Positions 1 through 64,000 of a DNA stretch of 64,000 nucleotides are shown piece after piece (positions within the stretch are counted from its first letter, which is position 1; each line of letters begins with the position of its first letter). The position numbers and the translations under genes are program-made. This stretch comes from Spirochaetales bacterium (lineage in GTDB: Bacteria; Spirochaetota; Spirochaetia; SZUA-6; RPPD01), in NCBI GenBank assembly GCA_016934415.1, contig JAFGSW010000088.1, positions 32,805 through 96,804 on the forward strand. Direction: 5' to 3'. A model generated the notes under the pieces. It was not told the DNA's origin, did no database searches, and saw nothing but the letters and a program-made list of their open reading frames with translations.

Positions 1-92
1 AGGCCTGCCGGCCGTTCGCAGGGGATGAGCAGGGAAGGGGGGAGGGCGCCGGAAAGCCGGGAGGCGAGTTCTTCGGGAATTTTTAAGAACAC
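1..92 (-). CDS. Partial reading frame running off the left edge, unknown product
   Basis: An open frame starts at a GTG (complement of 90-92) and runs off the window edge after about 30 codons. It begins 16 bases after the stop of the PilZ gene on the same strand, as expected for the next gene of an operon. Codon third positions are mostly G or C, like the neighbours. The visible start reads MFLKIPEELASRLSG. I do not recognise it. No strong ribosome binding site is visible, so both start and reality are uncertain. Confidence 0.35.
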   Translation of the reverse strand, partial: MFLKIPEELASRLSGALPPSLLIPCERPAG

Positions 93-108
93 GACGCCGG
101 CCAGGGGA

Positions 109-975
109 TCAGGTTTTTTTTCCATTCGTCCTCGGATGTTTCGACGGATCGACCTGTCGGGAACTAACCGCCAGTTTCACGGGGTGCTTCAAGTACTGGT
201 TGATGCGCATTTTATATTCGATGGGAATGCGATTCTCGTCGAATTTAATGGCGAGGGCGGTGACGTCCTTCCTGCCGGAGACCTCCTCGTCGCGCAGGAT
301 GAGGCCGGGAACGACGACCGCTTCCTTGGAGTCCTCGAACCATATCTTCAGCAATGCCGGTTTGTTGATGAGGTACTTGGCGATGCCGATGAGGATCACC
401 TTCGCCCCTGAATATGAGAGGTCTCGGATCAGGCATTTCCTCGGCACCTGCTCTATATTGATGACCGTCTCCTTCATCTTCAGGGCGAGCTCGCGCGCGA
501 TGTCCGCCGTGATGACGATGCGGTCCTCCTTGCGTTTCTGGCTGTCCATGGTGGCGTCGAGCAGACCGCCGATGATTTCGATGAAGCTGTCGGGCGGTTT
601 CTGGGTGTAGAGGGTCGTCAGGAAGTTGATATCCTTATCGGTCTTCCCGTAGGGAGTGAAGCCGGTCACTTTTGACGAAATATAGAACGAAAGAGGATCG
701 TTTTTATCCTCCTGCTTGAAGGCGAAACGGATTTGAATGATGTTTCCGGACTTCTTGATCTGTTCATAGAATGTTTCGTTGAGCGTCGCGAAGAGACGGG
801 CGCCGTTCATGGAAGCCGAACAGATCAGGCAGGGCCACTGGCTGCCGATGCATTTAAAAAAAATGAGCTTGGGAAGAAGATCAATGGCGGCGGTGACTTC
901 CTTCGTGAATGTAACGTCGTTGTCTTTATAGAGCTCGTAATACCGCTGAATTTGCTGGCTCGTGGTGATGCCCAT
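109..975 (-). CDS. PilZ-domain protein, probable cyclic-di-GMP effector
   Basis: This 288-residue soluble protein carries a C-terminal PilZ domain. The c-di-GMP signature is complete: an RKEDR segment (residues 148-152, the RxxxR type) followed by DLSYSG at 185-190 (the D/NxSxxG box). The first ~145 residues form a separate domain with no helix long enough to span a membrane, as in spirochaete PilZ proteins with an N-terminal PilZN-like module. Such proteins usually couple c-di-GMP to motility or envelope functions; the specific target here is unknown. A near-consensus promoter lies just upstream, and there is no good Shine-Dalgarno sequence before the ATG. Confidence 0.85.
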   Translation of the reverse strand: MGITTSQQIQRYYELYKDNDVTFTKEVTAAIDLLPKLIFFKCIGSQWPCLICSASMNGARLFATLNETFYEQIKKSGNIIQIRFAFKQEDKNDPLSFYISSKVTGFTPYGKTDKDINFLTTLYTQKPPDSFIEIIGGLLDATMDSQKRKEDRIVITADIARELALKMKETVINIEQVPRKCLIRDLSYSGAKVILIGIAKYLINKPALLKIWFEDSKEAVVVPGLILRDEEVSGRKDVTALAIKFDENRIPIEYKMRINQYLKHPVKLAVSSRQVDPSKHPRTNGKKT

Positions 976-987
976 AATCTTTCTGTA

Positions 988-1016
988 AGTATACGTTCGC
1001 AGCCTTTACTTGTCAA
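988..1016 (-). promoter_or_regulatory. Sigma-70 promoter of the PilZ gene
   Basis: On the minus strand TTGACA (1011-1016) and TATACT (988-993) are separated by exactly 17 bases. The -10 box ends 12 bases before the ATG at 975, so the expected start point leaves only about 4-6 bases of leader. The rest of 976-1271 is A+T-rich and holds nothing else I can name. Confidence 0.8.
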
Positions 1017-1271
1017 CGCAATGATTATTTTCTCTAATATGTAAAATTTTACGGCATTATAACATCATTTTTTCAATTTATTACTATAAAATCTCAAGTT
1101 TCCCAAAGAAAATGCGTAATCGCAATCTTGGGAGCATCAAGAGGTATTATTCACTTTTCCAGCCTTGGATTTTATGGTATATCTATATTTCCGGCAACGA
1201 TTGAAATCACGCCCCGGCAGGCGATCGAAAACCGATGGATAGGCCGCCGCCGAGGGTAGAAAGGAATGCTG

Positions 1272-2285
1272 ATGAAAACGAGTTCCCTCGCCGTCGCCGC
1301 ATTCTGCAATCCCCTGATGGACGTCCTGTCATACGTCAATGATAAGTTCCTCGCGGAATGGGGGGCGAAACCCGGCACGATGAACCTTGTCGATGTGAAG
1401 CAAGCGGACGAAATCATGCGGCGTATCTCGGCTGGCCGGGCCGAACCCCGCGTCCTGCCCGGAGGCAGCGGCGCCAACACCGCCCGCGGCTTCGCCTGGC
1501 TCAACCGTGACTCAAGCCTTCCGCCGTCGATTTTTTTCGGCGCCGTGGGCGACGACGACCTGGGACGGCGGTATCGGGAAGGCCTCGAGAGAGCAGGCGT
1601 GCGGAGCGGCCTCGCCGACAAGGCCGAACGAACCGGCTTTTCGGTGGTCGCGGTCACCCCCGACGGGGAACGTACCATGTTCACCCATCTGGGAGCCTGC
1701 CGTCTGTTCTCCGCGGGCGACGTCGATTTCTCCCTCGTGGCGGAGGCGCGGGTTCTCCATCTCACCGGCTACATGTGGGATACCGATAACCAACGGCTTA
1801 CGGCCGAGCGGGCGGCCGAGGAAGCGGCGCGCTCGATCGCGGTCGTTTCCCTCGACCTGGCCGACCCGTTTGTCGTCACCCGGTATCGCGATCGATTCGT
1901 AGAATGGATCCCCGGCCGAGTCAACCTGCTGTTCGGCAATCGGGAAGAATTCGCCCTGCTCTGCGGGACACAGGAGAGCGACAAGGCCATCCTGGCCCGG
2001 GCCGCGGAATTCGCGCCGCTTGTGATCATGAAAGTCGGCGCGAGAGGGGCGTACCTGGTCGAGGGCGGCCGGACCGAACTCGTCCCGGGATTTTCGGTGG
2101 CCGCGCGCGATACGACCGGTGCCGGCGACTCGTTTGCGGGAGCTTTTCTGTTCAGCTATCTGCGGGGACGTCCGCCCGCGGTGTGCGCCCGGGACGGCAA
2201 TCGTCTGGCTTCCGCCGTCGTCGCCGTCGAAGGCTGCGATTACGCGGCCGTGGCGGAAGCCGGTTTCACCGTGGAAGCGGAGTAA
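1272..2285 (+). CDS. PfkB-family carbohydrate/nucleoside kinase
   Basis: A 337-residue ribokinase-fold kinase of the adenosine-kinase-like branch. The N-terminal substrate motif GGSGANTARG lies near residue 65, and the C-terminal anion-hole and catalytic-base motif DTTGAGDSFAG near residue 280. The Asp of the GAGD box is the expected base that activates the substrate hydroxyl. Length and motif order are normal; the substrate cannot be told from sequence (adenosine, ribose or another sugar). I choose the ATG at 1272 over the one at 1266 because AAGGA (1261-1265) abuts the first but is six bases from the second. The gene stands alone and converges on zapA. Confidence 0.88.
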   Translation: MKTSSLAVAAFCNPLMDVLSYVNDKFLAEWGAKPGTMNLVDVKQADEIMRRISAGRAEPRVLPGGSGANTARGFAWLNRDSSLPPSIFFGAVGDDDLGRRYREGLERAGVRSGLADKAERTGFSVVAVTPDGERTMFTHLGACRLFSAGDVDFSLVAEARVLHLTGYMWDTDNQRLTAERAAEEAARSIAVVSLDLADPFVVTRYRDRFVEWIPGRVNLLFGNREEFALLCGTQESDKAILARAAEFAPLVIMKVGARGAYLVEGGRTELVPGFSVAARDTTGAGDSFAGAFLFSYLRGRPPAVCARDGNRLASAVVAVEGCDYAAVAEAGFTVEAE

Positions 2286-2376
2286 TTCACAGATTGGACG
2301 GTGGCTTGATGATCGGGGATCGCGACGGGTGCGGATCGATGACCTTTTTCTCGTACAGTTGTGCCGTCGGAATCAA

Positions 2377-2416
2377 AGCAGGCTCTTAAAAAAGTTGAGT
2401 TTTTTAAAAGCCTGCT
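2377..2416. repeat. Stop-codon-abutting hairpin repeat, copy 1
   Basis: An inverted repeat with arms beginning AGCAGGCT and ending AGCCTGCT, interior A- and T-runs and a short loop. On the minus strand it starts directly at the zapA stop codon (TAG then CAGG). It resembles the element at 17748-17784, which sits the same way. It lies between convergent genes and probably acts as a terminator, at least for the zapA side. Confidence 0.75.
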
Positions 2417-2747
2417 AGGTCCCCTCGGGGACGGAAGGTTCCTGCCCGGTGAGTGCGTCGTCTATGCGTTGGATGATGTGATCGGCGATAGTCTCGATTT
2501 CATCCGCGGGCGATACGGCCGGCGAACCGCCCTGTACCGCGTTTTTTTTCATCCGGACAAGCTCGTCAGCCAGGTTGAGGCCGGCCAGGAGGGCCGTTTT
2601 AACCGGTTCGATACCGGCGTTCTTTTCGAGCACTTCGCTTATTTTCTGGTTGAGGCAATACAGGACCTCTTCAATGTGCTCCTTCGTATGGTCCGTTTGA
2701 ATGGAGAAGGAACACCCCAACATCTGAATTTTCAGCTGCGTTTTCAT
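2415..2747 (-). CDS. zapA: Cell-division protein ZapA
   Basis: A 110-residue protein with the ZapA fold: an N-terminal beta-strand region (KIQMLGCSFSIQTD) followed by a long helix suited to tetramer formation. ZapA binds FtsZ filaments and stabilises the division ring in the cytoplasm. Length is typical. It is the last gene of infC-rpmI-rplT-(zapB-like)-zapA, and starts seven bases after the coiled-coil gene, so the two are likely made together. Its stop codon is the first base triplet of a hairpin repeat. Confidence 0.85.
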   Translation of the reverse strand: MKTQLKIQMLGCSFSIQTDHTKEHIEEVLYCLNQKISEVLEKNAGIEPVKTALLAGLNLADELVRMKKNAVQGGSPAVSPADEIETIADHIIQRIDDALTGQEPSVPEGT

Positions 2748-2754
2748 CGAGCGC

Positions 2755-3165
2755 CTAAAAGATGTCGAGTTCGTTCTGTCCGCCGTCTTGGCCCGTACCT
2801 TCCGCCCGATCTTCGGGCGCCGGCGACGCCTTGACGGCGTCTTTTTCGTTCGGCTTCTTTTCCTTCACGACCGTTTCATCCCGCTTACCCGAACCCCGCG
2901 GTGCGTCCTTTTTGGCGGGTGAGCCGGAAAGGCTCACCTCGTCCTCCAGCTTGTCGAGTTTGGAAAGGACGGAGAGGATTCCTTTTTCGATCGCTTCCTG
3001 TTCCTGTTTGTAGGCGTTGACCATCGACTCGAGATCGGCCGTTTTCGTTTGGGTGCTCTTGACCGTCGCCCTGAGCATCGAGTTTTCATCGCGCAATCGC
3101 GAAAGCTCCTCGACCAACAGGTTGATTTTATGCTCCAACGACCTGATCTGCTCGAGACTGATCAT
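2755..3165 (-). CDS. ZapB-like coiled-coil protein
   Basis: A 136-residue protein with a heptad-patterned N-terminal half (about residues 1-70) and a charged, Lys/Glu/Pro-rich tail. ZapB proteins are short coiled coils that bridge ZapA to the nucleoid; the neighbour being zapA supports that role, although the low-complexity tail is not typical. The ATG overlaps the rplT stop as ATGA (3162-3165), which indicates translational coupling. Longer reading in this frame upstream only overlaps rplT and is not coding. Assignment to ZapB is inference from coiled coil plus context. Confidence 0.6.
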   Translation of the reverse strand: MISLEQIRSLEHKINLLVEELSRLRDENSMLRATVKSTQTKTADLESMVNAYKQEQEAIEKGILSVLSKLDKLEDEVSLSGSPAKKDAPRGSGKRDETVVKEKKPNEKDAVKASPAPEDRAEGTGQDGGQNELDIF

Positions 3166-3527
3166 GTCGCCTTCTGAACCGCCGCTTTCGCCTGTTCGAC
3201 GATCTGACTGAAGGCCTGCGGATCCTCGATGGCGAGATTGGAAAGCGCCTTGCGATTCAGGCCGATACCGGCCTTCTTCATTCCGGCGATGAACTGCGAA
3301 TACGTGATGCCCGAGGCCCTGCATGATGCACCGATGCGGACGATCCAAAGGGAACGGTAATCCCTCTTGCGCCGCTTCCGGTCGCGATACGAATAGCGCA
3401 GCGCTTTGGCGACCGCGTCCTTGGCGATGCGGAAATTCGATCCGCGTCTTCCCCAAAACCCCTTGGCGTGCTTCAGTATCTTCTTTCTGCGTTCTTTTCG
3501 TCTTGTTCCGTCTACTGCTCTCGGCAT
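3162..3527 (-). CDS. rplT: 50S ribosomal protein L20
   Basis: A 121-residue basic protein with the diagnostic N-terminus MPRAVDGTRRKERRKKIL and the KGFWGRRGSNFRIAKDAV region. L20 binds 23S rRNA early in 50S assembly and in many bacteria represses its own infC-rpmI-rplT mRNA. Here it follows rpmI by 13 bases in the conserved order. Its stop overlaps the next start. Confidence 0.98.
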   Translation of the reverse strand: MPRAVDGTRRKERRKKILKHAKGFWGRRGSNFRIAKDAVAKALRYSYRDRKRRKRDYRSLWIVRIGASCRASGITYSQFIAGMKKAGIGLNRKALSNLAIEDPQAFSQIVEQAKAAVQKAT

Positions 3528-3540
3528 TGTTCGACTCCTT

Positions 3541-3741
3541 TTAAAAACTGTAGGGAAGCAGTCCGCGGATCCGTTTGTTTTCCGACTTATGAAGCATGCC
3601 GGCGTGCCGGAGATTCCGCTTTCGTTTGCTTGATTTCTTGGTGAGAATGTGCCGCAACCCCTGCTTCTTGTAGCGGACCTTCCCCGATCCGGTTACCGTA
3701 TAGCGTTTCGCCGCGCTTTTTCTGGTTTTCATTTTGGGCAT
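3541..3741 (-). CDS. rpmI: 50S ribosomal protein L35
   Basis: A 66-residue basic protein with the L35 hallmarks: [14 protein letters not shown] at the N-terminus and the [15 protein letters not shown] core. It is a structural component of the 50S subunit. The ATG overlaps the infC stop by one base (TAATG), so re-initiation or coupling from infC is likely. Confidence 0.98.
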
Positions 3742-4277
3742 TAGGCGTGTCCTTTCTTGGCTTTTGCTCCGGGCGCGATCATGAGCGACATGAAGCGGCC
3801 CTCCATTCTTGGTGGTGATTCAAGCACGAAGGTGTCTTCGAGTCTCTCGAGCACGCGGTCGAGAACGTTTCTTCCCAATTCCTTGTGCGCCATTTCCCGC
3901 CCGCGGAATCGGATGGTCACTTTCACTTTGGATCCATCGGCGAGAAATTCGCGGATATGCTTTACCTTGAACGAGAGATCGTGTTCGTCGATTTTCGGCT
4001 GCATTCTCATCTCTTTGAGTTTCACCTGCTTTTGCTTTTTTTTCGACTCACGCTGCTTTTTCCCCTGCTCGAACCGGTATTTCCCGAAATCAAGAATCTT
4101 GCATACCGGGGGATCAGCCCCGGGCGAGATTTCGACGAGATCCAACCCGCGATCCTGCGCGAGCCGGATGGCTTCAACCGTCGGTAAAATGCCCTTCTGT
4201 TCGCCGTTTTCATCTATAACTCTTACGGATTGGGCCCGAATCATGTCATTGATTCTGGTATCTTTCGGTGCTGACAA
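3741..4277 (-). CDS. infC: Translation initiation factor IF-3
   Basis: A 178-residue protein with both IF-3 domains: the N-domain with [15 protein letters not shown] and the [23 protein letters not shown] signature split across residues ~47-70, and the C-domain with the [17 protein letters not shown] region. IF-3 binds the 30S subunit, keeps 50S off and proofreads the start codon. The start is TTG at 4277, preceded by GAGGAGG at good spacing. A rare start codon on infC fits the known autoregulation, in which IF-3 discriminates against its own mRNA; E. coli uses AUU. Confidence 0.97.
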
Positions 4278-4311
4278 AAAACCTCCTCGTGGGCTATGAT
4301 TTTAATCAGGC

Positions 4312-4340
4312 AGTATAACATCCTTCGGTAGAAGAGTCAA
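4312..4340 (-). promoter_or_regulatory. Sigma-70 promoter of infC operon (proximal)
   Basis: TTGACT (4335-4340) and TATACT (4312-4317) on the minus strand, spaced by 17 bases. The predicted start point is near 4305, leaving a leader of roughly 28 bases with the strong GAGGAGG site. Confidence 0.8.
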
Positions 4341-4400
4341 ATAGTTACTGGTTAACGTCGTGAACCGAGCAATGCTCAAGCGATGCGCCGGAACAATTCT

Positions 4401-4429
4401 TTGACTGTGCAAAGAAAATAGTATATTAT
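4401..4429 (+). promoter_or_regulatory. Sigma-70 promoter for the ferritin-like gene
   Basis: TTGACT (4401-4406) and TATTAT (4424-4429) with a 17-base spacer, directed rightward towards the gene at 4513. It overlaps a leftward promoter, so the two polymerases would compete. Confidence 0.7.
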
Positions 4430-4443
4430 GGTTTTTGGGTCAA
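4415..4443 (-). promoter_or_regulatory. Candidate distal promoter of infC operon
   Basis: TTGACC (4438-4443) and TATTTT (4415-4420) on the minus strand with 17 bases between. It is weaker than the proximal promoter and lies face to face with the rightward promoter at 4401-4429. A transcript from here would carry a leader of about 130 bases, where L20 or IF-3 control could act. Confidence 0.5.
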
Positions 4444-4512
4444 TAAGAATTTTCAATTCCCGGCACTCTGGCAGTCGGCGGACCGGCTCTTTGGAGGGTA
4501 AGTATCGGTACC

Positions 4513-4947
4513 ATGGTCGTACATGAAATCATTCGGATGTCATGCGAACTGCTGTCGGCCGCGTCCCGCGTTGCCGCGGAAGCCGGCGGGATGGCCAGGA
4601 ACCCGGGAGTGAAAAACCTACTCAAGTCTCTGTCTGAACATGAGCAGGAAAACGCCGCGCGTGTCGCCGAATGGGGGGACGCCCTCGGCGCGGAGGAACG
4701 CGAACGTGAGATAGGAGTGGCGGCGGATCGGTTCACTCCCCAGGGCGAGGTCGAAAAAAAAAACGATGACCGGGAGCTCCTGCTGACGCTTATCGCTGAA
4801 AAACGGAGGTTGGAGTCGCTTTTCGCCGACTCGGCCTCGGCTTTTTCGGGCGGGGATGGCGGCGTCGTGTTTCAACGCCTGAGCGAGGACGAAAACAAGC
4901 AGGCGGTCTTGCTTCAGGACCGATGTGACCTCTTCCGCCTGAGGTGA
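4513..4947 (+). CDS. Ferritin-like four-helix protein, possibly degenerate
   Basis: A 144-residue, largely helical protein. Two pseudo-repeated segments, SEHEQENAARV (~residue 41) and SEDENKQAVLL (~residue 124), resemble the ExxH-type iron-ligand helices of rubrerythrin/ferritin-like proteins (compare the usual EDEKKHA). The His of the second box is replaced, so an intact di-iron site is doubtful. No rubredoxin domain follows. The Shine-Dalgarno-like GGAGG at 4493 is too far from the ATG, so the start may be imperfect. Family placement is inference; the function is not established. Confidence 0.5.
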   Translation: MVVHEIIRMSCELLSAASRVAAEAGGMARNPGVKNLLKSLSEHEQENAARVAEWGDALGAEEREREIGVAADRFTPQGEVEKKNDDRELLLTLIAEKRRLESLFADSASAFSGGDGGVVFQRLSEDENKQAVLLQDRCDLFRLR

Positions 4948-4998
4948 TCGAGGCGCCGTACCCGGTTTTCACGCGCCACCCATTGCTTAAAACGGGTT

Positions 4999-5661
4999 TT
5001 GTTGATAGTCTGTTACGCCATTATGGTGCTCTTCCTCCTGTTTCTCATTCCCTCGAGCGTGGCGCTTCTCATCGTCCATTATAACCGCGAGGGCGAAAAG
5101 ATCGTCGTACCCGTCATACCGTTTTTCTGGGGGATGCTGCTTTTTCTGCCGAGCCTGCTGCTGCAGTCGATCGTTTCCGGTTTCCTCGAGCCGAGCTATA
5201 CCGCCTGGGGTCTCTACCTGCATACGCTTGTGAAAGAACATTTCCTTTTCCTCGGATTCGCCGTCGGCGGGGCGGTGCTCCTCAGGCAATCATTGTTCAT
5301 GCCGGTCAAACAAAGCAGCCTCTACACGACCCTGGCGTTTTTCGGCGGATATTATTCGGCCCTGAACGTGTACGCGTACCTGGAACGCATCACCCATCTC
5401 GATTTTTACGCTCTATTTCTGCTCCCGGCGCTCACCCTGGCCACCGTCGTGCTGGCGGCCTTGCTGTTGGTTCAGTTCGCCGGTTTTTACGGTGTGGCGA
5501 AATACGCGTCCTTAACGGCCCTCATGAGTCTGCCGTTTCTCGCGGCGGTCGTTCCGGTGCTCTACCTGCGCGCCTTACACGTTTTCTCGTTCATCGGCAC
5601 GATCCTCATCGTCGGCGCCGCCGGCGCTTTGTTTTTCGTTCAGAAAGAAAAAATCTATTAA
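4999..5661 (+). CDS. Multi-pass membrane protein of unknown function
   Basis: About 220 residues with roughly six hydrophobic segments, beginning immediately at the N-terminus (MLIVCYAIMVLFLLFLIPSS) and ending with FIGTILIVGAAGALFFV near the C-terminus. Short basic loops suggest an inner-membrane protein. I see no transporter or enzyme motif. It resembles PrsW- or YhfC-like membrane proteins only in general character. The start could be the TTG at 4999 or 5002, or the ATG at 5023. It follows the ferritin-like gene by about 50 bases on the same strand. Confidence 0.6.
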   Translation: MLIVCYAIMVLFLLFLIPSSVALLIVHYNREGEKIVVPVIPFFWGMLLFLPSLLLQSIVSGFLEPSYTAWGLYLHTLVKEHFLFLGFAVGGAVLLRQSLFMPVKQSSLYTTLAFFGGYYSALNVYAYLERITHLDFYALFLLPALTLATVVLAALLLVQFAGFYGVAKYASLTALMSLPFLAAVVPVLYLRALHVFSFIGTILIVGAAGALFFVQKEKIY

Positions 5662-5703
5662 TGCAGGCGGACGAATAATCCGGGATGAAGAGGGGCGACC
5701 CGT

Positions 5704-5742
5704 GGCGGACCGCCGCCGACAGAGGGGTGGGACCGGTCCGCC
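5704..5742. terminator. G+C-rich hairpin between convergent genes
   Basis: Eight-base perfect arms GGCGGACC (5704-5711) and GGTCCGCC (5735-5742) around a 23-base loop, between two convergent genes. There is no U-tract, so it would be an atypical terminator or only a 3'-end stabilising stem. Confidence 0.35.
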
Positions 5743-5800
5743 GGCGCGTCCTTCCCTGAAAAAGAATTGATCTACTCATTCAAACGTGCCAAGCAGCCTG

Positions 5801-6427
5801 CTACATGCTCCGGAGAGAACCCGGTTTCTGAAGAGCCTCCAGCGCCTCATCCAGGACCGTATCCTGATAATTGAAATGGGCGGCGATTTCGTCCCTGCTC
5901 AGACTTTTAAGTTCATGGCCCAGGTAGTGGATCCAGAAATCGTCTTCGGGGCGCTGCACGACGTGCCGTCGGCAGTAGAAGTCGGGCGTCACCGCCAAAG
6001 GCCCCGGCTCGTACTCACGAATTTTGTAATCATGCACCGCCACGGCGATCGCTTCCCGTTGAAGACCGTGTTCCATGATCAACTGAACGAGGCGGTTGAC
6101 CGTACGCCCGGTGTCGAAGATGTCGTCGACCAGAAGAATTTTGTCGCTTTTATTCAAACGATGAAGAGGGAAAGTCCACCCCTCGATGTTCACCTTCCCG
6201 TCCGAATCGCCGACGTCCCGATACGACCGCGCCACAACCGCGGCGTACCAGACGGTTTTTTTGTGCGCCAGGATCTGGAAGTATTCGCTGATGACGTTTC
6301 CCATGGCCGCTCCGCCGCGCAGGGAGACGTACATAACGTCGGGAATGCCGAATGCGCTCAGTATCCGGTACGCCAGCTTGATGGCGTTGTTCCTCACTTC
6401 GTCGGCGGTGACGAATTGCTTACGCAC
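5801..6427 (-). CDS. Purine-type phosphoribosyltransferase
   Basis: A 208-residue type I phosphoribosyltransferase. The PRPP-binding loop is ILLVDDIFDTGRT (~residues 97-109) and an upstream SLRGGAAMG segment supplies the pyrophosphate-binding loop. Such enzymes transfer ribose-5-phosphate from PRPP to a nucleobase, here most like the hypoxanthine/xanthine group, though the exact base is not readable. The start is GTG. It lies 31 bases downstream of the htrA stop on the same strand with no clear ribosome binding site. An adenine-specific enzyme is encoded separately at 49199. Confidence 0.8.
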   Translation of the reverse strand: MRKQFVTADEVRNNAIKLAYRILSAFGIPDVMYVSLRGGAAMGNVISEYFQILAHKKTVWYAAVVARSYRDVGDSDGKVNIEGWTFPLHRLNKSDKILLVDDIFDTGRTVNRLVQLIMEHGLQREAIAVAVHDYKIREYEPGPLAVTPDFYCRRHVVQRPEDDFWIHYLGHELKSLSRDEIAAHFNYQDTVLDEALEALQKPGSLRSM

Positions 6428-6458
6428 GGCGTCGTTCCGGAAACCGTCGGCCGGAAGG

Positions 6459-7931
6459 CTATCGGTCGAGGACGATGGTTTCGTCCCCGCCGCCGCGCTT
6501 GACCGAGATTTCCAATGTGTCCGCTGTGGCGTCGTTGAGGGCGCCGTAGAAGTCCATCAAGTTGTGGATCTCATAAACGTTGATGCGTTTGACGATGTCG
6601 CCCGCATGAAAGCCGGCGGTAAATGCCGGCGTCCCCTGTTCCACATAAAACACCACCACGCCCTTCTCGCCGGTCGGAATCTTGTATTTTTCCCGTACCG
6701 GGCCGGAGAGGGGTAAGGATACGAATCCCGGCCAGGAAATGTCCGACATCGATGAGATGGCGCTCTCCGCCGGGCGGTATCCCAAAGCGAAGGATAAGGT
6801 CTTTTCCTTCCCGAGCCGGATCACGTTGAAGGTGAGCGGGACGCCGGGATTGAGCTCGCTCACCACCTGGACGAAATGATTGGCGTCCGCAATCCGCGTG
6901 CCGTTGACGGACGTGATGAAATCTCCGGGGAGTATTCCTCCCCGCCAGGCGGGTGTATCCTTGATGACGTAATTCACAAAGGCGCCTTTTCTCTTATAGA
7001 TTCCCAATTCTTTCTCCGCGTCGCTGGTGATCATTTGGTAGATGGAAACCCCCAGCCAGCCGTATTGGACCTTCCCCGCTATGACCAGATCGTGGACGAG
7101 CTTTTTGGCATTGTTGATGGGGATGGCGAAACCGATGCCGATGCTCCCGCCCGTGGGGCTGGTGATCCATGTATTGACGCCGATCACTTCGCCGTGAACA
7201 TTGACCAGTGCGCCGCCCGAGTTGCCGGGATTGATGCCGGCGTCGGTCTGGATGAAATCGCTCACATTGGAGAGGTTGGCGTTCCGGTCCAACCGGCGGC
7301 CGAGGTAGCTCACGATCCCGGACGTCACCGAGGATTGCCAGCCGTAGGGATTGCCGACCGCGATGACCCAATCGCCCACCTTGAGCGTGTCCGAATCGCC
7401 GAGGTGGGCCACCGGGAGGTCCGCGTCGGTTTTAATCGAAACGACGGCCATGTCTATGCGCTCGTCAATGCCGACGACGGCGGCGACGTATTCGCGCTCG
7501 TCGGAAAGCACGACCTGAATCTGTTTCCCGCCCCTGATCACGTGGTAATTGGTCAGGATGTAGTAAAAGCCGTCCTTCTTGTCGACGATGATGCCGGATC
7601 CCATGCCGTACCGCTCGTAATCCCTTTCTTTAGGTTTGCCCTGGTCCTTTTCGGGGTCCTGAAAGAAAAAGTCCCACGGATTTTCTCCGCCGGAAATATC
7701 ATTGACATTAATGCTCACGACTACGGGGACGACCTCTCCCGCCACGCGGCGGAACGCGTCCTGTGCCCGCTCGAGTGTGCGCACGTCTTCGGGGGATGGT
7801 CCAATTCTCCCCTCTCCATTGGTCGTGACCCCTCTGAACAGGAAGCAGGCTGAAAAGAAGAGTGAGAAAAAGAGAACGGCGATGACGCCCAAGGCAGTGC
7901 GAACCTTAATATGGTGAACGGTCGATTTCAT
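6459..7931 (-). CDS. HtrA/DegP-family serine protease, probable lipoprotein
   Basis: A 490-residue periplasmic quality-control protease. The N-terminus has a hydrophobic segment ending in FFSAC, a lipobox with Cys29, so the protein is probably membrane-anchored by lipid. The trypsin-like domain has the full triad: His130 (TNYHV), Asp160 (RIDMAVV) and Ser238 (GNSGGAL). Two PDZ-like domains follow (about 305-385 and 400-490). The ATG at 7931 is chosen because GGAGGA stands just upstream and it gives a sensible signal sequence. A promoter with an embedded palindrome lies at 8061-8088, suggesting stress control. Confidence 0.92.
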   Translation of the reverse strand: MKSTVHHIKVRTALGVIAVLFFSLFFSACFLFRGVTTNGEGRIGPSPEDVRTLERAQDAFRRVAGEVVPVVVSINVNDISGGENPWDFFFQDPEKDQGKPKERDYERYGMGSGIIVDKKDGFYYILTNYHVIRGGKQIQVVLSDEREYVAAVVGIDERIDMAVVSIKTDADLPVAHLGDSDTLKVGDWVIAVGNPYGWQSSVTSGIVSYLGRRLDRNANLSNVSDFIQTDAGINPGNSGGALVNVHGEVIGVNTWITSPTGGSIGIGFAIPINNAKKLVHDLVIAGKVQYGWLGVSIYQMITSDAEKELGIYKRKGAFVNYVIKDTPAWRGGILPGDFITSVNGTRIADANHFVQVVSELNPGVPLTFNVIRLGKEKTLSFALGYRPAESAISSMSDISWPGFVSLPLSGPVREKYKIPTGEKGVVVFYVEQGTPAFTAGFHAGDIVKRINVYEIHNLMDFYGALNDATADTLEISVKRGGGDETIVLDR

Positions 7932-8060
7932 GGCTCCTCCGTGCGTGTCGGGACGCTGTGTGGTTGCGGCGGCGTTCTCCCGGGCGCGATACGCGACCGC
8001 CATTCCGTTCTGGCGCCAGGCTCAACGAATCGGGAAACAAACGCGTCGCTAGAAAAATAT

Positions 8061-8088
8061 ACTATAGATTTTCGGAATATTCCGTCAT
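8061..8088 (-). promoter_or_regulatory. Candidate htrA promoter with embedded palindrome
   Basis: On the minus strand ATGACG (8083-8088) and TATAGT (8061-8066) are 16 bases apart. A perfect 12-base palindrome, CGGAATATTCCG (8073-8084), fills the spacer and touches the -35 box. A factor bound there would block polymerase, so it is a plausible operator. Palindromes of this length occur by chance in a window this size; position is the argument. Confidence 0.5.
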
Positions 8089-8130
8089 AATCTCCGGTCC
8101 GCCGGAGAAAAAAATCCGACGAAATCGTGC

Positions 8131-8940
8131 TCACCAGCGGGTGAGAATTTCCGGCTCGCCCTCGGTGACCGCGACCGTGTGCTCGAAATGGGCCGATTTG
8201 CTCCCGTCGGCGGTGACCACCGTCCAGTCGTCGTCCAATACCTTGATTTTCCACGTGCCGGCGTTGATCATGGGCTCGACGGCGACGACCATCCCCGCCC
8301 GCAGTTTCGGATTCGGTCCGGGTGCGGGGTAATTGTATATCTGGGGATCCTCGTGGAGTGAAAAACCGACGCCGTGTCCGCAGTATTCGCGTACGACCTC
8401 GAACCCCATGCTCCGGGCGTGGCCGTACACGGCCGCCGAGATGTCCCTCACCCGGTTGCCGGCGCGGACGACGGCGAGGGCCTTTGCAAGGCACTCCTCG
8501 GTCGTCCGCACAAGCAGTCGATCGGCGGCGCTCACGTTCCCCAAACCCACGGTGACGGCGGCGTCCGCGATCCGTTCCCGGAAGACGACACCCACGTCCA
8601 GCCCGACGATGTCCCCGTTTTCGAGTTTCCGGTTTCCGGGAATGCCGTGGATCACCTCCTCATTGACGGAAATGCACAGCGAGGCCGGATACCCCTGGTA
8701 GCCGAGGAAGGCGGGACGGCCCCCGCGTTTCACGATTTCGTTTTTGAGAATTCGATCCAATTCGCGCGTGGTGACGCCCTCGACCATCGATTTTCTGACG
8801 GCTTCGATCGCTTTGTAGAGGATGTCGCCGGCCTCCCGAATCAAGGCGATGTCCTGGGCGGTTTTCAGTTGAATCATAGTGCGCCCCATGCGCGCCCGGT
8901 TGGTCGGAACCCGGATAGGCGTCGACTTTTTGGGATGCAT
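8131..8940 (-). CDS. map: Methionine aminopeptidase, type I
   Basis: Removes the initiator methionine from nascent proteins in the cytoplasm. The pita-bread fold motifs are present: GLDVGVV and RIADAAVTV (two metal-binding Asp), GHGVGFSLHEDP (metal His), the Glu in VAVEPMI and the C-terminal Glu in AHFEHTVAV. The core starts at MIQLKTAQDI (8877). I keep the ATG at 8940, eight bases from the preceding stop with AGG upstream, giving a 21-residue basic extension; 8877 is a good alternative. It is the last gene of surA-like-nusB-TPR-map. Confidence 0.95.
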   Translation of the reverse strand: MHPKKSTPIRVPTNRARMGRTMIQLKTAQDIALIREAGDILYKAIEAVRKSMVEGVTTRELDRILKNEIVKRGGRPAFLGYQGYPASLCISVNEEVIHGIPGNRKLENGDIVGLDVGVVFRERIADAAVTVGLGNVSAADRLLVRTTEECLAKALAVVRAGNRVRDISAAVYGHARSMGFEVVREYCGHGVGFSLHEDPQIYNYPAPGPNPKLRAGMVVAVEPMINAGTWKIKVLDDDWTVVTADGSKSAHFEHTVAVTEGEPEILTRW

Positions 8941-8947
8941 GACGACC

Positions 8948-10609
8948 TCATCGGCCCGCGCCTTCCTCGAGCGCGCGCTTGACGCGGTAGGCTCGTTCGT
9001 TGCTCGGGTCGAGGGAGAGGGCGGCTCGCACCTCGCGTTCCGCGGCGGCCGGGCTGCCCATTTTCAAGAGAACGGCGGCCAGCTGCGCGCGGACGAGCGC
9101 TTCCCCTCGCCGTTGCTGCGCGCTTTTCCGGGCCTTGAGATCGACGAGGGCTTGTGCCAGGTCGGCCCGCGCCTCGCCCAGCTTTCCCATAGAAAGAAGC
9201 ACGGCGGCTCGGTTGTACCGGTGCTCCCATCGTTCCTCGAGGGAGACGGCTTTACCGAACCGGAGCACGGCGCCGTTCAGGTCGCCACCGACCGCCACCA
9301 GCACGCCGCGCGCGGTTGCGAGCCAGCCCTCTTCGGCGGGGCCGTTTACCTCGCCGAAATGGGTGAGAACGGCGCGCGCGCCGGCCAGATCCTGGTCCGT
9401 GATGAGACCGGCCGTCAGCGCCGCGGCCGCGCGTTCGTTTTTAGGATCTTCGAAATAGAGATCTTTAAGCCGCAGCAGCCTGCGATCGAAAGAAGACGCG
9501 TCCTCCTCGAAACGGAGTTTTAGAAACCGGGCCTCGAATTGGTCCGGGTGAGCAGCGAGGTAGCCGTTCAGAATCCGGATGGCATCGGTTTTCTCGCCGC
9601 GCGAATAAAGGAGTCTTACGAGCTCGATGACAGCGAAGCTATCACCGGGAAAGCGGGTATCGGCTTCCCGGAGGAGGGCGAGCGCTTTTTCATCGAGACC
9701 CTGCCGGCGGGCAGTACAGGCGAGATTGAGGAAAGGGACGACCGAATACGCGCGATTCGTCTCCAGAGCCTGTTCATAGAACACGGCGGCCCGTTCCGGC
9801 TGCCGGCCTTCAAGCAGGCAGTCGCCCAGTATAAGGTACAAGTCGGGCCGTTTTTCCGATCGGCCGGACGCGCGGGTCAACCGGTCCACCGCCTCGGCGG
9901 TGTCGGACGCCTCATAGGCGAACAGGCCGGCCGGTTCGTCGAACTCAAGGGCGAGGAGGAAGCGGCGGGCCGCGGCCGAAGCTTCCTCAGCCTTACCTTC
10001 GCCCATGTAAAGGAGAGCGGCATCGAGGTAGAAACGGTCATCGCCGAGCTCCCGGCCGGCGGTGAGGAAGCGCTCCGGGTCTCTTTCCGCGTCAAGGGAG
10101 GCGTAGCGGGCGTAATCGGGGAGGGCGGCGAGGGCGGAATCGGCGGGGGGCACCCCGTTCCCGAGGAGGATCTCGGCCACAAGCGCCTGAACCTCGGGCA
10201 GCGACTCAAAACCGCGCGCGAGGGAGAGAGCCTTGCCGGGGTCGCCGTCGCGCAGGCAGGCGTAGAGAGCGATCCGGCACAGGTCGGCTCGCCCGGGAAA
10301 ACGGGCGAACGCCCCAAGCGAGTATTTTTCCAATTCTCCGTATTCTTGTTCCCGCACGGCGAGCGAATAACTCCGTTTCAGGACGCGCACGAAGTCCTCC
10401 GGCGAGGCCGCGGCCCGGTAGGCGCGCTCAAGGGCCGCCTTCGTCTCCGCCGGATACGAACGGGAAGCCAGCTCGTCGGTTTGGGACAACAACTCACGGA
10501 GGGGGGTCGGGTCGTTCGGAGAAAACAATCGCCAGGCGATGAAAGCCGCCGCGGCTGCGGCCAGAATGGAGACCATAGAGATGGGAAGAATGAGTTTTTT
10601 CCTATCCAT
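8948..10609 (-). CDS. Membrane-anchored tetratricopeptide-repeat protein
   Basis: A 553-residue protein with an N-terminal transmembrane segment (about residues 5-25, ISMVSILAAAAAAFIAW) and then alpha-helical TPR-type repeats through to the C-terminus, the clearest near the end (PAAAEREVRAALSLDPSNERAY). It is probably periplasmic and tethered to the inner membrane, as a scaffold for protein interactions. The ATG at 10609 overlaps the end of nusB by eight bases and gives the membrane anchor directly. Partner unknown. Confidence 0.8.
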   Translation of the reverse strand: MDRKKLILPISMVSILAAAAAAFIAWRLFSPNDPTPLRELLSQTDELASRSYPAETKAALERAYRAAASPEDFVRVLKRSYSLAVREQEYGELEKYSLGAFARFPGRADLCRIALYACLRDGDPGKALSLARGFESLPEVQALVAEILLGNGVPPADSALAALPDYARYASLDAERDPERFLTAGRELGDDRFYLDAALLYMGEGKAEEASAAARRFLLALEFDEPAGLFAYEASDTAEAVDRLTRASGRSEKRPDLYLILGDCLLEGRQPERAAVFYEQALETNRAYSVVPFLNLACTARRQGLDEKALALLREADTRFPGDSFAVIELVRLLYSRGEKTDAIRILNGYLAAHPDQFEARFLKLRFEEDASSFDRRLLRLKDLYFEDPKNERAAAALTAGLITDQDLAGARAVLTHFGEVNGPAEEGWLATARGVLVAVGGDLNGAVLRFGKAVSLEERWEHRYNRAAVLLSMGKLGEARADLAQALVDLKARKSAQQRRGEALVRAQLAAVLLKMGSPAAAEREVRAALSLDPSNERAYRVKRALEEGAGR

Positions 10610-11036
10610 GGGCCGTGTCCGGAGCCTTTTTCTTGGCGATGGCGTCCAGGACCCCGTTGATGAATTTATAGGAATCCTCCGACCCGAACTCCTTGGCGAT
10701 CTGAATGGCCTCGTCAATGGTGACCGAGGCGGGAATGTCATGCTGGTAGAGAAGGCAATAGACGCTCATCCGAAGAATGGCGCAATCCACCCGGGCGAGA
10801 CGGCTGAAATCCCAGTTTTCAAGTTGGTTTGCAATGCTCCGGTCTATTTTGTCCAGGCGTTCGAGGGTGCCGGCGATGAGGAGTCCGGCGAACGCGGTCG
10901 CTCCCTCGCTTGGATTTTCGTGGCGTTCGGCGTTATACCAGGAGAAATCCAGGAGCTCGGAGAGAGGCGCTTGGGAAAGGTCGTATCTGAAGAGCGATTG
11001 AAATGCAAGAATTCTTCCCTGTCTTCTCGCTCCCAT
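10602..11036 (-). CDS. nusB: Transcription antitermination/ribosome biogenesis factor NusB
   Basis: A 144-residue all-helical protein with NusB signatures: RRQGRILAFQSLFRYD at the N-terminus and the C-terminal ASVTIDEAIQIAKEFGSEDSYKFINGVLD. NusB pairs with S10 (NusE) on boxA RNA to prevent premature termination of rRNA operons. It starts four bases after the stop of the PPIase gene and overlaps the TPR gene, so the genes form an operon. Confidence 0.95.
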   Translation of the reverse strand: MGARRQGRILAFQSLFRYDLSQAPLSELLDFSWYNAERHENPSEGATAFAGLLIAGTLERLDKIDRSIANQLENWDFSRLARVDCAILRMSVYCLLYQHDIPASVTIDEAIQIAKEFGSEDSYKFINGVLDAIAKKKAPDTAHG

Positions 11037-11040
11037 CGGG

Positions 11041-12102
11041 TTACCAGTTCAGATACTCGGGAAACTTCTTGATGTCCGCCGTTTTTTCCAGGTCGGCCAC
11101 GATCTCATCGAGGGCCTTCTTCAAAGCCTCCTGCTCCTTCACCTTGCCCAGGATGGCTTTGATGTAATTGCGAACGGTCATGCTGTTCTGAGGAGGGATG
11201 AGATCGTCGATATCCAGAAGCTTGGGCGGAAATTTTTCAAGGACCATGACAATGTGATAGCCGATCTTGGAGGAGATGACGCCGCTCACCTCGCCCTGCT
11301 TGAGCGTGAACACCGAGTTGAAAAAATCATCCCCGAAGACTTTCGCGCTCTGCTCGTCGTCGCGGCGCAAAGAACCGTTGATGAGATTGCCGATTTTAGT
11401 GCTGCCGGAGTCGTCGTAGACCTGCCAATAGTTGTCGAAGCTCGCGCCGGCTTTGATCTCGCGGTTGATGGCCTCGGCCTTCTTTTTTGCCTTCGCTTTT
11501 TCCGCGGGCGTGGAAAGCAGATTGGGATTGATGTAAATCTGCTTGAAGCGGACGATTGCCGGAGATACGAACAGGCGGCTCTGGTTCTTGTAAAAGTAAT
11601 CCATGATCTCTTTGTCCGACGGATCGGGAACGTTCGTCAGCAGATTGCCTTTATGATTTTTTATATATTTTTGTTCCATGAGCATTTTTTTAATTTCGGC
11701 CAGAAATGTATCCCATTGATACCCCGTTTGGGAGATCATGGTTCTAAACTCGTCGTCGGTCATGGGCCGGCCGAGTCTTTCCTCATACAGCTTCTTGGTC
11801 TGGTTCTTATACTGCTCGACCTCCGTATCGGTAACGTGGATCTTCTCCTTGTTCGCGGCTTGGATGATCAATTTTTCACTGATGAGGTTGTCGAGCAATT
11901 TCAATTTTTCTTCGGTCGTCAGCTGTCGGCCAATCGATTTTTCCATGGCCGCAACGGTGATCTTGAGCTGGCTTTGGGAGATCGCTTCGGTTTCGTACAA
12001 CTTGACGATGGCCACCGGCTTGTCGATCGGATCGGCTCCGGCCCGGTTCGGCGCGGCGAACAGGGCGAGAACGACGCATATAATGATCGGATGTCTTCTC
12101 AT
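11041..12102 (-). CDS. Periplasmic SurA-like peptidyl-prolyl isomerase
   Basis: A 353-residue exported protein. A signal peptide (about residues 1-23) is followed by a SurA_N-like helical chaperone region with the EEKLKLLDNLISEKLIIQAA pattern, then a parvulin domain with FKQIYI near residue 187 and GEVSGVISSKIGYHIVMV near 277-294. Such proteins help outer-membrane proteins fold. A downstream helical tail completes the chaperone half. It is the first gene of an operon with nusB, a TPR protein and map. The ribosome binding site AAAGGA is about 12 bases from the ATG. Confidence 0.85.
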   Translation of the reverse strand: MRRHPIIICVVLALFAAPNRAGADPIDKPVAIVKLYETEAISQSQLKITVAAMEKSIGRQLTTEEKLKLLDNLISEKLIIQAANKEKIHVTDTEVEQYKNQTKKLYEERLGRPMTDDEFRTMISQTGYQWDTFLAEIKKMLMEQKYIKNHKGNLLTNVPDPSDKEIMDYFYKNQSRLFVSPAIVRFKQIYINPNLLSTPAEKAKAKKKAEAINREIKAGASFDNYWQVYDDSGSTKIGNLINGSLRRDDEQSAKVFGDDFFNSVFTLKQGEVSGVISSKIGYHIVMVLEKFPPKLLDIDDLIPPQNSMTVRNYIKAILGKVKEQEALKKALDEIVADLEKTADIKKFPEYLNW

Positions 12103-12149
12103 ATTCGGTCACGGTCCTTTCTCAAAAAGCGACGCCTGATTTTTTAGAA

Positions 12150-12178
12150 GGTATCGCTCATTTCAATAACAATGTCAA
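12150..12178 (-). promoter_or_regulatory. Promoter of surA-like/nusB operon
   Basis: TTGACA (12173-12178) and GATACC (12150-12155) on the minus strand, 17-base spacer. The -35 box is perfect and the -10 box weak. The expected leader is about 40 bases. Confidence 0.55.
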
Positions 12179-12188
12179 TATAGGCACG

Positions 12189-12992
12189 TTACGGTTTAAT
12201 TTCAGCCAGGCCGATTTTAAGGGAGAGTTTTTTTGTGCCGGGAAGTTTCTTGTCGTAATGCAACCCTTTGCGCAGATATTCCCGCGCTTGGGAACGGTTC
12301 CCGAGGCGGGAGTGAATTTCCGCTATCTTTTTGCAGAAAACGGCCTTGTCTCGGTCCGGGAAATTGAGAGTGAGAAGGCTTTCGAGGAGTTCGAGAAAAA
12401 CCTTCGAGGAGGTGATATGCTGAAGCTTATTGGTAATCAAGGAACGCAGCCGGTCGATGATTTCCTCGCTGAAATGGTGAAAATAAGGTTTTTCGAGCTC
12501 ATAGGAAAATAATTTTTTGAAGAGAAGGAACGCCTTGACGTACTGCTTTTGGCGGTCGAATTCCTCGGCCAGGAGAAACGCGCAATCCATAAAATCGCCG
12601 TAATCGAGGTAACGCTCCAACCGATATCCCCTGCGATCCATCAGAGTCTCATACAGCGCCAGCGCTTCCTGGGCATTGCCGTTCAGTATATCGTAGAAGA
12701 TGAGTTTTGATTGCAGTGCCAGGTCGGCCGGTTTGCTGCGGAGGTAATCGCGATAATTGAAATCAACTTTGCTCGTCCGAGTTTTAAGCTCGTGGTCGTA
12801 ATTTCGCCTTTTTTGCGAGTTGCTTAAAACGCGATATGCGATCAGAAGCAGGCGCATGTCTTCCTCGGCGTCCTGCTTGGTTTTATTGCTGACGTCAGGA
12901 TGAAGCATCTTCGCTTTTTTACGAAAATTATACCTGATTTTCTTGAATGAGGCTGTTTTTTCTACGCCAAGGACCTCATAATAGTTGGGCAA
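12189..12992 (-). CDS. J-domain protein with helical C-terminal region
   Basis: A 267-residue protein whose first 67 residues are a J domain: YYEVLGV at the start, the HPD tripeptide at 31-33 and AYRVLSNSQKRRNYD near 52-66. J domains stimulate Hsp70 (DnaK) ATPase. The DnaJ Gly/Phe and zinc-finger regions are missing; instead a helical TPR-like region occupies residues 90-265, presumably for a specific client. The start is TTG at 12992, with GGGAG six bases upstream. The gene is more A+T-rich than its neighbours. Confidence 0.82.
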   Translation of the reverse strand: MPNYYEVLGVEKTASFKKIRYNFRKKAKMLHPDVSNKTKQDAEEDMRLLLIAYRVLSNSQKRRNYDHELKTRTSKVDFNYRDYLRSKPADLALQSKLIFYDILNGNAQEALALYETLMDRRGYRLERYLDYGDFMDCAFLLAEEFDRQKQYVKAFLLFKKLFSYELEKPYFHHFSEEIIDRLRSLITNKLQHITSSKVFLELLESLLTLNFPDRDKAVFCKKIAEIHSRLGNRSQAREYLRKGLHYDKKLPGTKKLSLKIGLAEIKP

Positions 12993-13053
12993 TGGATTCT
13001 CCCTTCATTACCTTGACTTATGTGTCAAAAATACCCAATAGCTCCTCATGCTG

Positions 13054-13072
13054 TTTATAGTGAGGCTATAAA
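13054..13072. repeat. Small inverted repeat upstream of the J-domain gene
   Basis: Perfect seven-base arms TTTATAG and CTATAAA around TGAGG, about 60 bases before the J-domain gene start, in an A+T-rich gap. It could be an operator; nothing more can be said. Confidence 0.3.
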
Positions 13073-13205
13073 TTACTATATTTTTCATAAAAACTCAATT
13101 GGAAAACAACAGAAAGGCTAAAATAGTTTCATTGTTTCAAAAATTATATGGAGTAGTTTTTGACGATTTTAACACATAAATTGGAAAAAGATGAAAGAAA
13201 AAAAA

Positions 13206-13619
13206 TTATTTATCGATATGAAGGAGTTGTCCTATTTCCTGGGCATGACTAATACTGACGATTATTTCGGAATTCTTTACCACCATGCCCTCTTTTTCCA
13301 TGGCGGACATCAATCGCAGTAGGGCGCGCGGTGCTCCGATCGATCTTTTCACGACAAAAGCGAATCCTTTTTTCCCCTGGACCGTGCCTTGGGAAGCCAA
13401 AAAATGCCCTATTTTTTCATGGATTTTTCCGAGGAAGGTCGATTGCTCCGTACCGATGGCTATATACTGATATATAATCAGTTTTTTATTTTGCTCGTTC
13501 ATTCCGTCAATCAGGCCGACCTCGTGTCCCTGTTTTTCTATTCCGGCCGCCACGGCTTTCGCCAGTTGAATGATCCGGCTGTTCGGGCGGGGAGCAAAAA
13601 ATACGACGGCCGTTCTCAT
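13206..13619 (-). CDS. Small flavodoxin-fold protein
   Basis: A 137-residue protein with the start RTAVVFFAPRPNSRIIQLAKA, the beta-loop-helix layout of flavodoxin-like domains, and a second strand ending in YIAIGTE. The typical phosphate-binding T/S-rich loop of true flavodoxins is altered (FFAPRPNSR), so FMN binding is not assured. The ATG at 13619 is preceded by GGAGG at five bases; a longer reading to 13685 has no support. A related protein lies at 48772. Function unknown. Confidence 0.6.
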   Translation of the reverse strand: MRTAVVFFAPRPNSRIIQLAKAVAAGIEKQGHEVGLIDGMNEQNKKLIIYQYIAIGTEQSTFLGKIHEKIGHFLASQGTVQGKKGFAFVVKRSIGAPRALLRLMSAMEKEGMVVKNSEIIVSISHAQEIGQLLHIDK

Positions 13620-13732
13620 CATCGCCTCCAATTTCCGTTGAAGATGTTTTTTATATATGCTCCACCGCACCGAAGGACGATGCATATCCGACTGATGAAC
13701 AGGCGCCGGCCCTGGGGCCGAGTGAGGTCGAT

Positions 13733-13818
13733 TGCCGGGGACCGGACTTGAACCGGTACAGGCCGCAAGGCCCGGGGGATTTTAAGTCCCCTGTGTCTAC
13801 CAATTCCACCACTCCGGC
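13733..13818 (-). tRNA. tRNA-Leu (anticodon UAA)
   Basis: An 86-base tRNA with a long variable arm. The anticodon stem GGGGA/TCCCC encloses the loop CTTAAAA, anticodon TAA. The T arm is ACCGG-TTCAAGT-CCGGT. The acceptor stem GCCGGAG pairs with CCCCGGC except for an A6-C67 mismatch. The 3' CCA is not encoded. It reads genes of UUA codons. Confidence 0.95.
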
Positions 13819-13959
13819 GCTATCTCAGCAGCCTCTGAGGGCCTTTATCTTCTTCCCGGTCTCCATCAACGCATGTCGAACCGTTTTCCGGACTACAAGG
13901 AATCGAGGTTTTCTTCATGGCTGAGCATGACCATGGAAAGGACTGCTAAATTCTCAAAT

Positions 13960-13988
13960 ATATTATGTGAGAACGTTTTATTCGTCAA
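13960..13988 (-). promoter_or_regulatory. Sigma-70 promoter for tRNA-Leu
   Basis: TTGACG (13983-13988) and TAATAT (13960-13965) on the minus strand with a 17-base spacer. The start would be near 13953, about 135 bases before the tRNA; the transcript may continue into the flavodoxin-like gene. Confidence 0.7.
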
Positions 13989-13994
13989 GGTCGA

Positions 13995-15164
13995 TTAATT
14001 CATGAGCGGCAGGGCGATGGAAAAGCGTGTCCCTTCTTTCTCCCTGGTCTGGAAGGATAATGTGCCCTCGTGCGCTTCTACAATGCTTTTAACAATACAC
14101 ATTCCCAAGCCGGTGCCGCCGCTCGCCGAGAACGAGAAGAAGGGCTCGAACAGGTGTTCCTGTACCTCCCGGCTCATGCCTATTCCCGTGTCGGAGATTT
14201 CAAAGTAAACCGTTTTTCCGGCCGCCCGCACGGAAATGGTGAGCGTCCCCCCGTCCGGCATCGCCTTGCGGGCGTTGTCGGCGAGGTTATACAGGGCGCG
14301 CAGCATGCGTTCCTTGTCGAGAAGGAGGGGACCCGGAAATTCAACGTTCGTCCGGATGTTGATATTGCGGGGCGTACATCTGTCGCGGATCGAATCGCAG
14401 AGTTGGTCGATGAGTTCCTGCAGCCCGACGATTGAAATATTGAGGCGGATCTCGCCTCGTGAAAAATCGAGGAGTTCGTTCGCCAGGTTGTTGATGCGAT
14501 CGGCCTCCGCCATGATCTTGGTCGCGCAATTTTTCGATTTCTCCGCGTTCTGGGGGGAGAGCACCACGAGCTCTGCGTAGCCGCGGATGACGGACAGGGG
14601 GTTGCGGATGTCGTGGAGGATGAGCGAGGAAAATTTTCCGAGCGCCGACAGGCGCTCCGCCTTGAGGAGTTCAGCCTGCGTTTCCTTGAGTTCCAGGTTG
14701 GCCTTTTCCAGGTTGCGGTTCTTCTCGCGAAGGCCTTCCACGAAACTCTCGTTGCTCTGGCGCACCATGGCGGAAACGGATTTCATGATGGACAGGGCGA
14801 TGGCGCTGTCCTCCTTGACGATTTTCTGAAAATCCGCACGATCGATATAGAGTAGATCAGTTTTTTCGCGCGCGATCACGGTGGCCGAGCGCGGCAGCTC
14901 GTCGATGAGAGCCATTTCGCCGAACAAATGGCCGCGGGTGTGAAGGGCGAGCATGTCGGGTTCGGCCGAATGATAATCTTTCCAGACTTCAACGGTCCCG
15001 TCCAGCACGATAAAAAAATTTTTGGCGACGTCCCCTTCATGGAAGATGACTTCACCGGCGTTCGCTGTCTGTCGGTGACAGACAGCCTCGATCTTGCCGA
15101 TTGTCTCCTCGTTCAAGTCGTTGAAAAAGTAAACGTCCTTTATAAAGTCGTAATGTTTTTTCAT
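13995..15164 (-). CDS. Soluble histidine kinase with cyclic-nucleotide-binding domain
   Basis: A 389-residue sensor kinase without membrane segments. Residues ~10-125 form a cyclic-nucleotide-binding domain whose phosphate cassette FGEMALIDELPRSATV (81-96) keeps the Glu and Arg needed to hold cAMP or cGMP. A coiled coil (145-172) leads into the dimerisation domain with phospho-acceptor His184 (LHDIRNPL), then the ATPase domain with N-box NLADNARKAM, DTGIGM and GGTGLGM. Known logic: nucleotide binding changes autophosphorylation. No response regulator is adjacent. It follows the 255-residue gene by 10 bases, so both are likely one operon. Confidence 0.9.
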   Translation of the reverse strand: MKKHYDFIKDVYFFNDLNEETIGKIEAVCHRQTANAGEVIFHEGDVAKNFFIVLDGTVEVWKDYHSAEPDMLALHTRGHLFGEMALIDELPRSATVIAREKTDLLYIDRADFQKIVKEDSAIALSIMKSVSAMVRQSNESFVEGLREKNRNLEKANLELKETQAELLKAERLSALGKFSSLILHDIRNPLSVIRGYAELVVLSPQNAEKSKNCATKIMAEADRINNLANELLDFSRGEIRLNISIVGLQELIDQLCDSIRDRCTPRNINIRTNVEFPGPLLLDKERMLRALYNLADNARKAMPDGGTLTISVRAAGKTVYFEISDTGIGMSREVQEHLFEPFFSFSASGGTGLGMCIVKSIVEAHEGTLSFQTREKEGTRFSIALPLMN

Positions 15165-15174
15165 GCGCGCCCGC

Positions 15175-15942
15175 TCACTGTTCCTGCACCACTATTTCCG
15201 GCAGGTTGAAGTAGGAGAGAACCTCTCCCGCGAATTCGTCGAGGACGGAAAGCGCTTCATGGACCGTCCTGCCTTCCAGGAAGTGCAATCCTTCCAGTTC
15301 ATCGAAACGGAGGATCTCATCGGGATTGCGGCAGGCCACGCCGCTTTTTTCGATATCTTTGAGAATTTCGCCCGTAAAATGGAGACACCGTCTGAAGAGC
15401 TTGTCGGTTTCAATAATGAGCACGCGGCGCTTCCGAAGGCGTCGATTCTTGATGTCGGTGAGTGCGGTATCCGTGTATTTTCCCTCGTTGATGACCTTGA
15501 TTTCGTCTTCAAAATCGTGGATTCGCTTCATGAGGTCCTGGTACAGGTGGTAGAAGCCGTCACGCTCCAGCGCGAATTTAAAATCAAGTTTCATTTTTTT
15601 TTCGGTCATGACCGTCAGAAACTCATGGCCGAAAAAACTCAGGATGGAGAGGATTCCGTTCACTTCCCGGTCGTGGACGGCCGTCTCCTCGTCGAGATTG
15701 AGGTGCTGACTCAAGAACGGGAAGCCGTCAAATTCGCTCGAATCGATGTCATCGCTTTCATCGTCGAGAATGGAATAGACGTGTTCGAATTTTTCGCGGT
15801 AATCCTTGAGTTTCGCCAATTCTTTCCTTACTCGCTGTTTCTGGTAGGAATCCTTGGTCGTTTTCAGGACAATCTCGTATTTCTTGATGGCATTGTTGAT
15901 ATGCTTCAATTCATCGAGAGGATTGTTGGTCGTCTCATCCAT
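15175..15942 (-). CDS. Conserved-looking hypothetical, helical and charged
   Basis: A 255-residue soluble protein, predicted mostly helical, with an N-terminal coiled coil (about 5-60, including KKYEIVLKTTKDSYQKQRVR) and an acidic stretch DDESDDIDSSEFD near residue 60. No signal peptide or catalytic motif is seen. It is ten bases upstream of the cyclic-nucleotide kinase gene, so a role in the same signalling unit is possible. Its ATG has no Shine-Dalgarno site but a TATAAT box ends seven bases upstream, suggesting a leaderless mRNA. Confidence 0.6.
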   Translation of the reverse strand: MDETTNNPLDELKHINNAIKKYEIVLKTTKDSYQKQRVRKELAKLKDYREKFEHVYSILDDESDDIDSSEFDGFPFLSQHLNLDEETAVHDREVNGILSILSFFGHEFLTVMTEKKMKLDFKFALERDGFYHLYQDLMKRIHDFEDEIKVINEGKYTDTALTDIKNRRLRKRRVLIIETDKLFRRCLHFTGEILKDIEKSGVACRNPDEILRFDELEGLHFLEGRTVHEALSVLDEFAGEVLSYFNLPEIVVQEQ

Positions 15943-15949
15943 ATGCCCA

Positions 15950-15955
15950 ATTATA
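15950..15955 (-). promoter_or_regulatory. TATAAT -10 box abutting the ATG at 15942
   Basis: A perfect TATAAT on the minus strand, seven bases from the ATG. The expected -35 position is a T-run (complement of 15971-15978) that also forms the U-tract of the flaA terminator, so the terminator and promoter overlap. The -35 is poor. Confidence 0.45.
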
Positions 15956-15970
15956 CTCTGGTTCCGCGTT

Positions 15971-16011
15971 AAAAAAAAGGGGTGAGGGATCCGTCGGTCG
16001 ATCCCTCACCC
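15971..16011 (-). terminator. Rho-independent terminator of the flaA operon
   Basis: On the minus strand GGGTGAGGGATC (complement of 16000-16011) pairs perfectly with its mate (15980-15991) around an eight-base loop, followed by a run of eight T. It lies 49 bases after the second flaA gene. Confidence 0.92.
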
Positions 16012-16059
16012 GCTCTCGTCCATCCGCCGGTGACGGAGACGATGCCTCCCGACGCGCGT

Positions 16060-16803
16060 TCACCACCCGTCGTTCATATCGTCGACGTCGCGGTTTTGCA
16101 CAGAGAAAAGATCGGTTTCGGCGCTCACGTCGTCTAAATAAATATAATAGGTGCCGTAGGCTTCGTCGAGATCGCACACTACCTTAAAGCCGATGAATTT
16201 GAGTCCCTCTTTGGAGGTAAAATGAAAGTCGGATTGGGTGATACGGGGGGGCACGGCCACACTGATCTTTTTCCAGCCGGAAAAATTCAGTTTACCCATG
16301 GAGAGCTCGCCCCGGTTCCCGTAGAAATCGGATATGATGATGCGAAGCTCGTGGTTGAAATTGCGGCCCACCACCCAGACGGAGAGGATCTTGGTCGTTC
16401 CGGCTATGGGGATGGGTTTGACGGCCTGAATGGTGAATTCATTGTTCCCCCGCCGGTAGAAGTTGATCTTTGCGCCGAGGACGTTTTGACCGATCCATGT
16501 GTCATCCTTGCGAATCGCCCGCTCGTCCTTGATGCGTTGGGAGTCCCTGGCTTCCTTGTCCTTGGGATTGCCGGGCATCGTCTTGATGGTGATGTATCCC
16601 ACGTCCTGCCACATCGAGGCTTCCCAGAAACCGGCGTCTTCGAAGTCGCTGATGGTGACCTGTTTCAATTCGAGGGGCTTGTCCCCGATATTGTTGGCGT
16701 CGGGTTCCCCGACCGGGGCGGTCATGCTGTTCCCGTTCGACTGCGCGAAGCCCGCGGCGGCGATCAATGCGAAAATGAAAATGAATATCGTCGGCAATTT
16801 CAT
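16060..16803 (-). CDS. flaA: Periplasmic flagellar filament outer-layer protein FlaA (second copy)
   Basis: A 247-residue exported protein with a signal peptide (MKLPTIFIFIFALIAAAGFA) and the spirochaete FlaA domain. Recognisable features are VGYITIKTMPGNPKDKEARDS, the WVVGRNFNHELRIIISD and LNFSGWKKISVAVP segments. FlaA coats or contacts the FlaB core of the endoflagellum in the periplasm and affects helicity and stiffness of the filament. AAGGAG precedes the ATG at good spacing. It follows the other FlaA gene by 11 bases. This gene pair is the strongest single sign that the organism is a spirochaete. Confidence 0.9.
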   Translation of the reverse strand: MKLPTIFIFIFALIAAAGFAQSNGNSMTAPVGEPDANNIGDKPLELKQVTISDFEDAGFWEASMWQDVGYITIKTMPGNPKDKEARDSQRIKDERAIRKDDTWIGQNVLGAKINFYRRGNNEFTIQAVKPIPIAGTTKILSVWVVGRNFNHELRIIISDFYGNRGELSMGKLNFSGWKKISVAVPPRITQSDFHFTSKEGLKFIGFKVVCDLDEAYGTYYIYLDDVSAETDLFSVQNRDVDDMNDGW

Positions 16804-16814
16804 GTGATACTCCT

Positions 16815-17582
16815 TTATTTCGTGAAGCTCTCGCCGCCGGTCCACAGCTTGTTGATTTCCTCCGGATCGGCCAATTCGTCGCCGTCGAATTTGGATATGA
16901 AGGTATCGGTGTTGACCTTCAATTGGTCGAAGTAGACGTAAAAGTCGTTCACCCGTTCGTCCGCGCTCGTCCAGATGACGATCTTCGTAAGGTAGAGCGC
17001 TTCGCGCTTGGGGATGTAACGCCGCGATTGGGGAATATAGCTCGGCACATTGACGCTCAAGCTTTTCCAGCCCTCGAACAGGATGCTTCCCATCTGGAGG
17101 TTGTGGTTGACGCCCCGCGAATCGACGACGCAGACCTCGATGTTGTAGTTGAAGCCGGAGCCCCATACCCAGAGGTCGATGGACTTAACGATCCCAGGCA
17201 GTTCGATCGGTCGTGGAATCCAATTGCCCTTGTCGTCTTTCGTGACGGGGATAACCTCGTAATAATTATATCCCTTGCGCAGGAAAGAGCCCTTGATGCC
17301 GAGAATGTGGAGGTCTTTCCCTTCGGCCTGTTTCCGCGTATAGAGCGTGTCTGGATACCCCTCCACCAGCTTCCAGTCGAGCACGGCCGGATCGATGAAT
17401 TTGCTTCCGCGTACGAACCACGACCAAGCGCGCGGTTTATCGTTCAGCGTCGTCGAGCTGTCGAAGTCGTCGATGATTTTGGTTTCTATATTCGTGGCGA
17501 CTTCATCCGCCACGGCTGCCGCGGCGCATAAGGATAGAAATACACACATGAAAACGAGCAAGGGAATTCTTCGGTTGTTCAT
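16815..17582 (-). CDS. flaA: Periplasmic flagellar filament outer-layer protein FlaA (first copy)
   Basis: A 255-residue exported FlaA family member, with a signal peptide ending near AAAAVADE. Shared features with its neighbour are the strand-rich segments DLWVWGSGFNYNIEVCVVDSRG and ILFEGWKSLSVNVPSYIPQ. The two differ enough to be old duplicates, like the FlaA1/FlaA2 pair of Leptospira. The ATG at 17582 is preceded by GAGGAG at six bases; a GTG at 17600 would add six residues but has no ribosome site. It is the first gene of the operon with a perfect promoter at 17668-17696. Confidence 0.88.
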   Translation of the reverse strand: MNNRRIPLLVFMCVFLSLCAAAAVADEVATNIETKIIDDFDSSTTLNDKPRAWSWFVRGSKFIDPAVLDWKLVEGYPDTLYTRKQAEGKDLHILGIKGSFLRKGYNYYEVIPVTKDDKGNWIPRPIELPGIVKSIDLWVWGSGFNYNIEVCVVDSRGVNHNLQMGSILFEGWKSLSVNVPSYIPQSRRYIPKREALYLTKIVIWTSADERVNDFYVYFDQLKVNTDTFISKFDGDELADPEEINKLWTGGESFTK

Positions 17583-17667
17583 CCGCCACTCCTCGCGCAC
17601 AGAGACTCTGGCAGGATGAGGAAAAAACGATTATGCAATACCCTGCCATGATATGACTACAGTCTGA

Positions 17668-17696
17668 ATTATATTTGGGGATTTTCGGTTTGTCAA
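17668..17696 (-). promoter_or_regulatory. Perfect-consensus sigma-70 promoter of the flaA operon
   Basis: TTGACA (17691-17696), 17-base spacer, TATAAT (17668-17673) on the minus strand: both boxes match consensus completely. The leader is about 80 bases. Strong constitutive expression is expected, in line with flaA in other spirochaetes being under the housekeeping sigma factor. Confidence 0.9.
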
Positions 17697-17747
17697 ATAT
17701 TTTTCCCCAAGCCGGGAAAAAAACGAAGCCTCCATATTTTTCCCTAT

Positions 17748-17784
17748 CAGGCTGTTAAAAAAGCTCAACTTTTTCAACAACCTG
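17748..17784. repeat. Stop-codon-abutting hairpin repeat, copy 2
   Basis: Arms of 16 bases, CAGGCTGTTAAAAAAG and CTTTTTCAACAACCTG, pair at 13 positions around a short loop. On the minus strand the element begins with CAGG directly after the TGA of the lipoprotein gene, the same placement as copy 1 (2377-2416). It could serve as the terminator of that gene. Confidence 0.75.
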
Positions 17785-18690
17785 TCAGTTCTGCTGAAAA
17801 TCCTTGATCGCCTCGCCCCGCACGACCTTCGAGGGGAGCACGGGGGGGATATGGTACGTGAAGTCGGGGGATTGCAGGATCTCGGCGAGCGGGGCGGTAT
17901 AATCGTCTTCGATCGATAGGAAGAGCTTGTCCTTCGACGAATCGAAGGTGTCGGCGTCTTCGACGATGTAATAGGCCCCGCCCCCGATGATCTGCTCCAG
18001 GCAGGGGCCGTTTAGTCCGTATGCCTTGACGAAAAAAAGCCGCGCGTTTTCATTGAGGGAATCAACGACGGTCTGCACCGCCTTGACCCGATCGACTGCG
18101 GTTCCCAGCTCCTTGACGTCGATCCAGCTTGTATCGCCTTTGACAGAAAATCCGCGCTCGAATTCCTGGAGCATTTCCTTCTCCATGCGGGTCATCCCTG
18201 AAGCGATGACGACCACCTTTTTCCCGGCCTCCGGCAGCGCTCCCGAGGAGAGTACGGCGCCCGTCAGTTTTCCCGCTTCGTAGAACGACGGGGCGCGCCG
18301 GGAGTACACGGGAACGACGTTCGAAGGAACGGCCGTGTCTATCCGGGGCATATCGAGCACGGCGAATCTCTTCAACGGGTAGAGCGGGGCCATTTTCACC
18401 GCTTCGGCGCAGAGGAGCGGCCCGGTAATCACGAGATCGTAGGGGCGGCTGCGCAGGTTTTGCCGCAGGAATTCGAAGTAATTGTTCCCCCGGGGCACGT
18501 CGACGAAAGTCACATCCAGTCCCCGGCGCGCCGCTTCCCGTTCCAGGGTTGACCGAAAGGAAGGATTCTGATCGATGACGGCGTTCCAATACGTTTCCGA
18601 GAAGATCAGGACGCTTTTTCCTTTGGCGGCGCAGCCCGGGAAACCGAGCAGACAGGCCGAGAGAATAAAAAATAACGCAGCTCGTATCAT
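17785..18690 (-). CDS. Periplasmic-binding-protein-like lipoprotein
   Basis: A 301-residue exported lipoprotein: hydrophobic signal then the lipobox LGFPGC (Cys19). The mature part has the alternating strand/helix layout of a type I periplasmic binding protein (VLIFSETYWNAVIDQNPSF; YDLVITGPLLCAE; KVVVIASGMTRMEKEML), resembling the basic-membrane-protein and LacI-type sugar-binding families. Ligand unknown. No permease genes are adjacent, so it may be a solitary sensor or a component of a distant ABC transporter. No Shine-Dalgarno site is present; a promoter's -10 box ends eight bases before the ATG. Confidence 0.78.
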   Translation of the reverse strand: MIRAALFFILSACLLGFPGCAAKGKSVLIFSETYWNAVIDQNPSFRSTLEREAARRGLDVTFVDVPRGNNYFEFLRQNLRSRPYDLVITGPLLCAEAVKMAPLYPLKRFAVLDMPRIDTAVPSNVVPVYSRRAPSFYEAGKLTGAVLSSGALPEAGKKVVVIASGMTRMEKEMLQEFERGFSVKGDTSWIDVKELGTAVDRVKAVQTVVDSLNENARLFFVKAYGLNGPCLEQIIGGGAYYIVEDADTFDSSKDKLFLSIEDDYTAPLAEILQSPDFTYHIPPVLPSKVVRGEAIKDFQQN

Positions 18691-18698
18691 AGGAATCG

Positions 18699-18727
18699 AA
18701 TGTACTCCCCAGAATGGATAAGATCAA
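18699..18727 (-). promoter_or_regulatory. Promoter giving a near-leaderless lipoprotein mRNA
   Basis: TTGATC (18722-18727) and TACATT (18699-18704) on the minus strand with 17 bases between. Only eight bases separate the -10 box from the ATG at 18690. Confidence 0.6.
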
Positions 18728-18789
18728 GACGAGACGCCGTGCGTATGAAATTGAAATTGAGAGGACACGTATTTCGCAACGGAGCCGTC

Positions 18790-18817
18790 TTGACATCGCA
18801 TCATTTATTTATATATT
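18790..18817 (+). promoter_or_regulatory. Promoter of the aldolase gene
   Basis: TTGACA (18790-18795) and TATATT (18812-18817), 16-base spacer, followed by AAGGAG ahead of the ATG at 18847. Confidence 0.75.
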
Positions 18818-18846
18818 AAACGAAACGGCAAAGAAGGAGAACAACC

Positions 18847-19818
18847 ATGACGCATTATAAGACCTTGGGGTTGGTGAATACGAAAGAAATGTTCCGCAAG
18901 GCCATGGAAGGCCGCTATGCCATTCCCGCTTATAATTTCAACAACATGGAACAGCTGCAGGCCATCATTTCGGGATGTATTGAATCGCGATCGCCGGTCA
19001 TCCTGCAGGTGTCGAAAGGCGCGCGCAATTACGCCAACCAAACCCTGCTTCAGTACATGGCGCAGGGCGCCATGGAAATCGTCAAGGCTTCGGGCCATCC
19101 CATTCCCGTCGCCCTGCACCTGGACCACGGCGATACCTACGAACTGGCCGTGTCCTGCATCGAGACCGGATTTTCGTCGGTCATGATCGACGGCTCGGCG
19201 CACCCGTACAACAAGAACGTCGAGCTCACCAAGAAAGTGGTCGATTTCGCCCATAAGCACGACGTGACGGTGGAAGGAGAGCTCGGGGTGCTGGCCGGCA
19301 TAGAGGAAGAGGTTTCGCATGAAGCCAGCCACTACACCAACCCGGACGACGTCGAGGACTTCGTCAAGAAAACGGGCGTGGACAGCCTCGCCATCTCCAT
19401 CGGCACCTCGCACGGCGCCTACAAGTTCAAGGTGAAGCCCGGCGAAAAAGTGCCGCCGCTTCGTTTCGACATCCTCAAGGAGGTCGAGAAGCGCATTCCC
19501 GGTTTCCCCATCGTCCTGCACGGGGCTTCCTCCGTCCTGCAGGATTACGTCGCCATGATCAACCAGTACGGCGGGCATATGGAAGGCGCCGTGGGCGTGC
19601 CCGAGGAGCAACTCCGGGAGGCGGCCAAGTCGGCGGTCTGCAAGATCAACATCGACTCGGACGGGCGCCTCGTGGTGACGGGCGTGGTCAGGCGTGAGTT
19701 GGCGAAGGATCCCAAGAACTTCGATCCGCGCAAGTACTTGTCGGCTGCGCGCGACGAGCTCAAAGCCATGATCATCAAGAAGAACCGGGAGGTCCTGGGC
19801 AGCGCGGACCGGGCATAA
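18847..19818 (+). CDS. fba: Class II fructose-bisphosphate aldolase
   Basis: A 323-residue zinc-dependent aldolase that interconverts fructose-1,6-bisphosphate with dihydroxyacetone phosphate and glyceraldehyde-3-phosphate in glycolysis and gluconeogenesis. The class II motif LHLDHGDT (90-97) supplies the catalytic Asp and a zinc His; VEGELGVLAGIEEE, the GTSHGAYKF segment and VLHGASSV supply further metal and phosphate ligands. NINIDSD-type ending is seen as KINIDSDGRL. Monocistronic, with its own promoter, a strong AAGGAG site and a strong terminator. Confidence 0.96.
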   Translation: MTHYKTLGLVNTKEMFRKAMEGRYAIPAYNFNNMEQLQAIISGCIESRSPVILQVSKGARNYANQTLLQYMAQGAMEIVKASGHPIPVALHLDHGDTYELAVSCIETGFSSVMIDGSAHPYNKNVELTKKVVDFAHKHDVTVEGELGVLAGIEEEVSHEASHYTNPDDVEDFVKKTGVDSLAISIGTSHGAYKFKVKPGEKVPPLRFDILKEVEKRIPGFPIVLHGASSVLQDYVAMINQYGGHMEGAVGVPEEQLREAAKSAVCKINIDSDGRLVVTGVVRRELAKDPKNFDPRKYLSAARDELKAMIIKKNREVLGSADRA

Positions 19819-19843
19819 CGGGCCTGGATTTTTTCAACCACCT

Positions 19844-19886
19844 AAAAAAGGCCGATGCGCGGAGAAATGCGCAGCGGCCTTTTTTA
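19844..19886. terminator. Bidirectional Rho-independent terminator
   Basis: A hairpin with arms GGCCGATGCGC and GCGCAGCGGCC (one bulge) flanked by A-run (19844-19849) and T-run (19881-19885), suited to stop transcription from both the aldolase and the convergent lipoprotein gene. Confidence 0.9.
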
Positions 19887-19938
19887 TAAAAAGACGAGCT
19901 TTATCCAGAAGAAAAACATCGCCGAGGACGGCGTTCGT

Positions 19939-21060
19939 TCATTCTCGCGTCCAGGGGTCGCCGTAATTGATATTGTAAGTTGGCGGGGGTGTGGAGTTCA
20001 GCGTCACGGTGATGGTATTGTCCCAAAGGCCGGCGCCGATTGTGCAGAAAAAGCCGCGCGGACCCGCCGAGGCATCAATGAAAATGCTTTCAATCGATCC
20101 GTTGTACAGGTCGGAATAGGAGGAACCGTTCCAGCGCTTGACTCTATCCTTCGCATCCGCCACGGTCCAATCTATTATCCAGAATCCCGCTCCCCGGCTG
20201 CCGACCAGGTAAAGGTTTGAATCAAGGGGGACGATTTCAGTGAACGGGACGGGGAGATCCGTGCTGCCATTGTTATATATGCACTGCTCTGAATTCTGTT
20301 CCCAAGGCGTAGAGGTGCCGGTGGCATCTGTCGAACGAAGGATGTAGCCGTCATTCGTACTTACCAAAATTCTCGAATCGACGGTGTCGTACATTATACC
20401 GGTATACGTATGTGCGGTAGTCGAAGGAGTGAGAAGCGTCGCGCCCCTGTACACTTTTGTCCCGCTTACGAAATAGAGAGTGCCGCCTTGGTAGTCGAAA
20501 TTATTGATTGAGTCCGTCAGGGAGGGGGAAATACCGGCTACCCCGGGATCCTCCGTCGCGGTCGTGCCTGAAATGTTGCATATGGAAAACGTTCCGTCGG
20601 TTTTGCCATACGAGGCGTAAACGTCATACGGTGTGGACGAACCGAAATTCCTGATTTTCAAGATATTCTTGAGATCGGTAACCGAAATCGAACCGGATGA
20701 GGGAGCGCTCGTCGGATTTGAGCATTGGTACAGGCTGCCGGTTCCATCATTATAGAGAATGCCCGCATAGAGATATGTCACCCCGTCGGTCGCGACCGTG
20801 TTGTGGAGTCCGGAGGCCAGCGTGAGCGTACTCCAGACCGTATCCCCTTCGTTGCGCCAGCGAATGACTCCGGTCGCCGCAAAGTAGTCGCCATTGAATT
20901 TCGTTATGGACGGGACCTTGGCGGTGTTGCCCAGCTGGTTGTTGTCGGAGACTTGAGTGTCGTGGATGATGTTGTCGAAAAGCGTATTCGTTCCCTCATT
21001 GCAGGAAAAAGACAGCGCGACGAGGTGTAGTATCAGGACGACGGCACAAAGGTGTTTCAT
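19939..21060 (-). CDS. Putative surface lipoprotein, beta-rich, unknown function
   Basis: A 373-residue protein with an N-terminal signal and a likely lipobox ending LSFSC (Cys20). The mature part is rich in Ser, Thr, Gly and Asn with recurring strand-turn patterns (for example GIMYDTVDSRILVSTNDGYI and VPLDSNLYLVGSRGAGFWI), suggesting a beta-propeller-like fold. No enzymatic motif is seen. It follows the outer-membrane-like gene at 21072 by 11 bases, so both are probably co-transcribed and act at the outer surface. Propeller fold is inference. Confidence 0.6.
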   Translation of the reverse strand: MKHLCAVVLILHLVALSFSCNEGTNTLFDNIIHDTQVSDNNQLGNTAKVPSITKFNGDYFAATGVIRWRNEGDTVWSTLTLASGLHNTVATDGVTYLYAGILYNDGTGSLYQCSNPTSAPSSGSISVTDLKNILKIRNFGSSTPYDVYASYGKTDGTFSICNISGTTATEDPGVAGISPSLTDSINNFDYQGGTLYFVSGTKVYRGATLLTPSTTAHTYTGIMYDTVDSRILVSTNDGYILRSTDATGTSTPWEQNSEQCIYNNGSTDLPVPFTEIVPLDSNLYLVGSRGAGFWIIDWTVADAKDRVKRWNGSSYSDLYNGSIESIFIDASAGPRGFFCTIGAGLWDNTITVTLNSTPPPTYNINYGDPWTRE

Positions 21061-21071
21061 ACGGCGGCTCC

Positions 21072-21701
21072 CTATAAATGATAAATGAGCGACACGGAGA
21101 TGTCGAGGAAATTCCCCAGGCGCGACTGGTCCTGAGGCTGGTCGGGGGTGGCGAACTGGGGCACGAACCAGTAGCCGACCGCCAGGCCCAGGTCGAGGGT
21201 GGGATCGATGGGGATGTAGAAGGAAACCTGCGGTTTGGCGAAGAAGTCGAGGTGCCCGTACTCCAGGAATTTCTCCAGGATGATGCCCGCTCCCAGGTCG
21301 AGGAACAACTGGGTGCTCCCAATATAGATGATGTATATTATTTTCGCAGTGATCGGCAGGGCCCAGTAGATGTTGAAGTTTGGGGAAAAGGCGAACCCGC
21401 CCGTCACCTCAATGCCGAGAGCAAAGGATTGGGACAGGTAGTTCATGTACTCAATCGAGGCTTTGGGACCGATCGAGAGGTTCGTGGCCTCCACCGTACC
21501 GTCGGACATTTTCACGAAAAAGAGGGGGAAGAGCGCGCCTAGGCCGAAGATAAACGATTGGTCGCCGAGAATGTGCGTCACCGCTCCGGCGCGGGGCGGC
21601 GGGGGTTGCGGTTTCGATTCCTGCGCTTGGAGGAAACCGGCCTGCAGAAAAAGCAATACGGCGATTGCCGTCACGATCGTTTTTTTCGGTGCTGCGGTCA
21701 C
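21072..21701 (-). CDS. Putative outer-membrane beta-barrel protein
   Basis: A 209-residue exported protein. The signal peptide (about 1-26, ending LQAQES) is followed by a proline stretch and then alternating amphipathic strands with aromatic belts (SFALGIEVTGGFAFSPNFNIYW; LDLGLAVGYWFVPQF), ending in a hydrophobic final residue (ISVSLIYHL). This fits a small eight-stranded outer-membrane barrel. The start is GTG, with AAGGAG six bases upstream. The function is unknown. Confidence 0.6.
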   Translation of the reverse strand: MTAAPKKTIVTAIAVLLFLQAGFLQAQESKPQPPPPRAGAVTHILGDQSFIFGLGALFPLFFVKMSDGTVEATNLSIGPKASIEYMNYLSQSFALGIEVTGGFAFSPNFNIYWALPITAKIIYIIYIGSTQLFLDLGAGIILEKFLEYGHLDFFAKPQVSFYIPIDPTLDLGLAVGYWFVPQFATPDQPQDQSRLGNFLDISVSLIYHL

Positions 21702-22074
21702 GTATGTCTCCTTCGGATAGAATCGCTGTCGGTCATATTCATTCGGACGGCTGCCTCCCCTGATCGGTTGCGCTGCCGCGAAAGCAGCCGAGGTCCGTCC
21801 CTTTTATTATATACCCTTTTGGCCGCCCGTCCGGCTGTCCGGCGGCGGAAAGCGCGCTCATAGTAGCAAAAAAAAATGCCCTATTCAACCCTTCTCGCCG
21901 GCGGGCTCTTAAAGCCGCCCGCGCGCCTTCATATGTTGAAAAACAGGGGCGGCGGTCGATGGTTACACCGGATTCCGTGCCCTTGCTCATTCTTACGCCC
22001 CGTGTTATGATGTTTTCCACTTGAATTCTATTGTTTCCGGGAAGATCGGAAACGCTCGAAAGCTGGGAGCAATC
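21702..22074. other. Intergenic region between the barrel gene and smc
   Basis: These 373 bases lie between divergent genes and hold no gene I can support. Around 21884-21940 there is a nested inverted structure: outer TTCAAC/GTTGAA arms and an inner G+C-rich hairpin with one bulge (GGCGGGCT with AGCCGCC). Its role is not clear. A candidate smc promoter follows at 21983. Confidence 0.4.
21983..22011 (+). promoter_or_regulatory. Candidate smc promoter
   Basis: TTGCTC (21983-21988) and TATGAT (22006-22011), 17-base spacer. The predicted leader to the GTG at 22075 is about 55 bases. Confidence 0.5.
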
Positions 22075-24867
22075 GTGATCCTGAAAAGTATCGAACTCTT
22101 CGGATTTAAATCCTTCGCCGACAGGACCAAAATCGAGATACGCGACGGCATCTCCGCCATCATCGGCCCCAACGGCTGCGGCAAGAGCAACATCCTCGAC
22201 GCCATCAAGTGGGTCCTCGGCGAGCAATCGACGAGAAACCTGCGGGCCGAGAAAATGGAGGACGTCATTTTCGCCGGCACCGAGCAGCGCAAGGCGCTGA
22301 ACGTGGCCGAAGTCTCCCTGATGCTCTGCAATGACGACAACCTCTTTCCGGTCGAAATGTCGGAGATACAGGTCAAACGGCGAATCTACCGCAATGCCGA
22401 GAGCGAATACTTCATCAACAATGCGCCCGCCAAGCTCAAGGACGTGCGGGAGCTGTTCTTCGATACCGGCATCGGCAAGACCGCCTATTCCATCATGGAG
22501 CAGGGGAAGATCGACGCCATCCTCTCCAACAAGCCCGAGGACCGCCGCTTCATTTTTGAGGAAGCGGCCGGGATCACCGGGTATAAAATGAAAAACCAGG
22601 AGGCGGAAAAGAAGCTCGAGCGGACGGAGGAGAACATCGGCCAGATCGAGAGCATCCTGGGCGAGATCAAGCGGAGTTACGAGACGCTCAGGTCGCAGTC
22701 GGAGAAGACGGTCGCCTACCGCACCCTCAATGAAAAACTCTTCGGCCTCGAGCTCGACTCGCAGCTTCTCAAGCTCAAGTCGTTCCTCGAGGAGCAGGAA
22801 AAACGGGAGCGGGAGCTCTCCGGCCAATCGTCCTCCCGCGACGTCATCAAGAGCGACATCGACGAGATCAACAATCTGCTTGAGAAGAACATCGACATGG
22901 TCAATACGATGGAATCCCACCTCATTGAAATCCAGAAGAAACTCTACGGGATCGACATCGAAAAGAACAACTTCGCCGCCCAGATTCAGATCCTCAAGGA
23001 GCGGATAAGCGAGCTCGATCGGAAGGTGCAGTACGACGAGGCGCGCACCAAGGGGATCAGGGAGAAGATGGCGCGGCTCGAGCAGGAACGCAAGGGAAAG
23101 GAATCATCGATCGAGGGCCTGCGCCGCGAGATCGGCGGCATCGAGGGGAACATCGCCGGTTTCGAGCACGACGTCGACCTGGCGCTCGTGCGAATCCGGG
23201 AGAACGACGCAGGGGCACGGCGGCTCGGGGAGGAGAACGGCCGCCTCGAAGAGGGAGTCGAGGTCGAGCGGGAGGCCCTGCGGGCGGTGACCGACGACAT
23301 TGTCACCGAGCTCGACCGGCGCCTGAGCGAAACCGGCTACTCGACCCAAGAACGCAAGACGCTCGAGGAGCGGATCGAAGGGGCGCTCGCCTCCCTGCGC
23401 CTGCACACGGACGGCAAGCGCTCGCTCGTCGCCGACGCGCGCGCGGTGGGCGAGCTGCCGGCGCGAGGGCTGGATCTCGTCGCCGAGTACGTGGGTGAGG
23501 TGGACGCGGGGCTGACCGAGTTAGCCGAGCTCTTCGGGCGTTATCGCAAAACCTCGGCTTCCTTTCTCGACGAGTTCGTGGCGCCGGAAGGGATCATTAC
23601 CAGAAAACGCGCCATCGACGAGCGCATCAGCCTCGCCCTGAAACGGATCGCCGCCAACCGTCAGGCTTCGGACGCCTTGAAGGAGGAATCGGCCGCGCTG
23701 GGAAGAAAAATCGACGAGTACAAGACGACGCTGGGGGAGCTTCGCGTCAACCTGGCCACCATGCGGACCAAGATCGCGGTGCAGGAGGAGGACCGGGGCC
23801 GTCTCGCGGGGGAGATCGGCGACCTCCGGAAGCAGGACGAGGAGAACGAGCGGGAAATCATCCAGACGAAGAAATCCGCCGCCGACATCCAAGGTTCGAT
23901 CGACGAGATCGAAGAGAAGCGCACGTCCGCCGAGGAAGAGGAACGGGCGCTGAAAGGGAGCATGGCGAAGCTGGAGAAGGAAATTCAAGAGAAAAACCAG
24001 TTCCTCCTTTCCAAGGAACGGGCGCTCAAGGAAAAGGTCGAGGCCCTGGAAAAGGCCCAGTCGAAGGTGGAGAAGATCCAGATGATCCTGGCGGAAATCA
24101 ACGCCGAAATCCGCAATACCAATGACAATTTCCGGGACCGCTACTCGCGCGATCTGGCGGACTACAAGGCGCGGATGTTCGAGATCGGGCTTCCGCCGCA
24201 GAAAATCAAGGAGGAGTATGCGGCGGTCAAGGACGAGATAGCCAAGCTCGGATCGGTCAACCTCATGGCGGTCGAGGAATTCGCCGAGGTGCGGGAGCGC
24301 TATGAGTTCCTCACCGCCCAGCTCGACGATTTGAAACGGGCGAAGATCGATCTCATCGAAATTACGAAAAAGATCCAGGGCGAATCGACCCGGCGTTTCG
24401 AGGAGACCTACGCGCAGGTGAAGAAAAATTTTCACTCCAGCTTCCGCGTGCTCTTCGGCGGCGGCCGGGCCGAGCTCAAGCTCGTCGATCCGGACTCGGT
24501 CCTCGAGAGCGGAATCGACATTCTCGCCCAGCCGCCCGGGAAAAAACTCGAGCACATCTCGCTCCTCTCCGGCGGCGAGCGCTCGCTCGTCGCCATCGCC
24601 CTCCTCTTCGCGGTCTACCGGGTCAAGCCCTCGCCGTTTTGCGTGCTCGACGAGATCGACGCCGCCCTGGACGACAAGAACATCGGCCAGTTCATCGGCA
24701 TGCTCGCCGAGTTCGCCGACAAATCGCAGTTTCTCATCATCAGCCACAACAAGAAAACCGTCACGAGCGCCACCAGCCTCCTCGGCGTTACGATGGAGGA
24801 ATCGGGCGTTTCGAAGCTCGTCACCATAAAGCTCAAGAACCAGGAAGACGCCAAGGTCCATGCTTAA
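22075..24867 (+). CDS. smc: Chromosome-segregation ATPase SMC, short form without obvious hinge
   Basis: A 930-residue SMC, shorter than the usual 1,100-1,200. The N-terminal head has Walker A GPNGCGKSN (~31-39); the C-terminal head has the ABC signature LSGGERS (~831) and Walker B FCVLDEIDAALDD (~855-867). Two coiled coils lie between (~150-410 and ~530-720). The central segment (~410-530) is a short charged stretch around FLDEFVAPEGI and does not show the glycine-rich ~120-residue hinge. SMC compacts and helps partition the chromosome with ScpA/ScpB, which are not in this window. Start: GTG with GGGAG upstream, beginning MILKSIELFGFKSF. Confidence 0.93.
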   Translation: MILKSIELFGFKSFADRTKIEIRDGISAIIGPNGCGKSNILDAIKWVLGEQSTRNLRAEKMEDVIFAGTEQRKALNVAEVSLMLCNDDNLFPVEMSEIQVKRRIYRNAESEYFINNAPAKLKDVRELFFDTGIGKTAYSIMEQGKIDAILSNKPEDRRFIFEEAAGITGYKMKNQEAEKKLERTEENIGQIESILGEIKRSYETLRSQSEKTVAYRTLNEKLFGLELDSQLLKLKSFLEEQEKRERELSGQSSSRDVIKSDIDEINNLLEKNIDMVNTMESHLIEIQKKLYGIDIEKNNFAAQIQILKERISELDRKVQYDEARTKGIREKMARLEQERKGKESSIEGLRREIGGIEGNIAGFEHDVDLALVRIRENDAGARRLGEENGRLEEGVEVEREALRAVTDDIVTELDRRLSETGYSTQERKTLEERIEGALASLRLHTDGKRSLVADARAVGELPARGLDLVAEYVGEVDAGLTELAELFGRYRKTSASFLDEFVAPEGIITRKRAIDERISLALKRIAANRQASDALKEESAALGRKIDEYKTTLGELRVNLATMRTKIAVQEEDRGRLAGEIGDLRKQDEENEREIIQTKKSAADIQGSIDEIEEKRTSAEEEERALKGSMAKLEKEIQEKNQFLLSKERALKEKVEALEKAQSKVEKIQMILAEINAEIRNTNDNFRDRYSRDLADYKARMFEIGLPPQKIKEEYAAVKDEIAKLGSVNLMAVEEFAEVRERYEFLTAQLDDLKRAKIDLIEITKKIQGESTRRFEETYAQVKKNFHSSFRVLFGGGRAELKLVDPDSVLESGIDILAQPPGKKLEHISLLSGGERSLVAIALLFAVYRVKPSPFCVLDEIDAALDDKNIGQFIGMLAEFADKSQFLIISHNKKTVTSATSLLGVTMEESGVSKLVTIKLKNQEDAKVHA

Positions 24868-25321
24868 GGACGGCCCGCCCTTCAAAAAAAAGGACTTCTT
24901 TTTCGGCGACCGGGATAGGCGCCTGTTCCGGATTGCGGTGCTCGTCACGGGAGGGGCGGCGGTGCTCTGCTTCGCCGCGCTCATCACGGCCGCGATCACC
25001 GCGGCCAATCCGCGGATTCCGGCCGCGAAAGCCCCGCCGGCCGCCGAGGCGCCGGGAGCGAAAAGCGAGCCCACGCCGGCCGGCCCCTCCCTCACGGAGG
25101 GCGGCGAGCTTTCCGTGACCATGAGCATAAGCTCATTCGTTATGCCCGACGATTTCGAAACGAGCCTGGAGCCGGAATACGTGATGTTCCGACCGCGGAC
25201 GGGGAAATGGGACCGGAAAGAGATCGAGCGGTATTGGGTGCCGCCCGCCAGAATCGGCCTTGAGAAACTGGAGGAAGTGAACGATAAGAATATAAAGAGA
25301 ATGTTTGACGAGGTGCAATAG
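24860..25321 (+). CDS. Single-pass membrane protein, unknown function
   Basis: A 153-residue protein with one transmembrane segment (about 24-48, FRIAVLVTGGAAVLCFAALI), then an Ala/Pro-rich linker and a small periplasmic domain containing MSISSFVMPDDFETSLEPEY. The ATG overlaps the smc end by eight bases, so it is translated with smc. I recognise no family. It is followed 27 bases later by a lipoprotein gene, forming smc - membrane protein - TPR lipoprotein. Confidence 0.65.
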   Translation: MLKDGPPFKKKDFFFGDRDRRLFRIAVLVTGGAAVLCFAALITAAITAANPRIPAAKAPPAAEAPGAKSEPTPAGPSLTEGGELSVTMSISSFVMPDDFETSLEPEYVMFRPRTGKWDRKEIERYWVPPARIGLEKLEEVNDKNIKRMFDEVQ

Positions 25322-25348
25322 AAAAAACGATATAACGGGAGGGGGACC

Positions 25349-26722
25349 ATGAAAAAAATCTACGCCGTTTCGCTTAACGCGCTGTTGTGTGCCGGGCTTA
25401 TTTCCTGCACCGGGCTGGTTCCGGCCGCTCCGCGGGCGGATCGCATCAACCAACAGCGTGACAAAACGCTCACCGCCATCGACAGGCCGGATCTTCGGGC
25501 GTCCGAAGAGACGAAAGCGAATGATCTGCCCCTGCCGAAGCCCGGACTGTCGCGGGCCGAGGCCGTGCTCAGGCTCAGGGAGCACGCTCTGCGTTTCCAA
25601 TCCGGACTGCAGGCGTGGCTGCGCGCAGCCATGTCCGCCGGAAAGAAAACCAACCCGATCGACGCGAAAAAGAACTCGCGCGCATCCGTGGAAAAATCCC
25701 AGGCCAAGCCTCCGGTGAACCGGAAACGGCCTCCGGCGGTCGACCTGAAGACCAATCCGCCCGTGCGCCCGGTCTCGAGCGACGACTCGACCGCCTCATC
25801 GCGGGGGACCGCGGACCCCAAGGGGACGCGCACGATTTACGCCCGACTGGGCGACGACGTCGAGTTTTCCTTCAATGAAAAAGGCTGGCTGCTCCTCGAA
25901 AAACCGTCCGAGGGATCGGGACTCAAGTATGTTTCGCGTCACATCGAGGAGGGGAGGACGCTCTTCAAATTCCGGGGGCAAAAAATCGGGGATTACCTGC
26001 TCCCGTTCCAATACCAGGACCAGGTCAAGGGGACGATCGCCCGCCAAACGGTCAACATCAAGGTGGTCTCGCAGAAGGAGTTCGACGCGGCCATGGGCGG
26101 CCGGGAAAGCGAAGCCGACAAGGCGGACAAGGCGAAGCGGCGGGCCGCCGCCGCCCGTCTCCTCGAGCTCGGCGATTCCAAGGACGCGCTCCGCGAATAC
26201 TTGTCCTCGTACAGCGAGGGCGATCCCGACCTCAACCAGCTCATCGCCGCCCTGGCCCTGCGCGAGAAGGACTACCCGAATGCGATTCTTTTCTGGAAAA
26301 AGAATCTGGACGCAGAGGCCAAACTGCGTGACCAGGCCGTTCTCGGCCTCGTCCGCGCCTACCTGGCGGTGAACGATCGGAACGCGTTGGCCGGCCTGGT
26401 GCGTCCACTCCTCGCCGTGCGAGTCAGGCCCATCGAGGAGGAGCTCGGTCTCCTCATCGGCTATTTCAGCGCCCTTCGGATGGACGCCCTGGGATACGAT
26501 CTATTATGCGAATACTTGAAGCGGTTCCCGACGGGCGGCCGGATCGACCATGTTCTCTTTCTTCTCGGCCAGCTTTATGAGTTCTGCACCCCCCTTCTCG
26601 ATTTCAAGAAATCTCGCGAATGCTACGCGGAGGTGGTGACAAATTTCCCTGAGAGCCGCTACTTCGCGCCGTCCCGGGAGCGGGTTCAATTTCTCGATCG
26701 GCATTACTTCCGTGTGGAATAG
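25349..26722 (+). CDS. TPR-containing lipoprotein
   Basis: A 457-residue exported lipoprotein with lipobox GLISC (Cys20), a long low-complexity basic/proline linker (about 80-160), a compact beta domain (about 155-235, including YARLGDDVEFSFNEKGWLLL) and TPR-like helices to the end (FLLGQLYEFCTPLLDFKKSRECY). It probably attaches to the periplasmic face of a membrane and binds another envelope protein. Last gene of the smc transcript by spacing; the coupling of smc to two envelope genes is unusual, but the reason is unknown. GGGAGG lies just before the ATG. Confidence 0.72.
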   Translation: MKKIYAVSLNALLCAGLISCTGLVPAAPRADRINQQRDKTLTAIDRPDLRASEETKANDLPLPKPGLSRAEAVLRLREHALRFQSGLQAWLRAAMSAGKKTNPIDAKKNSRASVEKSQAKPPVNRKRPPAVDLKTNPPVRPVSSDDSTASSRGTADPKGTRTIYARLGDDVEFSFNEKGWLLLEKPSEGSGLKYVSRHIEEGRTLFKFRGQKIGDYLLPFQYQDQVKGTIARQTVNIKVVSQKEFDAAMGGRESEADKADKAKRRAAAARLLELGDSKDALREYLSSYSEGDPDLNQLIAALALREKDYPNAILFWKKNLDAEAKLRDQAVLGLVRAYLAVNDRNALAGLVRPLLAVRVRPIEEELGLLIGYFSALRMDALGYDLLCEYLKRFPTGGRIDHVLFLLGQLYEFCTPLLDFKKSRECYAEVVTNFPESRYFAPSRERVQFLDRHYFRVE

Positions 26723-26760
26723 CGACGCGTGAGGTCGTAAGGCATGCGTCGAAGAGAGAA

Positions 26761-27066
26761 CTACGGATAGGACGCGGATGAAGACGGATGAAGGAAGAAG
26801 GGAGGGGAATCAAACGATGAGAGAGAGGTTTCATAGATAATTTAGGTAGAAAAAGAGAAATGTCGTGGATGAAAAGGCAAATTGAAAAACAGTATTATAT
26901 AATAATATGCGAAAATTATAATATTATTTCGATTCGCCAAAATACATATTGAAGTTGTTTACGTGCAAAAAATTATTTCCGCTAAAGTCTTCATTGCTAT
27001 TCGTTTTCCTCATTATTTCATCTTTTTGTTTTTTTAATCTGCGTCCTATCCGCGTAATCCGTAGTT
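26761..27066. repeat. Inverted degenerate-repeat element A
   Basis: Left arm (26761-26791) in the purine-rich sense and right arm (27038-27066) in the opposite sense share units of the form ATCCGYGTNNT (CTACGGATAG versus its complement CTATCCG..CCGTAG). Arms are 25-30 bases and imperfect. About 245 bases of A+T-rich DNA lie between. See the findings for the family. Confidence 0.75.
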
Positions 27067-27093
27067 TTTCTTTTCTACACGCGATTGAAGGCC

Positions 27094-27132
27094 AAAAAAA
27101 ACGGTATGCCTGGACGTCGTAAGAGCATACCG
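27094..27132 (-). terminator. Rho-independent terminator of the Maf gene
   Basis: Perfect eight-base arms CGGTATGC (27102-27109) and GCATACCG (27125-27132), followed on the minus strand by eight T. It lies about 135 bases after the Maf stop, so a long 3' tail is transcribed. Confidence 0.85.
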
Positions 27133-27265
27133 CTTGAACGAGGAACATGAATCATGCCCCTCATTATTTTGGTCGGCAGGCTGGAAAAATTCTTTAGAAA
27201 AAAAATAAAAAACGATCGAGAGAAAAGGTTGTGAGGCGGGAGTTGCTCGCGAAATGCACAATTCA

Positions 27266-29101
27266 TCAGCTCGCGGCGCGCTGGAGAAATGACAGCGCCT
27301 TTTTCAGCTCCGCGATGTGAAAGACGCTCGACCCTTCAAGCTCCCGGTACAACTCGAGCGAATAATCGAGCCACTCCTCGGGCTTGCGTTCGCCGGCGCT
27401 CGTCCGGTTAATCTCCTGGATGAGCGGACCGGCGAGAAAGCCGGCGATGTCCTTGGCGGCCAGATCCCGGATCGCGCGATCGATCTCGTCCAGTTTTTTG
27501 AGTTGGGTTGAGACGGAAACACGCCGGCTGAGGCGTTTCTTCGCTTGCGTCGCCGCCTCGACTCCCGCCCGGGCTGCGGCGGCCGTGCTCTCCAGATCGA
27601 CGGCGATCCGGGCGAGCCCCGTGCGCAGCGATTCGATTTTTTCCGCGGCGTCGGGAGGAGGGGCGAGGAGCGAACGCATCGACCCCATTTTTCCGTCGAC
27701 GGACGGGCGGACGTCGGGGAGGGCGAGGGCGTTCGCGATTCCGGCGGACGGCATGCCTTCGATGCCGACGCCGCCGGGAGAGAGGTTGAAGGTGGCCGTC
27801 TCGGGGTGAAGGCTCATCTGGGTTTCGAACCAGAATTTATAAACAGTCATGCGGTGGTCGGTGAGCACGAGGCCGCCCGCGTTGTCACGGACGGGGAAGG
27901 GCGCGGCCTCGCGCAGGTAAGAATAGGCGCGGCGCTCCTGCGGATCCAGGCGCGAGCTCGTCGCGTGGAACGCCTCCTCGAAGTGCGCGCCGCGAAAATG
28001 CGTCCGCCATCCGGGGAACCCCAGGTCCAGGCCGGCCATGAAAATCGGCGCGCAGCCCAGAGAGCGGGCGCAGTCCCAGGCCGTGGTGGCCACCGACCCG
28101 CCCGCGCCGAGCCTGCCCTTTTCCCCGACGATCGCCTCGAGGGCTCGGCCCAGGGGGAAAATTGAGCTTCCGAAAAACGCGCGCTCACCGAGGATGCGGA
28201 AGATACGGGGGTGTGTGGAGGATTCCGAGACGACGAGGGTCCCGGTTTCCCGCACGGGATCGAGGTGCCGGGTGTTCAAGTACTGCGGGTCGCAGACGAC
28301 CGTAAAATCAGGATCGACGCCGGAGCGTTTGATCGCGGCAAGCGTGGTGTCGACCGCGATGACGACCGCCTTCCGGGAGAGCTCCGGCAGGCGGGGCAGA
28401 ATGTCGTCGAGGGACGGGCCGCCGGCGCAGACTATGGCGGGCAGACCCGAGAAGACGCCTTCGGCCGATCGTATCCCGGGCGCGAGGCAGAGACGCCGCA
28501 CGTTGCGCGCCAGGTTCCTGACCCAGAGCCGCCCGAAGCGCTTGAGCGTGTTCCGGTTCACGTCCCGCTGCCTGAGGAAGGACTGGATGAGGGCGTCGGT
28601 ACGCTCGTAGTAGGCGCGGTCCTTGTCGTAGAGGGAGCGGAGCCTCACGACCTGGACTTTCGACAGGTCGAGGGAGTCGAGGAAACGGATGACGGGCGCC
28701 GTTTCGGCCGCGAGGAAAAACACCGATCGCCGGTGTTCGAACACCGGTGCGAGGTCGCGGGCGGAAAGGGCCTTGAGGAAGCAGCCGATGTCCGGCTCGA
28801 TGACGAGGCAGGGCGCCTCGGGATGGGAGCGGATGAATTCTTCCGGCAGGTAGCCGAGGCCGAATCCGTAGAACACGCCGACGGTCGCCGCCGGGTCGAC
28901 TTCGCGTTCAATGAGCGAGCGGGCCTCCTTCACGGGGTCGCGGCGCGAGTGGACCGAAATGCCGCGGTAGAGGGCGGAGGGCGGCCCGGAGGGCGTGGGA
29001 ACGATTTCGAGGTCATCGCTTGCCCGGAAGCGCTCCAGCGCCTCCTTGAGCTCCGGGATTTTCGAGTTGAGGATTTTCATGTTGGCCGCGAAATAGTCCA
29101 T
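27266..29101 (-). CDS. Maf/DUF115-family motility accessory factor, probable flagellin glycosyltransferase
   Basis: A 611-residue cytoplasmic protein of the Maf family, in which a central DUF115 (MptE-like) domain is used to attach nonulosonic acids to flagellin. The DUF115 core starts near residue 220 with the nucleotide-sugar loop PAIVCAGGPSLDD, continues with VIAVDTTLAAIKRSGVDPDF and VVCDPQYLNTRH, and has the GAGGSVATTAWD segment. The C-terminal ~120 residues are helical. It suggests that the FlaB core flagellins (not in this window) are glycosylated. The start at 29101 is the best ATG but lacks a good ribosome site; 29080 is possible. Confidence 0.85.
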   Translation of the reverse strand: MDYFAANMKILNSKIPELKEALERFRASDDLEIVPTPSGPPSALYRGISVHSRRDPVKEARSLIEREVDPAATVGVFYGFGLGYLPEEFIRSHPEAPCLVIEPDIGCFLKALSARDLAPVFEHRRSVFFLAAETAPVIRFLDSLDLSKVQVVRLRSLYDKDRAYYERTDALIQSFLRQRDVNRNTLKRFGRLWVRNLARNVRRLCLAPGIRSAEGVFSGLPAIVCAGGPSLDDILPRLPELSRKAVVIAVDTTLAAIKRSGVDPDFTVVCDPQYLNTRHLDPVRETGTLVVSESSTHPRIFRILGERAFFGSSIFPLGRALEAIVGEKGRLGAGGSVATTAWDCARSLGCAPIFMAGLDLGFPGWRTHFRGAHFEEAFHATSSRLDPQERRAYSYLREAAPFPVRDNAGGLVLTDHRMTVYKFWFETQMSLHPETATFNLSPGGVGIEGMPSAGIANALALPDVRPSVDGKMGSMRSLLAPPPDAAEKIESLRTGLARIAVDLESTAAAARAGVEAATQAKKRLSRRVSVSTQLKKLDEIDRAIRDLAAKDIAGFLAGPLIQEINRTSAGERKPEEWLDYSLELYRELEGSSVFHIAELKKALSFLQRAAS

Positions 29102-29157
29102 GGCTATGTGGAATTGACTCCTTCCTGAATCACTCCCTCGCTCTGACTTGATCGGGA

Positions 29158-29290
29158 AGGACACGGAGCACACAGAGAGAAGAGGAGTACACGGAGGAAG
29201 AAGAGAAAAGGACTTTATTATATTTTTTATTCAACTTTTTTTCTCCCCTCTGTGTTCTCCGTTTTCTCCGTGACCTCCGTGTCCTTTCAA
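29158..29290. repeat. Inverted degenerate-repeat element B
   Basis: The right arm (29249-29286) is a clean 9-base periodic array of CTCYGTKNN units: CTCTGTGTT, CTCCGTTTT, CTCCGTGAC, CTCCGTGTC. The left arm (29158-29205) carries the opposite-strand version (GGACACGGAG, CACAGAG, ACACGGAGG). An A+T-rich core of about 45 bases separates them. It overlaps the 5' region of the Maf gene and follows ftsI. Confidence 0.8.
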
Positions 29291-29308
29291 ATCTAAGCCG
29301 ATTGGGGG

Positions 29309-31180
29309 TTATTCCAGGGTGAGGACGATTTTCATCCCTTTTTCGATCTTGGTACCGGGCGGTGGATCCTGACGCACGACGTACCCCTGACCATTGATGG
29401 TGACGTCCAGTCCCGCTTTGCCAAGCACGTGGAGTGAGCGCTTGGGGAGACCGGTCAAGTCTGGCAGCTTCTCCCCAAGGACTATCACCGGGGGTTTGGG
29501 GATCCGGATGCGGGCGGACTCGGTGTAGATCGCCTCACCGGCCCTCGGGATGTCGAGGTAACGGATTATCTCCTCGCCGGCCTCTTTAAAAAGGGGCGCC
29601 GCCACCCGGCTGCCCCAGTATGTGCCCTGCCGGGGGTTTTGGACGACGACGTAAAGAATGATCTCCGGTTTTTCCGCCGGGAACAGCCCGATGATCGAGG
29701 CGACATAGTCCTTCTCCGAGTAGCGTCCCGTCGCGGGATCGATCACCTGGGCGGTGCCGGTCTTGGCCGCGACCGTCACGCCTTCGATGTTCGCCTCGCG
29801 GGCCGAGCCGCCCGGCCCGACCGCCGTCACCATCATGTCGAGCATCGCCCGCGCCGTCTCAGGCGAAAGAACGCGGCGCACGGTCTCCCTCGGATAGCTC
29901 TTGAGAACGGTTCGACCGTCCGGGGAGAGGACTCGAAGGACGACGTGCGGCCGGAGAAGGACGCCGTCGTTGGCGAATACCGTGGCGGCGGTCACCATCT
30001 GAACCGCTGAGACGGAGATTTCCTGGCCGAAGGCGATGGTCGGCTTGGAACGGGCCGACCATCGGTCGGGCGTCGCGAACACCCCGTTCGATTCGCCGGA
30101 AAAATCGATTCCGGTCTTTTGCCCGAAGCCGAACAACCTCAGCCGGTTGTCGAACGCCCGGGCCCGGATTCGATCCGAGGCGTACGCCGCTCCGGCGTTG
30201 CACGAGTGTTGAATGATCCTCTGCGCGTTGACGTCCCCATGCGCGCTCAAGCATTTGATTTTAATCTCCTCGCCCGAGGGCAGGATTTTCTCATAGTAGC
30301 CGCTGCAATGAAATAAATCGTCCGCGGTCATGGCGCCCGCCTCGAGCATGGAGGAGAGGCTGAAGATCTTCATGGTCGAGCCAGGCTCGTAGGCCATGAG
30401 CGCCGGGCGGTTCATGCGGTCGCTCGCCGAATACGTGGCGTATTCATTGGGGTCGAAGCGGGGGATGGAGGTATAGGCGAGGACCTCCCCGGTCCGGGCT
30501 CCCATGGCGAGGATCATGACCGACGAAGCTTCGGTGTCCTTGTAGGCCTCGAGGGCGAGCCGGTCCATAAAATACTGAAGCTTGATGTCGAGGGTGAGGA
30601 CGACCTGATTGCCGTAGACGGTGCCGCCCGCGGACGGGATTTTAGGAGACAGGTCGTCGTCGAAGGTGTATTCGATTCCGGCCAAGCCGACGTTGTCGAC
30701 ATTGACGTGCCCGACCACATGGCAGCCGAGCTCCCGCTTGGGGTAGATCCGCCCCGGTTTGGGTTTGAGATAGATGCCCTTCAGTTTATCGTCCTTCTTA
30801 AGGGCATTGATTTTGTCCGAATCGGCGGGCGTGATCTGGTGCTTGAGGACGATCGATTTGCTCGTACTCTGTAATTTGAGAAGCAGGTCGGCGCGGCCGA
30901 CCTGGAGGATGGGCGCGAGGAGGGATGCCGTTTCGGACGGCTCCTCGACGTGCGGCATCCAGGCTTCCACCGAGTAGAGCTCGGGTTGGAGCGCGAGCTC
31001 CTCGCCATTGCGGTCGAAGATGGGCCCGCGCTCGACCGCGGGCCGGGGCTTGACGTCCTCGCCGGCGTCCGACGGAGACACGACCATGATGACGAACAGG
31101 TAGACGACGAGGACGAGGGCGATGACACCGAGCCCTCCCATGAAGGCGAAGAGCCGGAACCTGGCCCGTTTGTCCCTCAC
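29309..31180 (-). CDS. ftsI: Peptidoglycan transpeptidase FtsI/PBP2x type with C-terminal PASTA domain
   Basis: A 623-residue class B penicillin-binding protein. One transmembrane helix (about 12-33) anchors it; a dimerisation/pedestal domain follows, then the transpeptidase domain with nucleophile Ser268 (EPGSTMKIF), SCN (326-328) and KTG (473-475). Residues ~555-623 form a PASTA domain (PKRSLHVLGKAGLDVTINGQ). It crosslinks septal peptidoglycan. PASTA on FtsI is common in Gram-positive and some spirochaete proteins. The start is GTG overlapping the lepB stop as GTGA, so both are coupled. Confidence 0.93.
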   Translation of the reverse strand: MRDKRARFRLFAFMGGLGVIALVLVVYLFVIMVVSPSDAGEDVKPRPAVERGPIFDRNGEELALQPELYSVEAWMPHVEEPSETASLLAPILQVGRADLLLKLQSTSKSIVLKHQITPADSDKINALKKDDKLKGIYLKPKPGRIYPKRELGCHVVGHVNVDNVGLAGIEYTFDDDLSPKIPSAGGTVYGNQVVLTLDIKLQYFMDRLALEAYKDTEASSVMILAMGARTGEVLAYTSIPRFDPNEYATYSASDRMNRPALMAYEPGSTMKIFSLSSMLEAGAMTADDLFHCSGYYEKILPSGEEIKIKCLSAHGDVNAQRIIQHSCNAGAAYASDRIRARAFDNRLRLFGFGQKTGIDFSGESNGVFATPDRWSARSKPTIAFGQEISVSAVQMVTAATVFANDGVLLRPHVVLRVLSPDGRTVLKSYPRETVRRVLSPETARAMLDMMVTAVGPGGSAREANIEGVTVAAKTGTAQVIDPATGRYSEKDYVASIIGLFPAEKPEIILYVVVQNPRQGTYWGSRVAAPLFKEAGEEIIRYLDIPRAGEAIYTESARIRIPKPPVIVLGEKLPDLTGLPKRSLHVLGKAGLDVTINGQGYVVRQDPPPGTKIEKGMKIVLTLE

Positions 31181-31734
31181 GGTGAGACCTCCGGACGGCC
31201 CGTCGGCTCGGTTCCGGGCAGGGAGCGCGGCGGCGGCGGGAAGAGTACGGCGCCCAGGAGGCGGTCTGTCGCGACCGGCCCGTACGTGCGCGAATCGGCC
31301 GAATGATCCGGGTTGTCGCCGACGAGAAAAACGGTGCCCGGCGGCACGGTGAGCGACTCGCCGATCGCGGCTTCCTGGTAATATTTGAGGGGAATGCGGC
31401 GTCCGCCGAACTCAAGCTCGTGCCCGACCACGCGCAAGGCGTCGCCCGCCACCGCCAGGCAACGCTTGACGGCAAGCCTACCGTCCTCGGGGTTCCTGAA
31501 CACGACAACGTCGGCGCGGGCCGGACCTCCCCAGCGAACAAGAAAAGCGCCGTGAAAAGGTTCGGACAGGCCGAAAGCCAGTTTATTGATGAAAATGGGG
31601 GTCCCCTCCTTGAACGTCGGCTCCATCGACCGACCGCGTACGACAATCATATCAAGGAAAAACAATTTTGTCATGATGAGGAAAAAGGCAAGGGCGGCGA
31701 TGAGGGCGATGAGCGATCGCGTGGTCCTGTTCAT
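31177..31734 (-). CDS. lepB: Signal peptidase I
   Basis: A 185-residue membrane peptidase that removes signal peptides of exported proteins. After one transmembrane helix (about 7-28), the catalytic Ser36 lies in RGRSMEPT and the general-base Lys90 in AVKRCLAVAGD; box E is present as GDNPDHSADSRTYGPV. Length is at the short end for Gram-negative LepB (no second transmembrane helix). It shares an operon with ftsI, an arrangement not required by function. Divergent to the M23 peptidase gene. Confidence 0.95.
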   Translation of the reverse strand: MNRTTRSLIALIAALAFFLIMTKLFFLDMIVVRGRSMEPTFKEGTPIFINKLAFGLSEPFHGAFLVRWGGPARADVVVFRNPEDGRLAVKRCLAVAGDALRVVGHELEFGGRRIPLKYYQEAAIGESLTVPPGTVFLVGDNPDHSADSRTYGPVATDRLLGAVLFPPPPRSLPGTEPTGRPEVSP

Positions 31735-31884
31735 GAAACGTACATTAATAGTAATACGCCCGCATTATTATGTCGATATCACAAGTGAGAGCGGCGTCCG
31801 GCGCCGGAGGGACGATGCGGACCCCGGTTGAGGGAAACGGGCCGTTCTCTCGATTTTACCGGCACACGCGTGCCGGCCGTACGG

Positions 31885-33021
31885 ATGCGGGAAAAGGAGA
31901 AGCGTATTTCGCGCGTTATGATCAACGCCACGCTGAAACAGACCGTCGCCAGACGTCCGAATCAGAAGCCCGCCGCCCGCTTCAAGCTGCTCGTGGACGG
32001 GCGCGTCAGGGGAGTGTGGGAAAAGAGGGCGGCCGTTCCCAGGCTCGTCACGCATCGTCCAGTCGGTACAAAGACGAAGAGTCGCTTTCACCGGCTCCGC
32101 GCGCTTCACCCGGTGTTCATCGCCGCGGCCGCGGCCTGCCTCCTTGCCGTGCTCGTTTTATCGTACTTTCTCTTCAGGCCCGTTCCCGTCGGCCCGCTCG
32201 AGCTGCCGGCCGCCCGGCACGTGCTCATGGAAGGGTTGGGCGGCGCGGAAGCGGATGACGACTCGACCCCGGACGATGCGGGTCCGCTCGTTCTCAAAAA
32301 ACTTATACTATCCGACTATCGCGTCAAGCGCGGCGATTCTCTTCCCGCCATCGCCAAAAAGATGAACGTCAGCGTGGACACCCTCATCAGCTTCAATGCC
32401 ATCACCGACGCCCGGCGTGTAACCCCGGGCACGAAGCTTTCCGTCCCCAATCATTCCGGCCTGCGCTACCGGGTGAGGCGGGGCGATGCGCTCTCTCTCT
32501 TGAGCCGGAGGTTCGGCGTCAGCCTCGACGACCTGCTCGACTGGAACAATCTCAAGCGCTCGGTCATTACGGTGGGGCAGACTCTTTTCATTCCGGACGG
32601 ACGGCTGGGGGCCGCCGCCGTCAGCAAAGTGCTCGGAACGCTTTTCGCCTGGCCCGCCAAGGGCAGGATCAGTTCGTATTTCGGTCAGCGGGTGAGTCCC
32701 ATCACCGGGAGAAAATCGCACCACAATGGACTCGATATCGCCAACGACCCTATGACCTCGGTAAAAGCCGCCGCGGACGGACGGGTCGCGCGGGTGGATT
32801 ACAACCCCACCTACGGCAACTATATCATCTTGGTTCACGGCAATGGCTTTCAAACGCTGTACGGCCACCTGAAGAAGATCTACGTCAAGCGGGGGCGGGA
32901 GGTCGCCCAGGGCACGAAGATTGCGGCCATGGGAAGCACCGGTTCGAGCACCGGCCCGCATCTCCATTTTTCGATATTCAAGAACGGCCGGGACGTCGAC
33001 CCGCTCAAGTACCTGCACTGA
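31885..33021 (+). CDS. LysM/M23 peptidoglycan endopeptidase
   Basis: A murein hydrolase or division/shape factor of the LytM group. From the ATG at 31885 (378 residues): a cytoplasmic basic N-terminus, a membrane helix (about 75-97, VFIAAAAACLLAVLVLSYFLF), two LysM domains (DYRVKRGDSLPAIAKKMNVS and YRVRRGDALSLLSRRFGVS) that bind glycan, and a C-terminal M23 domain. The zinc ligands are intact: HHNGLD (His, Asp) and PHLHF (His). It should be an active endopeptidase. Start is uncertain (31885 or 31918), and an in-frame ATT with ideal AAAAGGAG spacing lies between them. Confidence 0.88.
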   Translation: MREKEKRISRVMINATLKQTVARRPNQKPAARFKLLVDGRVRGVWEKRAAVPRLVTHRPVGTKTKSRFHRLRALHPVFIAAAAACLLAVLVLSYFLFRPVPVGPLELPAARHVLMEGLGGAEADDDSTPDDAGPLVLKKLILSDYRVKRGDSLPAIAKKMNVSVDTLISFNAITDARRVTPGTKLSVPNHSGLRYRVRRGDALSLLSRRFGVSLDDLLDWNNLKRSVITVGQTLFIPDGRLGAAAVSKVLGTLFAWPAKGRISSYFGQRVSPITGRKSHHNGLDIANDPMTSVKAAADGRVARVDYNPTYGNYIILVHGNGFQTLYGHLKKIYVKRGREVAQGTKIAAMGSTGSSTGPHLHFSIFKNGRDVDPLKYLH

Positions 33022-33048
33022 CGATACCGGGCGGTCACTGGGTTTTTA

Positions 33049-33077
33049 TTGTAAAAAGTTGCGGCCTGATATATACT
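33049..33077 (+). promoter_or_regulatory. Sigma-70 promoter upstream of the membrane protein at 33252
   Basis: TTGTAA (33049-33054) and TATACT (33072-33077) with a 17-base spacer. The predicted leader is about 165 bases and G+C-rich, with no gene in it that I can support. Confidence 0.55.
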
Positions 33078-33251
33078 TTGGGGCGCCCTCATGGATGAGG
33101 GACCTCGCGGCAGAAGATGCGGCTGCGAAGCGGGAACGGCAAAAAGCGGAGGGGGACGATCCGGGAAGCGCGTGCGTTTCCGGACCAAAGCGGGATCGCC
33201 GCCGGCACGGCCGGGACGGCCCGCCATTTCATCGTCGGCAAGGAAGAGTCT

Positions 33252-34304
33252 ATGAAGAGACTGGTCATCGTCCTCGTTATTCTGTTCGCCATTTTCACCG
33301 TCATCCGCGCCTCGGCCGCGCCTGTCTCCCTTTCGCAGTTCGCGAACGATCGGAACAACATCGGCGTCGGCTTGGGGCTCCTGGAACTGGTTGATAAAAA
33401 TAAACAGGCGTACGACGTGTTCCCGCTTCACGTGTACATCAGGAGCGGTGACCGGAGCGTGTTTCTTCTGTTCAACCTTCTCACCATCGTCTTTCAATCG
33501 GGAGTCAATTACAGCAAGCCCATCTCCGTCACCGCCGTCTACTCGGGGGACATCGTGAGCGTCGGCGGACAGGTGTTCGTCTCGGGCCGGGTGAACGGCG
33601 ACATCTGGGCGTTCAACGCCGACGTGGTCTTGAGCCCCGGCGCGACCGTCACGGGAAACGTCATCACCCTTGGAGGACGGGTCGTTTCATCGTCGTCGGT
33701 GAGCATCGCGGGCACGAAGCTCGTGGCGTCCAACCTGCAATTCCCTTTGATGGGAATCGTCATCTCGCCGCAAACGGGGGACGTGCTGCAGATTTTCGGA
33801 TTCGAGCTCTTTTCCATCCTGTTCTTCGTCATCATCCTCTTCCTGTATTCGATGTTCGGGAAAAACCATCTCGCCTCCCTGGCCGGAGCGGTCACCGCCG
33901 ACTGGAAGGGGTCGCTCCTCTTCACCCTCCTCGTCCTCATCGGCATCCCCCTGATTATCATTCTCCTCATCGCCTCGAAGGCCGGGCTGTTCATCGTGCC
34001 GTTCTTCCTCATCTTCCTCCTCGCCTCGGGCTACGCCGGCTACACGGCCGTCTCGGTGCGTGTCGGGCGGATCATTATTCGCGGCGAAGGCGGAAGCCCC
34101 GCGCAGCTCTTTTTCGCGGGGTGCGTCGGCTTCGTTCTGATCCACGGCTTGACGATCATCGGACTGCTTCTGTCGCTCTTTACGCTCAACTTTTTCAAGG
34201 TCCTGGCGACGATATTCCTGACGCTCGGAGCGATCGTGAGTTACGTCTCTTTCGTGTACGGGCTGGGGATCACCCTGTCGAGGCTTAAAACCGCCACCGC
34301 CTGA
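33252..34304 (+). CDS. Bactofilin-like/four-helix membrane protein, unknown function
   Basis: A 350-residue envelope protein. A signal peptide (1-23, ending ASA) precedes a beta-rich part whose periodic strands (SVTAVYSGDIVSVGGQVFVS, GRVNGDIWAFNADVVLSPGA) resemble the right-handed helix of bactofilins and polymer-forming proteins. The C-terminal ~165 residues have four to five membrane helices. Such beta-helix plus membrane proteins occur in spirochaetes; roles in scaffolding are suspected, not shown. GGAAGAG precedes the ATG. Confidence 0.65.
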   Translation: MKRLVIVLVILFAIFTVIRASAAPVSLSQFANDRNNIGVGLGLLELVDKNKQAYDVFPLHVYIRSGDRSVFLLFNLLTIVFQSGVNYSKPISVTAVYSGDIVSVGGQVFVSGRVNGDIWAFNADVVLSPGATVTGNVITLGGRVVSSSSVSIAGTKLVASNLQFPLMGIVISPQTGDVLQIFGFELFSILFFVIILFLYSMFGKNHLASLAGAVTADWKGSLLFTLLVLIGIPLIIILLIASKAGLFIVPFFLIFLLASGYAGYTAVSVRVGRIIIRGEGGSPAQLFFAGCVGFVLIHGLTIIGLLLSLFTLNFFKVLATIFLTLGAIVSYVSFVYGLGITLSRLKTATA

Positions 34305-34361
34305 GTTCCTGAGCCGCTTCGAGTCTATGAACTCCTATCTTCTCATCAAACGAAAAGAAGA

Positions 34362-34498
34362 AAAATAAGGAAACCAGGAATCCAGGAAAACAGGAGAAGA
34401 TATAGAAAATGCTCTAAAATAGTTACTATCAATATTTTTCCATCGGACTTTACTGTTTTCCCATTTTTTCTTTCCTGGTTTCCTGGCTTCCTTATTGA
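34362..34498. repeat. Inverted degenerate-repeat element C
   Basis: Left arm (34362-34395) AATAAGGAAACCAGGAATCC and right arm (34470-34498) with the complementary series TTCCTGGT, TTCCTGGC, TTCCTTATT: an 8-base unit TTCCTGGY. Arms match at about 25 of 30 positions. The core (34396-34469) is A+T-rich. It lies between two convergent genes. Confidence 0.78.
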
Positions 34499-34586
34499 TT
34501 TTTATTATTTCTTGCGAAGAAGCGTCTATATTCAGGCTTGAAGTGATAATAAGGCAATGAGGGAAATTCGTGTGCCGGCCGGCGTC

Positions 34587-34994
34587 TTAAAGAATCGGGA
34601 CGAACATGAAAAAAAAGTGGATCAGCGCGATGATGATCGCACCGATGCCGATGAGGAATTTGTTCTCCACGAATATCTTGTCCAGGGCGACAAGAGCCTT
34701 GGTCTCGACGTCGGATTTGGCGCGCAGATAATCGTATAACAACGTGAAGCCGCAGACGAGGCCGGCGCTCCAGGATAAAAGGTCGCCGATAATGGGAATG
34801 CCGTCATAGGCCCAGACCAGCGTAATGAGCGCTACCACGGCGACGACGAGTGCCAGGGCGACTCGCATGCCGATATTTTTAAAAAAATTGTCAAGCTGTT
34901 TGAAAAGCGGCATTTTTTTGCTCAAATGCTCGGACGCGAGCACGAGCCCAGCCAGAATATTCCCTACGACAGACAGAAGATACACTTGCGCCAT
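34587..34994 (-). CDS. Small integral membrane protein
   Basis: A 135-residue inner-membrane protein with three to four hydrophobic segments (MAQVYLLSVVGNILAGLVLA, VALALVVAVVALITLVW, LSWSAGLVCGFTLLYDYL, FLIGIGAIIIALIHFFFMF). No motif is recognised. The ATG at 34994 is preceded by GAGG at seven bases. It stands alone, ends facing repeat element C. Uncharacterised. Confidence 0.65.
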   Translation of the reverse strand: MAQVYLLSVVGNILAGLVLASEHLSKKMPLFKQLDNFFKNIGMRVALALVVAVVALITLVWAYDGIPIIGDLLSWSAGLVCGFTLLYDYLRAKSDVETKALVALDKIFVENKFLIGIGAIIIALIHFFFMFVPIL

Positions 34995-35116
34995 GGACAA
35001 CCTCTTTGTTTGAATCGAATATAGCGCAATTGACATGCCGAGTCAATGTTTTCGGCGCTGAACTGAAAAAAAAGAAGCGGTTTCGAGCCTCACACCGGCT
35101 TGCGGGAGGGCGCCCG

Positions 35117-36652
35117 TCAGGTCCGAGCCCGGGCGCCGCGCCCGGCCAGGGCCTGAGAGACGTAATCCAGCAGATCCTCGGCCAGGAACCAGCCTTTTTC
35201 CCGGGAGGCGATCAAACCGGTGCGCGCGTGCAGGAGCGCGCCGAGCCGGGCGCAGGCATACCCGTCGATCCCCTGGGCGAGGAAGCCCGCCACCATACCG
35301 GCCAAAACGTCGCCCGAACCGCCGGTCCCGAGCGCCGGATTCATGCCGTCCATGACGGTGAAGCGCCCGTCGGGCGCGCCGATGAACGTGACGTGCGTCT
35401 TGAGGATGCACACGGCCTGGAAGCGCCGGCAGACCTCGAGGGTGCTGTCGACGGGAGAGGCGAGAATCTCATCGATCGTTTTTCCGAGCAGGCGGGCGCA
35501 TTCGCCGGGATGCGGGGTGAGGATCAAAGATCGGTCCGCCGCTTCCCGGACGGCGTCTGGGCCGAGCCCGGCGAGCAGGGTGAGACCGTCGGCGTCGACG
35601 ACCTTCGGCAGGCCGATTCCGAGAAGCGCGGCTGCAAGCCGTTTTTTATCTTCGCTCAATCCAAAGCCGGGGCCGATGAGCAGGGCCCGATATTTTTTCC
35701 CAACTTCCTGCGGGTCGAAGGTTTCCGCCGTCACGGGCCGGCACATGACGGAAATGAGCCTGGCGGACAGCGATTGGTGGACCGCGGGATCGGTGTAGAG
35801 GGTGACGAGTCCGGCGCGGCAGCGCGCGGCCGCTTCGGAGCAGAGGACGGCGGCCCCGCTCGTACCCGGCGCGCCGGAAAACACCGCCGCATGGCCGCGC
35901 GTGTTTTTATGCGCTTCCGGGGCGGGCGGCGGGAGAAGATCGTCGAAATCCTCCGGTCCCAGGAATTCGCCCGGTAGGGCGGTGTCATGGAGAAGCGCGG
36001 GCGGAAATCCCGGATCGACGACGGCGATCCGGCCGGCGAGGGGCCGGGCGAAGGGCAGGTAGAGGCATAGTTTCGGCAAACCGAAGGTGATGGTGAGTTC
36101 GGCGCGGACGGCGAGGCCGCCTTTTTTAAAAGAGTCGCCCAGGCCGCTCGGCACGTCGACGGCGACCACGTCGGCCGAAGCGGCATTGACCGCTTCAATG
36201 AGCCTCGCCGACGGCCCGGTGGGCTCTCCCTTGAGGCCGGTCCCCAGAATCCCGTCAAACACGAACCGGCACGCGGCAAGGAGCTCACGGCATCGGTCCG
36301 GCTCCTTTTGCCAGTCCCTGATTTCGATGCCGAGTGCGCGGCAGATATTCAGGTTGACCGCCGGGGAGTTTCCTTCGGCCGGCAGGCCGTTCGCCAGGAT
36401 CACGCTCACTTCATCTTTTCCAGACAGCACAAAGTGGCGGGCCATCACAAGGGCGTCGCCTCCATTGTTGCCGCGGCCGGCCAAAAACACGAAGCGGCCC
36501 GCGGGGAGCGTTCCGTGAAATTCGTATTCAATGAAATGGCGGACGGCCTTGAGGCCGGCGTTTTCCATAAGGACGAGCGGCGCAAGCCCGTACTCCGCCT
36601 CCGAGAGACGGTCGATGTCCGCCATCTGGCCCGCGGTGACGATCCGTTGCAT
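35117..36652 (-). CDS. nnr: Bifunctional NAD(P)H-hydrate epimerase/dehydratase
   Basis: A 511-residue fusion that repairs damaged NAD(P)H (NAD(P)HX). The N-terminal half is the epimerase (YjeF_N, with GRGNNGGDALVMARH near 59-73 and VDVPSGLGD near 167-175); the C-terminal half is the ADP/ATP-dependent dehydratase (YjeF_C), with HKNTRGHAAVFSGAPGTSGAA, LTPHPGECARLLG and the GTGGSGDVLAGMVAGFLAQG site that carries the catalytic Asp. Its ATG overlaps the upstream lipoprotein stop (TGATG), with a GTG three bases earlier. Complete and normal length. Confidence 0.93.
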   Translation of the reverse strand: MQRIVTAGQMADIDRLSEAEYGLAPLVLMENAGLKAVRHFIEYEFHGTLPAGRFVFLAGRGNNGGDALVMARHFVLSGKDEVSVILANGLPAEGNSPAVNLNICRALGIEIRDWQKEPDRCRELLAACRFVFDGILGTGLKGEPTGPSARLIEAVNAASADVVAVDVPSGLGDSFKKGGLAVRAELTITFGLPKLCLYLPFARPLAGRIAVVDPGFPPALLHDTALPGEFLGPEDFDDLLPPPAPEAHKNTRGHAAVFSGAPGTSGAAVLCSEAAARCRAGLVTLYTDPAVHQSLSARLISVMCRPVTAETFDPQEVGKKYRALLIGPGFGLSEDKKRLAAALLGIGLPKVVDADGLTLLAGLGPDAVREAADRSLILTPHPGECARLLGKTIDEILASPVDSTLEVCRRFQAVCILKTHVTFIGAPDGRFTVMDGMNPALGTGGSGDVLAGMVAGFLAQGIDGYACARLGALLHARTGLIASREKGWFLAEDLLDYVSQALAGRGARART

Positions 36653-37902
36653 CACGACCCCCCGGCCGAGGCCAAATCGCTGCGCCAGCGCACGATTTTG
36701 GCGCAGCTGTTTTCCGCGATGAGGGCGTAAAGCAGGCCATTCCTGGAAATGTGGAATCCGGCGGACACCATACCGGTGTCGTCGAGGAGAATTCTGATCC
36801 GTTTCCGCATGCCGCCGTCGGGATCGAGTACGAGGAGCTCGTACGTTGTTGTATTCCTGATTTTGAGGAGGAAGAAGCGATTCGAATCGGATACGCCCAG
36901 GAACGAGTAGGGGAGGGGGCTCTTTTGTTTTTCCTGGAAAAAGAGCACGTCGCCGGTTTGGCCCGTCTCGGCCGGAATGTCTATGAAGCCCGGCTCGTAC
37001 TTTTCCTTTTCGAGGTCGAAGGTGTAAATCCTCGAGCCGGAGTGGGCGATCCGGCTCACGAGCCGCGTCGATTCGTCCTTGATGTTCACATAGTAGGTGA
37101 CCATGATGTAGAGACGGAGGCGCGCGTAATCGGGCACGATTTTCCCGAGGGTGGGGATGAACTCCGAACCTCCAGGGACCGGCAGGCGCGCGTCATCGAA
37201 CTGGACCTCGTACAGAAGCGTCCCCCGGTTGTCGAGCCAGTAGACGATCCGGCCGGATTCGGTCGGGCAGACCACGACGAGGTGGTCGCGGTTCGTCAGG
37301 GAGAAGTCCTCGATGGCGGGAAAGGGCCGGCCGTTCACGCCGGTGCGGCCGATGGTGTCCAGGTAGTTGCCGAGACGGTCGAAGCGCTTGATCATCTTGC
37401 GGAACGCCGCGCCGTTGCCGTCGCCGGTCGGGCCGGCCGGCGAAGCCGCCGGAGTCAGCGAAGGCTCTGCCTCGTCCTCGACGTATATGTTCTTGGCGCT
37501 GTCCACGCCGCAGGCACCGATTCCGGTGAAGGGCACGGGAATGGCCCGCCGCGAAACGATGTCGTGTCCGCTCGTCTGCGTTCCGGCCGGTTTGAGGATG
37601 ACGGGCAGGGGGTTGTGGGACGGGTTGTACAGTAGCAAAGTGAGCTCGCCGAAGGGGGAAAACTGCATGAGCTTTTCGGCATTGCCGTTCACGACGAAAA
37701 AAATGCCGTCATCGAAGAAAACGTCGTTCCGGGCGTACCGGGTCGAATGGCTGTTGAAGAAATAATCGAACTGGTTTTCCATCACCCCGATGTTCAAGGT
37801 GAAAAGGTCCTCGCGGGAAAGGCTGATGATGTTCGAATCACTGCAGGAAGCGATGGAAAAACCCAGACCCAACAATATACACAGGATGAGACGTCGCGCC
37901 AT
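36652..37902 (-). CDS. Spirochaete-type lipoprotein, beta-propeller-like
   Basis: A 416-residue exported lipoprotein with signal ending GFSIASC (Cys20). The body has repeated strand pairs that look like propeller blades (KMIKRFDRLGNYLDTIGRTG; NRDHLVVVCPTESGRIVYWL; ISRNGLLYALIAENSCAKIVR). No catalytic motif. It is first in a two-gene unit with nnr. The ATG lacks a Shine-Dalgarno site; a promoter's -10 box ends nine bases upstream. Function unknown. Confidence 0.7.
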   Translation of the reverse strand: MARRLILCILLGLGFSIASCSDSNIISLSREDLFTLNIGVMENQFDYFFNSHSTRYARNDVFFDDGIFFVVNGNAEKLMQFSPFGELTLLLYNPSHNPLPVILKPAGTQTSGHDIVSRRAIPVPFTGIGACGVDSAKNIYVEDEAEPSLTPAASPAGPTGDGNGAAFRKMIKRFDRLGNYLDTIGRTGVNGRPFPAIEDFSLTNRDHLVVVCPTESGRIVYWLDNRGTLLYEVQFDDARLPVPGGSEFIPTLGKIVPDYARLRLYIMVTYYVNIKDESTRLVSRIAHSGSRIYTFDLEKEKYEPGFIDIPAETGQTGDVLFFQEKQKSPLPYSFLGVSDSNRFFLLKIRNTTTYELLVLDPDGGMRKRIRILLDDTGMVSAGFHISRNGLLYALIAENSCAKIVRWRSDLASAGGS

Positions 37903-37911
37903 GGTGATTTG

Positions 37912-37941
37912 ATAGTACTCACGCGCTCCTTGATTTGTCAA
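37912..37941 (-). promoter_or_regulatory. Sigma-70 promoter giving a near-leaderless mRNA
   Basis: TTGACA (37936-37941) and TACTAT (37912-37917) on the minus strand, 18 bases apart. Nine bases remain before the ATG at 37902. Confidence 0.7.
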
Positions 37942-37985
37942 CCTTCATGAATTAAGGTTCCCATGACGAGGAATCCCGGTCAACC

Positions 37986-38014
37986 TTGACCCCCCCCATG
38001 AAAACCGTTACATT
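37986..38014 (+). promoter_or_regulatory. secA promoter abutting the start codon
   Basis: TTGACC (37986-37991), 17-base spacer containing a C-run, TACATT (38009-38014). Only six bases separate the -10 box from the ATG at 38021, so transcription should begin at or next to the A of ATG. There is no Shine-Dalgarno sequence. Confidence 0.75.
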
Positions 38015-38020
38015 ATTTTT

Positions 38021-40795
38021 ATGCTCGACAAAATTCTTTCCGTTTTCCTCGGTTCGAAGTTTGATAAGGACCTGAAAATGCTCGTCCCGTTGGTCAAAAA
38101 GATCAACGCGCTCGAGTCCGCGATGAGGACGCTTTCGCCGGAAGACGTCAAAGCGAAGACGGCCGAATACCGGGAACGGATCGCGAAGGGCGAATCGCTC
38201 GAAAAAATGCTTCCCGAGGCCTTCGCATTGGCCCGCGAGGCCGCTCACCGGGTGCTGGGAGAGCGCCTCTTCGACGTCCAGCTTATGGGCGGCATCGTCC
38301 TGCACCAGGGCAAGATCATGGAAATGAAAACGGGTGAAGGGAAGACGCTGTCGAGCGTTCCGGCCGCCTATCTCAACGCTCTTTCAGGCAAGGGCGTGCA
38401 TATCGCCACGGTGAACGATTATCTGGCCGAACGCGACTCGCAATGGATGGGACCGGTCTACGAGTACCTGGGGGTGTCGGTGGGGGTGATACTCCCCAAC
38501 CTGGACCAGGCGCGGAAAAAAGACGCTTACGCGAAAGACATCACCTACGGGACAAACAATGAATTCGGGTTCGATTATCTCAGGGACAACATGGTGGTGC
38601 CGGGTTACGGCACGCGCGTCCAGCGCGAGTTCAACTACTGCATCATCGACGAAATCGACTCCATCCTCATCGACGAGGCGCGTACGCCGCTCATCATCTC
38701 GGGTCCGGCCGAGGATGATACGGGCAAATACTTCGAGATCAACAAGCTGATCGCGGAATTGACCGAGTGCGCCAAGGACCCGGCCACCGGCGAATATCCG
38801 GAAGAGAACTCCCCGGTGCCGCTCGTGGGGGACTATAAAATCGAGGAAAAGAACAAGCGTATCTCGTTCACCGACCAGGGCATGAACAAGATCGAGGAAA
38901 TCCTCAAAAGGCGCGGGATCATCACGGACAGCCTGTTCAGCGACGAGAACTTCGAGTACATTCACTACTTCACCCAACTCCTGCGCGCCCACAAGCTCTT
39001 CCATATCGACGTCGATTACGTGATCAACGAGGGCAAAGTGGAGATCGTGGACGAGTTTACCGGCCGCATCCTGCACGGCCGCCGCTACTCGGACGGGCTG
39101 CACCAGGCCATCGAGGCCAAGGAGCGGATCAAGATCGCTTCTCGTAATGTCACCCTCGCCACCATCACCTTTCAAAATTATTTCAAGCTCTACAAGAAGT
39201 TCGGCGGCATGACCGGCACGGCCGACACCGAGGCGCGGGAGTTCGCCAAGATCTACAACCTGGACGTGGTGGTCGTCCCGACCAACCGGCCCGTCAACCG
39301 GACCGACGAAGACGACCTCATTTTCCTCAACGCATCGGATAAATATAATGCGATCTGCGACCAGATCGCGGAGCTTCACCAGAAGGGCCAGCCGGTGCTC
39401 GTGGGCACGGTCTCCGTCGAAAAATCGGAGGTGATCTCCAACCTGCTCAAGAACCGCGGACTCAGGCACGAGGTGCTCAACGCCAAGAACCACGCCCGCG
39501 AGGCGCTCATCATCGCCGAGGCCGGCGCCAGGGGAGCGGTGACCGTCGCCACCAACATGGCCGGCCGCGGCACGGACATCAAGCTGGGCGGCAACCCCGA
39601 ATTCCGGGCGCGCAAAAAAGCCGGTACGGACGCCTCTCAGGAGCGCTACAGGGAAGTGCTCGCGGAGGAGTATGAAAAATGGCGCGCGGATTACAACGAG
39701 GTGAAGGCGGCGGGAGGCCTGTTCGTGCTCGGCACGGAACGCCACGAGGCGCGCCGCATCGACAACCAGCTCCGCGGGCGCTCGGGCCGGCAGGGCGACC
39801 CCGGCACCTCGCGCTTCTACATCTCGCTCGACGACGAACTCATGCGGCTTTTCGGCGGCGACAACCTCAAGAACGTCATGCAGCGGTTCGGTTTCAAGGG
39901 CGGCGAGCCGCTCTACCATCCCATCATCAACCGCTCCATCGAGCGCGCCCAGAAGCGGGTCGAGGAGCGCAACTACGAGATGCGCAAGCACCTCCTCGAA
40001 TACGACGACGTTTTGAACGAGCAGCGGAATTACATGTACGGCAAGCGCGACGAAATCCTGAAGGACGGCGCGCTCTATATCCGCGTCCTGGAAACGGCCG
40101 GTGAAATCGTCGACGGGCTGGTCGAGGAATACAGCCTGCGCAAGGATCGATCGCTCTCCCCCATAAAGAACCTGATCGCCCAGCTTCGCACCGATTTCCT
40201 CTACGTTCCCTCGGTTTCCGCCGAGGAGCTCGCCGCGTTCAACCCGGAGCAACTGAAAAAATTCATCAAACGCGAATTCGAGAATGACATCAGGGAAAAA
40301 GAAAACTTGATCGGCAAGGAGAACCTGAACACGTTCGTTCGGTTTGAATACATCAACAATATCGATTCCCGATGGCAATCGCATCTTGACGCGCTCGACT
40401 CACTCAAGGAAGCGGTCGGTCTGCGCTCCTACGGCCAGAAAAACCCGCTTCTCGAATACAAGCTGGAAGGCTTCCAAATATTCGACGAGATGCTCGCGGG
40501 CATCAGGAACGAGGTCGCCAAGAAGGTTCTGAAGGTGAAAATTCGGGTGTCGGAGGAACAACCGGCGGTCCCGCGGCCGGTCCGGGTTCCCGCGCGCCGC
40601 GGCGAGGCCAGCCACACCGAAATCGGACAGTTCGGCGCCATGGGGGGAGCCCCTCAGGCCGCGCCGTCCGCCGCGCCGCAACGGGCGGCGGCATCGCCCG
40701 TCGCGACGGTGCAGCGCAGCGTGCCCAAGGTCGGCCGGAACGACCCCTGTCCCTGCGGCAGCGGAAAAAAGTACAAGAAGTGCCACGGGGCGTGA
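38021..40795 (+). CDS. secA: Preprotein translocase ATPase SecA
   Basis: A 924-residue motor that drives unfolded preproteins through SecYEG. Nucleotide-binding domain 1 has Walker A MKTGEGKT (~102-109) and the DEID Walker B in [20 protein letters not shown]; the preprotein-crosslinking, helical wing and C-terminal domains are present in order. The C-terminus carries the SecB/zinc-binding tail [18 protein letters not shown] (Cys-X-Cys...Cys-His). Length is normal. It probably has a leaderless mRNA. Repeat element D lies directly downstream, with a T-run that could terminate it. Confidence 0.98.
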
Positions 40796-40823
40796 GGAAA
40801 ATCTTCGGTTGGACGAGGAAGAA

Positions 40824-41012
40824 GAGAGCGAACCACGGATTGGCACTGATGAGACGGATAACACGGATGTGAAAAAATGAATAGAAGAAAAGGGAAAAAA
40901 CAAAGAAAAAAATAACTGAAAAAAAAAGAAAATAAAAGTATTTCCAGTCAAGAATTCTTTTCTCTTCTTTATCCGTGCCATCCGACTTATCCGTGTCCAT
41001 CCGTGGTTCTCT
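40824..41012. repeat. Inverted degenerate-repeat element D
   Basis: Left arm (40830-40870) has AACCACGGAT, GGCACTGAT, GACGGAT, ACACGGAT; right arm (40970-41008) has ATCCGTGCC, ATCCGACTT, ATCCGTGTC, ATCCGTGGT at a 9-base period. Arms can pair along about 35 bases across an A-rich core of 100 bases, and CTCTTTTTTT follows the right arm, so secA transcripts could end here. Confidence 0.85.
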
Positions 41013-41032
41013 TTTTTTCCCGGAGCGCATCT

Positions 41033-41059
41033 TCAAGCTTTCCCGGAACAGACCGATAA
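41033..41059 (+). promoter_or_regulatory. Sigma-28 (FliA)-like promoter of the flgF operon
   Basis: TCAAGCTT (41033-41040), an 11-base spacer, and ACCGATAA (41052-41059). The flagellar sigma-28 consensus is TAAAGTTT-N11-GCCGATAA, so the match is 6/8 and 7/8 with exact spacing. It lies just beyond repeat element D, 35 bases before the flgF start. Confidence 0.7.
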
Positions 41060-41094
41060 TTGAAACGTCAGACCAATCCCTGAAGGAGGCAGAC

Positions 41095-41943
41095 GTGCTG
41101 CGAGGAATCTTCACGGGCGCGAGCGGCATGATCGCCATGCAGCACCGCCTGGACGCGGTGGCCAACAACCTGGCCAACGTCGATACCGCGGGCTACAAAA
41201 AGGACATCGCCGTGTTCAAGGCCTTCCCCGAGTTGCTCCTGCGGCGGTCCAACGACAATGGCGTTTACACATTTCCGATGGGATCGGTCGACACCATGCC
41301 GATGGTCGGACGTCTGGGAGCGGGAGTCGAGTTGAACGAGGTGTACACCACCTTCGAGCAGGGTTCGATGAAGCCGACCGGAAACGACTTCGACATGGCG
41401 CTCGACGGCAAGGGCTTTTTCAGCGTCCGCACGCAGAGCGGCGAGCGCTACACGCGGAACGGCGCGTTCTATCTTAACAACGAAGGCTCCCTAGTGGACA
41501 AGGCGGGGGATTTCGTGCTGGGCGAGAACGGGCCGGTCGTTCTGCAGCAATACAATTTTATGATCGACCAGGACGGGGTGATCTGGCGGGACGCGAGCAA
41601 GGCGGGCGAAGCCGCCCGGCTCGTCTCTCCGTACGAGGTCCAGTGGGAGAACATGGAGCGCGTCGACCGCCTGAAGATCGTCGATTTTGCGGAGCCGCGC
41701 TATATCCGCAAGCAGGGCGATTCGTATTGGTTGGAAACACCCGAATCGGGGCCGGCGACCGTCGTCCCCGGCAATGCCCGTCCCAAGGTCAGGACCGGCT
41801 ACCTGGAGGCGTCGAACGTCAACGCCGTCCGGGAAATGGTGGACATGATCGAGGTCAACCGGGCGTACGACGCCAATTCCAAATCCATCCAGACCCATGA
41901 CACGCTCGTCGGCCGCCTCATCAACGAGATTGGGCGGGTCTAG
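41095..41943 (+). CDS. flgF: Flagellar basal-body rod protein FlgF
   Basis: A 282-residue proximal rod protein of the FlgF/FlgG family. The N-terminal motif ASGMIAMQHRLDAVANNLANVDTAGYKKD and the C-terminal segment VREMVDMIEVNRAYDANSKSIQTHD are the coiled-coil ends shared by all axial proteins (given here in parts). The first of two paralogues, with the shorter central domain, so FlgF (FlhO in Bacillus) rather than FlgG. The start is GTG with AAGGAGG five bases ahead. First gene of flgF-flgG-flgA-flgI-flgJ. Confidence 0.93.
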   Translation: MLRGIFTGASGMIAMQHRLDAVANNLANVDTAGYKKDIAVFKAFPELLLRRSNDNGVYTFPMGSVDTMPMVGRLGAGVELNEVYTTFEQGSMKPTGNDFDMALDGKGFFSVRTQSGERYTRNGAFYLNNEGSLVDKAGDFVLGENGPVVLQQYNFMIDQDGVIWRDASKAGEAARLVSPYEVQWENMERVDRLKIVDFAEPRYIRKQGDSYWLETPESGPATVVPGNARPKVRTGYLEASNVNAVREMVDMIEVNRAYDANSKSIQTHDTLVGRLINEIGRV

Positions 41944-41977
41944 TGATGAACGACGGTGACGAAAAGGAGTTCGTGAT

Positions 41978-42772
41978 ATGATGCGATCGCTGTGGACCGG
42001 CGCGTCCGGGATGATCGGACAGCAGTTCAATATCGACACCATCGCCAACAATCTGGCGAACATCAACACCACCGGCTTCAAGAAGAACCGGGCCGATTTT
42101 GAGGATTTGATCTACCAGACCACGAAATTGGCGGGCACCCCGGCCACCGAGCTCACCGTCGTGCCGACCAACATCTCGGTCGGGCACGGCGTCAGGGCGG
42201 CGGCCAGCCAGAAGCTCTTCGACCAGGGCAGCCTGCAGGTGACCGGCAACAAGACGGACCTGGCCGTCGACGGCCCGGGCTTTTTCCGAGTCCTCCAGTA
42301 CGACGGCACCTATGCTTACACCCGGGACGGGTCCTTCAAGATCGACTCGAACGGGCAGATCGTCAATTCCGACGGGTATCGGCTCATGCCCGAGCTCATC
42401 CTTCCGCCGGACGTCAAGCCGGACACGCTCTCGATTTCGCCGGACGGGCGGGTGACCGTCCAGTTCATCGGCTCGGACGACAATGTCGAGATCGGCCAAA
42501 TCGAGCTTTATCGCTTCGTCAACCCGGCCGGGCTCCAGGCCGTCGGTGACAATCTTCTCATCACCACCAATGCCTCCGGCGAGGCCATCGGCGGCCGCCC
42601 GGGCTTCGACGGCATGGGCAGGCTCAGGCAGGGCATGCTCGAAATGTCCAACGTCAACGCCATCCAGGAAATGGTGAACATGATCGTGGCCCAGCGCGCC
42701 TACGAATTCAATTCCAAAACCATCCAAACGTCGGACAACATGCTCGGCACGGCCGTCAGTCTGAAGCGGTAG
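41978..42772 (+). CDS. flgG: Flagellar distal rod protein FlgG
   Basis: A 264-residue distal rod protein. N-terminus MMRSLWTGASGMIGQQFNID and C-terminus ending VAQRAYEFNSKTIQTSDNM match FlgG closely; length is typical (~260). FlgG polymerises in the periplasm between the proximal rod and the hook. It follows flgF by 34 bases with an AAGGAG site. In spirochaetes the flagellum stays in the periplasm, so this rod does not need an outer-membrane bushing. Confidence 0.96.
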   Translation: MMRSLWTGASGMIGQQFNIDTIANNLANINTTGFKKNRADFEDLIYQTTKLAGTPATELTVVPTNISVGHGVRAAASQKLFDQGSLQVTGNKTDLAVDGPGFFRVLQYDGTYAYTRDGSFKIDSNGQIVNSDGYRLMPELILPPDVKPDTLSISPDGRVTVQFIGSDDNVEIGQIELYRFVNPAGLQAVGDNLLITTNASGEAIGGRPGFDGMGRLRQGMLEMSNVNAIQEMVNMIVAQRAYEFNSKTIQTSDNMLGTAVSLKR

Positions 42773-42794
42773 GCAGGGGGGAAGGGAAAGACCC

Positions 42795-43778
42795 ATGCCG
42801 AGGCAGGCCGTGAAAAGCATCCGGTTCCTCATCGTCCTCGCGCTTGTGAGCGCGGGGCTCGTCTCCTGGGACGGAGACTCCCGGAACGGAGATCGCCCGC
42901 TCGACGTGTATCTGAAGCGCGTCTGTTACCCGAGCGGCGACCGGCTGCGGCTTTCGGACGTGATCCAATCTTCGGGCGCAAACGGATATTCCCTCGATTA
43001 CGATTCGATCCTCCTGCCGCATACGGCGGGACGGCTCGCCGTGCTCCGTCCCCAGGCGGTGCGCGAAGCCCTGAAAACGGTCTTTTCCGGACCGCTCGTT
43101 CTTGTGGGCCGGGACATGCTCGTTATTCCGACAGAATCCGTCGCCGCCGGCGGCGAACTGTTCTATACGGCCTTGCTCGATTTCATCGCGGGTGAAATCC
43201 CGCATCCGGCGGAAAGAATAGAGGTACAGTTCGAGAACGACTCGATGCTTGCCGCGGCGCGTCCTGACAATCCAATCTTCGCCATGGGAAACGCCGTTAT
43301 GCGCGACGGGCTCAAAACGGGTCCCGTGCGGATTACGCTGAGCGAGGGAAGTACGGGGAACGCGGATTCAATCGGCGTTGTGCTCCACGTTTTCGTCGCG
43401 GCGGCCGTGCCCTCCGCCGCCATACCGGCCGGGGGGCGGTTCCAGGCGGGAGATCTCGAGGCGCGCGAAACGGATCTCGTCGGCTGCGACTCGGATCTGC
43501 TTCTTTTCGAACGGGCTGACGGGGCGTACACCGCGCGCTCGTACCTCGCCGCGAACGAACCGATCTCATTGAGAAAGATATCGCGCGCCCTGTTCGTGCG
43601 CGCCGGGGATCGGGTGGCGATCACCTTTGTAAGGAAAAACGTCACCGTCGACCTGCGCGGACGCGCTCTGTCGTCGGGGAGTCTTGAGGAAACCGTGGCG
43701 GTGAAGCCGGATCAGTCAGGCCGCAGATTCACGGCGCGGGTGACGGGCGAAAGGGAGGTCCTCATTGAGCTTGAATAA
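42795..43778 (+). CDS. flgA: Flagellar P-ring chaperone FlgA
   Basis: A 327-residue exported protein; a hydrophobic signal segment (about 9-25) is followed by an N-terminal portion and the SAF-type C-terminal domain with PAGGRFQAGDLEARE and FVRAGDRVAITFVRKNVTV. FlgA binds FlgI monomers in the periplasm and helps assemble the P ring. Longer than enteric FlgA (~220) because of an extra N-terminal domain, as in other spirochaetes. It overlaps flgI by 14 bases, fitting the partnership. Confidence 0.85.
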   Translation: MPRQAVKSIRFLIVLALVSAGLVSWDGDSRNGDRPLDVYLKRVCYPSGDRLRLSDVIQSSGANGYSLDYDSILLPHTAGRLAVLRPQAVREALKTVFSGPLVLVGRDMLVIPTESVAAGGELFYTALLDFIAGEIPHPAERIEVQFENDSMLAAARPDNPIFAMGNAVMRDGLKTGPVRITLSEGSTGNADSIGVVLHVFVAAAVPSAAIPAGGRFQAGDLEARETDLVGCDSDLLLFERADGAYTARSYLAANEPISLRKISRALFVRAGDRVAITFVRKNVTVDLRGRALSSGSLEETVAVKPDQSGRRFTARVTGEREVLIELE

Positions 43779-44781
43779 AACGGGACCAATCATCGCCTTT
43801 TTCCTTTCCGTCGCCGTCTCGTCGTGGGCCGCGCCGGAAGTGCGCCTGAAAGACATCGCGAGCGTGGGCGGAGTGCGCGAAAACCAACTCGTGGGAATCG
43901 GGCTCGTGACCGGACTCGCGGGCCGCGGGGATTCGGCGAACAGCCAGCTCCTCAAGAACGCCGTCGCCAATCTGGTGAAGCATTTCGGGTTCGATGTCAG
44001 CGCCAAGGACGTGCGCAGCCGGAACTGCGCCGTCGTCACCGTGTCCGCCGTGGTGCCCGCCTTCATGCGCGCGGGCGAGAAAATCGACGTCACCGTTTCC
44101 AGTCTCGGAGACGCCACGAGCCTCGAACGGGGCGTGCTTCTGCAGACGCCGCTCCGCGCAGCCAATGGCACGGTCTACGCCGTGGCCCAGGGAGCGGTCG
44201 ACGTGTCACATGACCGCGCCCAGACCAAGATGGTGGGCACGGTGACCTGCGGCGCGATCGCCGAGCGCGACGTGGCCTCGACCTTCGCGGCCGACAATGT
44301 CGTTCGAATACTGCTGCGTAACCCGGATTTTGCGACCGCCGCGGCGGTGCAGGCGGCGCTCGCGGCCAGGTTCCCCGGCTTGAGTGTCGCCGTTCGCGAC
44401 TCAAGCTTGATCGAAATCGCAGTTCCCGAAGGGAGGCGGCAGGACACGGTGCGGTTTGTCGCCGAAATAGAGTCGGTGAGCGTCACGCCGGAACCTTCAT
44501 CCAAGGTCGTGATCGACTCCAGGAGCGGGGTGATCATCATGGGCGAGCGGGTGAAGATAGGGAAAGTGGCGGTGTCCTATAAATCCGCCAATGTGACCGT
44601 TGGAAGTTATTATTCTCCGCAATCCGATAAAAAGGAGCAATTCGTGATCCAGGATACCGTAACCGTTGAAGATTTCGTGAAAACCGTCCGTGATATCGGC
44701 CTGGACACGGAAACCATCATCGAAATAATGAAAGCGATCGATCGCGCCGGCGCCCTGTATGGAACGCTTGAGATCAAGTGA
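43765..44781 (+). CDS. flgI: Flagellar P-ring protein FlgI
   Basis: A 338-residue exported protein with signal (ending SSWA) and FlgI motifs: VRLKDIASVGGVRENQLVGIG, GLVTGLAGRGDS, and the region around VIDSRSGVIIMGERVKIGKVAVSY. In external flagella it forms the P ring in the peptidoglycan layer around the rod. Here flgH (L ring) is not next to it, in line with periplasmic flagella. Starts at TTG 43765 inside flgA, with GGGAGG six bases upstream, so translation is coupled. Confidence 0.94.
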   Translation: MSLNKTGPIIAFFLSVAVSSWAAPEVRLKDIASVGGVRENQLVGIGLVTGLAGRGDSANSQLLKNAVANLVKHFGFDVSAKDVRSRNCAVVTVSAVVPAFMRAGEKIDVTVSSLGDATSLERGVLLQTPLRAANGTVYAVAQGAVDVSHDRAQTKMVGTVTCGAIAERDVASTFAADNVVRILLRNPDFATAAAVQAALAARFPGLSVAVRDSSLIEIAVPEGRRQDTVRFVAEIESVSVTPEPSSKVVIDSRSGVIIMGERVKIGKVAVSYKSANVTVGSYYSPQSDKKEQFVIQDTVTVEDFVKTVRDIGLDTETIIEIMKAIDRAGALYGTLEIK

Positions 44782-44791
44782 GGAGGTTGGG

Positions 44792-45160
44792 ATGACGGTC
44801 GGCGATCCCCAATCGGTCTATTCGAATCAGTCGTATGAAAAGCAGCTTGGACAGCTGCAAAGAGCGGGAGCAAAATCCGCATCCGCCGGCACTATGGCCG
44901 GAAAACCGCATGATAAATTGTACGATGAGTGCGTCGAATTCGAATCGCTTTTCATCAAGCAAATGCTCAACGCCATGAAGAAATCGGTCGAGAAATCCGA
45001 ATTTCTTCACGGCGGAATGGCCGAGGATATCTTCGAGGACATGCTGTACGACCAGTATTCGCTTATGATGGCGAAGAACTCCAGTTTCGGACTTGCCGAC
45101 ATGGTCTATCGTCAATTGAACCCCCAGGCTGCGGGACTCCTGCGGCCGCCTCACGCATAG
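44792..45160 (+). CDS. flgJ: FlgJ rod-assembly protein, N-terminal domain only
   Basis: A 122-residue protein matching the FlgJ rod-binding domain: YDECVEFESLFIKQMLNAMKK and GMAEDIFEDMLYDQYSLMMA (parts). The glucosaminidase/muramidase domain of enteric FlgJ is missing, as is common outside gammaproteobacteria. It caps the rod and may recruit a separate hydrolase. The ATG at 44792 has GGAGG six bases before it. Last gene of the operon. Confidence 0.9.
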   Translation: MTVGDPQSVYSNQSYEKQLGQLQRAGAKSASAGTMAGKPHDKLYDECVEFESLFIKQMLNAMKKSVEKSEFLHGGMAEDIFEDMLYDQYSLMMAKNSSFGLADMVYRQLNPQAAGLLRPPHA

Positions 45161-45430
45161 ACTCAGATTATCTTTTCTTCCCTTTTTTCTTCGTTTATCG
45201 CAACGATTTCTTCAGTTGGCTACTCCTATTTTGATAATTACCCTTTGAGAGTGCCCCCAAAATTGTAGCGGAAAATTATTGAAAGGCAAATAAAAGTCGA
45301 TCCGCATTGAGTAGGAATTATCGAAATAATATTGAAATTTGTTGAAATCGCAATCTTGGTTGCGTTGTAGGATAGAGATAATTGTGAATAACAATCTTGG
45401 GGGACAATATCGGCCTTTGGGAATGAAGAT

Positions 45431-45460
45431 AGACTTATTTTACATTTTTAAAATAAGTCT
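45431..45460. promoter_or_regulatory. Perfect inverted repeat upstream of the sigma-54 promoter
   Basis: Arms AGACTTATTTT (45431-45441) and AAAATAAGTCT (45450-45460) match perfectly around an eight-base loop. The centre is about 220 bases before the expected start point, a normal distance for an enhancer bound by a sigma-54 activator. A stem-loop at the end of the flgJ transcript is the other reading. Confidence 0.5.
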
Positions 45461-45639
45461 TTGTATTATAAGTAAATAAAATATTATCTCCGGGAAAATG
45501 AAGGGACTTATAGTTTTCAATAAAAGAAAGGAGTGTCAGAAAAAATATACTAAAATAATTCCGATTTCTTCACCTTTCTATCAATTGAAATAAATCTATA
45601 TATTGTAAAGAAATATAACGCATTTTTTAAAAAACAATA

Positions 45640-45657
45640 TTGGCATGTTTCTTGCTT
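45640..45657 (+). promoter_or_regulatory. Sigma-54 (-24/-12) promoter of the sigma-factor gene
   Basis: The sequence TTGGCATGTTTCTTGCTT has GG at 45642-45643 and GC at 45654-45655, exactly ten bases apart, and matches the TGGCAYG-N4-TTGC consensus at all key bases. The start point would be near 45667, giving a short leader with GGGAG before the ATG at 45680. Sigma-54 promoters need an AAA+ activator. Confidence 0.82.
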
Positions 45658-45679
45658 ATTATATATCTGGGAGTACGGT

Positions 45680-46534
45680 ATGGAGATGAAGAAGAAGAAA
45701 GAAATCGCCAATACAGACACGGAAGACTGTTTGAAGGCGTATTTCGAGCAGATCAAGAAAAACCCCCTCCTCAATTTTGACGAGGAGATCGATCTCTCGA
45801 AACGCATTCAACGCGGCGATCAGAAGGCCCTGAACCACCTGATAGAGTGCAATCTCCGACTCGTTGTGAAAATCGCAATGGAATATACGGTGCCGGAAAT
45901 CGCGGTTCTTGATCTTATCCAGGAGGGGAATCTCGGGCTGATCAAGGCGGCGACCAAATACGACTTCAGGAAGAACGTCCGCTTCTCGACGTACGCGTCC
46001 TGGTGGATCAAACAAGCCATCATGCGCGCCATCTCGAACAAGCGCCGCACAATCCGTCTTCCGCACCGCAAGGAAGAGCGGCTCCGTAAAATCAACCGCG
46101 TGTACAATAATCTCTACCAGACCCTTATGCGCAAGCCCTCGCTTTCGGAGATCGCCGAACAGGCCGACTTAAGCGTTGCGGAGGTCGACACCCTTCTCAA
46201 TGCCGTGAACCCCACCGTCTCCTTCGACAAGGAATCGCGTGACGACTCCCTCTCCCTCCACGAGATTTACGAGGACAACAGTTTCACTCCCGACCGGGAG
46301 TTTATGAAGAAATGCCTGCGCGACGAGACGATGCGTTTCCTGGAGCGTCTCATGGACAAGGAGCGCAAGATATTGATGTACCGGTTCGCTTTTCTGTCCG
46401 GGAAGCGGTACACGCTGAAGAATATCGGCGAAAAAATGGGAATGTCGCCCGAAACCGTCCGCCAGATCGAGTTGAAGGCGCTTCGCAAGCTGAAAAAGGT
46501 GGCTCGGGAACTGCAGGAGTACAGCCACAATTGA
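45680..46534 (+). CDS. Alternative sigma factor, RpoS/RpoD-like group 2
   Basis: A 284-residue sigma-70 family factor without the region 1.1 of primary sigma factors. Region 1.2-2 (residues ~13-130) has the core-binding and -10 recognition helices (NLRLVVKIAMEY, DLIQEGNLGLIKAATKYD, FSTYASWWIKQAIMRAI), then region 3 and region 4 with GMSPETVRQIELKALRKL. Size and layout recall Borrelia RpoS. The -10-reading residues are close to the housekeeping type, so overlapping promoter use is likely. Its own promoter is sigma-54-type, implying a cascade. Confidence 0.88.
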   Translation: MEMKKKKEIANTDTEDCLKAYFEQIKKNPLLNFDEEIDLSKRIQRGDQKALNHLIECNLRLVVKIAMEYTVPEIAVLDLIQEGNLGLIKAATKYDFRKNVRFSTYASWWIKQAIMRAISNKRRTIRLPHRKEERLRKINRVYNNLYQTLMRKPSLSEIAEQADLSVAEVDTLLNAVNPTVSFDKESRDDSLSLHEIYEDNSFTPDREFMKKCLRDETMRFLERLMDKERKILMYRFAFLSGKRYTLKNIGEKMGMSPETVRQIELKALRKLKKVARELQEYSHN

Positions 46535-46599
46535 AATAGGCAAATGAGCCCCAGCCGTTTGGGAAGGCGGCGAAGGGCTTCTTGCATCTCCTCCTTCTT

Positions 46600-46630
46600 A
46601 AAAGAGAGCGTGGCCCCGCTCTCTTTTTTT
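46600..46630 (+). terminator. Rho-independent terminator after the sigma-factor gene
   Basis: Arms AAAAGAGAGCG (46600-46610) and CGCTCTCTTTT (46617-46627) around six bases, continuing in T. 65 bases after the stop codon. Confidence 0.92.
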
Positions 46631-46690
46631 ATGCACATCCTTCGGGCGCCGGCGGTTCGCGAGAGTCACGGTTGAAACACCCCTCACTCT

Positions 46691-47644
46691 ATGATTACAT
46701 TAAGGCCGATGAAGAGGCGAAAGAAAGCTTCGCGCGCGCCGCGGAACAGTTTGGCACTGGCGCTGCTGTTGATGGCGACGCTGACCGGAATACTCGTCGC
46801 GATTCTCATACTCTGGCCCTCCGGCGAAAGCGCGAAAACGGCCGCAACCGGAGAGCGCCGGGCGTCAACCTCGCTCCCGGATTCGATCACCACCGCGCCG
46901 GTCGTGGGAGGTGAACGGAACGAGGGAAAGACTTCGACCGGCTCGCGATCGATCGTCGAGAGGGGCGGCGCCATCGCTTTGATCGTCGACGACGCAGGGA
47001 ACGATCTCTCATCGCTCGAGCAGTTCCTGCGCTTTCCGGGAGAGATGTCGATCGCCGTGCTCCCCCAGCTTCCGTACTCACGCCAATGCGCAGTGAAAGC
47101 CCACGAGGCGGGCAAGGAAGTGCTTCTCCATCTGCCGCTCGAACCGCTGGGGAGCGAAAATCCGGGGCCCGGCGCGGTGCTGGTTTCATTCGACCGGAAT
47201 CGAATCCGCGACGTTCTCGACATGGATTTTTCGACCGTGCCCTTCGCGCAGGGAGTCAACAACCACATGGGGTCGCTGGCCACGCAGGACCGGGCCGTCA
47301 TGGACACGCTCCTCTCGTATCTTAAGGAAAAGAACAAGTACTTCATCGATTCCAGGACCGTTTCATCGACTCTGGGTCGAGAATACGCGGAGCGCTACGC
47401 GGTCCGCTGGGCCGAGCGGAATTTTTTCCTGGACAACAGCGCCGAGAAGGAAGACATCCTTCGCGTCCTCAACGACGGAGTGGCGTACGCGCGGCTCCAC
47501 GGCCGGGCCATTTTGATCGGCCATGTGCAGCATCGCGCCCTGTTGAACGTGCTGCTCGAACAGTACGATGATCTCGTCGCTTCCGGCGTTCGATTCGTGA
47601 CGGCGTCCGAATTTCTGCGCCTGAAGGGAGAAGGGGGAAAGTGA
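46691..47644 (+). CDS. Divergent polysaccharide deacetylase (YibQ type)
   Basis: A 317-residue membrane-anchored protein. After a basic start and membrane helix (about 20-43), the divergent polysaccharide deacetylase domain has IALIVDDAGND (~93-103), EVLLHLPLEPLG, and GVNNHMGS (~192-199). These supply the Asp and His typical of the metal site, so an envelope-glycan deacetylase is likely; the substrate is unknown. The ATG at 46691 or the one at 46709 could be the start. Its stop overlaps tsaD (GTGA). Confidence 0.85.
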   Translation: MITLRPMKRRKKASRAPRNSLALALLLMATLTGILVAILILWPSGESAKTAATGERRASTSLPDSITTAPVVGGERNEGKTSTGSRSIVERGGAIALIVDDAGNDLSSLEQFLRFPGEMSIAVLPQLPYSRQCAVKAHEAGKEVLLHLPLEPLGSENPGPGAVLVSFDRNRIRDVLDMDFSTVPFAQGVNNHMGSLATQDRAVMDTLLSYLKEKNKYFIDSRTVSSTLGREYAERYAVRWAERNFFLDNSAEKEDILRVLNDGVAYARLHGRAILIGHVQHRALLNVLLEQYDDLVASGVRFVTASEFLRLKGEGGK

Positions 47645-48648
47645 AGATCCTGGGAATCGAAACGTCATGCGACGAATGCGCCGCCGCGGTCGTGGAGAAC
47701 GGCGGCCGCGTGCTCGGCAATGTCGTTGCCAGCCAGATAGAGGAACACAGGCCCTACTACGGCGTAGTGCCGGAAATCGCCTCGCGCAAGCACCTGGAGT
47801 GGATCGTTCCGGTCGTCAAGGAATGTCTGGGACAGGCCGGAATCGCGGTCGCGGAGTGCGACGCAGTGGCCGCCACCTACCGGCCCGGCCTCATCGGGTC
47901 GCTCCTGGTGGGCTTGTCATTCGGGAAGGGATTGGCCGCCTGCTTAGGAAAGCCTTTCATCGGCGTCGACCACGTGGAGGCGCACCTCTACGCCCCGCGC
48001 CTGGAGCGTGAGATTCCGTACCCATACATCGGCGTGCTCGTATCGGGCGGCCACACGATGATCTCCATCGTGCGGGGAGAGGACGATCTGGAAGTGCTCG
48101 GCACCACCATCGACGACGCCTGCGGAGAATGTTTCGACAAGGTGGCCAAGCATTACGATTTCGGGTATCCGGGAGGAGCGGCCGTCGACCGCCTGGCGCA
48201 AAAGGGCGACCCGCACGCCTTTCATTTCCCCAAGCCCTCGCTGCACAAGGGCGAGCATACGTACGACGTATCGTATTCAGGCTTGAAAAACGCGGTCTGC
48301 AACCAACTCGAGCAGTTCCGGAATCCGAAATTTCCGAAAACGCCCGAAAACATCGCGGCCGGTTTCCAGAAAACGGCCATCGCCATTCTCCTCGACCGGG
48401 TGCTCCTGGCCGTCCGCAATTACGGCGTCTACCGGGTGGTAGTGGGCGGCGGCGTGGCGGCCAACAGCAGCCTCCGGGAACGGCTTGCCGGCGAGCCCGG
48501 TTTGGAGGCGATCTTCCCGCCCCTGAAATACTGCACCGACAATGCGGCCATGGTGGCCGGGCTGGCTTTTCACAAGCTGAAAAAAAACGGTCCGTCGTCT
48601 TTTGATCTTCCGGCCAGCGCCCGGGTCAGGGCCTTCCGGCGGATCTAA
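47641..48648 (+). CDS. tsaD: tRNA N6-threonylcarbamoyladenosine transferase TsaD
   Basis: A 335-residue ASKHA-fold enzyme that transfers threonylcarbamoyl to A37 of ANN-decoding tRNAs, with TsaB and TsaE. The Fe/Zn ligands are His111 and His115 (DHVEAH) and Asp near the end (CTDNAAM); ATP-binding loops IETSCDE, GGHTM and VVGGGVAANSSLRE are in place. The start is GTG, overlapping the deacetylase stop by four bases. Confidence 0.97.
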   Translation: MKILGIETSCDECAAAVVENGGRVLGNVVASQIEEHRPYYGVVPEIASRKHLEWIVPVVKECLGQAGIAVAECDAVAATYRPGLIGSLLVGLSFGKGLAACLGKPFIGVDHVEAHLYAPRLEREIPYPYIGVLVSGGHTMISIVRGEDDLEVLGTTIDDACGECFDKVAKHYDFGYPGGAAVDRLAQKGDPHAFHFPKPSLHKGEHTYDVSYSGLKNAVCNQLEQFRNPKFPKTPENIAAGFQKTAIAILLDRVLLAVRNYGVYRVVVGGGVAANSSLRERLAGEPGLEAIFPPLKYCTDNAAMVAGLAFHKLKKNGPSSFDLPASARVRAFRRI

Positions 48649-48716
48649 ATATTTCGACGTTAAGTATCACCACGAAGGGTGTCCTCCCTCAATCCTGATA
48701 AAAGACAGTCGCCTTA

Positions 48717-48745
48717 TTGATAATCCGAAAGCTACCGGATATACT
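48717..48745 (+). promoter_or_regulatory. Sigma-70 promoter of the flavodoxin-like/apt unit
   Basis: TTGATA (48717-48722), 17-base spacer, TATACT (48740-48745). AAAGGAG precedes the ATG at 48772. Confidence 0.72.
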
Positions 48746-48771
48746 GTCACATCGCCAGAAAAGGAGCTTTT

Positions 48772-49206
48772 ATGTTCAAAGTGGTGATACTGTACGCCCC
48801 GCAGGACGCGTCCGTCAGGAAATTCGCCGATTGCGTCCAAAAGGCATTTGATCGGAAACAATTCAAGGCGACGACGACCGGAGCCGGCAAGGCGCATGTA
48901 CCGGACATCGCGGCGGTCGACGCCGTCATTTTCGGATCGAGGGCGGAAAACGGCATTAACGTGCATGCCGATTTCACCGAGCTCATGCGAGCGTTTTCCG
49001 GGGTCAATTTCGCCGGACGGTGCGCCGCTTTTTTCGCGGACAAGGGCTCAGGCATCGCCGGAGAATTCGCGCGCGCTCTCGCCGATTCCGAGATTTCTGT
49101 TTTTTCGGAGACGTTGGCGTTCCAAGAAAAAGCGACGGACACTCAAAAAATCAAGCGCTGGGTGGACCAATATTCAACTTTCATAAGGAAGAACGTGCAT
49201 GAGTAA
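48772..49206 (+). CDS. Small flavodoxin-fold protein
   Basis: A 144-residue flavodoxin-like protein: FKVVILYAPQDASVRKFADC at the N-terminus, VDAVIFGSRAENGI (~50-62) and FAGRCAAFFADKGSG (~80-95). A distant relative of the protein at 13206. The FMN phosphate loop is again atypical. It overlaps apt by eight bases, so it is produced together with adenine salvage; I see no functional link. AAAGGAG lies before the ATG. Confidence 0.65.
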   Translation: MFKVVILYAPQDASVRKFADCVQKAFDRKQFKATTTGAGKAHVPDIAAVDAVIFGSRAENGINVHADFTELMRAFSGVNFAGRCAAFFADKGSGIAGEFARALADSEISVFSETLAFQEKATDTQKIKRWVDQYSTFIRKNVHE

Positions 49207-49732
49207 CACCTTCGATCTGGACCGAGCTATTCGTAAAATAAAGGGTTTTCCCAAGCCCGGCATTCTGTTCTACGACATTACGAGCGTTCTCATCAATCCC
49301 GATGCGTTCGGTTACTGTCTGGACAAGATGGAAGAGCTCTACGGCGGCGCGGCTTGCGACGCGGTGGCCGCCATCGAGTCACGAGGGTTCGTGTTCGCCG
49401 CGCCGTTCGCTCTGCGCCGAAAACTGCCGCTCATCCTCATCCGCAAGAAAGGCAAGCTGCCGGGCGAGACCTACCGCGAGGAATTCACGCTCGAATACGG
49501 CACCGACGTCATTGAGGCCCACAAAGCGGACATCACGGCCGGCTCGAAAGTGCTCCTGGTCGACGATCTCATCGCCACCGGCGGCACTCTCAAGGCGGCG
49601 GCCGCGCTTCTGGCCAAGGGCCGGGCGAGTGTGGCCGGGATTTTCGCTGTCATCGGCCTCCCATTCCTTCATTATGACGACGTCCTAAAGGGATTTCGCG
49701 TGGAGACGCTCATCAATTACCATGGGGAATAG
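49199..49732 (+). CDS. apt: Adenine phosphoribosyltransferase
   Basis: A 177-residue enzyme that salvages adenine to AMP using PRPP. It carries the APT fold markers: FPKPGILFYDIT at the N-terminus, AIESRGFVF, the LPGETYREEFTLEYG hood region and the PRPP loop VLLVDDLIATGGT. Typical length. It starts within the preceding gene. A solitary repeat arm (49749-49792) lies just downstream. Confidence 0.95.
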   Translation: MSNTFDLDRAIRKIKGFPKPGILFYDITSVLINPDAFGYCLDKMEELYGGAACDAVAAIESRGFVFAAPFALRRKLPLILIRKKGKLPGETYREEFTLEYGTDVIEAHKADITAGSKVLLVDDLIATGGTLKAAAALLAKGRASVAGIFAVIGLPFLHYDDVLKGFRVETLINYHGE

Positions 49733-49748
49733 AGGCGGTCAGAGGCCT

Positions 49749-49792
49749 TTTTTCACTTCGTGTTCTTCGTTTCCTTCGTGAGCTTCGTGTCC
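49749..49792. repeat. Solitary degenerate-repeat arm (element E)
   Basis: A single 9-base periodic array CTTCGTGTT, CTTCGTTTC, CTTCGTGAG, CTTCGTGTC, oriented like the right arms of elements A-D. No matching left arm is seen in the 17 bases back to apt or elsewhere nearby. It is preceded by a short T-run that might end apt transcripts. Confidence 0.7.
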
Positions 49793-49866
49793 TCTTCCGA
49801 CAACGATGTCGGGTGCATCGTCATTATAAAATCATATCAGAATTGCCGCAAGGTCTTGAGCGGCTC

Positions 49867-49895
49867 TTGACTCTGGTATATTTACGTGTTATTCT
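49867..49895 (+). promoter_or_regulatory. Sigma-70 promoter of rplU operon
   Basis: TTGACT (49867-49872) and TATTCT (49890-49895) with a 17-base spacer; leader of about 35 bases, where L21 autoregulation could act. Confidence 0.72.
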
Positions 49896-49937
49896 CTGGC
49901 ACTTAAAATCGAACGAAAGAAGACGAGGTTCATCGAT

Positions 49938-50258
49938 ATGTACGCTTTGGTGGAAATTCTCGGGAAGCAATATAAGGCCGAGAAGGGCAAGACGATCAAG
50001 ATAGACAAGCTCGGGAAAAACCAGGGAGAAAAAATCGAATTTGATACGATCCTGATGGTCAACGACTCGGGAAAAGTGAACGTCGGCACGCCGTACCTGA
50101 AAGGCGCCCGGGTGAAAGCCACCGTGGGCGACCAGGTTAAGGGGAAAAAGGTCGTCATTTACAAGTACAAGAAGCGGAAGAGCTACCGCCGCAAGCGGGG
50201 ATTCCGCGGCCAGTATACGAATATCACGGTCGACGACATCATCGCCGCGGGCACGTAA
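49938..50258 (+). CDS. rplU: 50S ribosomal protein L21
   Basis: A 106-residue protein with the L21 signatures MYALVEILGKQYKAEKGKTI, KGKKVVIYKYKKRKSYRRKRGFRG (in part) and the terminal VDDIIA. Structural component of the large subunit. First gene of rplU-prp-rpmA-obg. Confidence 0.98.
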   Translation: MYALVEILGKQYKAEKGKTIKIDKLGKNQGEKIEFDTILMVNDSGKVNVGTPYLKGARVKATVGDQVKGKKVVIYKYKKRKSYRRKRGFRGQYTNITVDDIIAAGT

Positions 50259-50261
50259 GCC

Positions 50262-50594
50262 GTGGTTAAAGTCGTCCTCGAGCTTTACCCCTCGGGATGC
50301 CTCAAGTCGCTTACGGCGACGGGACACGCGGGGGCGGGGACGAAAGATCACGACGCGGTGTGTGCTGCGGTTTCGGTCCTTGTCAGGACGGCGTGGCGCG
50401 CATTGCGGAGGGAACCGTACCTCCAGGTCGAAGGGCGCGCGGCGAGTGAAGGCGATTTGAGCGTCACGGTCGCCTTGCGCGGCTTCGAATCCGAGGAAAG
50501 GTTCCGCGGGCTCACCGATTTTTTACTGACCGGGTTGTTCGATCTGGCGGCCGAGCACCCGCGGCACGTGAGCGTGGATTTTCGAAAAAGCTGA
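50262..50594 (+). CDS. prp: Ribosomal-processing cysteine protease Prp
   Basis: A 110-residue protein of the Prp (YsxB) family. The catalytic pair is present at exactly the positions described for the Staphylococcus enzyme: His22 (TGHAGAG) and Cys34 ([10 protein letters not shown]). Prp removes an N-terminal extension from ribosomal protein L27 in Firmicutes. It sits between L21 and L27 genes as usual, yet the L27 here has no such extension. The start is GTG, three bases after rplU. Confidence 0.9.
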
Positions 50595-50609
50595 TACGGA
50601 GGAATCGAT

Positions 50610-50864
50610 ATGGCACATAAAAAAGGCGGCGGCAGCGCCAAAAACAACCGCGATTCGAACGCCCAACGCCTGGGCGTCAAGCGCTTCGGCGGCGAGCTCG
50701 TGCGGGCCGGCAGCATCATCGTCCGCCAGCGCGGCACGGTCTTCCACCCAGGGGAAAACGTCGGCATCGGCCGGGACGATACATTGTTCGCCAAAATCGA
50801 CGGCGTCGTCGTCTTTGCGGAAAAACGAGGCAGAAAGTTCGTCCTGGTCAATCCCGCATCCTGA
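50610..50864 (+). CDS. rpmA: 50S ribosomal protein L27
   Basis: An 84-residue protein with the classic start [20 protein letters not shown] and [12 protein letters not shown] core. The N-terminal tail reaches the peptidyl-transferase centre. It begins at Met-Ala-His-Lys, so there is no Prp cleavage peptide. GGAGG precedes the ATG. Confidence 0.98.
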
Positions 50865-50877
50865 CCGATCTCGACCG

Positions 50878-51864
50878 GTGAACGGATTCGTCGATGAAGT
50901 GACCATCGAAGTCGTTTCCGGCGACGGGGGGGACGGAATCGTGTCCTTTCGCCGGGAAAAATACGTCCCGCGCGGCGGCCCGAACGGCGGCGACGGCGGG
51001 AAGGGCGGCAACGTCCTCTTCCAGGTCAAAGATAACGTTAAAACACTCTCGCATCTGCGGCGGAAGCCGTTTTTCAAGGCGGAAAACGGGCGTCCGGGAC
51101 AGGGCAACAGAATGACCGGTCGGGACGGTGCCGACGTGGTCATCCCGCTTCCTCCCGGCACCGTGATTCGGGACGCCGAGACGGGCGAGACCATCAAGGA
51201 TTTTTCGCGCTCCTCGCTCTGGGTGTATCTTGAGGGCGGTCGTGGCGGAAAGGGCAACTGGCACTTCCGCAGCTCCACGCGACAGGCTCCGCGCATCGCT
51301 CAGCCCGGCCGGCCCGGGATCCGGCGCCGGATCGTGTGCGAGCTCAAGCTTATCGCCGACATCGGACTCGTCGGCCTGCCCAATGCAGGGAAATCCACGC
51401 TCTTGTCCGTGCTCACCAAGGCCCGCCCCAAAATAGCGGATTATCCTTTCACCACACTCATCCCCAACCTGGGGGTGCTCAACCACAAGGGGAGTCAGGT
51501 CATCATCGCCGATATCCCCGGTATCATAGAGGACGCGTCCCAAGGAGCGGGTCTGGGTGTGTCTTTTTTAAAGCATATCGCCCGTACGCGGCTCCTCGTT
51601 TTTCTTGTTGAAGCGGGAGGCGACCGCGCCCTGTCCGATTACGGCGTGCTCGCCAAGGAGATCATGGCTTTTTCCGCCAACCTGGCGAAACGGAAGAGAG
51701 TGGTGGTCGTCAGCAAGGCCGACCAGGGCGGCGCCGCGGAGAGTCTCGCGGCCTTCGCCCGGCGGTATCAAGAAATTCCAGCGGCTTCCATTTCAAGCAC
51801 GACCGGCGAGGGGATCGAGGAGCTCAAGGACTTGTTCATCCGGCTCGCGGGGAGCGATGAATGA
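50878..51864 (+). CDS. obg: GTPase Obg
   Basis: A 328-residue GTPase associated with 50S assembly and stress. The glycine-rich Obg fold ([26 protein letters not shown]) is followed by the G domain with G1 [10 protein letters not shown]2/G3 DIPGIIE and G4 VSKAD. The C-terminal OCT domain found in some species is absent, and length is short. The start is GTG at 50878, since it gives the normal Obg N-terminus; coding upstream overlaps rpmA. Confidence 0.95.
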
Positions 51865-52513
51865 CGATCGCCGACGCCTCATCCGGAAATCGTCGAGGCC
51901 GCGAGTGATGCGGATCGATACGACTCACGCCGAAAGCATGTACGGCATTCTGCTCGTCGCGCTTGAAAAAAGGCTTTCGCCGGAACGAATCCGGCACTCG
52001 ACGGAAGTGGCGCGCCTTTCGGGCGCGCTGTGCCTCAACCGCGGAATCGATCCGGCCCGGGGAAGATTGGCGGGTATCGGGCACGACATCGCCCGGGAAA
52101 TGGACGCGGCCGAATCGCTCGCCTACATCGGGCGCTTCGGCCTCCGCGCCGCCGACTTTGAACGGGAGCATCCCGGCACCCTGCACGGGCTGGTGGGCAG
52201 GGATATTCTCCAGCGCGAGTACGGCCTGCGGGACGGGGAGATTCTCGCCGCGGTGTCGGAGCACGTGCTGGGCCGCCCGGGGATGGGGCCGATCTCCCAG
52301 ATTCTCTATGCGGCGGATTTTCTCGAACCCGGCAGGGGCTTTTTGCGCGAGGAGGAACGGCGTGAACTCCTCACGCTCGGTCTCGCGGAAATGATGGTGC
52401 GGGTAAGCGGGAAGATTTTCGGTTTTCTCGAATCCGAGGGAAAGACGATTGCCCCGGTGTCGAAAAGCATGTACGCTTATTTCAAGAACGAGCTGAGGAG
52501 TGAATCGTTGTGA
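51857..52513 (+). CDS. yqeK: HD-domain hydrolase YqeK (Ap4A hydrolase family)
   Basis: A 218-residue HD-superfamily protein. The domain begins near residue 38 with RLSPERIRHSTEVARL and contains the metal motif GIGHDIARE (~73-81), then AVSEHVLGRPGMGP and ILYAADFLEP. YqeK proteins cleave diadenosine tetraphosphate. The ATG at 51857 overlaps the obg stop; the extra N-terminal ~30 residues are not typical, so a downstream ATG (51908 or 51938) is possible. Normally located near nadD/rsfS, as here. Confidence 0.88.
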   Translation: MNDDRRRLIRKSSRPRVMRIDTTHAESMYGILLVALEKRLSPERIRHSTEVARLSGALCLNRGIDPARGRLAGIGHDIAREMDAAESLAYIGRFGLRAADFEREHPGTLHGLVGRDILQREYGLRDGEILAAVSEHVLGRPGMGPISQILYAADFLEPGRGFLREEERRELLTLGLAEMMVRVSGKIFGFLESEGKTIAPVSKSMYAYFKNELRSESL

Positions 52514-53682
52514 AGGAACGGTCTTCCAAGAGTACCATTTTCCTGATCCTGATCATTGCGGTGGCGGCGGCCGCAATCATCGTCGCGATTGTATTCATTC
52601 GCACCAATTCGGTTGAGGAACGGGTGAAAAAAGGACAAGCCATCAACGCCCTGTTCACCGTTCGGGAAGGCGGCCGCCTCAAGCTCATCGAGGTGCTTCT
52701 TTTTCAGCCCGCGTCGAAGAAGGCGGTTATTCTTTTCCTGCCCCAACGGACGTGGCTCATGCTCGAATCCCTCAACCGGTATGACACGCTAGAAACGCTG
52801 TATGTTCCGGGGAATCCGGCGCGCCTGCGCGCGAAAGTGGCGGAAATGATCGGCGTGCCGATCCAGTATTCGATCGATTTCGACGCGGACGGCCTCAGGG
52901 ACTTGGTCGACCTCATGGGCGGGATCGAGGTATTTGTTTCATCGACCGTCGACAAGCAGAGCGGCGGCCGGAGATATCTTTTCGATTCGGGAAGCGTTCT
53001 CCTTGACGGAGATAAGGCGACGGACTATTTGTCGCTCGACCTGGATAATGAAAGCGATATGGATCGGGTGCAGCGCAGACAGGATTTCCTGAAATCGCTG
53101 ATAGAGTGCCTGGCGAAAGGCGAAGCGAGCGGGTTTCTATCAAAACCGGGCGTGTTCGGCGCCCTGCAAAAAACGATGCGTACCAACCTGTCAGCGCAGG
53201 AACTCGGGACGTATTTGTCAAAGCTGCAGGATCTCAATCTCGAGAGTATCCTCTACCGCCGCGTGCACGGCACGACGAGGATGCAGAACAAAGAGGAAAT
53301 CTACATTCCGAACGACCAGGGAGAACAGCTGAAAAAATCTATGCAGCAGGCGGTGGAATTTCTGCAAAACAACCAGTTGCTTCGTCCGGAGGATCTGGTG
53401 GTAAATCTGGAGATCCTCAACGGCACCGACATCGCTTTCCGGGCCCGGGACTGCGCCCGCATTTATAAAAAGTACGGGTATGAAGTGCTCCGGGAAGACA
53501 ACGCGCCGGAAAAACCCGAAAAAAAAACCGTCGTCATCGACCACCGGGGCAATCAAAGACTGGCGCAGGAGATCGCCGCCGTCATCAAATGCCGGAACAT
53601 CGAAACCTCGGCCGGGGACAAGACGGCGGCGGATATAACGATCATATTAGGAATGGATTTTGATGGACAATACTGCCAATAA
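52510..53682 (+). CDS. LytR-CpsA-Psr family protein with LytR C-terminal domain
   Basis: A 390-residue protein with one membrane helix (about 8-29) and an extracytoplasmic LCP domain: QRTWLMLESLNRYDTL, VDLMGGIEVFVS, and DMDRVQRRQDFLKSL carry the conserved Arg/Asp positions. A LytR_C domain follows (about 290-385, VNLEILNGTDIAF). LCP enzymes transfer lipid-linked glycopolymers to peptidoglycan; in spirochaetes the acceptor and glycan are not established. GTG start overlaps yqeK stop. Placed between yqeK and rsfS as in Firmicutes. Confidence 0.88.
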   Translation: MKERSSKSTIFLILIIAVAAAAIIVAIVFIRTNSVEERVKKGQAINALFTVREGGRLKLIEVLLFQPASKKAVILFLPQRTWLMLESLNRYDTLETLYVPGNPARLRAKVAEMIGVPIQYSIDFDADGLRDLVDLMGGIEVFVSSTVDKQSGGRRYLFDSGSVLLDGDKATDYLSLDLDNESDMDRVQRRQDFLKSLIECLAKGEASGFLSKPGVFGALQKTMRTNLSAQELGTYLSKLQDLNLESILYRRVHGTTRMQNKEEIYIPNDQGEQLKKSMQQAVEFLQNNQLLRPEDLVVNLEILNGTDIAFRARDCARIYKKYGYEVLREDNAPEKPEKKTVVIDHRGNQRLAQEIAAVIKCRNIETSAGDKTAADITIILGMDFDGQYCQ

Positions 53683-54040
53683 GCCGCTCGGACGGAGACA
53701 GGCGCTCGAAATGGCCGCGCTCATCGACGACCACAAGGGCGAAGGCACCGTCGTTCTCGATGTAACCGGCGAATGCGCTTTCGCGGATTATTTCATCATC
53801 ACCACCGCGACGAGCTCGCGGCACGCGGCGAGTCTCATCGGTTTTGTGACTGATTTTCTCACGGAATGGTCAGCGCCGGTGCTCAATAAAAGCCGCACTG
53901 CCGATAAGTCGGGTTGGGTGCTCTTGGATTGCGGCAATGTCATTGTCCACGTGATGGACAGCCAGACGCGGGCGTTTTATGAATTGGAAAAACTCTGGTT
54001 CAGAGCGACGCCGTTGGTCTACTCGTCGAAATCGTCGTAA
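53663..54040 (+). CDS. rsfS: Ribosomal silencing factor RsfS
   Basis: A 125-residue RsfS/YbeB protein. It has the signature VVLDVTGECAFADYFIITTATSSRH and the C-terminal GWVLLDCGNVIVHVMD. It binds L14 and blocks 30S-50S joining when nutrients are scarce. The ATG at 53663 lies inside the 3' end of the LCP gene with AGGA upstream. Its end overlaps the acidic gene on the other strand by 22 bases. Confidence 0.95.
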   Translation: MDNTANKPLGRRQALEMAALIDDHKGEGTVVLDVTGECAFADYFIITTATSSRHAASLIGFVTDFLTEWSAPVLNKSRTADKSGWVLLDCGNVIVHVMDSQTRAFYELEKLWFRATPLVYSSKSS

Positions 54041-54378
54041 TCGAGATCGTCGTCGTCTTCCAAATCTTCGTCTTCGATGAATTCCTCGTCGTCTTCGAAG
54101 TCGTCGAGGTCTTCCTCTTCTTCCTCTTCCTCTTCTTCCTCTTCGATATCTTCTTCCTCGACTTCGTCGTAGTCTTCCTCGAATTCACCTTCTTCTTCGT
54201 CCAGGTCTTCGTATTCGTCCTCGAAGTCGTCGTCGTATTCGCCTACTTCGCTGTCTTCGTCAGCGTCCTCGCTCTCCTCCTCGAATTCATCCTCTTCATC
54301 GTCATCGTCGTCGACGGCCGCACGGAAGAGATCATGCTCGATCAATTCTTCCCGAAGCTCATGCTGGCGCGTAAACAT
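54019..54378 (-). CDS. Extremely acidic low-complexity protein
   Basis: A 119-residue protein: a normal start MFTRQHELREELIEHDLFRA followed by about 95 residues almost wholly Asp and Glu with some Tyr and Phe. Such tracts mimic nucleic acid, bind basic proteins or mark RNA-polymerase delta-type factors, but no domain is present to choose. The DNA is a GAA/GAG/GAC trinucleotide tract prone to length change. The ATG at 54378 has AAGGAA upstream. It ends inside rsfS in convergent orientation. Confidence 0.6.
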   Translation of the reverse strand: MFTRQHELREELIEHDLFRAAVDDDDDEEDEFEEESEDADEDSEVGEYDDDFEDEYEDLDEEEGEFEEDYDEVEEEDIEEEEEEEEEEEDLDDFEDDEEFIEDEDLEDDDDLDYDDFDE

Positions 54379-54465
54379 AATCGTTTCCTTCCCCCTCATC
54401 AATAAAATATACGTTTTCTCGCACTCAACTCTAAGCAGTTTGCAATATTATTGTCAACAGTTTTT

Positions 54466-54966
54466 TCAGCTTTTTTTCCGTTCCTTGATGCCGACGTGGA
54501 GGACCGCACTCCCGAATCCGCCCCGAACGAAGGAAACATACTCCACCTCGGCCGACGTCCCGAGATCAGGAACGACAGAGTCGCCGGTGAACACCGTGGG
54601 AGGCGACATGCTGCAGTCCACGGCCTGCCGAGAAAGCACCATAAGCGCGCGGCCGGTGATCTGGTTGGCGAATTCTCCGATGGTCGACTTGGCCAGGTCG
54701 CCGAATCCTTCTTCCTCCGGGGCAATGTTTTGCGCGGAAAAGAGTCCGCTAGCCTCGAACAGCAACCCGACCATGGAACGGGCGCTTTCGAAATCGAGCC
54801 CGAAAACTATATTCCCCCGCAGGTCGCCCGATATTCCCATGGTGGATACGACCTGCAGCTTATTGGAATTCTTCCCGGCGGGTTCGACCAGGTCGATCGG
54901 AATCGAGTTTTCTCGGAAAATATCACATAGTGCCTCGTTGAACGACGACGCGATCGGGTCTGCCAT
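54466..54966 (-). CDS. cheX: CheX-type chemotaxis phosphatase
   Basis: A 166-residue protein of the CheC/CheX family. It has a GNIVFGLDFESARSMV segment and the phosphatase helix STIGEFANQITGRAL with the conserved Glu and Asn three positions apart. CheX dephosphorylates CheY-P; in Borrelia it is the dominant phosphatase. The ATG at 54966 is preceded by GGGAG. No other chemotaxis genes are in this window. Confidence 0.88.
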   Translation of the reverse strand: MADPIASSFNEALCDIFRENSIPIDLVEPAGKNSNKLQVVSTMGISGDLRGNIVFGLDFESARSMVGLLFEASGLFSAQNIAPEEEGFGDLAKSTIGEFANQITGRALMVLSRQAVDCSMSPPTVFTGDSVVPDLGTSAEVEYVSFVRGGFGSAVLHVGIKERKKS

Positions 54967-55026
54967 ACCGCTCCCTGGATTCTTAAGGTTTGTGAATCCC
55001 CTGCCGGACCGGGCCGGAACCACTAG

Positions 55027-55056
55027 AATATAGGTTAATCCAGAAATAAAAGTCAA
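55027..55056 (-). promoter_or_regulatory. Sigma-70 promoter of cheX
   Basis: TTGACT (55051-55056) and TATATT (55027-55032) on the minus strand, 18-base spacer; leader of about 55 bases. Confidence 0.68.
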
Positions 55057-55134
55057 ACAGAATTCTCATGCGCCGGGCGGCGCTGTGCGGAAAAGAATGA
55101 GAATGAAGTCGGCGGGAAAACGGCCACCGACTGC

Positions 55135-55164
55135 TTGTCAAACCGCCGCTTCTTCATTTATCAT
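55135..55164 (+). promoter_or_regulatory. nadC promoter abutting the start codon
   Basis: TTGTCA (55135-55140), 18 bases, TATCAT (55159-55164). The -10 box ends ten bases before the ATG at 55175 and overlaps an earlier ATG at 55163, which argues that 55175 is the start. No Shine-Dalgarno site. NadR/NiaR-type operator not recognised. Confidence 0.6.
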
Positions 55165-55174
55165 GACGCCGCGT

Positions 55175-56011
55175 ATGAACAAGGAAATCAAGGAATTGAT
55201 CGCTTTGGCCCTTCATGAGGATTTCGGACAAGGGGGAGATATCACCTCCGAGGCCGTCTTTTCGAACGAATCGGTGCGCGCCGTGCTTCTCTCCAAGGAT
55301 ACGGGCGTGCTCGCCGGCGCCGAGATTTTTTCGGCCGTTTTTGAAACCCTCGATCCGGAGATACGGGTGGCGTTTCTCGTGGCGGACGGCGAGGAGATCA
55401 GCCCCATGAAGGAGGTGGCCGTAATCGAAGGCAAGGCGCGTCCGATCCTCGGGGGGGAACGCACGGCGCTCAATTTCATCAGATTCCTGTCCGGCATCGC
55501 CACCCAAACGCGCAGATACGTGATCGAGGCCCGAAAATACGGGCGGACCCTGATTCTCGACACCCGGAAAACCCTGCCGGGCTTCAGGGCCCTCTCCAAA
55601 TACGCGGTGCGCATGGGAGGCGGACAAAACCACCGCCTGGGGCTGTTCGACATGGCGCTCGTCAAGGACAACCATAGCGACGCCGCAGGTACGCTGCGGA
55701 AGGCCGTGGAACGGGTACGGCTGAAGTGGGGGACGAAATATCGTATTGAAGCCGAGTGCCGGAACGCCGACGAGGTGCGGCAGGCCATCGAGGCCGGGGT
55801 CGATACGATCATGCTCGACAACATGGGAATCGAACCGTTACGGGAAGCCCTGCACCTCATTCGCGGCCTGATTCCGGTGGAAATATCCGGTCGGGTGACG
55901 TTTCCCGACTTGCGTGAGCTCGTTCCCCTGGGGGCCGATTTCATTTCCGTCGGTGCGCTCACTCATTCCGTCGAGTCCTTTGACTTTTCGCTTGAGATGA
56001 GTGTACTTTGA
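55175..56011 (+). CDS. nadC: Quinolinate phosphoribosyltransferase (decarboxylating)
   Basis: A 278-residue type II phosphoribosyltransferase that converts quinolinate and PRPP to nicotinate mononucleotide, CO2 and PPi. Motifs include HEDFGQGGDITSE at the start, LDTRKTLPGFRALSKYAV with the catalytic Arg/Lys, GGGQNHRLGLFD, and the phosphate-binding DTIMLDNMG. Start discussed under the promoter. First gene of nadC-nadA-nadB. Confidence 0.95.
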   Translation: MNKEIKELIALALHEDFGQGGDITSEAVFSNESVRAVLLSKDTGVLAGAEIFSAVFETLDPEIRVAFLVADGEEISPMKEVAVIEGKARPILGGERTALNFIRFLSGIATQTRRYVIEARKYGRTLILDTRKTLPGFRALSKYAVRMGGGQNHRLGLFDMALVKDNHSDAAGTLRKAVERVRLKWGTKYRIEAECRNADEVRQAIEAGVDTIMLDNMGIEPLREALHLIRGLIPVEISGRVTFPDLRELVPLGADFISVGALTHSVESFDFSLEMSVL

Positions 56012-56074
56012 TTCCGGCGGCCGTGATTGCCGTTACGGCGGGCGAACGGCGGAGGAATCGAGGATAACGGGGAC

Positions 56075-57109
56075 ATGGAAACCATCACGGAGATCGTCCG
56101 ATTAAAAAAAGAATACGGCGATAAACTCTGTATCCTGGCTCATTACTACCAACGGGACGAAGTGTATCAATTGGCCGATTTTTCGGGGGATTCATACCAG
56201 CTTGCGCTGGAGGCTTCGCGTTCGGGCGCCGGGCACATCGTCTTTTGCGGCGTTACCTTTATGGCCGAAAGCGCAAGGATCCTGGCCCGACCCGAGCAGC
56301 GCGTGTACCTGCCCGATCGCGAGGCCGGCTGCCCGCTGGCGGACATGGCGGATGACCGTGAGCTCGCCCCGGCGCTCGAAGAAATCCAAAGGACGTGTCT
56401 TCGACCGATTGTCCCCGTCGTCTACATCAACTCCACCGCCTCTCTGAAGGCCGCGGTTGCGAAAGCCGGCGGGATCGTCTGCACTTCGTCCAATGCCGCC
56501 CTGCTCGTGAGATCCCTGCTGGCGGAGGGGAATGCCGTTCTCTTCCTGCCCGACCGGAATCTCGGACTCTCCGTAGCCGGCCGTATTCCGCTCTCCAAGG
56601 ACGAAATCGCGTTCTTCGGACGAGAGACGGACGGTCCGGAGGTGACGTCCGCCGCGCGAATGATCATCTGGGACGGGTTTTGCAATGTCCACGTGCGTTT
56701 TACGGCAATGGACGTCATGAAAGCCAAGAATCAGTATCCGTCCGCCAGGGTTTTCGTCCATCCGGAATGCCGGGAGGAGGTCACCTCACTCGCCGATTAT
56801 GTCGGCTCCACCTCCGGGATCATCCGGGAGTGCGAGAAAGCCGCCGCCGGCGAGGTGCTTTTCATCGGCACGGAGCTGAACCTCGTCGAGCGCCTGGCCG
56901 CGGCGCGGAAGGATGCGAAGATATTTCCGCTCAGGCGCTCGGGCTGCTTGAACATGAACAAGATTACGCCGGAGAAAGTCCTGGCCGCGCTCCGCTCCAT
57001 GAACGGCCCGTCGTCGCCGTACGAGGTGTTTGTGCCGGAGGAAGAAAGCGCACTCGCCGTCCGCGCCCTGCGGGGCATGATCGAGCGGGTCGAGCGGGCA
57101 AAGGAGTAG
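56075..57109 (+). CDS. nadA: Quinolinate synthase
   Basis: A 344-residue [4Fe-4S] enzyme that condenses iminoaspartate with dihydroxyacetone phosphate. The three cluster cysteines appear in FCGVTFM, HPECREEV and SGCLNMN. ILAHYYQRDEV and FVGDS-like DFSGDSYQLA are substrate-binding signatures. The ATG at 56075 lies 63 bases after nadC. Cluster loss by oxygen makes the enzyme typical of anaerobes or low-oxygen life, but it is also found in aerobes. Confidence 0.95.
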   Translation: METITEIVRLKKEYGDKLCILAHYYQRDEVYQLADFSGDSYQLALEASRSGAGHIVFCGVTFMAESARILARPEQRVYLPDREAGCPLADMADDRELAPALEEIQRTCLRPIVPVVYINSTASLKAAVAKAGGIVCTSSNAALLVRSLLAEGNAVLFLPDRNLGLSVAGRIPLSKDEIAFFGRETDGPEVTSAARMIIWDGFCNVHVRFTAMDVMKAKNQYPSARVFVHPECREEVTSLADYVGSTSGIIRECEKAAAGEVLFIGTELNLVERLAAARKDAKIFPLRRSGCLNMNKITPEKVLAALRSMNGPSSPYEVFVPEEESALAVRALRGMIERVERAKE

Positions 57110-57111
57110 AT

Positions 57112-58695
57112 ATGACCGCCCAGGTCGGCCCGCGTCGGGAATTCGACGTGCTTGTCATCGGCAGCGGCATTGCCGGTCTCGCCGCCGCGCTCGCGGCCGC
57201 CGGGGAGGGCCGGTCGGTGGCCGTCGTATCCAAAGAAGGCGAGCTTTCGGAATGCAACACGAATTACGCCCAGGGAGGAATCGTCTACCGCGGGGAGGGC
57301 GGGATCGAACTCCTCGAGCGGGACATCGTGTCCGCCGGCTGCGCCATTAATTTCGGTGAAGCTGTCCGCGTCGTGTGCGAAGAAGGCCCGCGGGCGATCG
57401 AAGACATTCTCATTCGAAAATCACGGGTCTTGTTCGATCCTGACGGCGCGGGAGGACTCGACCTCACGCAAGAAGCGGCGCATTCGACGCGCCGGATCAT
57501 CCACGTCAAAGACCACACCGGCGCCGCCATCGAGAAAGGGCTCTTGGGACAGGCCGGACACGTCGACCGGATCGCGTTTTTTACCGGCCACTGCGCAGTC
57601 GATCTCATCACCAACAGCCACCATGCGCGCCTTCCCGAAGAGCGGTACCGGCCGACGCGGGTGATCGGCGCGTATGTTTTCGACGAGCGGCGGGAAGAGG
57701 TGAGCATATTTTTCGCACCTCGCGTCGTACTCGCCACGGGCGGCGTGGGAAACCTCTTCCTTCACACCTCGAACACGCCCGGCGCCTCGGGGGACGGAAT
57801 CGCCATGGCGAACAGGAGCGGGGCGGAAATCATCAACGCCGAATACGTCCAGTTTCACCCGACCATCCTGTACCATCGCGACGTGAAGCGCTTCCTGATC
57901 AGTGAAGCCCTCCGCGGGGAGGGCGCGCGGCTCATGAACAGGCGGGGGGAGTATTTCCTGGAGAAATACAATCCGGCTATGAAAGACCTTGCCCCGCGCG
58001 ACGAGGTGGCGCGCGCAATTTTCTACGAAATGGAAGCCACGGACGCGGGGTACGTGTTCCTGGACGCGCGGCAGGTGTCGCGCGTCGATCTCAAGACGCG
58101 CTTTCCGAGCATCGCCCGCCAGTGCCGGGAGATTGGGATCGACATTGCCCGCGAGCCCATCCCGGTTGTGCCGGCGGCGCATTATTTCTGCGGCGGGATT
58201 AAAGTCGACCTTTCGGGCCGCACGAACATCCCCGGGTTGTACGCGGTCGGAGAATCGGCCTGCACGGGAGTGCACGGCGCGAACCGATTGGCGTCGGTTT
58301 CCCTGCTGGAAGGGCTCGTGTGGGGCACGCGGGCCGGCCGGGACGCGGCCTTGAGCGGGCCGGCCGGAGACGACGCCGTCCGGACGGACATCCCCGACTG
58401 GATCTCGCCGCGGCCGGAGGAGGAGATCGATCCGGTGCTTGTCTATCAGGACCTGCATAACATCCGCTCCACCATGTGGAACTATGCCGGGATCGTGCGC
58501 AATCGCAAGCGTCTCGCGCGCGCCCTTTCCGATTTCAATTACCTGTCGCACCGCGTGGAGAAATTCTACCGGCAGGCCCGGCTGACCCGGACGATCATAG
58601 AGCTGCGGAACGCCGTGCTGACGGCCTCCCTCATCATCCGCGCGGCCCAGGCGAACCGCGACTCACTCGGCTGTCACTTCGTCGAAAAAGGGTAG
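57112..58695 (+). CDS. nadB: L-aspartate oxidase
   Basis: A 527-residue flavoenzyme that oxidises L-aspartate to iminoaspartate. The FAD Rossmann motif VIGSGIAGLAAALAAAG is at ~15-31; ATGGVGNLFLHTSN, PTILYH and the capping-domain ACTGVHGANRLASVSLLEGL complete the site. Fumarate or oxygen can be the electron acceptor. ATG 57112 is two bases after the nadA stop with AAGGAG. A longer frame extends upstream through nadA but is not the gene. Confidence 0.95.
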   Translation: MTAQVGPRREFDVLVIGSGIAGLAAALAAAGEGRSVAVVSKEGELSECNTNYAQGGIVYRGEGGIELLERDIVSAGCAINFGEAVRVVCEEGPRAIEDILIRKSRVLFDPDGAGGLDLTQEAAHSTRRIIHVKDHTGAAIEKGLLGQAGHVDRIAFFTGHCAVDLITNSHHARLPEERYRPTRVIGAYVFDERREEVSIFFAPRVVLATGGVGNLFLHTSNTPGASGDGIAMANRSGAEIINAEYVQFHPTILYHRDVKRFLISEALRGEGARLMNRRGEYFLEKYNPAMKDLAPRDEVARAIFYEMEATDAGYVFLDARQVSRVDLKTRFPSIARQCREIGIDIAREPIPVVPAAHYFCGGIKVDLSGRTNIPGLYAVGESACTGVHGANRLASVSLLEGLVWGTRAGRDAALSGPAGDDAVRTDIPDWISPRPEEEIDPVLVYQDLHNIRSTMWNYAGIVRNRKRLARALSDFNYLSHRVEKFYRQARLTRTIIELRNAVLTASLIIRAAQANRDSLGCHFVEKG

Positions 58696-58708
58696 GGGAG
58701 GGCGGCCC

Positions 58709-59602
58709 GTGCCCACCGAAGCGACCTTCATCGTCGATGCGCCGGCAAAGATAAACATTCACCTGGAAATCATGGGAAGCAGGCCGGACGGTTATCATGA
58801 ACTGCGGTCGCTCTTTGCGGCGGTGGACCTGGCCGACCGCCTGCACGTCACGATCGGAGCGCCCGATGAAGGGGATCGTCTGCGGGATCTGATCGGGGGA
58901 GTGGACGATCGGCGCAACACCGTTGTCCGGGCCGTCGAACTCTTCCGCCGGGAAACGGGATCGTCCCGCGCCGTCGCCGTAAAAGTGGAAAAGCGGATTC
59001 CACTTGGCGCCGGCCTGGGCGGCGGCTCGAGCGACGCGGCGGCGATGCTCAAGGTCCTGAACCGCGCCGCCGGTTTCCCGCTTACGAAGGAAGCGCTCAT
59101 CCTGCTGGGCGTCGAGATCGGAAGCGACGTCCCCTTTTTCCTCGCCGGCGCCTGCGCCGTCGTCGAGGGGCGGGGGGAGCGGGTGCTGCCGGTACGAAAC
59201 GGGCCGCGTATCGCGATGGCGCTGGTTGTACCGGATTTTCCGGTCGGCACGGCCGAAGCCTACCGCTGGTTGGACCTCGAAGAGCCCGATTTCCCGCATA
59301 AAACTCTCTCTCGCGATGATCTCATCCGGGCATTTCTGGAAGAAACGCCTGAGAGATGGCGTTTCTTCAATTCGTTTTCAGCCGTTCTTTTTGAACGATA
59401 TCCGCTTTTTACCCGTTTGGAAGCCGGATTTCGGAAGGGGGGCGCTCTTTTTTCAGGCGTCTCGGGAAGCGGTTCTTCTTATTTCGGTGTATTCCCCGGC
59501 CGACGGGAGGCGGAGGACTGTCTTGCAGAAATCGAAGGATCGTTTCGATTCGCCGGGGTGGTGGAAACCCTCTCGGGATTGCCGCCGGTCGTCCCGGTGT
59601 GA
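58709..59602 (+). CDS. ispE: 4-diphosphocytidyl-2-C-methyl-D-erythritol kinase
   Basis: A 297-residue GHMP kinase of the non-mevalonate isoprenoid pathway. Motif 1 DAPAKINIHLEI, the ATP loop PLGAGLGGGSSDAA (~94-107) and motif 3 SGVSGSGSSYFGVF are all present. It shows that isopentenyl diphosphate is made by the MEP route. The start is GTG with GGGAGG upstream; 13 bases after nadB. Confidence 0.95.
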   Translation: MPTEATFIVDAPAKINIHLEIMGSRPDGYHELRSLFAAVDLADRLHVTIGAPDEGDRLRDLIGGVDDRRNTVVRAVELFRRETGSSRAVAVKVEKRIPLGAGLGGGSSDAAAMLKVLNRAAGFPLTKEALILLGVEIGSDVPFFLAGACAVVEGRGERVLPVRNGPRIAMALVVPDFPVGTAEAYRWLDLEEPDFPHKTLSRDDLIRAFLEETPERWRFFNSFSAVLFERYPLFTRLEAGFRKGGALFSGVSGSGSSYFGVFPGRREAEDCLAEIEGSFRFAGVVETLSGLPPVVPV

Positions 59603-59623
59603 TGTCTTCACGAACAGCAAGCC

Positions 59624-59781
59624 AAAAAACAGAGGACACCCCTCGACTACGCTCGGGGCAGGCTCCGGAAACGAAGAACACATAGAAGAAGAGAAAATGG
59701 TCGATATATCTGGAGAAAAAAACCACCTTTTTCAATTCCTCTCCGTGTGCTCCTCCTCCCTCCGTGTTCCCTGTGTCCTCC
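59624..59781. repeat. Inverted degenerate-repeat element F, interrupted
   Basis: Right arm (59736-59781) CTCCGTGTG, CTCCTCCTC, CTCCGTGTT, CCTGTGTCC; left arm (59628-59695) with CAGAGGACAC, AAACGAAG, AACACATAG, but split by a 28-base foreign insert. A core of about 40 bases lies between. Same family as elements A-E. Confidence 0.75.
59641..59668. repeat. Short hairpin repeat inserted in element F
   Basis: CCTCGACTACGCTCGGGG followed by CAGGCTCCGG: a small hairpin (7-bp stem with one wobble). It resembles the short CGACTACGCTCAGG-type repeat seen in many environmental bacterial genomes; I state this from recollection. It breaks the left arm of element F, so it arrived later. Confidence 0.55.
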
Positions 59782-59810
59782 CGAGGGATTGAGACTCGGA
59801 AAGACGGTAC

Positions 59811-59839
59811 TTGCCAAAAAGATCGTTTTCCTTTATTTT
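59811..59839 (+). promoter_or_regulatory. Candidate promoter of tRNA-Gln/rplY unit
   Basis: TTGCCA (59811-59816), 17 bases, TATTTT (59834-59839). A second weak candidate is at 59878-59906. Confidence 0.4.
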
Positions 59840-59948
59840 ATCGGGCTACAAATCGTTCTCATCATCAATCACCTCGCTTTACTGTGGCAGGAAAAGGTGA
59901 TAGAGTATTCTCCTCGTTAAGGGACTTCCTGACGGGGCGCGTACGGAT

Positions 59949-60020
59949 TGGGACGTCGGCAAGCGGTAAGCCACCGGTTTTTGGTACCGGCATTCGCAGG
60001 TTCGAATCCTGCCGTCCCAG
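59949..60020 (+). tRNA. tRNA-Gln (anticodon UUG)
   Basis: A 72-base tRNA. Acceptor TGGGACG pairs with CGTCCCA, discriminator G. Anticodon stem CCGGT/ACCGG encloses TTTTGGT, anticodon TTG. T arm GCAGG-TTCGAAT-CCTGC. CCA is not encoded. It decodes CAA (and CAG by wobble) and lies 38 bases before rplY, so both may share a transcript. Confidence 0.97.
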
Positions 60021-60058
60021 AAAATCGCAACGCAGTTGAAAGCGACAAAGGAGCTTGT

Positions 60059-60721
60059 ATGAATAAATTAACGCTGAGCGCCGAAGCGCGGACGACGGTG
60101 AAGAACCGCAAGGGCGAAAATTACCGCCTGCGACGCGAAGGCAAGATCCCGGCGATCGTCTACGGCGCGCGAGAGCCGATGATGATCTCCGTGAATGAAC
60201 TGGAATTTTCGCAGAAATTCAAGGTGATCAATGAAAACGTCATTGTCACCCTCGAAATGGGAAAGACGACCTGCGACGTCCTCGTCAAGGATTACCAGGA
60301 GGACCTGCTCCTGAATAAAATCGTTCACCTCGATTTTTATGCAATCGATCCGAACCGGATCCTGCGCACGCGCGTCCCGGTCCGCCTGATCGGCAGCGCC
60401 AAGGGCGCCAAGGAGGGCGGCATCCTCGAACAGCTTCTGCACGAGATCGACGTGGAATGCCTTCCCCAGAACATGCCCGAAAAGATCGAGCTGGACGTTT
60501 CCGACCTCGACATCCATCATTCGATACACGTCAGCGACCTCGCGGCGCTGGCCGACGTCAAATTTCTCAACGCCCCCGATCAGGTCGTATGTCACGTCGT
60601 CACCAAGGCGGCTGAAATCGAAGAGGCGCCGAAAGTCGAAGCGGTCGCCGGCGCGCCCGTCGAAGGTGAAGCCCCCGCAGCCGCTCCCGAGACCGCCGCG
60701 ACCGAGAAGAAAGAGGGATAA
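60059..60721 (+). CDS. rplY: 50S ribosomal protein L25 (CTC family)
   Basis: A 220-residue protein with the N-terminal L25 domain (LSAEARTTVKNRKGEN, LRREGKIPAIVYG) that binds 5S rRNA and the CTC C-terminal domain (LRTRVPVRLIGSAKGAKEGG). A Glu/Ala-rich tail of about 35 residues follows. ATG with AAAGGAG upstream. Its stop TAA is the only codon separating it from pth in the same frame. Confidence 0.96.
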   Translation: MNKLTLSAEARTTVKNRKGENYRLRREGKIPAIVYGAREPMMISVNELEFSQKFKVINENVIVTLEMGKTTCDVLVKDYQEDLLLNKIVHLDFYAIDPNRILRTRVPVRLIGSAKGAKEGGILEQLLHEIDVECLPQNMPEKIELDVSDLDIHHSIHVSDLAALADVKFLNAPDQVVCHVVTKAAEIEEAPKVEAVAGAPVEGEAPAAAPETAATEKKEG

Positions 60722-60724
60722 CCA

Positions 60725-61324
60725 CTGCCGCTGGTTGTCATTGGACTCGGCAATCCCGGTGAGACGTACGCGCAGAACCGGCACAATGTCGGCTTTCAGG
60801 TGGCCGACCGGATCGCCGCCATGTGCGGGTGCGTCATCAGAAAACCCCATTTCCTCTCGCGCTACGAGGTGGGAAAGGGCTTGTGGCAGGGCCGTCCGAT
60901 CGCGCTGGTCAAGCCCCTCACCTACATGAACGCGAGCGGTGAAGTCGTGAAAGCCGCGCTCCGGCTGGCGAAAGCGGTACCCGCGGATCTTCTCATCGTC
61001 TGCGACAGCCTTGATCTCGATCTCGGCGCGCTCAAGCTCAAGCTGCAGGGTTCCTCGGGCGGCCACCATGGCCTCGATTCGATCTTCAGTGCGCTTAAAA
61101 CCACCGCCGTCCCGCGCCTGTCCATCGGGATAGGACGTCCTTTCAGACGGGGTGCGGTCATCAGACACGTTCTGGGAGATCCGACTCCGGAGGAGGCGGT
61201 TCTGCTTGAACGGGCCGTCGAGACGGCCTCCCGCCAGATTTTGCGTCTCCTCAAGGAACCGAAGCAAAAGGTGATGGGCGACGTCAACCGCCGGGTGAAA
61301 GACGATGCTCGCGAAGAGGATTGA
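60725..61324 (+). CDS. pth: Peptidyl-tRNA hydrolase, apparent CTG start
   Basis: A 199-residue enzyme that frees peptides from stalled peptidyl-tRNA. The complete N-terminal motif GLGNPGETYAQNRHNVGF (catalytic His at NRHN) and LTYMNASGE, SSGGHHGLDSI, RLSIGIGRP are present. In-frame ATG, GTG or TTG is not found before this motif, because the rplY stop TAA is directly upstream in the same frame. The CTG at 60725 has GAGGGA six bases before it and gives MPLVVIGLGNPG, so I take it as start. The alternatives are CTG 60731, or readthrough. Confidence 0.9.
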   Translation: MPLVVIGLGNPGETYAQNRHNVGFQVADRIAAMCGCVIRKPHFLSRYEVGKGLWQGRPIALVKPLTYMNASGEVVKAALRLAKAVPADLLIVCDSLDLDLGALKLKLQGSSGGHHGLDSIFSALKTTAVPRLSIGIGRPFRRGAVIRHVLGDPTPEEAVLLERAVETASRQILRLLKEPKQKVMGDVNRRVKDDAREED

Positions 61325-62726
61325 GCGATTCTTAAGAACCCACCGTGTCCCTGTCGGCGGCGCTCTCCTTGTCGGGTATTCCGGGGGTCCGGATTCCACC
61401 TGTCTCGTCTCCCTCCTGCACGGTCTGTCGTCGTCGTATCGATTCTCACTCGCCTGCGCCTTCCTCGATCACGGGTTGAGGCCGGAGGCGGAACGGAGCG
61501 CAGAAGCGGAGCTGGTGAACGGATTCTGCCGGGACCGCGCGATTCCGCTTTTCATCCGCACCCTCGCACCGGACGCGCTCGCGGTCGAAGCCCGGTACGG
61601 GGGCTTGAGTCTCGAGGAAACGGCGCGGCGCGCGCGCCTTGATTTTTTCACGACGCTTCGCCGTGAGCACGGATTTGATCGTCTTCTCCTGGCGCACACC
61701 CTCGACGACCAACTCGAGACAATTGTCTGGAGGATTTTTCAGGGCTCGGGAGCGGCGGGTATCCGCGGTATCCGCCCCCAAAATGGCTGGATTTTAAGGC
61801 CCCTGTTGGGCACCACCAGGGGGGAGATTCTTGAGTATTTGAGTGCTGAAGGATTGTCGTTCAGCTCGGATTCGACGAACGCTGAAAACCGATTCCTGCG
61901 CAATAGGATCCGGCACGACCTTATTCCCGTTCTTTTGGATATCTTTCCGGGTATGGGACGCAGCCTCCGGGCATTGTCCGCCAAAATGGGAGACGTCGAA
62001 GACTACCTGCAGACGCAGGCGGCCGACGCGTTCGCCTGGGAAGAGACCGAACGCGGCGTGAAAACGGCTTCGGACGCTTTTTTCGCGGCGGCGCCGGCGC
62101 TGAGGCTTTATGCGCTGTACTCCCAGGCGGGCAGAGTGAGGGGAGGGGGGCTGGCGCATGCGTCGGGGGGGGCGCTCTCATACCGCTTTTTCGAGCCGCT
62201 TCTCGCCCGGGATACCGGCGAAAAGCGAAAAATCAATCTGCGCGGATTCGGATGTATCATTCGGCGCCGCGGACGGTGGCTTTTTTTGGAGAGGGATATT
62301 GTCGCGATTCCGAAAAAAGGTTATTTTATCACTATCAATGCGGGACGGCCGTTTACTCTCTTTGATCGTTGGTTCGTTCTGAGAATGCCCGGGGATGAAA
62401 GGCGTTCGACGGACGTTCTGGTGTGCTCGCTTGAAGCGGAAAAAGTGGCTCCTCCGTTCGCTCTACGCTCCCGAAAAAACGGGGACCGGATTCACCAGGT
62501 CTTCGGTACGAAAAAACTGAAGAAATTGTTCAGTGAATGGCGGGTGAACGACGCGGAAAGAGAGGAGATACCCCTGCTCGTGGACGGGAGGGGAATCGTG
62601 GCGGTGCTCGGAAGCCTGCGCGGTTTCCATGACGTCTTTCGACGAGGGGCCGGGGGCGGAGCCGGTTGGGAAGCTGTCGAAGATATCCGGTTGTTTGAAA
62701 CGAAAATAAGTGCGGAAAAAACATAA
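61305..62726 (+). CDS. tilS: tRNA(Ile)-lysidine synthetase
   Basis: A 473-residue enzyme that converts C34 of the AUA-reading tRNA-Ile to lysidine. The P-loop is SGGPDS (26-31), followed by LDHGLRPEA, LAHTLDDQLET and the C-terminal TilS domain with SRKNGDRI and GTKKLKKLFSEW. It overlaps pth by 20 bases. Complete, somewhat longer than the E. coli enzyme. Confidence 0.95.
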   Translation: MLAKRIERFLRTHRVPVGGALLVGYSGGPDSTCLVSLLHGLSSSYRFSLACAFLDHGLRPEAERSAEAELVNGFCRDRAIPLFIRTLAPDALAVEARYGGLSLEETARRARLDFFTTLRREHGFDRLLLAHTLDDQLETIVWRIFQGSGAAGIRGIRPQNGWILRPLLGTTRGEILEYLSAEGLSFSSDSTNAENRFLRNRIRHDLIPVLLDIFPGMGRSLRALSAKMGDVEDYLQTQAADAFAWEETERGVKTASDAFFAAAPALRLYALYSQAGRVRGGGLAHASGGALSYRFFEPLLARDTGEKRKINLRGFGCIIRRRGRWLFLERDIVAIPKKGYFITINAGRPFTLFDRWFVLRMPGDERRSTDVLVCSLEAEKVAPPFALRSRKNGDRIHQVFGTKKLKKLFSEWRVNDAEREEIPLLVDGRGIVAVLGSLRGFHDVFRRGAGGGAGWEAVEDIRLFETKISAEKT

Positions 62727-62775
62727 TTTGAGTATATTGAACTTACAAGACTTTTAGTCAGCGTGGAGCGTCATA

Positions 62776-64000
62776 TTGAACATGAACAGGCAAAATAACA
62801 ACGATAATCAGGGACCTCAGCTTCCCCGCACCGGTTCGGGGAGCCGATTGACCATCTTTATAGTATTGGGAGTCGCGCTTTTCCTCCTTATGTTCCTCAT
62901 GTTTAACGACAACATATGGAATCCCAGCACGTCGCTCGATTACTCGCTCTTCAAGCAGCAAGTTCAGGATCCGGAACTGCGAAAAACCATTAAAAGGGTG
63001 GAAATCGAGAATGACCGGTATGTCACGATCACCAAGGTGGAAGGCGGGAAGGATGTAGCGTATAAAACCGAGATCCCGATGGACGATAAGGATCTCATTC
63101 CGCTCCTCGACCAGAATAAAATCGATTATACCGGGAAAACGTCGTCGCCTTCCTTCATTCAGACGATTCTGCAGATTCTCCCCTGGGCGATCATGATTTT
63201 CTTCCTCTGGTTCATGTTTCGCCAGCTCCAGGGCACCGGCAACAAGGCGCTTTCCTTCGGCAAGAGCCGGGCCAAACGCTATTTCGAGGGATCGGAACGC
63301 ATCACCTTCGAGGACGTTGCCGGCCAGTTGGAAGCCAAGTACGAATTGGAAGAGGTCGTTGAATTTCTCAAGAGCCCGCAGAAATTCTCGAAAATCGGGG
63401 CCAAGATTCCCAAGGGCGTGCTCCTCGTGGGTATGCCGGGCACGGGGAAAACCCTCCTCGCCAAGGCCATTGCCGGTGAGGCCAATGTTCCCTTCTTCCA
63501 CATGTCGGGGTCCGATTTCGTGGAGATGTTCGTCGGGGTGGGCGCGAGCCGTGTCCGCGACCTGTTCGAGCAGGGCCGCAAGAGCGCGCCGTGCATCCTC
63601 TTCATAGACGAGCTGGACGCCGTGGGCCGCACCCGCGGCGCGGGCTACGGCGGCGGTCACGACGAGCGCGAGCAGACCCTGAACCAGCTCCTCGTGGAAA
63701 TGGACGGCTTCGACACCAAGGCGGGCCTCATTATTCTCGCGGCCACCAACCGGCCCGACGTCCTCGATCCCGCCCTCCTCAGGCCCGGCCGCTTCGACCG
63801 CCAGGTGGTCGTGGATATGCCGGACATCAAGGAACGCGAGGCGATCTTGAAGATTCACTGCCGCAAGCTGACTCTGTCGGCCGACATCGATTTCAACCGG
63901 ATCGCCCGGGCCACGCCCGGCACCTCCGGCGCCGACCTGGCCAACCTGGTGAACGAGGCCGCCTTGTTCGCGGCGCGTAAGAACAAGCAGAAGGTGGAGA
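62776..64000 (+). CDS. ftsH: ATP-dependent zinc metalloprotease FtsH (partial)
   Basis: The first ~408 residues of a membrane AAA+ protease; the right edge cuts it before the HEXXH zinc site. Two membrane helices (about 25-43 and 130-152) flank a periplasmic region; the AAA module has Walker A GMPGTGKT (usually GPPGTGKT), Walker [14 protein letters not shown] and the [21 protein letters not shown]. It degrades membrane and short-lived proteins. The TTG at 62776 has GGAG at seven bases; the ATG at 62782 is the other option. Confidence 0.95.

Follow-up and report, generated by a model that had tools for sequence, protein, structure and literature searches.

Rpn proteins (YhgA-like, PF04754) are PD-(D/E)XK-type nucleases. 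These recombination-promoting nucleases have been linked to DNA mobility (PMC5350276) and have also been reported as anti-phage toxin-antitoxin genes (PMC10327210). In REPIN/RAYT systems, short, high-copy palindromic intergenic repeats are paired with a gene which they flank, and movement in trans has been proposed for them (PMC3116915, PMC2817692). A set of intergenic inverted elements was analysed here in a window of 64,000 nucleotides from a Spirochaetales bacterium. These hairpins are likely to belong, as MITE-like members without a gene, to a family of mobile elements which at full length carry a GxxExxY gene, the encoded nuclease recognising the units and mobilising both forms. The element is small, is found across many phyla and is apparently undescribed.

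Six inverted places had been proposed in the window from a sequence-only reading, and each was compared with 1,000 dinucleotide shuffles. Inverted arms were clearly significant at four of them: 26755-27072 (2/1000 shuffles as good), 29155-29293, 34360-34500 and 40820-41016 (0/1000 each). The signal at 59620-59785 was weak (19/1000) because the left arm is broken by a CCCCTCGACT..GGGG repeat, and 49749-49792 carries a single right-type arm, which is a good family-C match as a tandem array but for which 460/1000 shuffles were as good as an inverted pair. The degenerate units of about 9 bases, with 8 bases in one type, were recovered as described: units of A (CACGGATNN), B (CACGGAGNN) and C (CACGAAGNN) are 9 bases long, those of family D (CCAGGAAN) 8 bases. 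All six places lie between ORFs, as had been claimed.

Arms of the six elements of the window, with the core of element 1.
Feature	Coordinates	Strand	Basis
Element 1 left arm, family A' (AACTACGGATAGGACGCGGATGAAGACGGATGAAGG)	26759..26793	+	Matches arm of GxxExxY element L250, same genome
Element 1 right arm, family A' (AATCTGCGTCCTATCCGCGTAATCCGTAGTT)	27036..27066	-	Shuffle test; L250 arm comparison
Element 1 A+T-rich core	26794..27035	.	GxxExxY remnant not found
Element 2 left arm, family B (CACGGAG/CACAGAG units)	29157..29199	+	Shuffle test
Element 2 right arm, family B	29246..29286	-	Shuffle test
Element 3 left arm, family D, 8-base units (AATAAGGAAACCAGGAATCCAGGAAA)	34364..34390	+	Arm type as in GxxExxY element L252, same genome
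Element 3 right arm, family D	34471..34496	-	Shuffle test; L252 arm comparison
Element 4 left arm, family A (AGCGAACCACGGATTGGCACTGATGAGACGGATAACACGGAT)	40827..40868	+	Shuffle test
Element 4 right arm, family A	40971..41012	-	Shuffle test
Element 5 single arm of right type, no left arm; CTTCGTG units of family C	49756..49793	-	
Element 6 left arm, degenerate, B/C type, broken by CCCCTCGACTACGCTCGGGGCAGGCTC	59631..59690	+	
Element 6 right arm (CTCCGTG units)	59738..59779	-	

Pattern searches, in which elements were taken as stretches, were carried out on the whole spirochaete genome. Exact TCCGTGNNNTCCGTG occurred 74 times against 0 for the reversed pattern, three TYCGTG(N3) units with up to 2 mismatches 156 times against 1 for the control, and TTCCTGGNTTCCTGG, one mismatch being allowed, 141 times against 0. 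When the matches listed were merged, at least about 150 array regions were obtained, with 0-1 matches for the control pattern. Four main unit families, CACGGAT, CACGGAG, CACGAAG and CCAGGAA, are laid out as inverted arms, and the unit type differs among arrays inside this one genome. Hairpins of like kind are present in many bacterial phyla. The sequence-only reading had staked its proposal on such recurrence and had mentioned related arrays in other environmental genomes; they were found in many. In the literature searched, the unit strings were found in no relevant paper. Among the hairpins of the spirochaete genome the arms are alike, the cores are unrelated and near-identical recent copies were not found, so that activity in this genome may be old, or copying may leave the core behind. 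Nested elements exist. The arrays are also targets for other mobile DNA: a group II intron and other palindromic repeats are inserted in or near hairpins, and contigs end at intron-in-array junctions, the arrays breaking up assemblies.

Two GxxExxY ORFs of the same genome are enclosed by such arms, L250 by A' arms (AACTACGGATAAGACGCGGAT..) and L252 by D arms. Elements 1 and 3 of the window share their arm types with L250 and L252, respectively. Two encoded GxxExxY proteins match the curated family models over their full length, TIGR04256 of NCBIfam with 144.7 and 133.6 bits (cut-off 35) and PF13366 of Pfam with 138.6 and 126.7 bits (cut-off 22). Inverted tandem 7-mers were present on both sides at 37/59 PF13366 loci and at 1/59 control windows taken 350-680 bp further out (Fisher p about 1e-13); in this set roughly one gene locus in three scored no arrays. 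An independent Planctomycetota set gave 21/25 flanked loci against 0/25 controls (p about 4e-10), with one matching array per side, close to the start and stop codons. The spirochaete genome holds eight GxxExxY gene matches, several of them broken, and in its 93%-complete assembly an intact cognate gene turned up for A' and D alone among the families, with none for A, B or C. That the hairpins are decayed GxxExxY genes was rejected, since a profile search of the window and of 100 loci of the genome returned no remnant. The gene, which sits in the full-length versions of these elements, had been missed by the sequence-only reading.

The GxxExxY protein is a single 125-aa PD-(D/E)XK nuclease domain in which the catalytic D, ExK and QxxxY residues are invariant or nearly so among 10 diverse members. 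The fold predicted by AF2 (pLDDT 90) has Cas4 SSO0001, lambda exonuclease and LHK-Exo as its best PDB matches; this predicted fold resembles Cas4 and lambda exonuclease, and the PD-(D/E)XK site is intact. The literature searched mentions the family in passing only and does not describe the array-bounded element. Against the PADLOC defence models, two GxxExxY members gave nothing at E<=1. The gene was present in 0 phage records and in 8/72,556 plasmids, and 2.9 million viral contigs yielded 39 hairpin stretches and 2 degenerate gene-pattern matches. A phage vector was rejected, since the viral collections contain almost no hairpins or genes.

PF13366 was found in 27/30 hairpin-bearing genomes from many phyla, a strong enrichment over the window's phylum (72/296 genomes) and over Planctomycetota (96/199); the remaining 3/30 were without a match. 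Within the window's phylum, PF13366 occurred in 12/18 genomes with arrays as against 60/278 others (p=1e-4). Hairpins and gene of one genome had a unit in common in 7/21 genomes, compared to 2.4 after shuffling (p=0.002). The unit co-varies with the protein: on the protein tree the last unit base requires 4 changes as against 15.4 when shuffled (0/300), bases 4 and 5 follow the tree with 1/300 shuffles each, and base 2 has no protein-tree signal. A 47-row protein tree gave 2 changes against 15.1 shuffled. Host groups are mixed on the GxxExxY tree, yet the unit tracks the protein across phyla; for example, a spirochaete and a Flavobacterium have related proteins that both go with a CGCAAAG unit.

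Gene and arms are also either both there or both missing at orthologous sites. The Flavobacterium map/methyltransferase spacer is empty (19-27 bp) in 11 sampled species, measures 512-514 bp with a CACAGAG-type GxxExxY element in 3 others, and in a further four holds a different element, of CACGAAT type, at a length of 522-548 bp. A single stretch of about 500 bp, with the gene and both arms, is thus either wholly there or wholly missing. In Sphingomonas an element lies between fabD and fabG and has an element-free counterpart. A hairpin-only site is also variable between species. Comparison of filled and empty sites revealed neither a target-site duplication nor an exact junction: in Flavobacterium the spacer is largely replaced and the closest filled and empty species are too diverged, and in Sphingomonas a direct pairwise alignment, filled site against empty one, gave no clean junction.

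From the association, the variable sites and the co-variation, we infer that the nuclease probably reads the unit of its own element and moves full-length and gene-less elements alike. A full-length element of about 430-550 bp would comprise an array, one GxxExxY gene and the same array inverted, the words being 7 bases long, element-specific, spaced at a pitch of 8-10 bases and of the general form C-R-C-N-R-A-N. The protein may bind these units sequence-specifically, its specificity lying in word bases 4, 5 and 7, bring both arms together, cut at or near them and move the element. Gene-less hairpins would be moved in trans, and insertion would be completed by host repair. Cut-and-paste, copying by repair, or cutting of ssDNA or hairpins are candidate chemistries. 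Counting against this proposal, we know of no PD-(D/E)XK protein that transposes DNA alone. The options of non-autonomous mobile elements or protein-binding arrays given by the sequence-only reading came close to this explanation, to which the GxxExxY-bearing full-length elements are added, with binding and movement as its putative steps.

The strongest competitor, although an unlikely one, is that the arrays are chromosomal binding sites of a regulatory or architectural protein, GxxExxY being that protein or regulated by it, and that nothing moves. It would account for intergenic, repeated arrays, for units conserved without conserved base pairing, and for co-variation of protein and unit. 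It fits poorly with a block of about 500 bp, gene and both arms included, that is present or absent at a conserved spacer with two lineages at one site, with unit types that vary in one genome and track a protein tree on which host groups are intermingled, and with the nested elements. Slightly less probable again is a GxxExxY gene that is a passenger, having merely entered, as safe sites, hairpins made or moved by other machinery. Gene-free hairpins are indeed far commoner in the spirochaete genome than the gene, and the group II intron and other palindromic repeats insert there as well. A passenger, however, would not be expected to have a unit that tracks its tree, nor does a matching array on each side of the Planctomycetota genes, near start and stop codons, suit one.

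That the hairpins act as RNA (terminators, processing sites or small RNAs) selected in place is very improbable, even though they are intergenic, long imperfect hairpins can form, and some Flavobacterium sites are occupied in nearly all the species sampled, now by one hairpin family, now by another. Arms of the same element were no more alike than arms of other elements of the same family, both in family A (n=18; 30.75 vs 30.92, p=0.62) and in family D (n=20; p=0.57) by permutation test, and hence base pairing is not the feature being maintained. Each unit has two free bases that are unmatched between arms, which makes an RNA hairpin role unlikely. Presence/absence variation and the lack of any Rfam family at gathering threshold at the eight loci tested point the same way. 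The same test overturned the earlier claim of a better match within elements, an appearance that arises because the arms share a family, and within-element gene conversion or template switching was not supported. A CsrA/RsmA sponge, considered since CACGGATG resembles a CsrA site, was discarded on reasoning: GGA is missing from the CACGAAG and CACGAAT families, and units occur on both strands. Least probable of all is mobilisation of REP-like hairpins by a tyrosine transposase (Y1_Tnp), despite the similar logic of such systems, whose repeats are likewise small, palindromic and intergenic and have been proposed to be mobilised in trans (PMC3116915, PMC3733652). The sole Y1_Tnp gene of the genome has no arrays in its flanks (score 3.3), so that the earlier suggestion of a RAYT-type mobiliser is not supported, and the ends of the elements are tandem arrays, not single tagged REPs.

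Over these alternatives we favour the GxxExxY-mobilised element, and lean, with somewhat more reserve, towards a pan-bacterial class of transposable elements whose sole enzyme is a 125-aa Cas4-like PD-(D/E)XK nuclease that reads terminal tandem 7-base words, co-evolves with the word and mobilises numerous gene-less hairpins. If true, TIGR04256/PF13366, present in between roughly a quarter and half of the genomes in the two sampled phyla, would acquire a function and a genetic context, and a very common, so far unexplained class of intergenic hairpins in environmental genomes would acquire an origin. Mobility that depended on a single-domain PD-(D/E)XK nuclease as the only enzyme would represent a new principle of transposition, and the natural matched protein-word pairs, in which word base 7 follows the protein clade, would offer a ready recognition-code experiment.

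Among known systems, MITEs of bacterial IS are alike in that gene-less hairpins share terminal inverted repeats with a gene-bearing partner in the same genome; here the partner encodes no known transposase, the ends are repetitive arrays, and a target-site duplication was not identified. The element-encoded proteins are members of TIGR04256 (PDDEXK_3, PF13366), a family model that carries no functional description. Cas4, lambda exonuclease and RecB-type nucleases share the predicted fold and the D-ExK-QxxxY residues, whereas GxxExxY lies in its own array-bounded element, with no CRISPR, phage or recombinase partner seen. Rpn proteins share the PD-(D/E)XK type and the link to DNA mobility but belong to another Pfam family, and to our knowledge their genes are not flanked by inverted arrays. 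REPIN/RAYT also combines high-copy short palindromic intergenic repeats with a gene flanked by them. Its enzyme is an HUH/Y1 transposase and its end a single hairpin with a GTAG tag, whereas GxxExxY is a PD-(D/E)XK nuclease and its elements, found in many phyla, end in tandem 7-base words at a pitch of 8-10 bases.

All six places in the window lie between ORFs, as the sequence-only reading had claimed. That they are inverted elements held in part when all six were read directly and set against 1,000 dinucleotide shuffles per stretch: four have strong inverted arms, one has weak arms and one is a lone arm. The window belongs to contig C18 in a 4.06 Mb assembly (102 contigs, 93% complete). A search of the whole genome, proposed earlier as a check, found arrays far above control: exact TCCGTGNNNTCCGTG occurred 74 times against 0 in the reversed control, a triplet of spaced TYCGTG words, at most two mismatches allowed, 156 times against 1, and TTCCTGGNTTCCTGG, at most one mismatch allowed, 141 times against 0. 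Among the matches listed, merging gave about 150 array regions, and 100 were taken for closer study. Simple clusters were pairs of left and inverted right arms of the same family (D, of 8-base units, 12; A, C and B, of about 9-base units, 11, 5 and 4). Nesting of families also occurs, for example A outside A' outside D.

Arrays and neighbouring features (L, stretches examined; C, contigs of the window's genome; a slash marks a junction)
Feature	Location	Observation
Element 1 (family A')	window 26761-27066	strong inverted arms
Array	window 29158-29290	strong inverted arms
Element 3 (family D)	window 34362-34498	strong inverted arms
Array	window 40824-41012	strong inverted arms
Element 5	window 49749-49792	single arm, no partner
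Element 6	window 59624-59781	weak inverted arms; left arm broken by another repeat
Repeat CCCCTCGACTRCGCTCGGGGCAGGCTCCG inside B/C arms	window 59640-59667; L077, L078, L094, L116	right behind first B/C unit, GGACA/CCCCTCGAC..
Group II intron 3' end	L071:31-107 (start of C19)	RF00029, 28.9 bits, E 3.5e-4, below gathering score 40
Intron-in-array stretches	L071, L065, L073, L089, L104	ends of C18, C19, C26, C51, C66; ...GATTCTACCCG/GACGGATGAACACGGAT
Palindromic family, ~175 bp, GTCATTGCGAGG...CCTCGCAATGAC	L031:754-929; L034:466-641	window's genome
Tandem repeat, ~21 bp, GCGACAAAGAATTCAATCG	L049:867-1172; L081:198-575	
Shortened GxxExxY frame	L200:5198-5831	Calditrichia; continues into seeming ComM/YifB-type Mg-chelatase-like gene (by eye)

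Other repeats lie within these arms. At five contig ends the intron 3' end directly adjoins a family-A array at an identical position; a multi-copy group II intron seems to enter family-A arms repeatedly, breaking the assembly there. The repeat inside the B/C arms is placed as if targeted.

Arms had been said to match better within one element, pointing to conversion or template switching. Likeness within elements was no higher than between elements of one family (A, p=0.62; D, p=0.57), which removes that argument. As the cores also differ from copy to copy, with none in common in the window's genome, what is conserved is the repeated 7-base word of the arrays, and neither base pairing nor the entire copy.

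Genes for GxxExxY proteins (TIGR04256/PF13366, 125-aa PD-(D/E)XK nucleases) are frequent in repeat-rich environmental genomes, which prompted a test of their position relative to arrays. The window's genome has eight PF13366 matches, several being fragmentary. The ORFs L250 and L252, both intact, are flanked by inverted arms (AACTACGGATAAGACGCGGAT... and AAGGAA..CCAGGAA, respectively) of families also seen as hairpins, i.e. array pairs without a gene; these arm types recur in window elements 1 and 3. A profile search found no GxxExxY remnants in the gene-less hairpins of the window or in 100 loci of this genome. A motif-free flank score was used, in which any 7-mer could count if it recurred every 8-11 bases beside the gene and recurred likewise, inverted, on the other side. 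It reached the threshold of 7 at 37 of 59 GxxExxY loci but in just one of 59 control windows placed 350-680 bp farther away (Fisher p~1e-13). At independent Planctomycetota loci arrays were present on both sides in 21/25 against 0/25 controls (Fisher p~4e-10), and mismatched-pair controls concur (13/31 and 14/27 loci at the 99th percentile). The automatically called words were mostly of the form C-R-C-N-R-A-N, the pitch was 9, 8 or 10, and gene-bearing elements had a median outer-to-outer length of 465 bp.

The word varies together with the protein. On a tree of 62 proteins, of a quick type with many weak branches and with some words set by eye where the automatic call was rotated or reversed, the last base required 4 changes against 15.4 in shuffled data (0/300); bases 4 and 5 also clustered (1/300 each) and base 2 did not. 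The first set, of 47 proteins, gave 2 changes against 15.1. Host groups are mixed on the 62-protein tree, with fewer changes than the shuffled mean (28 against 36), so host lineage may account for part of the clustering, but not for pairs such as the spirochaete and the Flavobacterium that both have CGCAAAG. The co-variation would be most simply explained if the protein recognised the word.

Related arrays, mentioned earlier for other environmental genomes, proved widespread. The complete-hairpin pattern (a pair of units, then 60-90 bases, then an inverted pair) was found in at least 119 stretches of one-genome-per-species contigs. Hosts among the matches listed include Bacteroidota, several proteobacterial classes, Acidobacteria, Planctomycetota, Chloroflexi, Verrucomicrobia, Lentisphaerae, Kiritimatiellales, Cyanobacteria, Nitrospirae, Nitrospinota, Omnitrophota, Calditrichia, Ignavibacteria, FCPU426, spirochaetes and others, with isolates of Azospirillum, Flavobacterium, Mucilaginibacter and Geothrix; words include CACGAAG, CACGGAT, CACGGAG and CACGAAT. 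PF13366 was present in 27 of 30 genomes picked for a hairpin (one weakly), compared with 72/296 in the window's phylum and 96/199 in Planctomycetota. Within the window's phylum it was enriched in array genomes (12/18 against 60/278, kinship and genome size ignored). Of 21 genomes, 7 carried one exact word on both hairpin and gene, where 2.4 would be expected (p=0.002); likeness by the softer Hamming distance was not significant (p=0.15).

Presence at a given site differs between species. The Flavobacterium spacer between map and a methyltransferase gene (names given by eye) is 19-27 bp in 11 sampled species. In three sampled species it holds an element of 512-514 bp built with CACAGAG-type words, in four others one of 522-548 bp whose words are of CACGAAT type, and in two an unrelated palindromic repeat. 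At a hairpin-only site before a crp-like gene, family and presence differ by Flavobacterium species, and in Sphingomonas one species has an element between fabD and fabG that another lacks. Genes beside elements were co-directional on 120 of 156 sides, a modest excess over operon expectation. In five Flavobacterium stretches (L415 and L416; L451, L459 and L460), intergenic sites used by 9-base elements hold palindromic families unrelated to these (CCTGCAAGGTTTTCAAAACCTTGTAGG; TCACATCGAGCGGAGTCGAGATG); such sites would be shared insertion hot spots.

The data agree with a mobile element that would consist of array ends and a single nuclease gene, the gene-less hairpins being its putative MITE-like relatives. 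Against mobility, no recent copies were found in the window's genome, neither junction nor target duplication was legible at the filled and empty sites compared in Flavobacterium and Sphingomonas, and the 93%-complete assembly has no intact cognate GxxExxY gene for families A, B and C. Word binding, cutting and the insertion route are putative steps. Array-bounded GxxExxY elements were not found described in open-licence PMC papers, and the element is thus novel as far as that literature is searchable.

GxxExxY members score far over the TIGR04256 and PF13366 cut-offs, and D, ExK and QxxxY are among their invariant or nearly invariant residues. They are almost absent from phages and viral contigs and few on plasmids. 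PADLOC models gave no match for two members, and no solved structure related by sequence was found. In the AlphaFold2 model (pLDDT 90), the predicted fold is nearest to Cas4 SSO0001 (E 7e-4), lambda exonuclease and LHK-Exo.

Follow-up and report, generated by a model that had tools for sequence, protein, structure and literature searches.

Conserved weak start codons are already known from several bacterial genes, namely infC, pcnB, sigR and ccpN. In other phyla infC, which codes for initiation factor IF3, begins with AUU, AUC or AUA, and pcnB of E. coli combines an AUU start with a good Shine-Dalgarno (SD) sequence. The infC system, with its autoregulation by IF3, resembles the locus described here, a CTG at the head of the essential peptidyl-tRNA hydrolase gene pth in the class Spirochaetia, in that a translation gene with a conserved non-canonical start would be initiated at a low and tunable rate; it differs in that the codon here is CUG, the gene is pth and lies downstream in its operon, and infC of this class has TTG. 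The conserved GTC start of Streptomyces sigR, which is repressed by IF3, is likewise a taxon-wide rare start with a strong ribosome-binding site that holds one operon product low, but it is a GTC, belongs to the upstream gene, occurs in one genus (32/34 species, against 18 families for the pth CTG) and has been proven experimentally (PMC5472188). As with pth, a conserved weak start stands behind a good SD in cvfC1 (AUU) and ccpN (AUA) of staphylococci and bacilli (PMC13009471). These two genes and pcnB, in contrast to pth, use AUN codons, encode regulators or RNA enzymes and are backed by ribosome profiling and reporters or genetics.

The rplY-pth junction

The window, a stretch of 64,000 nt, comes from a genome assembly of 4.06 Mb in 102 contigs (G000) and has the gene order ispE, tRNA-Gln, rplY, pth, tilS around the junction (Table 1). 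The rplY product ends in an acidic, Ala/Glu-rich tail, and a lone triplet, CCA (60722-60724), separates the rplY TAA from the CTG. Direct reading confirmed what had been noticed from the letters of the window, namely that the CTG stands right behind the in-frame rplY stop and six bases from GAGGGA, and that no ATG, GTG or TTG is available ahead of the GLGNPG motif. The CTG is followed by CCG CTG GTT GTC ATT and then by GGA CTC GGC AAT CCC GGT, which encodes GLGNPG. The conserved motif had been placed six codons past the TAA; GLGNPG is met at the eighth codon and the conserved beta strand near the fifth or sixth, so that the discrepancy is trivial.

As in Pth1, to which the gene belongs by both TIGR00447 and PF01195, the N (GLGNPG), H (RHN) and MN motifs are all found in the translation, with GGHHGL replacing GGHNGL, and only the start codon and the place directly behind rplY are unusual. 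At the position of N114 in E. coli Pth (GGHNGL), the window protein has H, and relatives have N, K, R or other residues. The full Pth domain can be reached from no ATG, GTG or TTG in the window. The first canonical in-frame codon, GTG 60800, lies 3' of the catalytic N10/H20-type residues (GLGNPG...RHN), and a start there would drop both motifs; it had been correctly foreseen that a gene finder limited to ATG, GTG and TTG would truncate the enzyme at this codon. Seven other ORFs of the window combine a Pfam domain with a late first NTG, and in each of them a canonical codon precedes the domain, leaving pth as the sole such ORF whose first NTG is not upstream of its domain.

Table 1. Features of the rplY-pth-tilS region, in window coordinates
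Feature	Position	Strand	Basis
rplY, bL25/CTC-type ribosomal protein, 220 aa, ATG start, TAA stop	60059..60721	+	NCBIfam TIGR00731, 160.6 bits (cut-off 73.1)
GAGGGA, SD-like, within final rplY codons, 6 nt 5' of CTG	60713..60718	+	sequence
TAA, rplY stop, in frame with pth	60719..60721	+	sequence
CTG, proposed pth start codon	60725..60727	+	triplet conserved in relatives
pth, peptidyl-tRNA hydrolase, 199 aa counted from CTG	60725..61324	+	TIGR00447, 158.8 bits (cut-off 100); Pfam PF01195
GTG, first canonical in-frame start of pth	60800..60802	+	sequence
tilS, tRNA(Ile)-lysidine synthetase, ATG start, 20-nt overlap with pth end	61305..62726	+	TIGR02432

Conservation of the CTG triplet

Relatives from across the class have CTG in the equivalent position. 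STOP-NNN-CTG was present there in nearly all members of a first set of relatives, and when the pattern accepted any first base in the start codon (TRR-NNN-NTG), 25 of 395 class genomes matched, of which 24 carry CTG and a single one ATG. In 85 genomes both the rplY stop and GLGNPG were mapped, and the subset with window-like spacing was picked blind to the start codon. At codon -6, 30 of these 32 genomes (20/22 genera) have CTG, one has ATG and one GCA; such a comparison of starts in relatives had been proposed by the sequence-only reading. All 30 Leu codons at -6 are CTG, compared with 4 of 25 in a Leu column two codons downstream (Fisher's exact p = 1.5e-11, relatedness uncorrected), and the CTG share of Leu codons in these genes overall is 34%. 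The genomes are distant, a sister genus being 47% identical and the terminal branches of the tree amounting to ~0.4 changes per residue.

In the main set CTG was found in 45 genomes from 17 families and 33 genera, and in 32 of the 45 (14 families) no ATG, GTG or TTG stands between it and GLGNPG. An SD-like stretch is present in 39 of 44 CTG genomes, mostly 5-9 nt upstream of the CTG, and the distance between the two is constant across CTG genomes, as expected of a start codon. No clear SD was seen in several genomes of family f31, in one of f33 and in one of f75.

Initiation at a canonical codon further in, giving a short Pth, would draw on GTG 60800, the only start of ATG/GTG/TTG type on offer in the window; a few CTG genomes also carry an ATG or GTG 2-4 codons past the CTG, which could serve as the start in those genomes. 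In the window, however, such a protein would lose GLGNPG and RHN, and of the 32 CTG genomes with no canonical codon ahead of GLGNPG, 22 have the first one past RHN. We consider internal initiation very improbable.

The sequence-only reading had offered two alternatives, non-standard initiation at CTG and readthrough of the rplY TAA to yield an L25-Pth fusion, for which the CTG would be a plain linker leucine codon. CTG initiation is strongly supported by conservation of the triplet and by an SD at the right distance; readthrough did not survive the comparison. The window and most of its nearest relatives do show the shared frame and single intervening codon that favour a fusion. Across the CTG genomes, however, the rplY stop is TAA in 24, TAG in 18 and TGA in 2, 27 different triplets precede the CTG, and the rplY frame, which can be any of the three, matches that of pth in 34 of the 44 and differs in 10, the downstream frame not being kept in phase. 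The conserved unit is the CTG triplet, not Leu. In addition, in the Sphaerochaeta-like family f14 (ten CTG genomes, 6 genera) rplY ends 11-23 nt before the CTG, and the gene has its own SD outside rplY, mostly of the AGGAGG type. On this comparative evidence readthrough is refuted as a conserved mechanism, and we give it next to no credence for the locus.

With f14 added to the main set, the CTG totals ~55 genomes, 39 genera and 18 families of Spirochaetia, on a tree so weakly resolved that gains and losses of the codon are not reliably countable. A sequencing error hiding an ATG had been named as an outcome that would overturn the observation, and the metagenome-like assembly behind the window, in 102 contigs, lends some colour to a base-calling or assembly error at a real ATG, GTG or TTG. 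Against this, the same CTG is shared by these ~55 independent genomes, the single-contig G025 among them, and conservation at this scale refutes an error, the probability of which we regard as negligible.

In 43 of 44 main-set genomes the CTG lies 0-4 nt behind the rplY stop. Canonical pth starts are equally near in about half of cases (9/19), a contrast with a Fisher value of 5.7e-6 that was computed with 44/45 for CTG. The close spacing suggests restarting ribosomes. Since f14 keeps the CTG without close coupling, closeness to the stop is not required. In G052 the SD stretch lies 3' of the rplY stop and the CTG is retained.

Other pth starts and the initiation apparatus

ATG, GTG or TTG occupies the pth start in families f16, f22 and f24, in f31 g175 and in part of f14, which shows that pth can do without the weak start. 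Within one genus, pth of G008 (L015) has ATG and a 64-nt spacer behind rplY, and that of G022 (L012) has CTG at 3 nt. Several genera of family f31 lack an NTG directly after the rplY stop (L231, L237, L124, L234, L241, L243), and ATC, ATT, CTA, ACG or a codon inside rplY may start pth there. In G448 (L113) pth is in frame with the rplY stop and has no NTG, CTG included, ahead of GLGNPG; the gene may begin at an ATC seven codons upstream, a further non-canonical start. Lineages with long or overlapping N-termini (f31 g42, g185 and g188; f28 g39; f11) may use ATC, ATT, CTA, ACG, or a canonical codon within rplY in another frame. Outside the class, Leptospira-like and other relatives have ordinary pth starts.

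Substitution by ATG in several lineages, for example in G008 beside G022 once the spacer had reached 64 nt, would fit a CTG that is a neutral relic kept by descent, a good SD and restart making the identity of the codon nearly irrelevant; the tight spacing in most cases points the same way. Over the same distances (~0.4 changes per residue), however, other N-terminal positions are scrambled and the triplet is fixed, and a neutral codon would also drift to GTG, TTG, ATG or other Leu codons. A neutral relic is in our judgement distinctly unlikely.

The rplY-linked copy is the single pth match in G000. A second pth of another subfamily, away from rplY, occurs in many relatives (L178-L197), and among the second copies unlinked to rplY in 20 relatives almost all start at ATG. 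The infC gene of the window (3741-4277, minus strand) was considered as a second odd start and rejected, its start being a normal TTG behind GGAGG; TTG behind a GGAGG-like sequence was found for infC in every readable relative (L148-L175).

An altered initiator anticodon arm would relax discrimination against CUG (PMC11497404). The initiator arm of G000 is canonical (GGGCTCATAACCC), with the three G-C pairs and the CAU anticodon intact. An alternative initiator with a CAG anticodon was rejected, G000 having only the CAU arm, and occurrences of GGGCTCAGAACCC in a few relatives were put down to chance, the one inspected (L146) not being a tRNA. RNA folding around the pth start was no better than that of shuffled sequences (z 0.86), so no structural switch is visible, and an Rfam search at the rplY-pth junction found only the upstream tRNA.

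Proposed initiation at CUG and Pth dosage

Our main reading, drawn from sequence comparison and given a probability of about 85%, is that Pth would be made as a protein of its own, with initiation at the CUG at 60725 directed by the SD and carried out by fMet-tRNA, and that the weak codon would be kept by selection. GAGGGA at the end of rplY would set the CUG in the ribosomal P site, where the ordinary initiator fMet-tRNA would read it with a first-position mismatch; ribosomes ending rplY at the TAA 3 nt upstream would be well placed to restart there.

CUG makes up 0.024% of bacterial starts, and expression from it in E. coli is ~0.86% of that from AUG (PMC11497404). Since so poor a codon, one mutation away from ATG, GTG and TTG, has nevertheless been kept for so long, low initiation appears to be favoured, and we infer that the CUG serves pth as a dosage brake, its mRNA encoding a ribosomal protein as well. 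Selection would thereby keep Pth far below bL25 from the same mRNA. Pth synthesis would probably also be sensitive to initiation stringency, and IF3 control of pth is likely by analogy with sigR, ccpN and cvfC1.

A feedback sensor is an unlikely elaboration of initiation at CUG. The weak start would raise Pth synthesis when initiation becomes less stringent or peptidyl-tRNA accumulates, with short N-blocked peptidyl-tRNA-Leu perhaps acting as the primer in the P site at the CUG. If so, the enzyme that clears dropped-off peptidyl-tRNA would be tuned by its own substrate via its start codon.

A literature search on CUG with pth, rplY or spirochaetes, in a library with few subscription journals, turned up no earlier description of such a start on pth at class scale. 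No bacterial NTG start is used less than CUG, yet on pth it is fixed at class-level distances, and many of these genomes have yielded no pth other than the rplY-linked copy. Gene finders limited to ATG, GTG and TTG will truncate or lose pth in many spirochaete genomes. With this locus nature offers a clean test case for three questions: what keeps a weak start in place, whether Pth has to be held at low dosage next to ribosomal proteins, and whether the fidelity of initiation is connected to peptidyl-tRNA drop-off.
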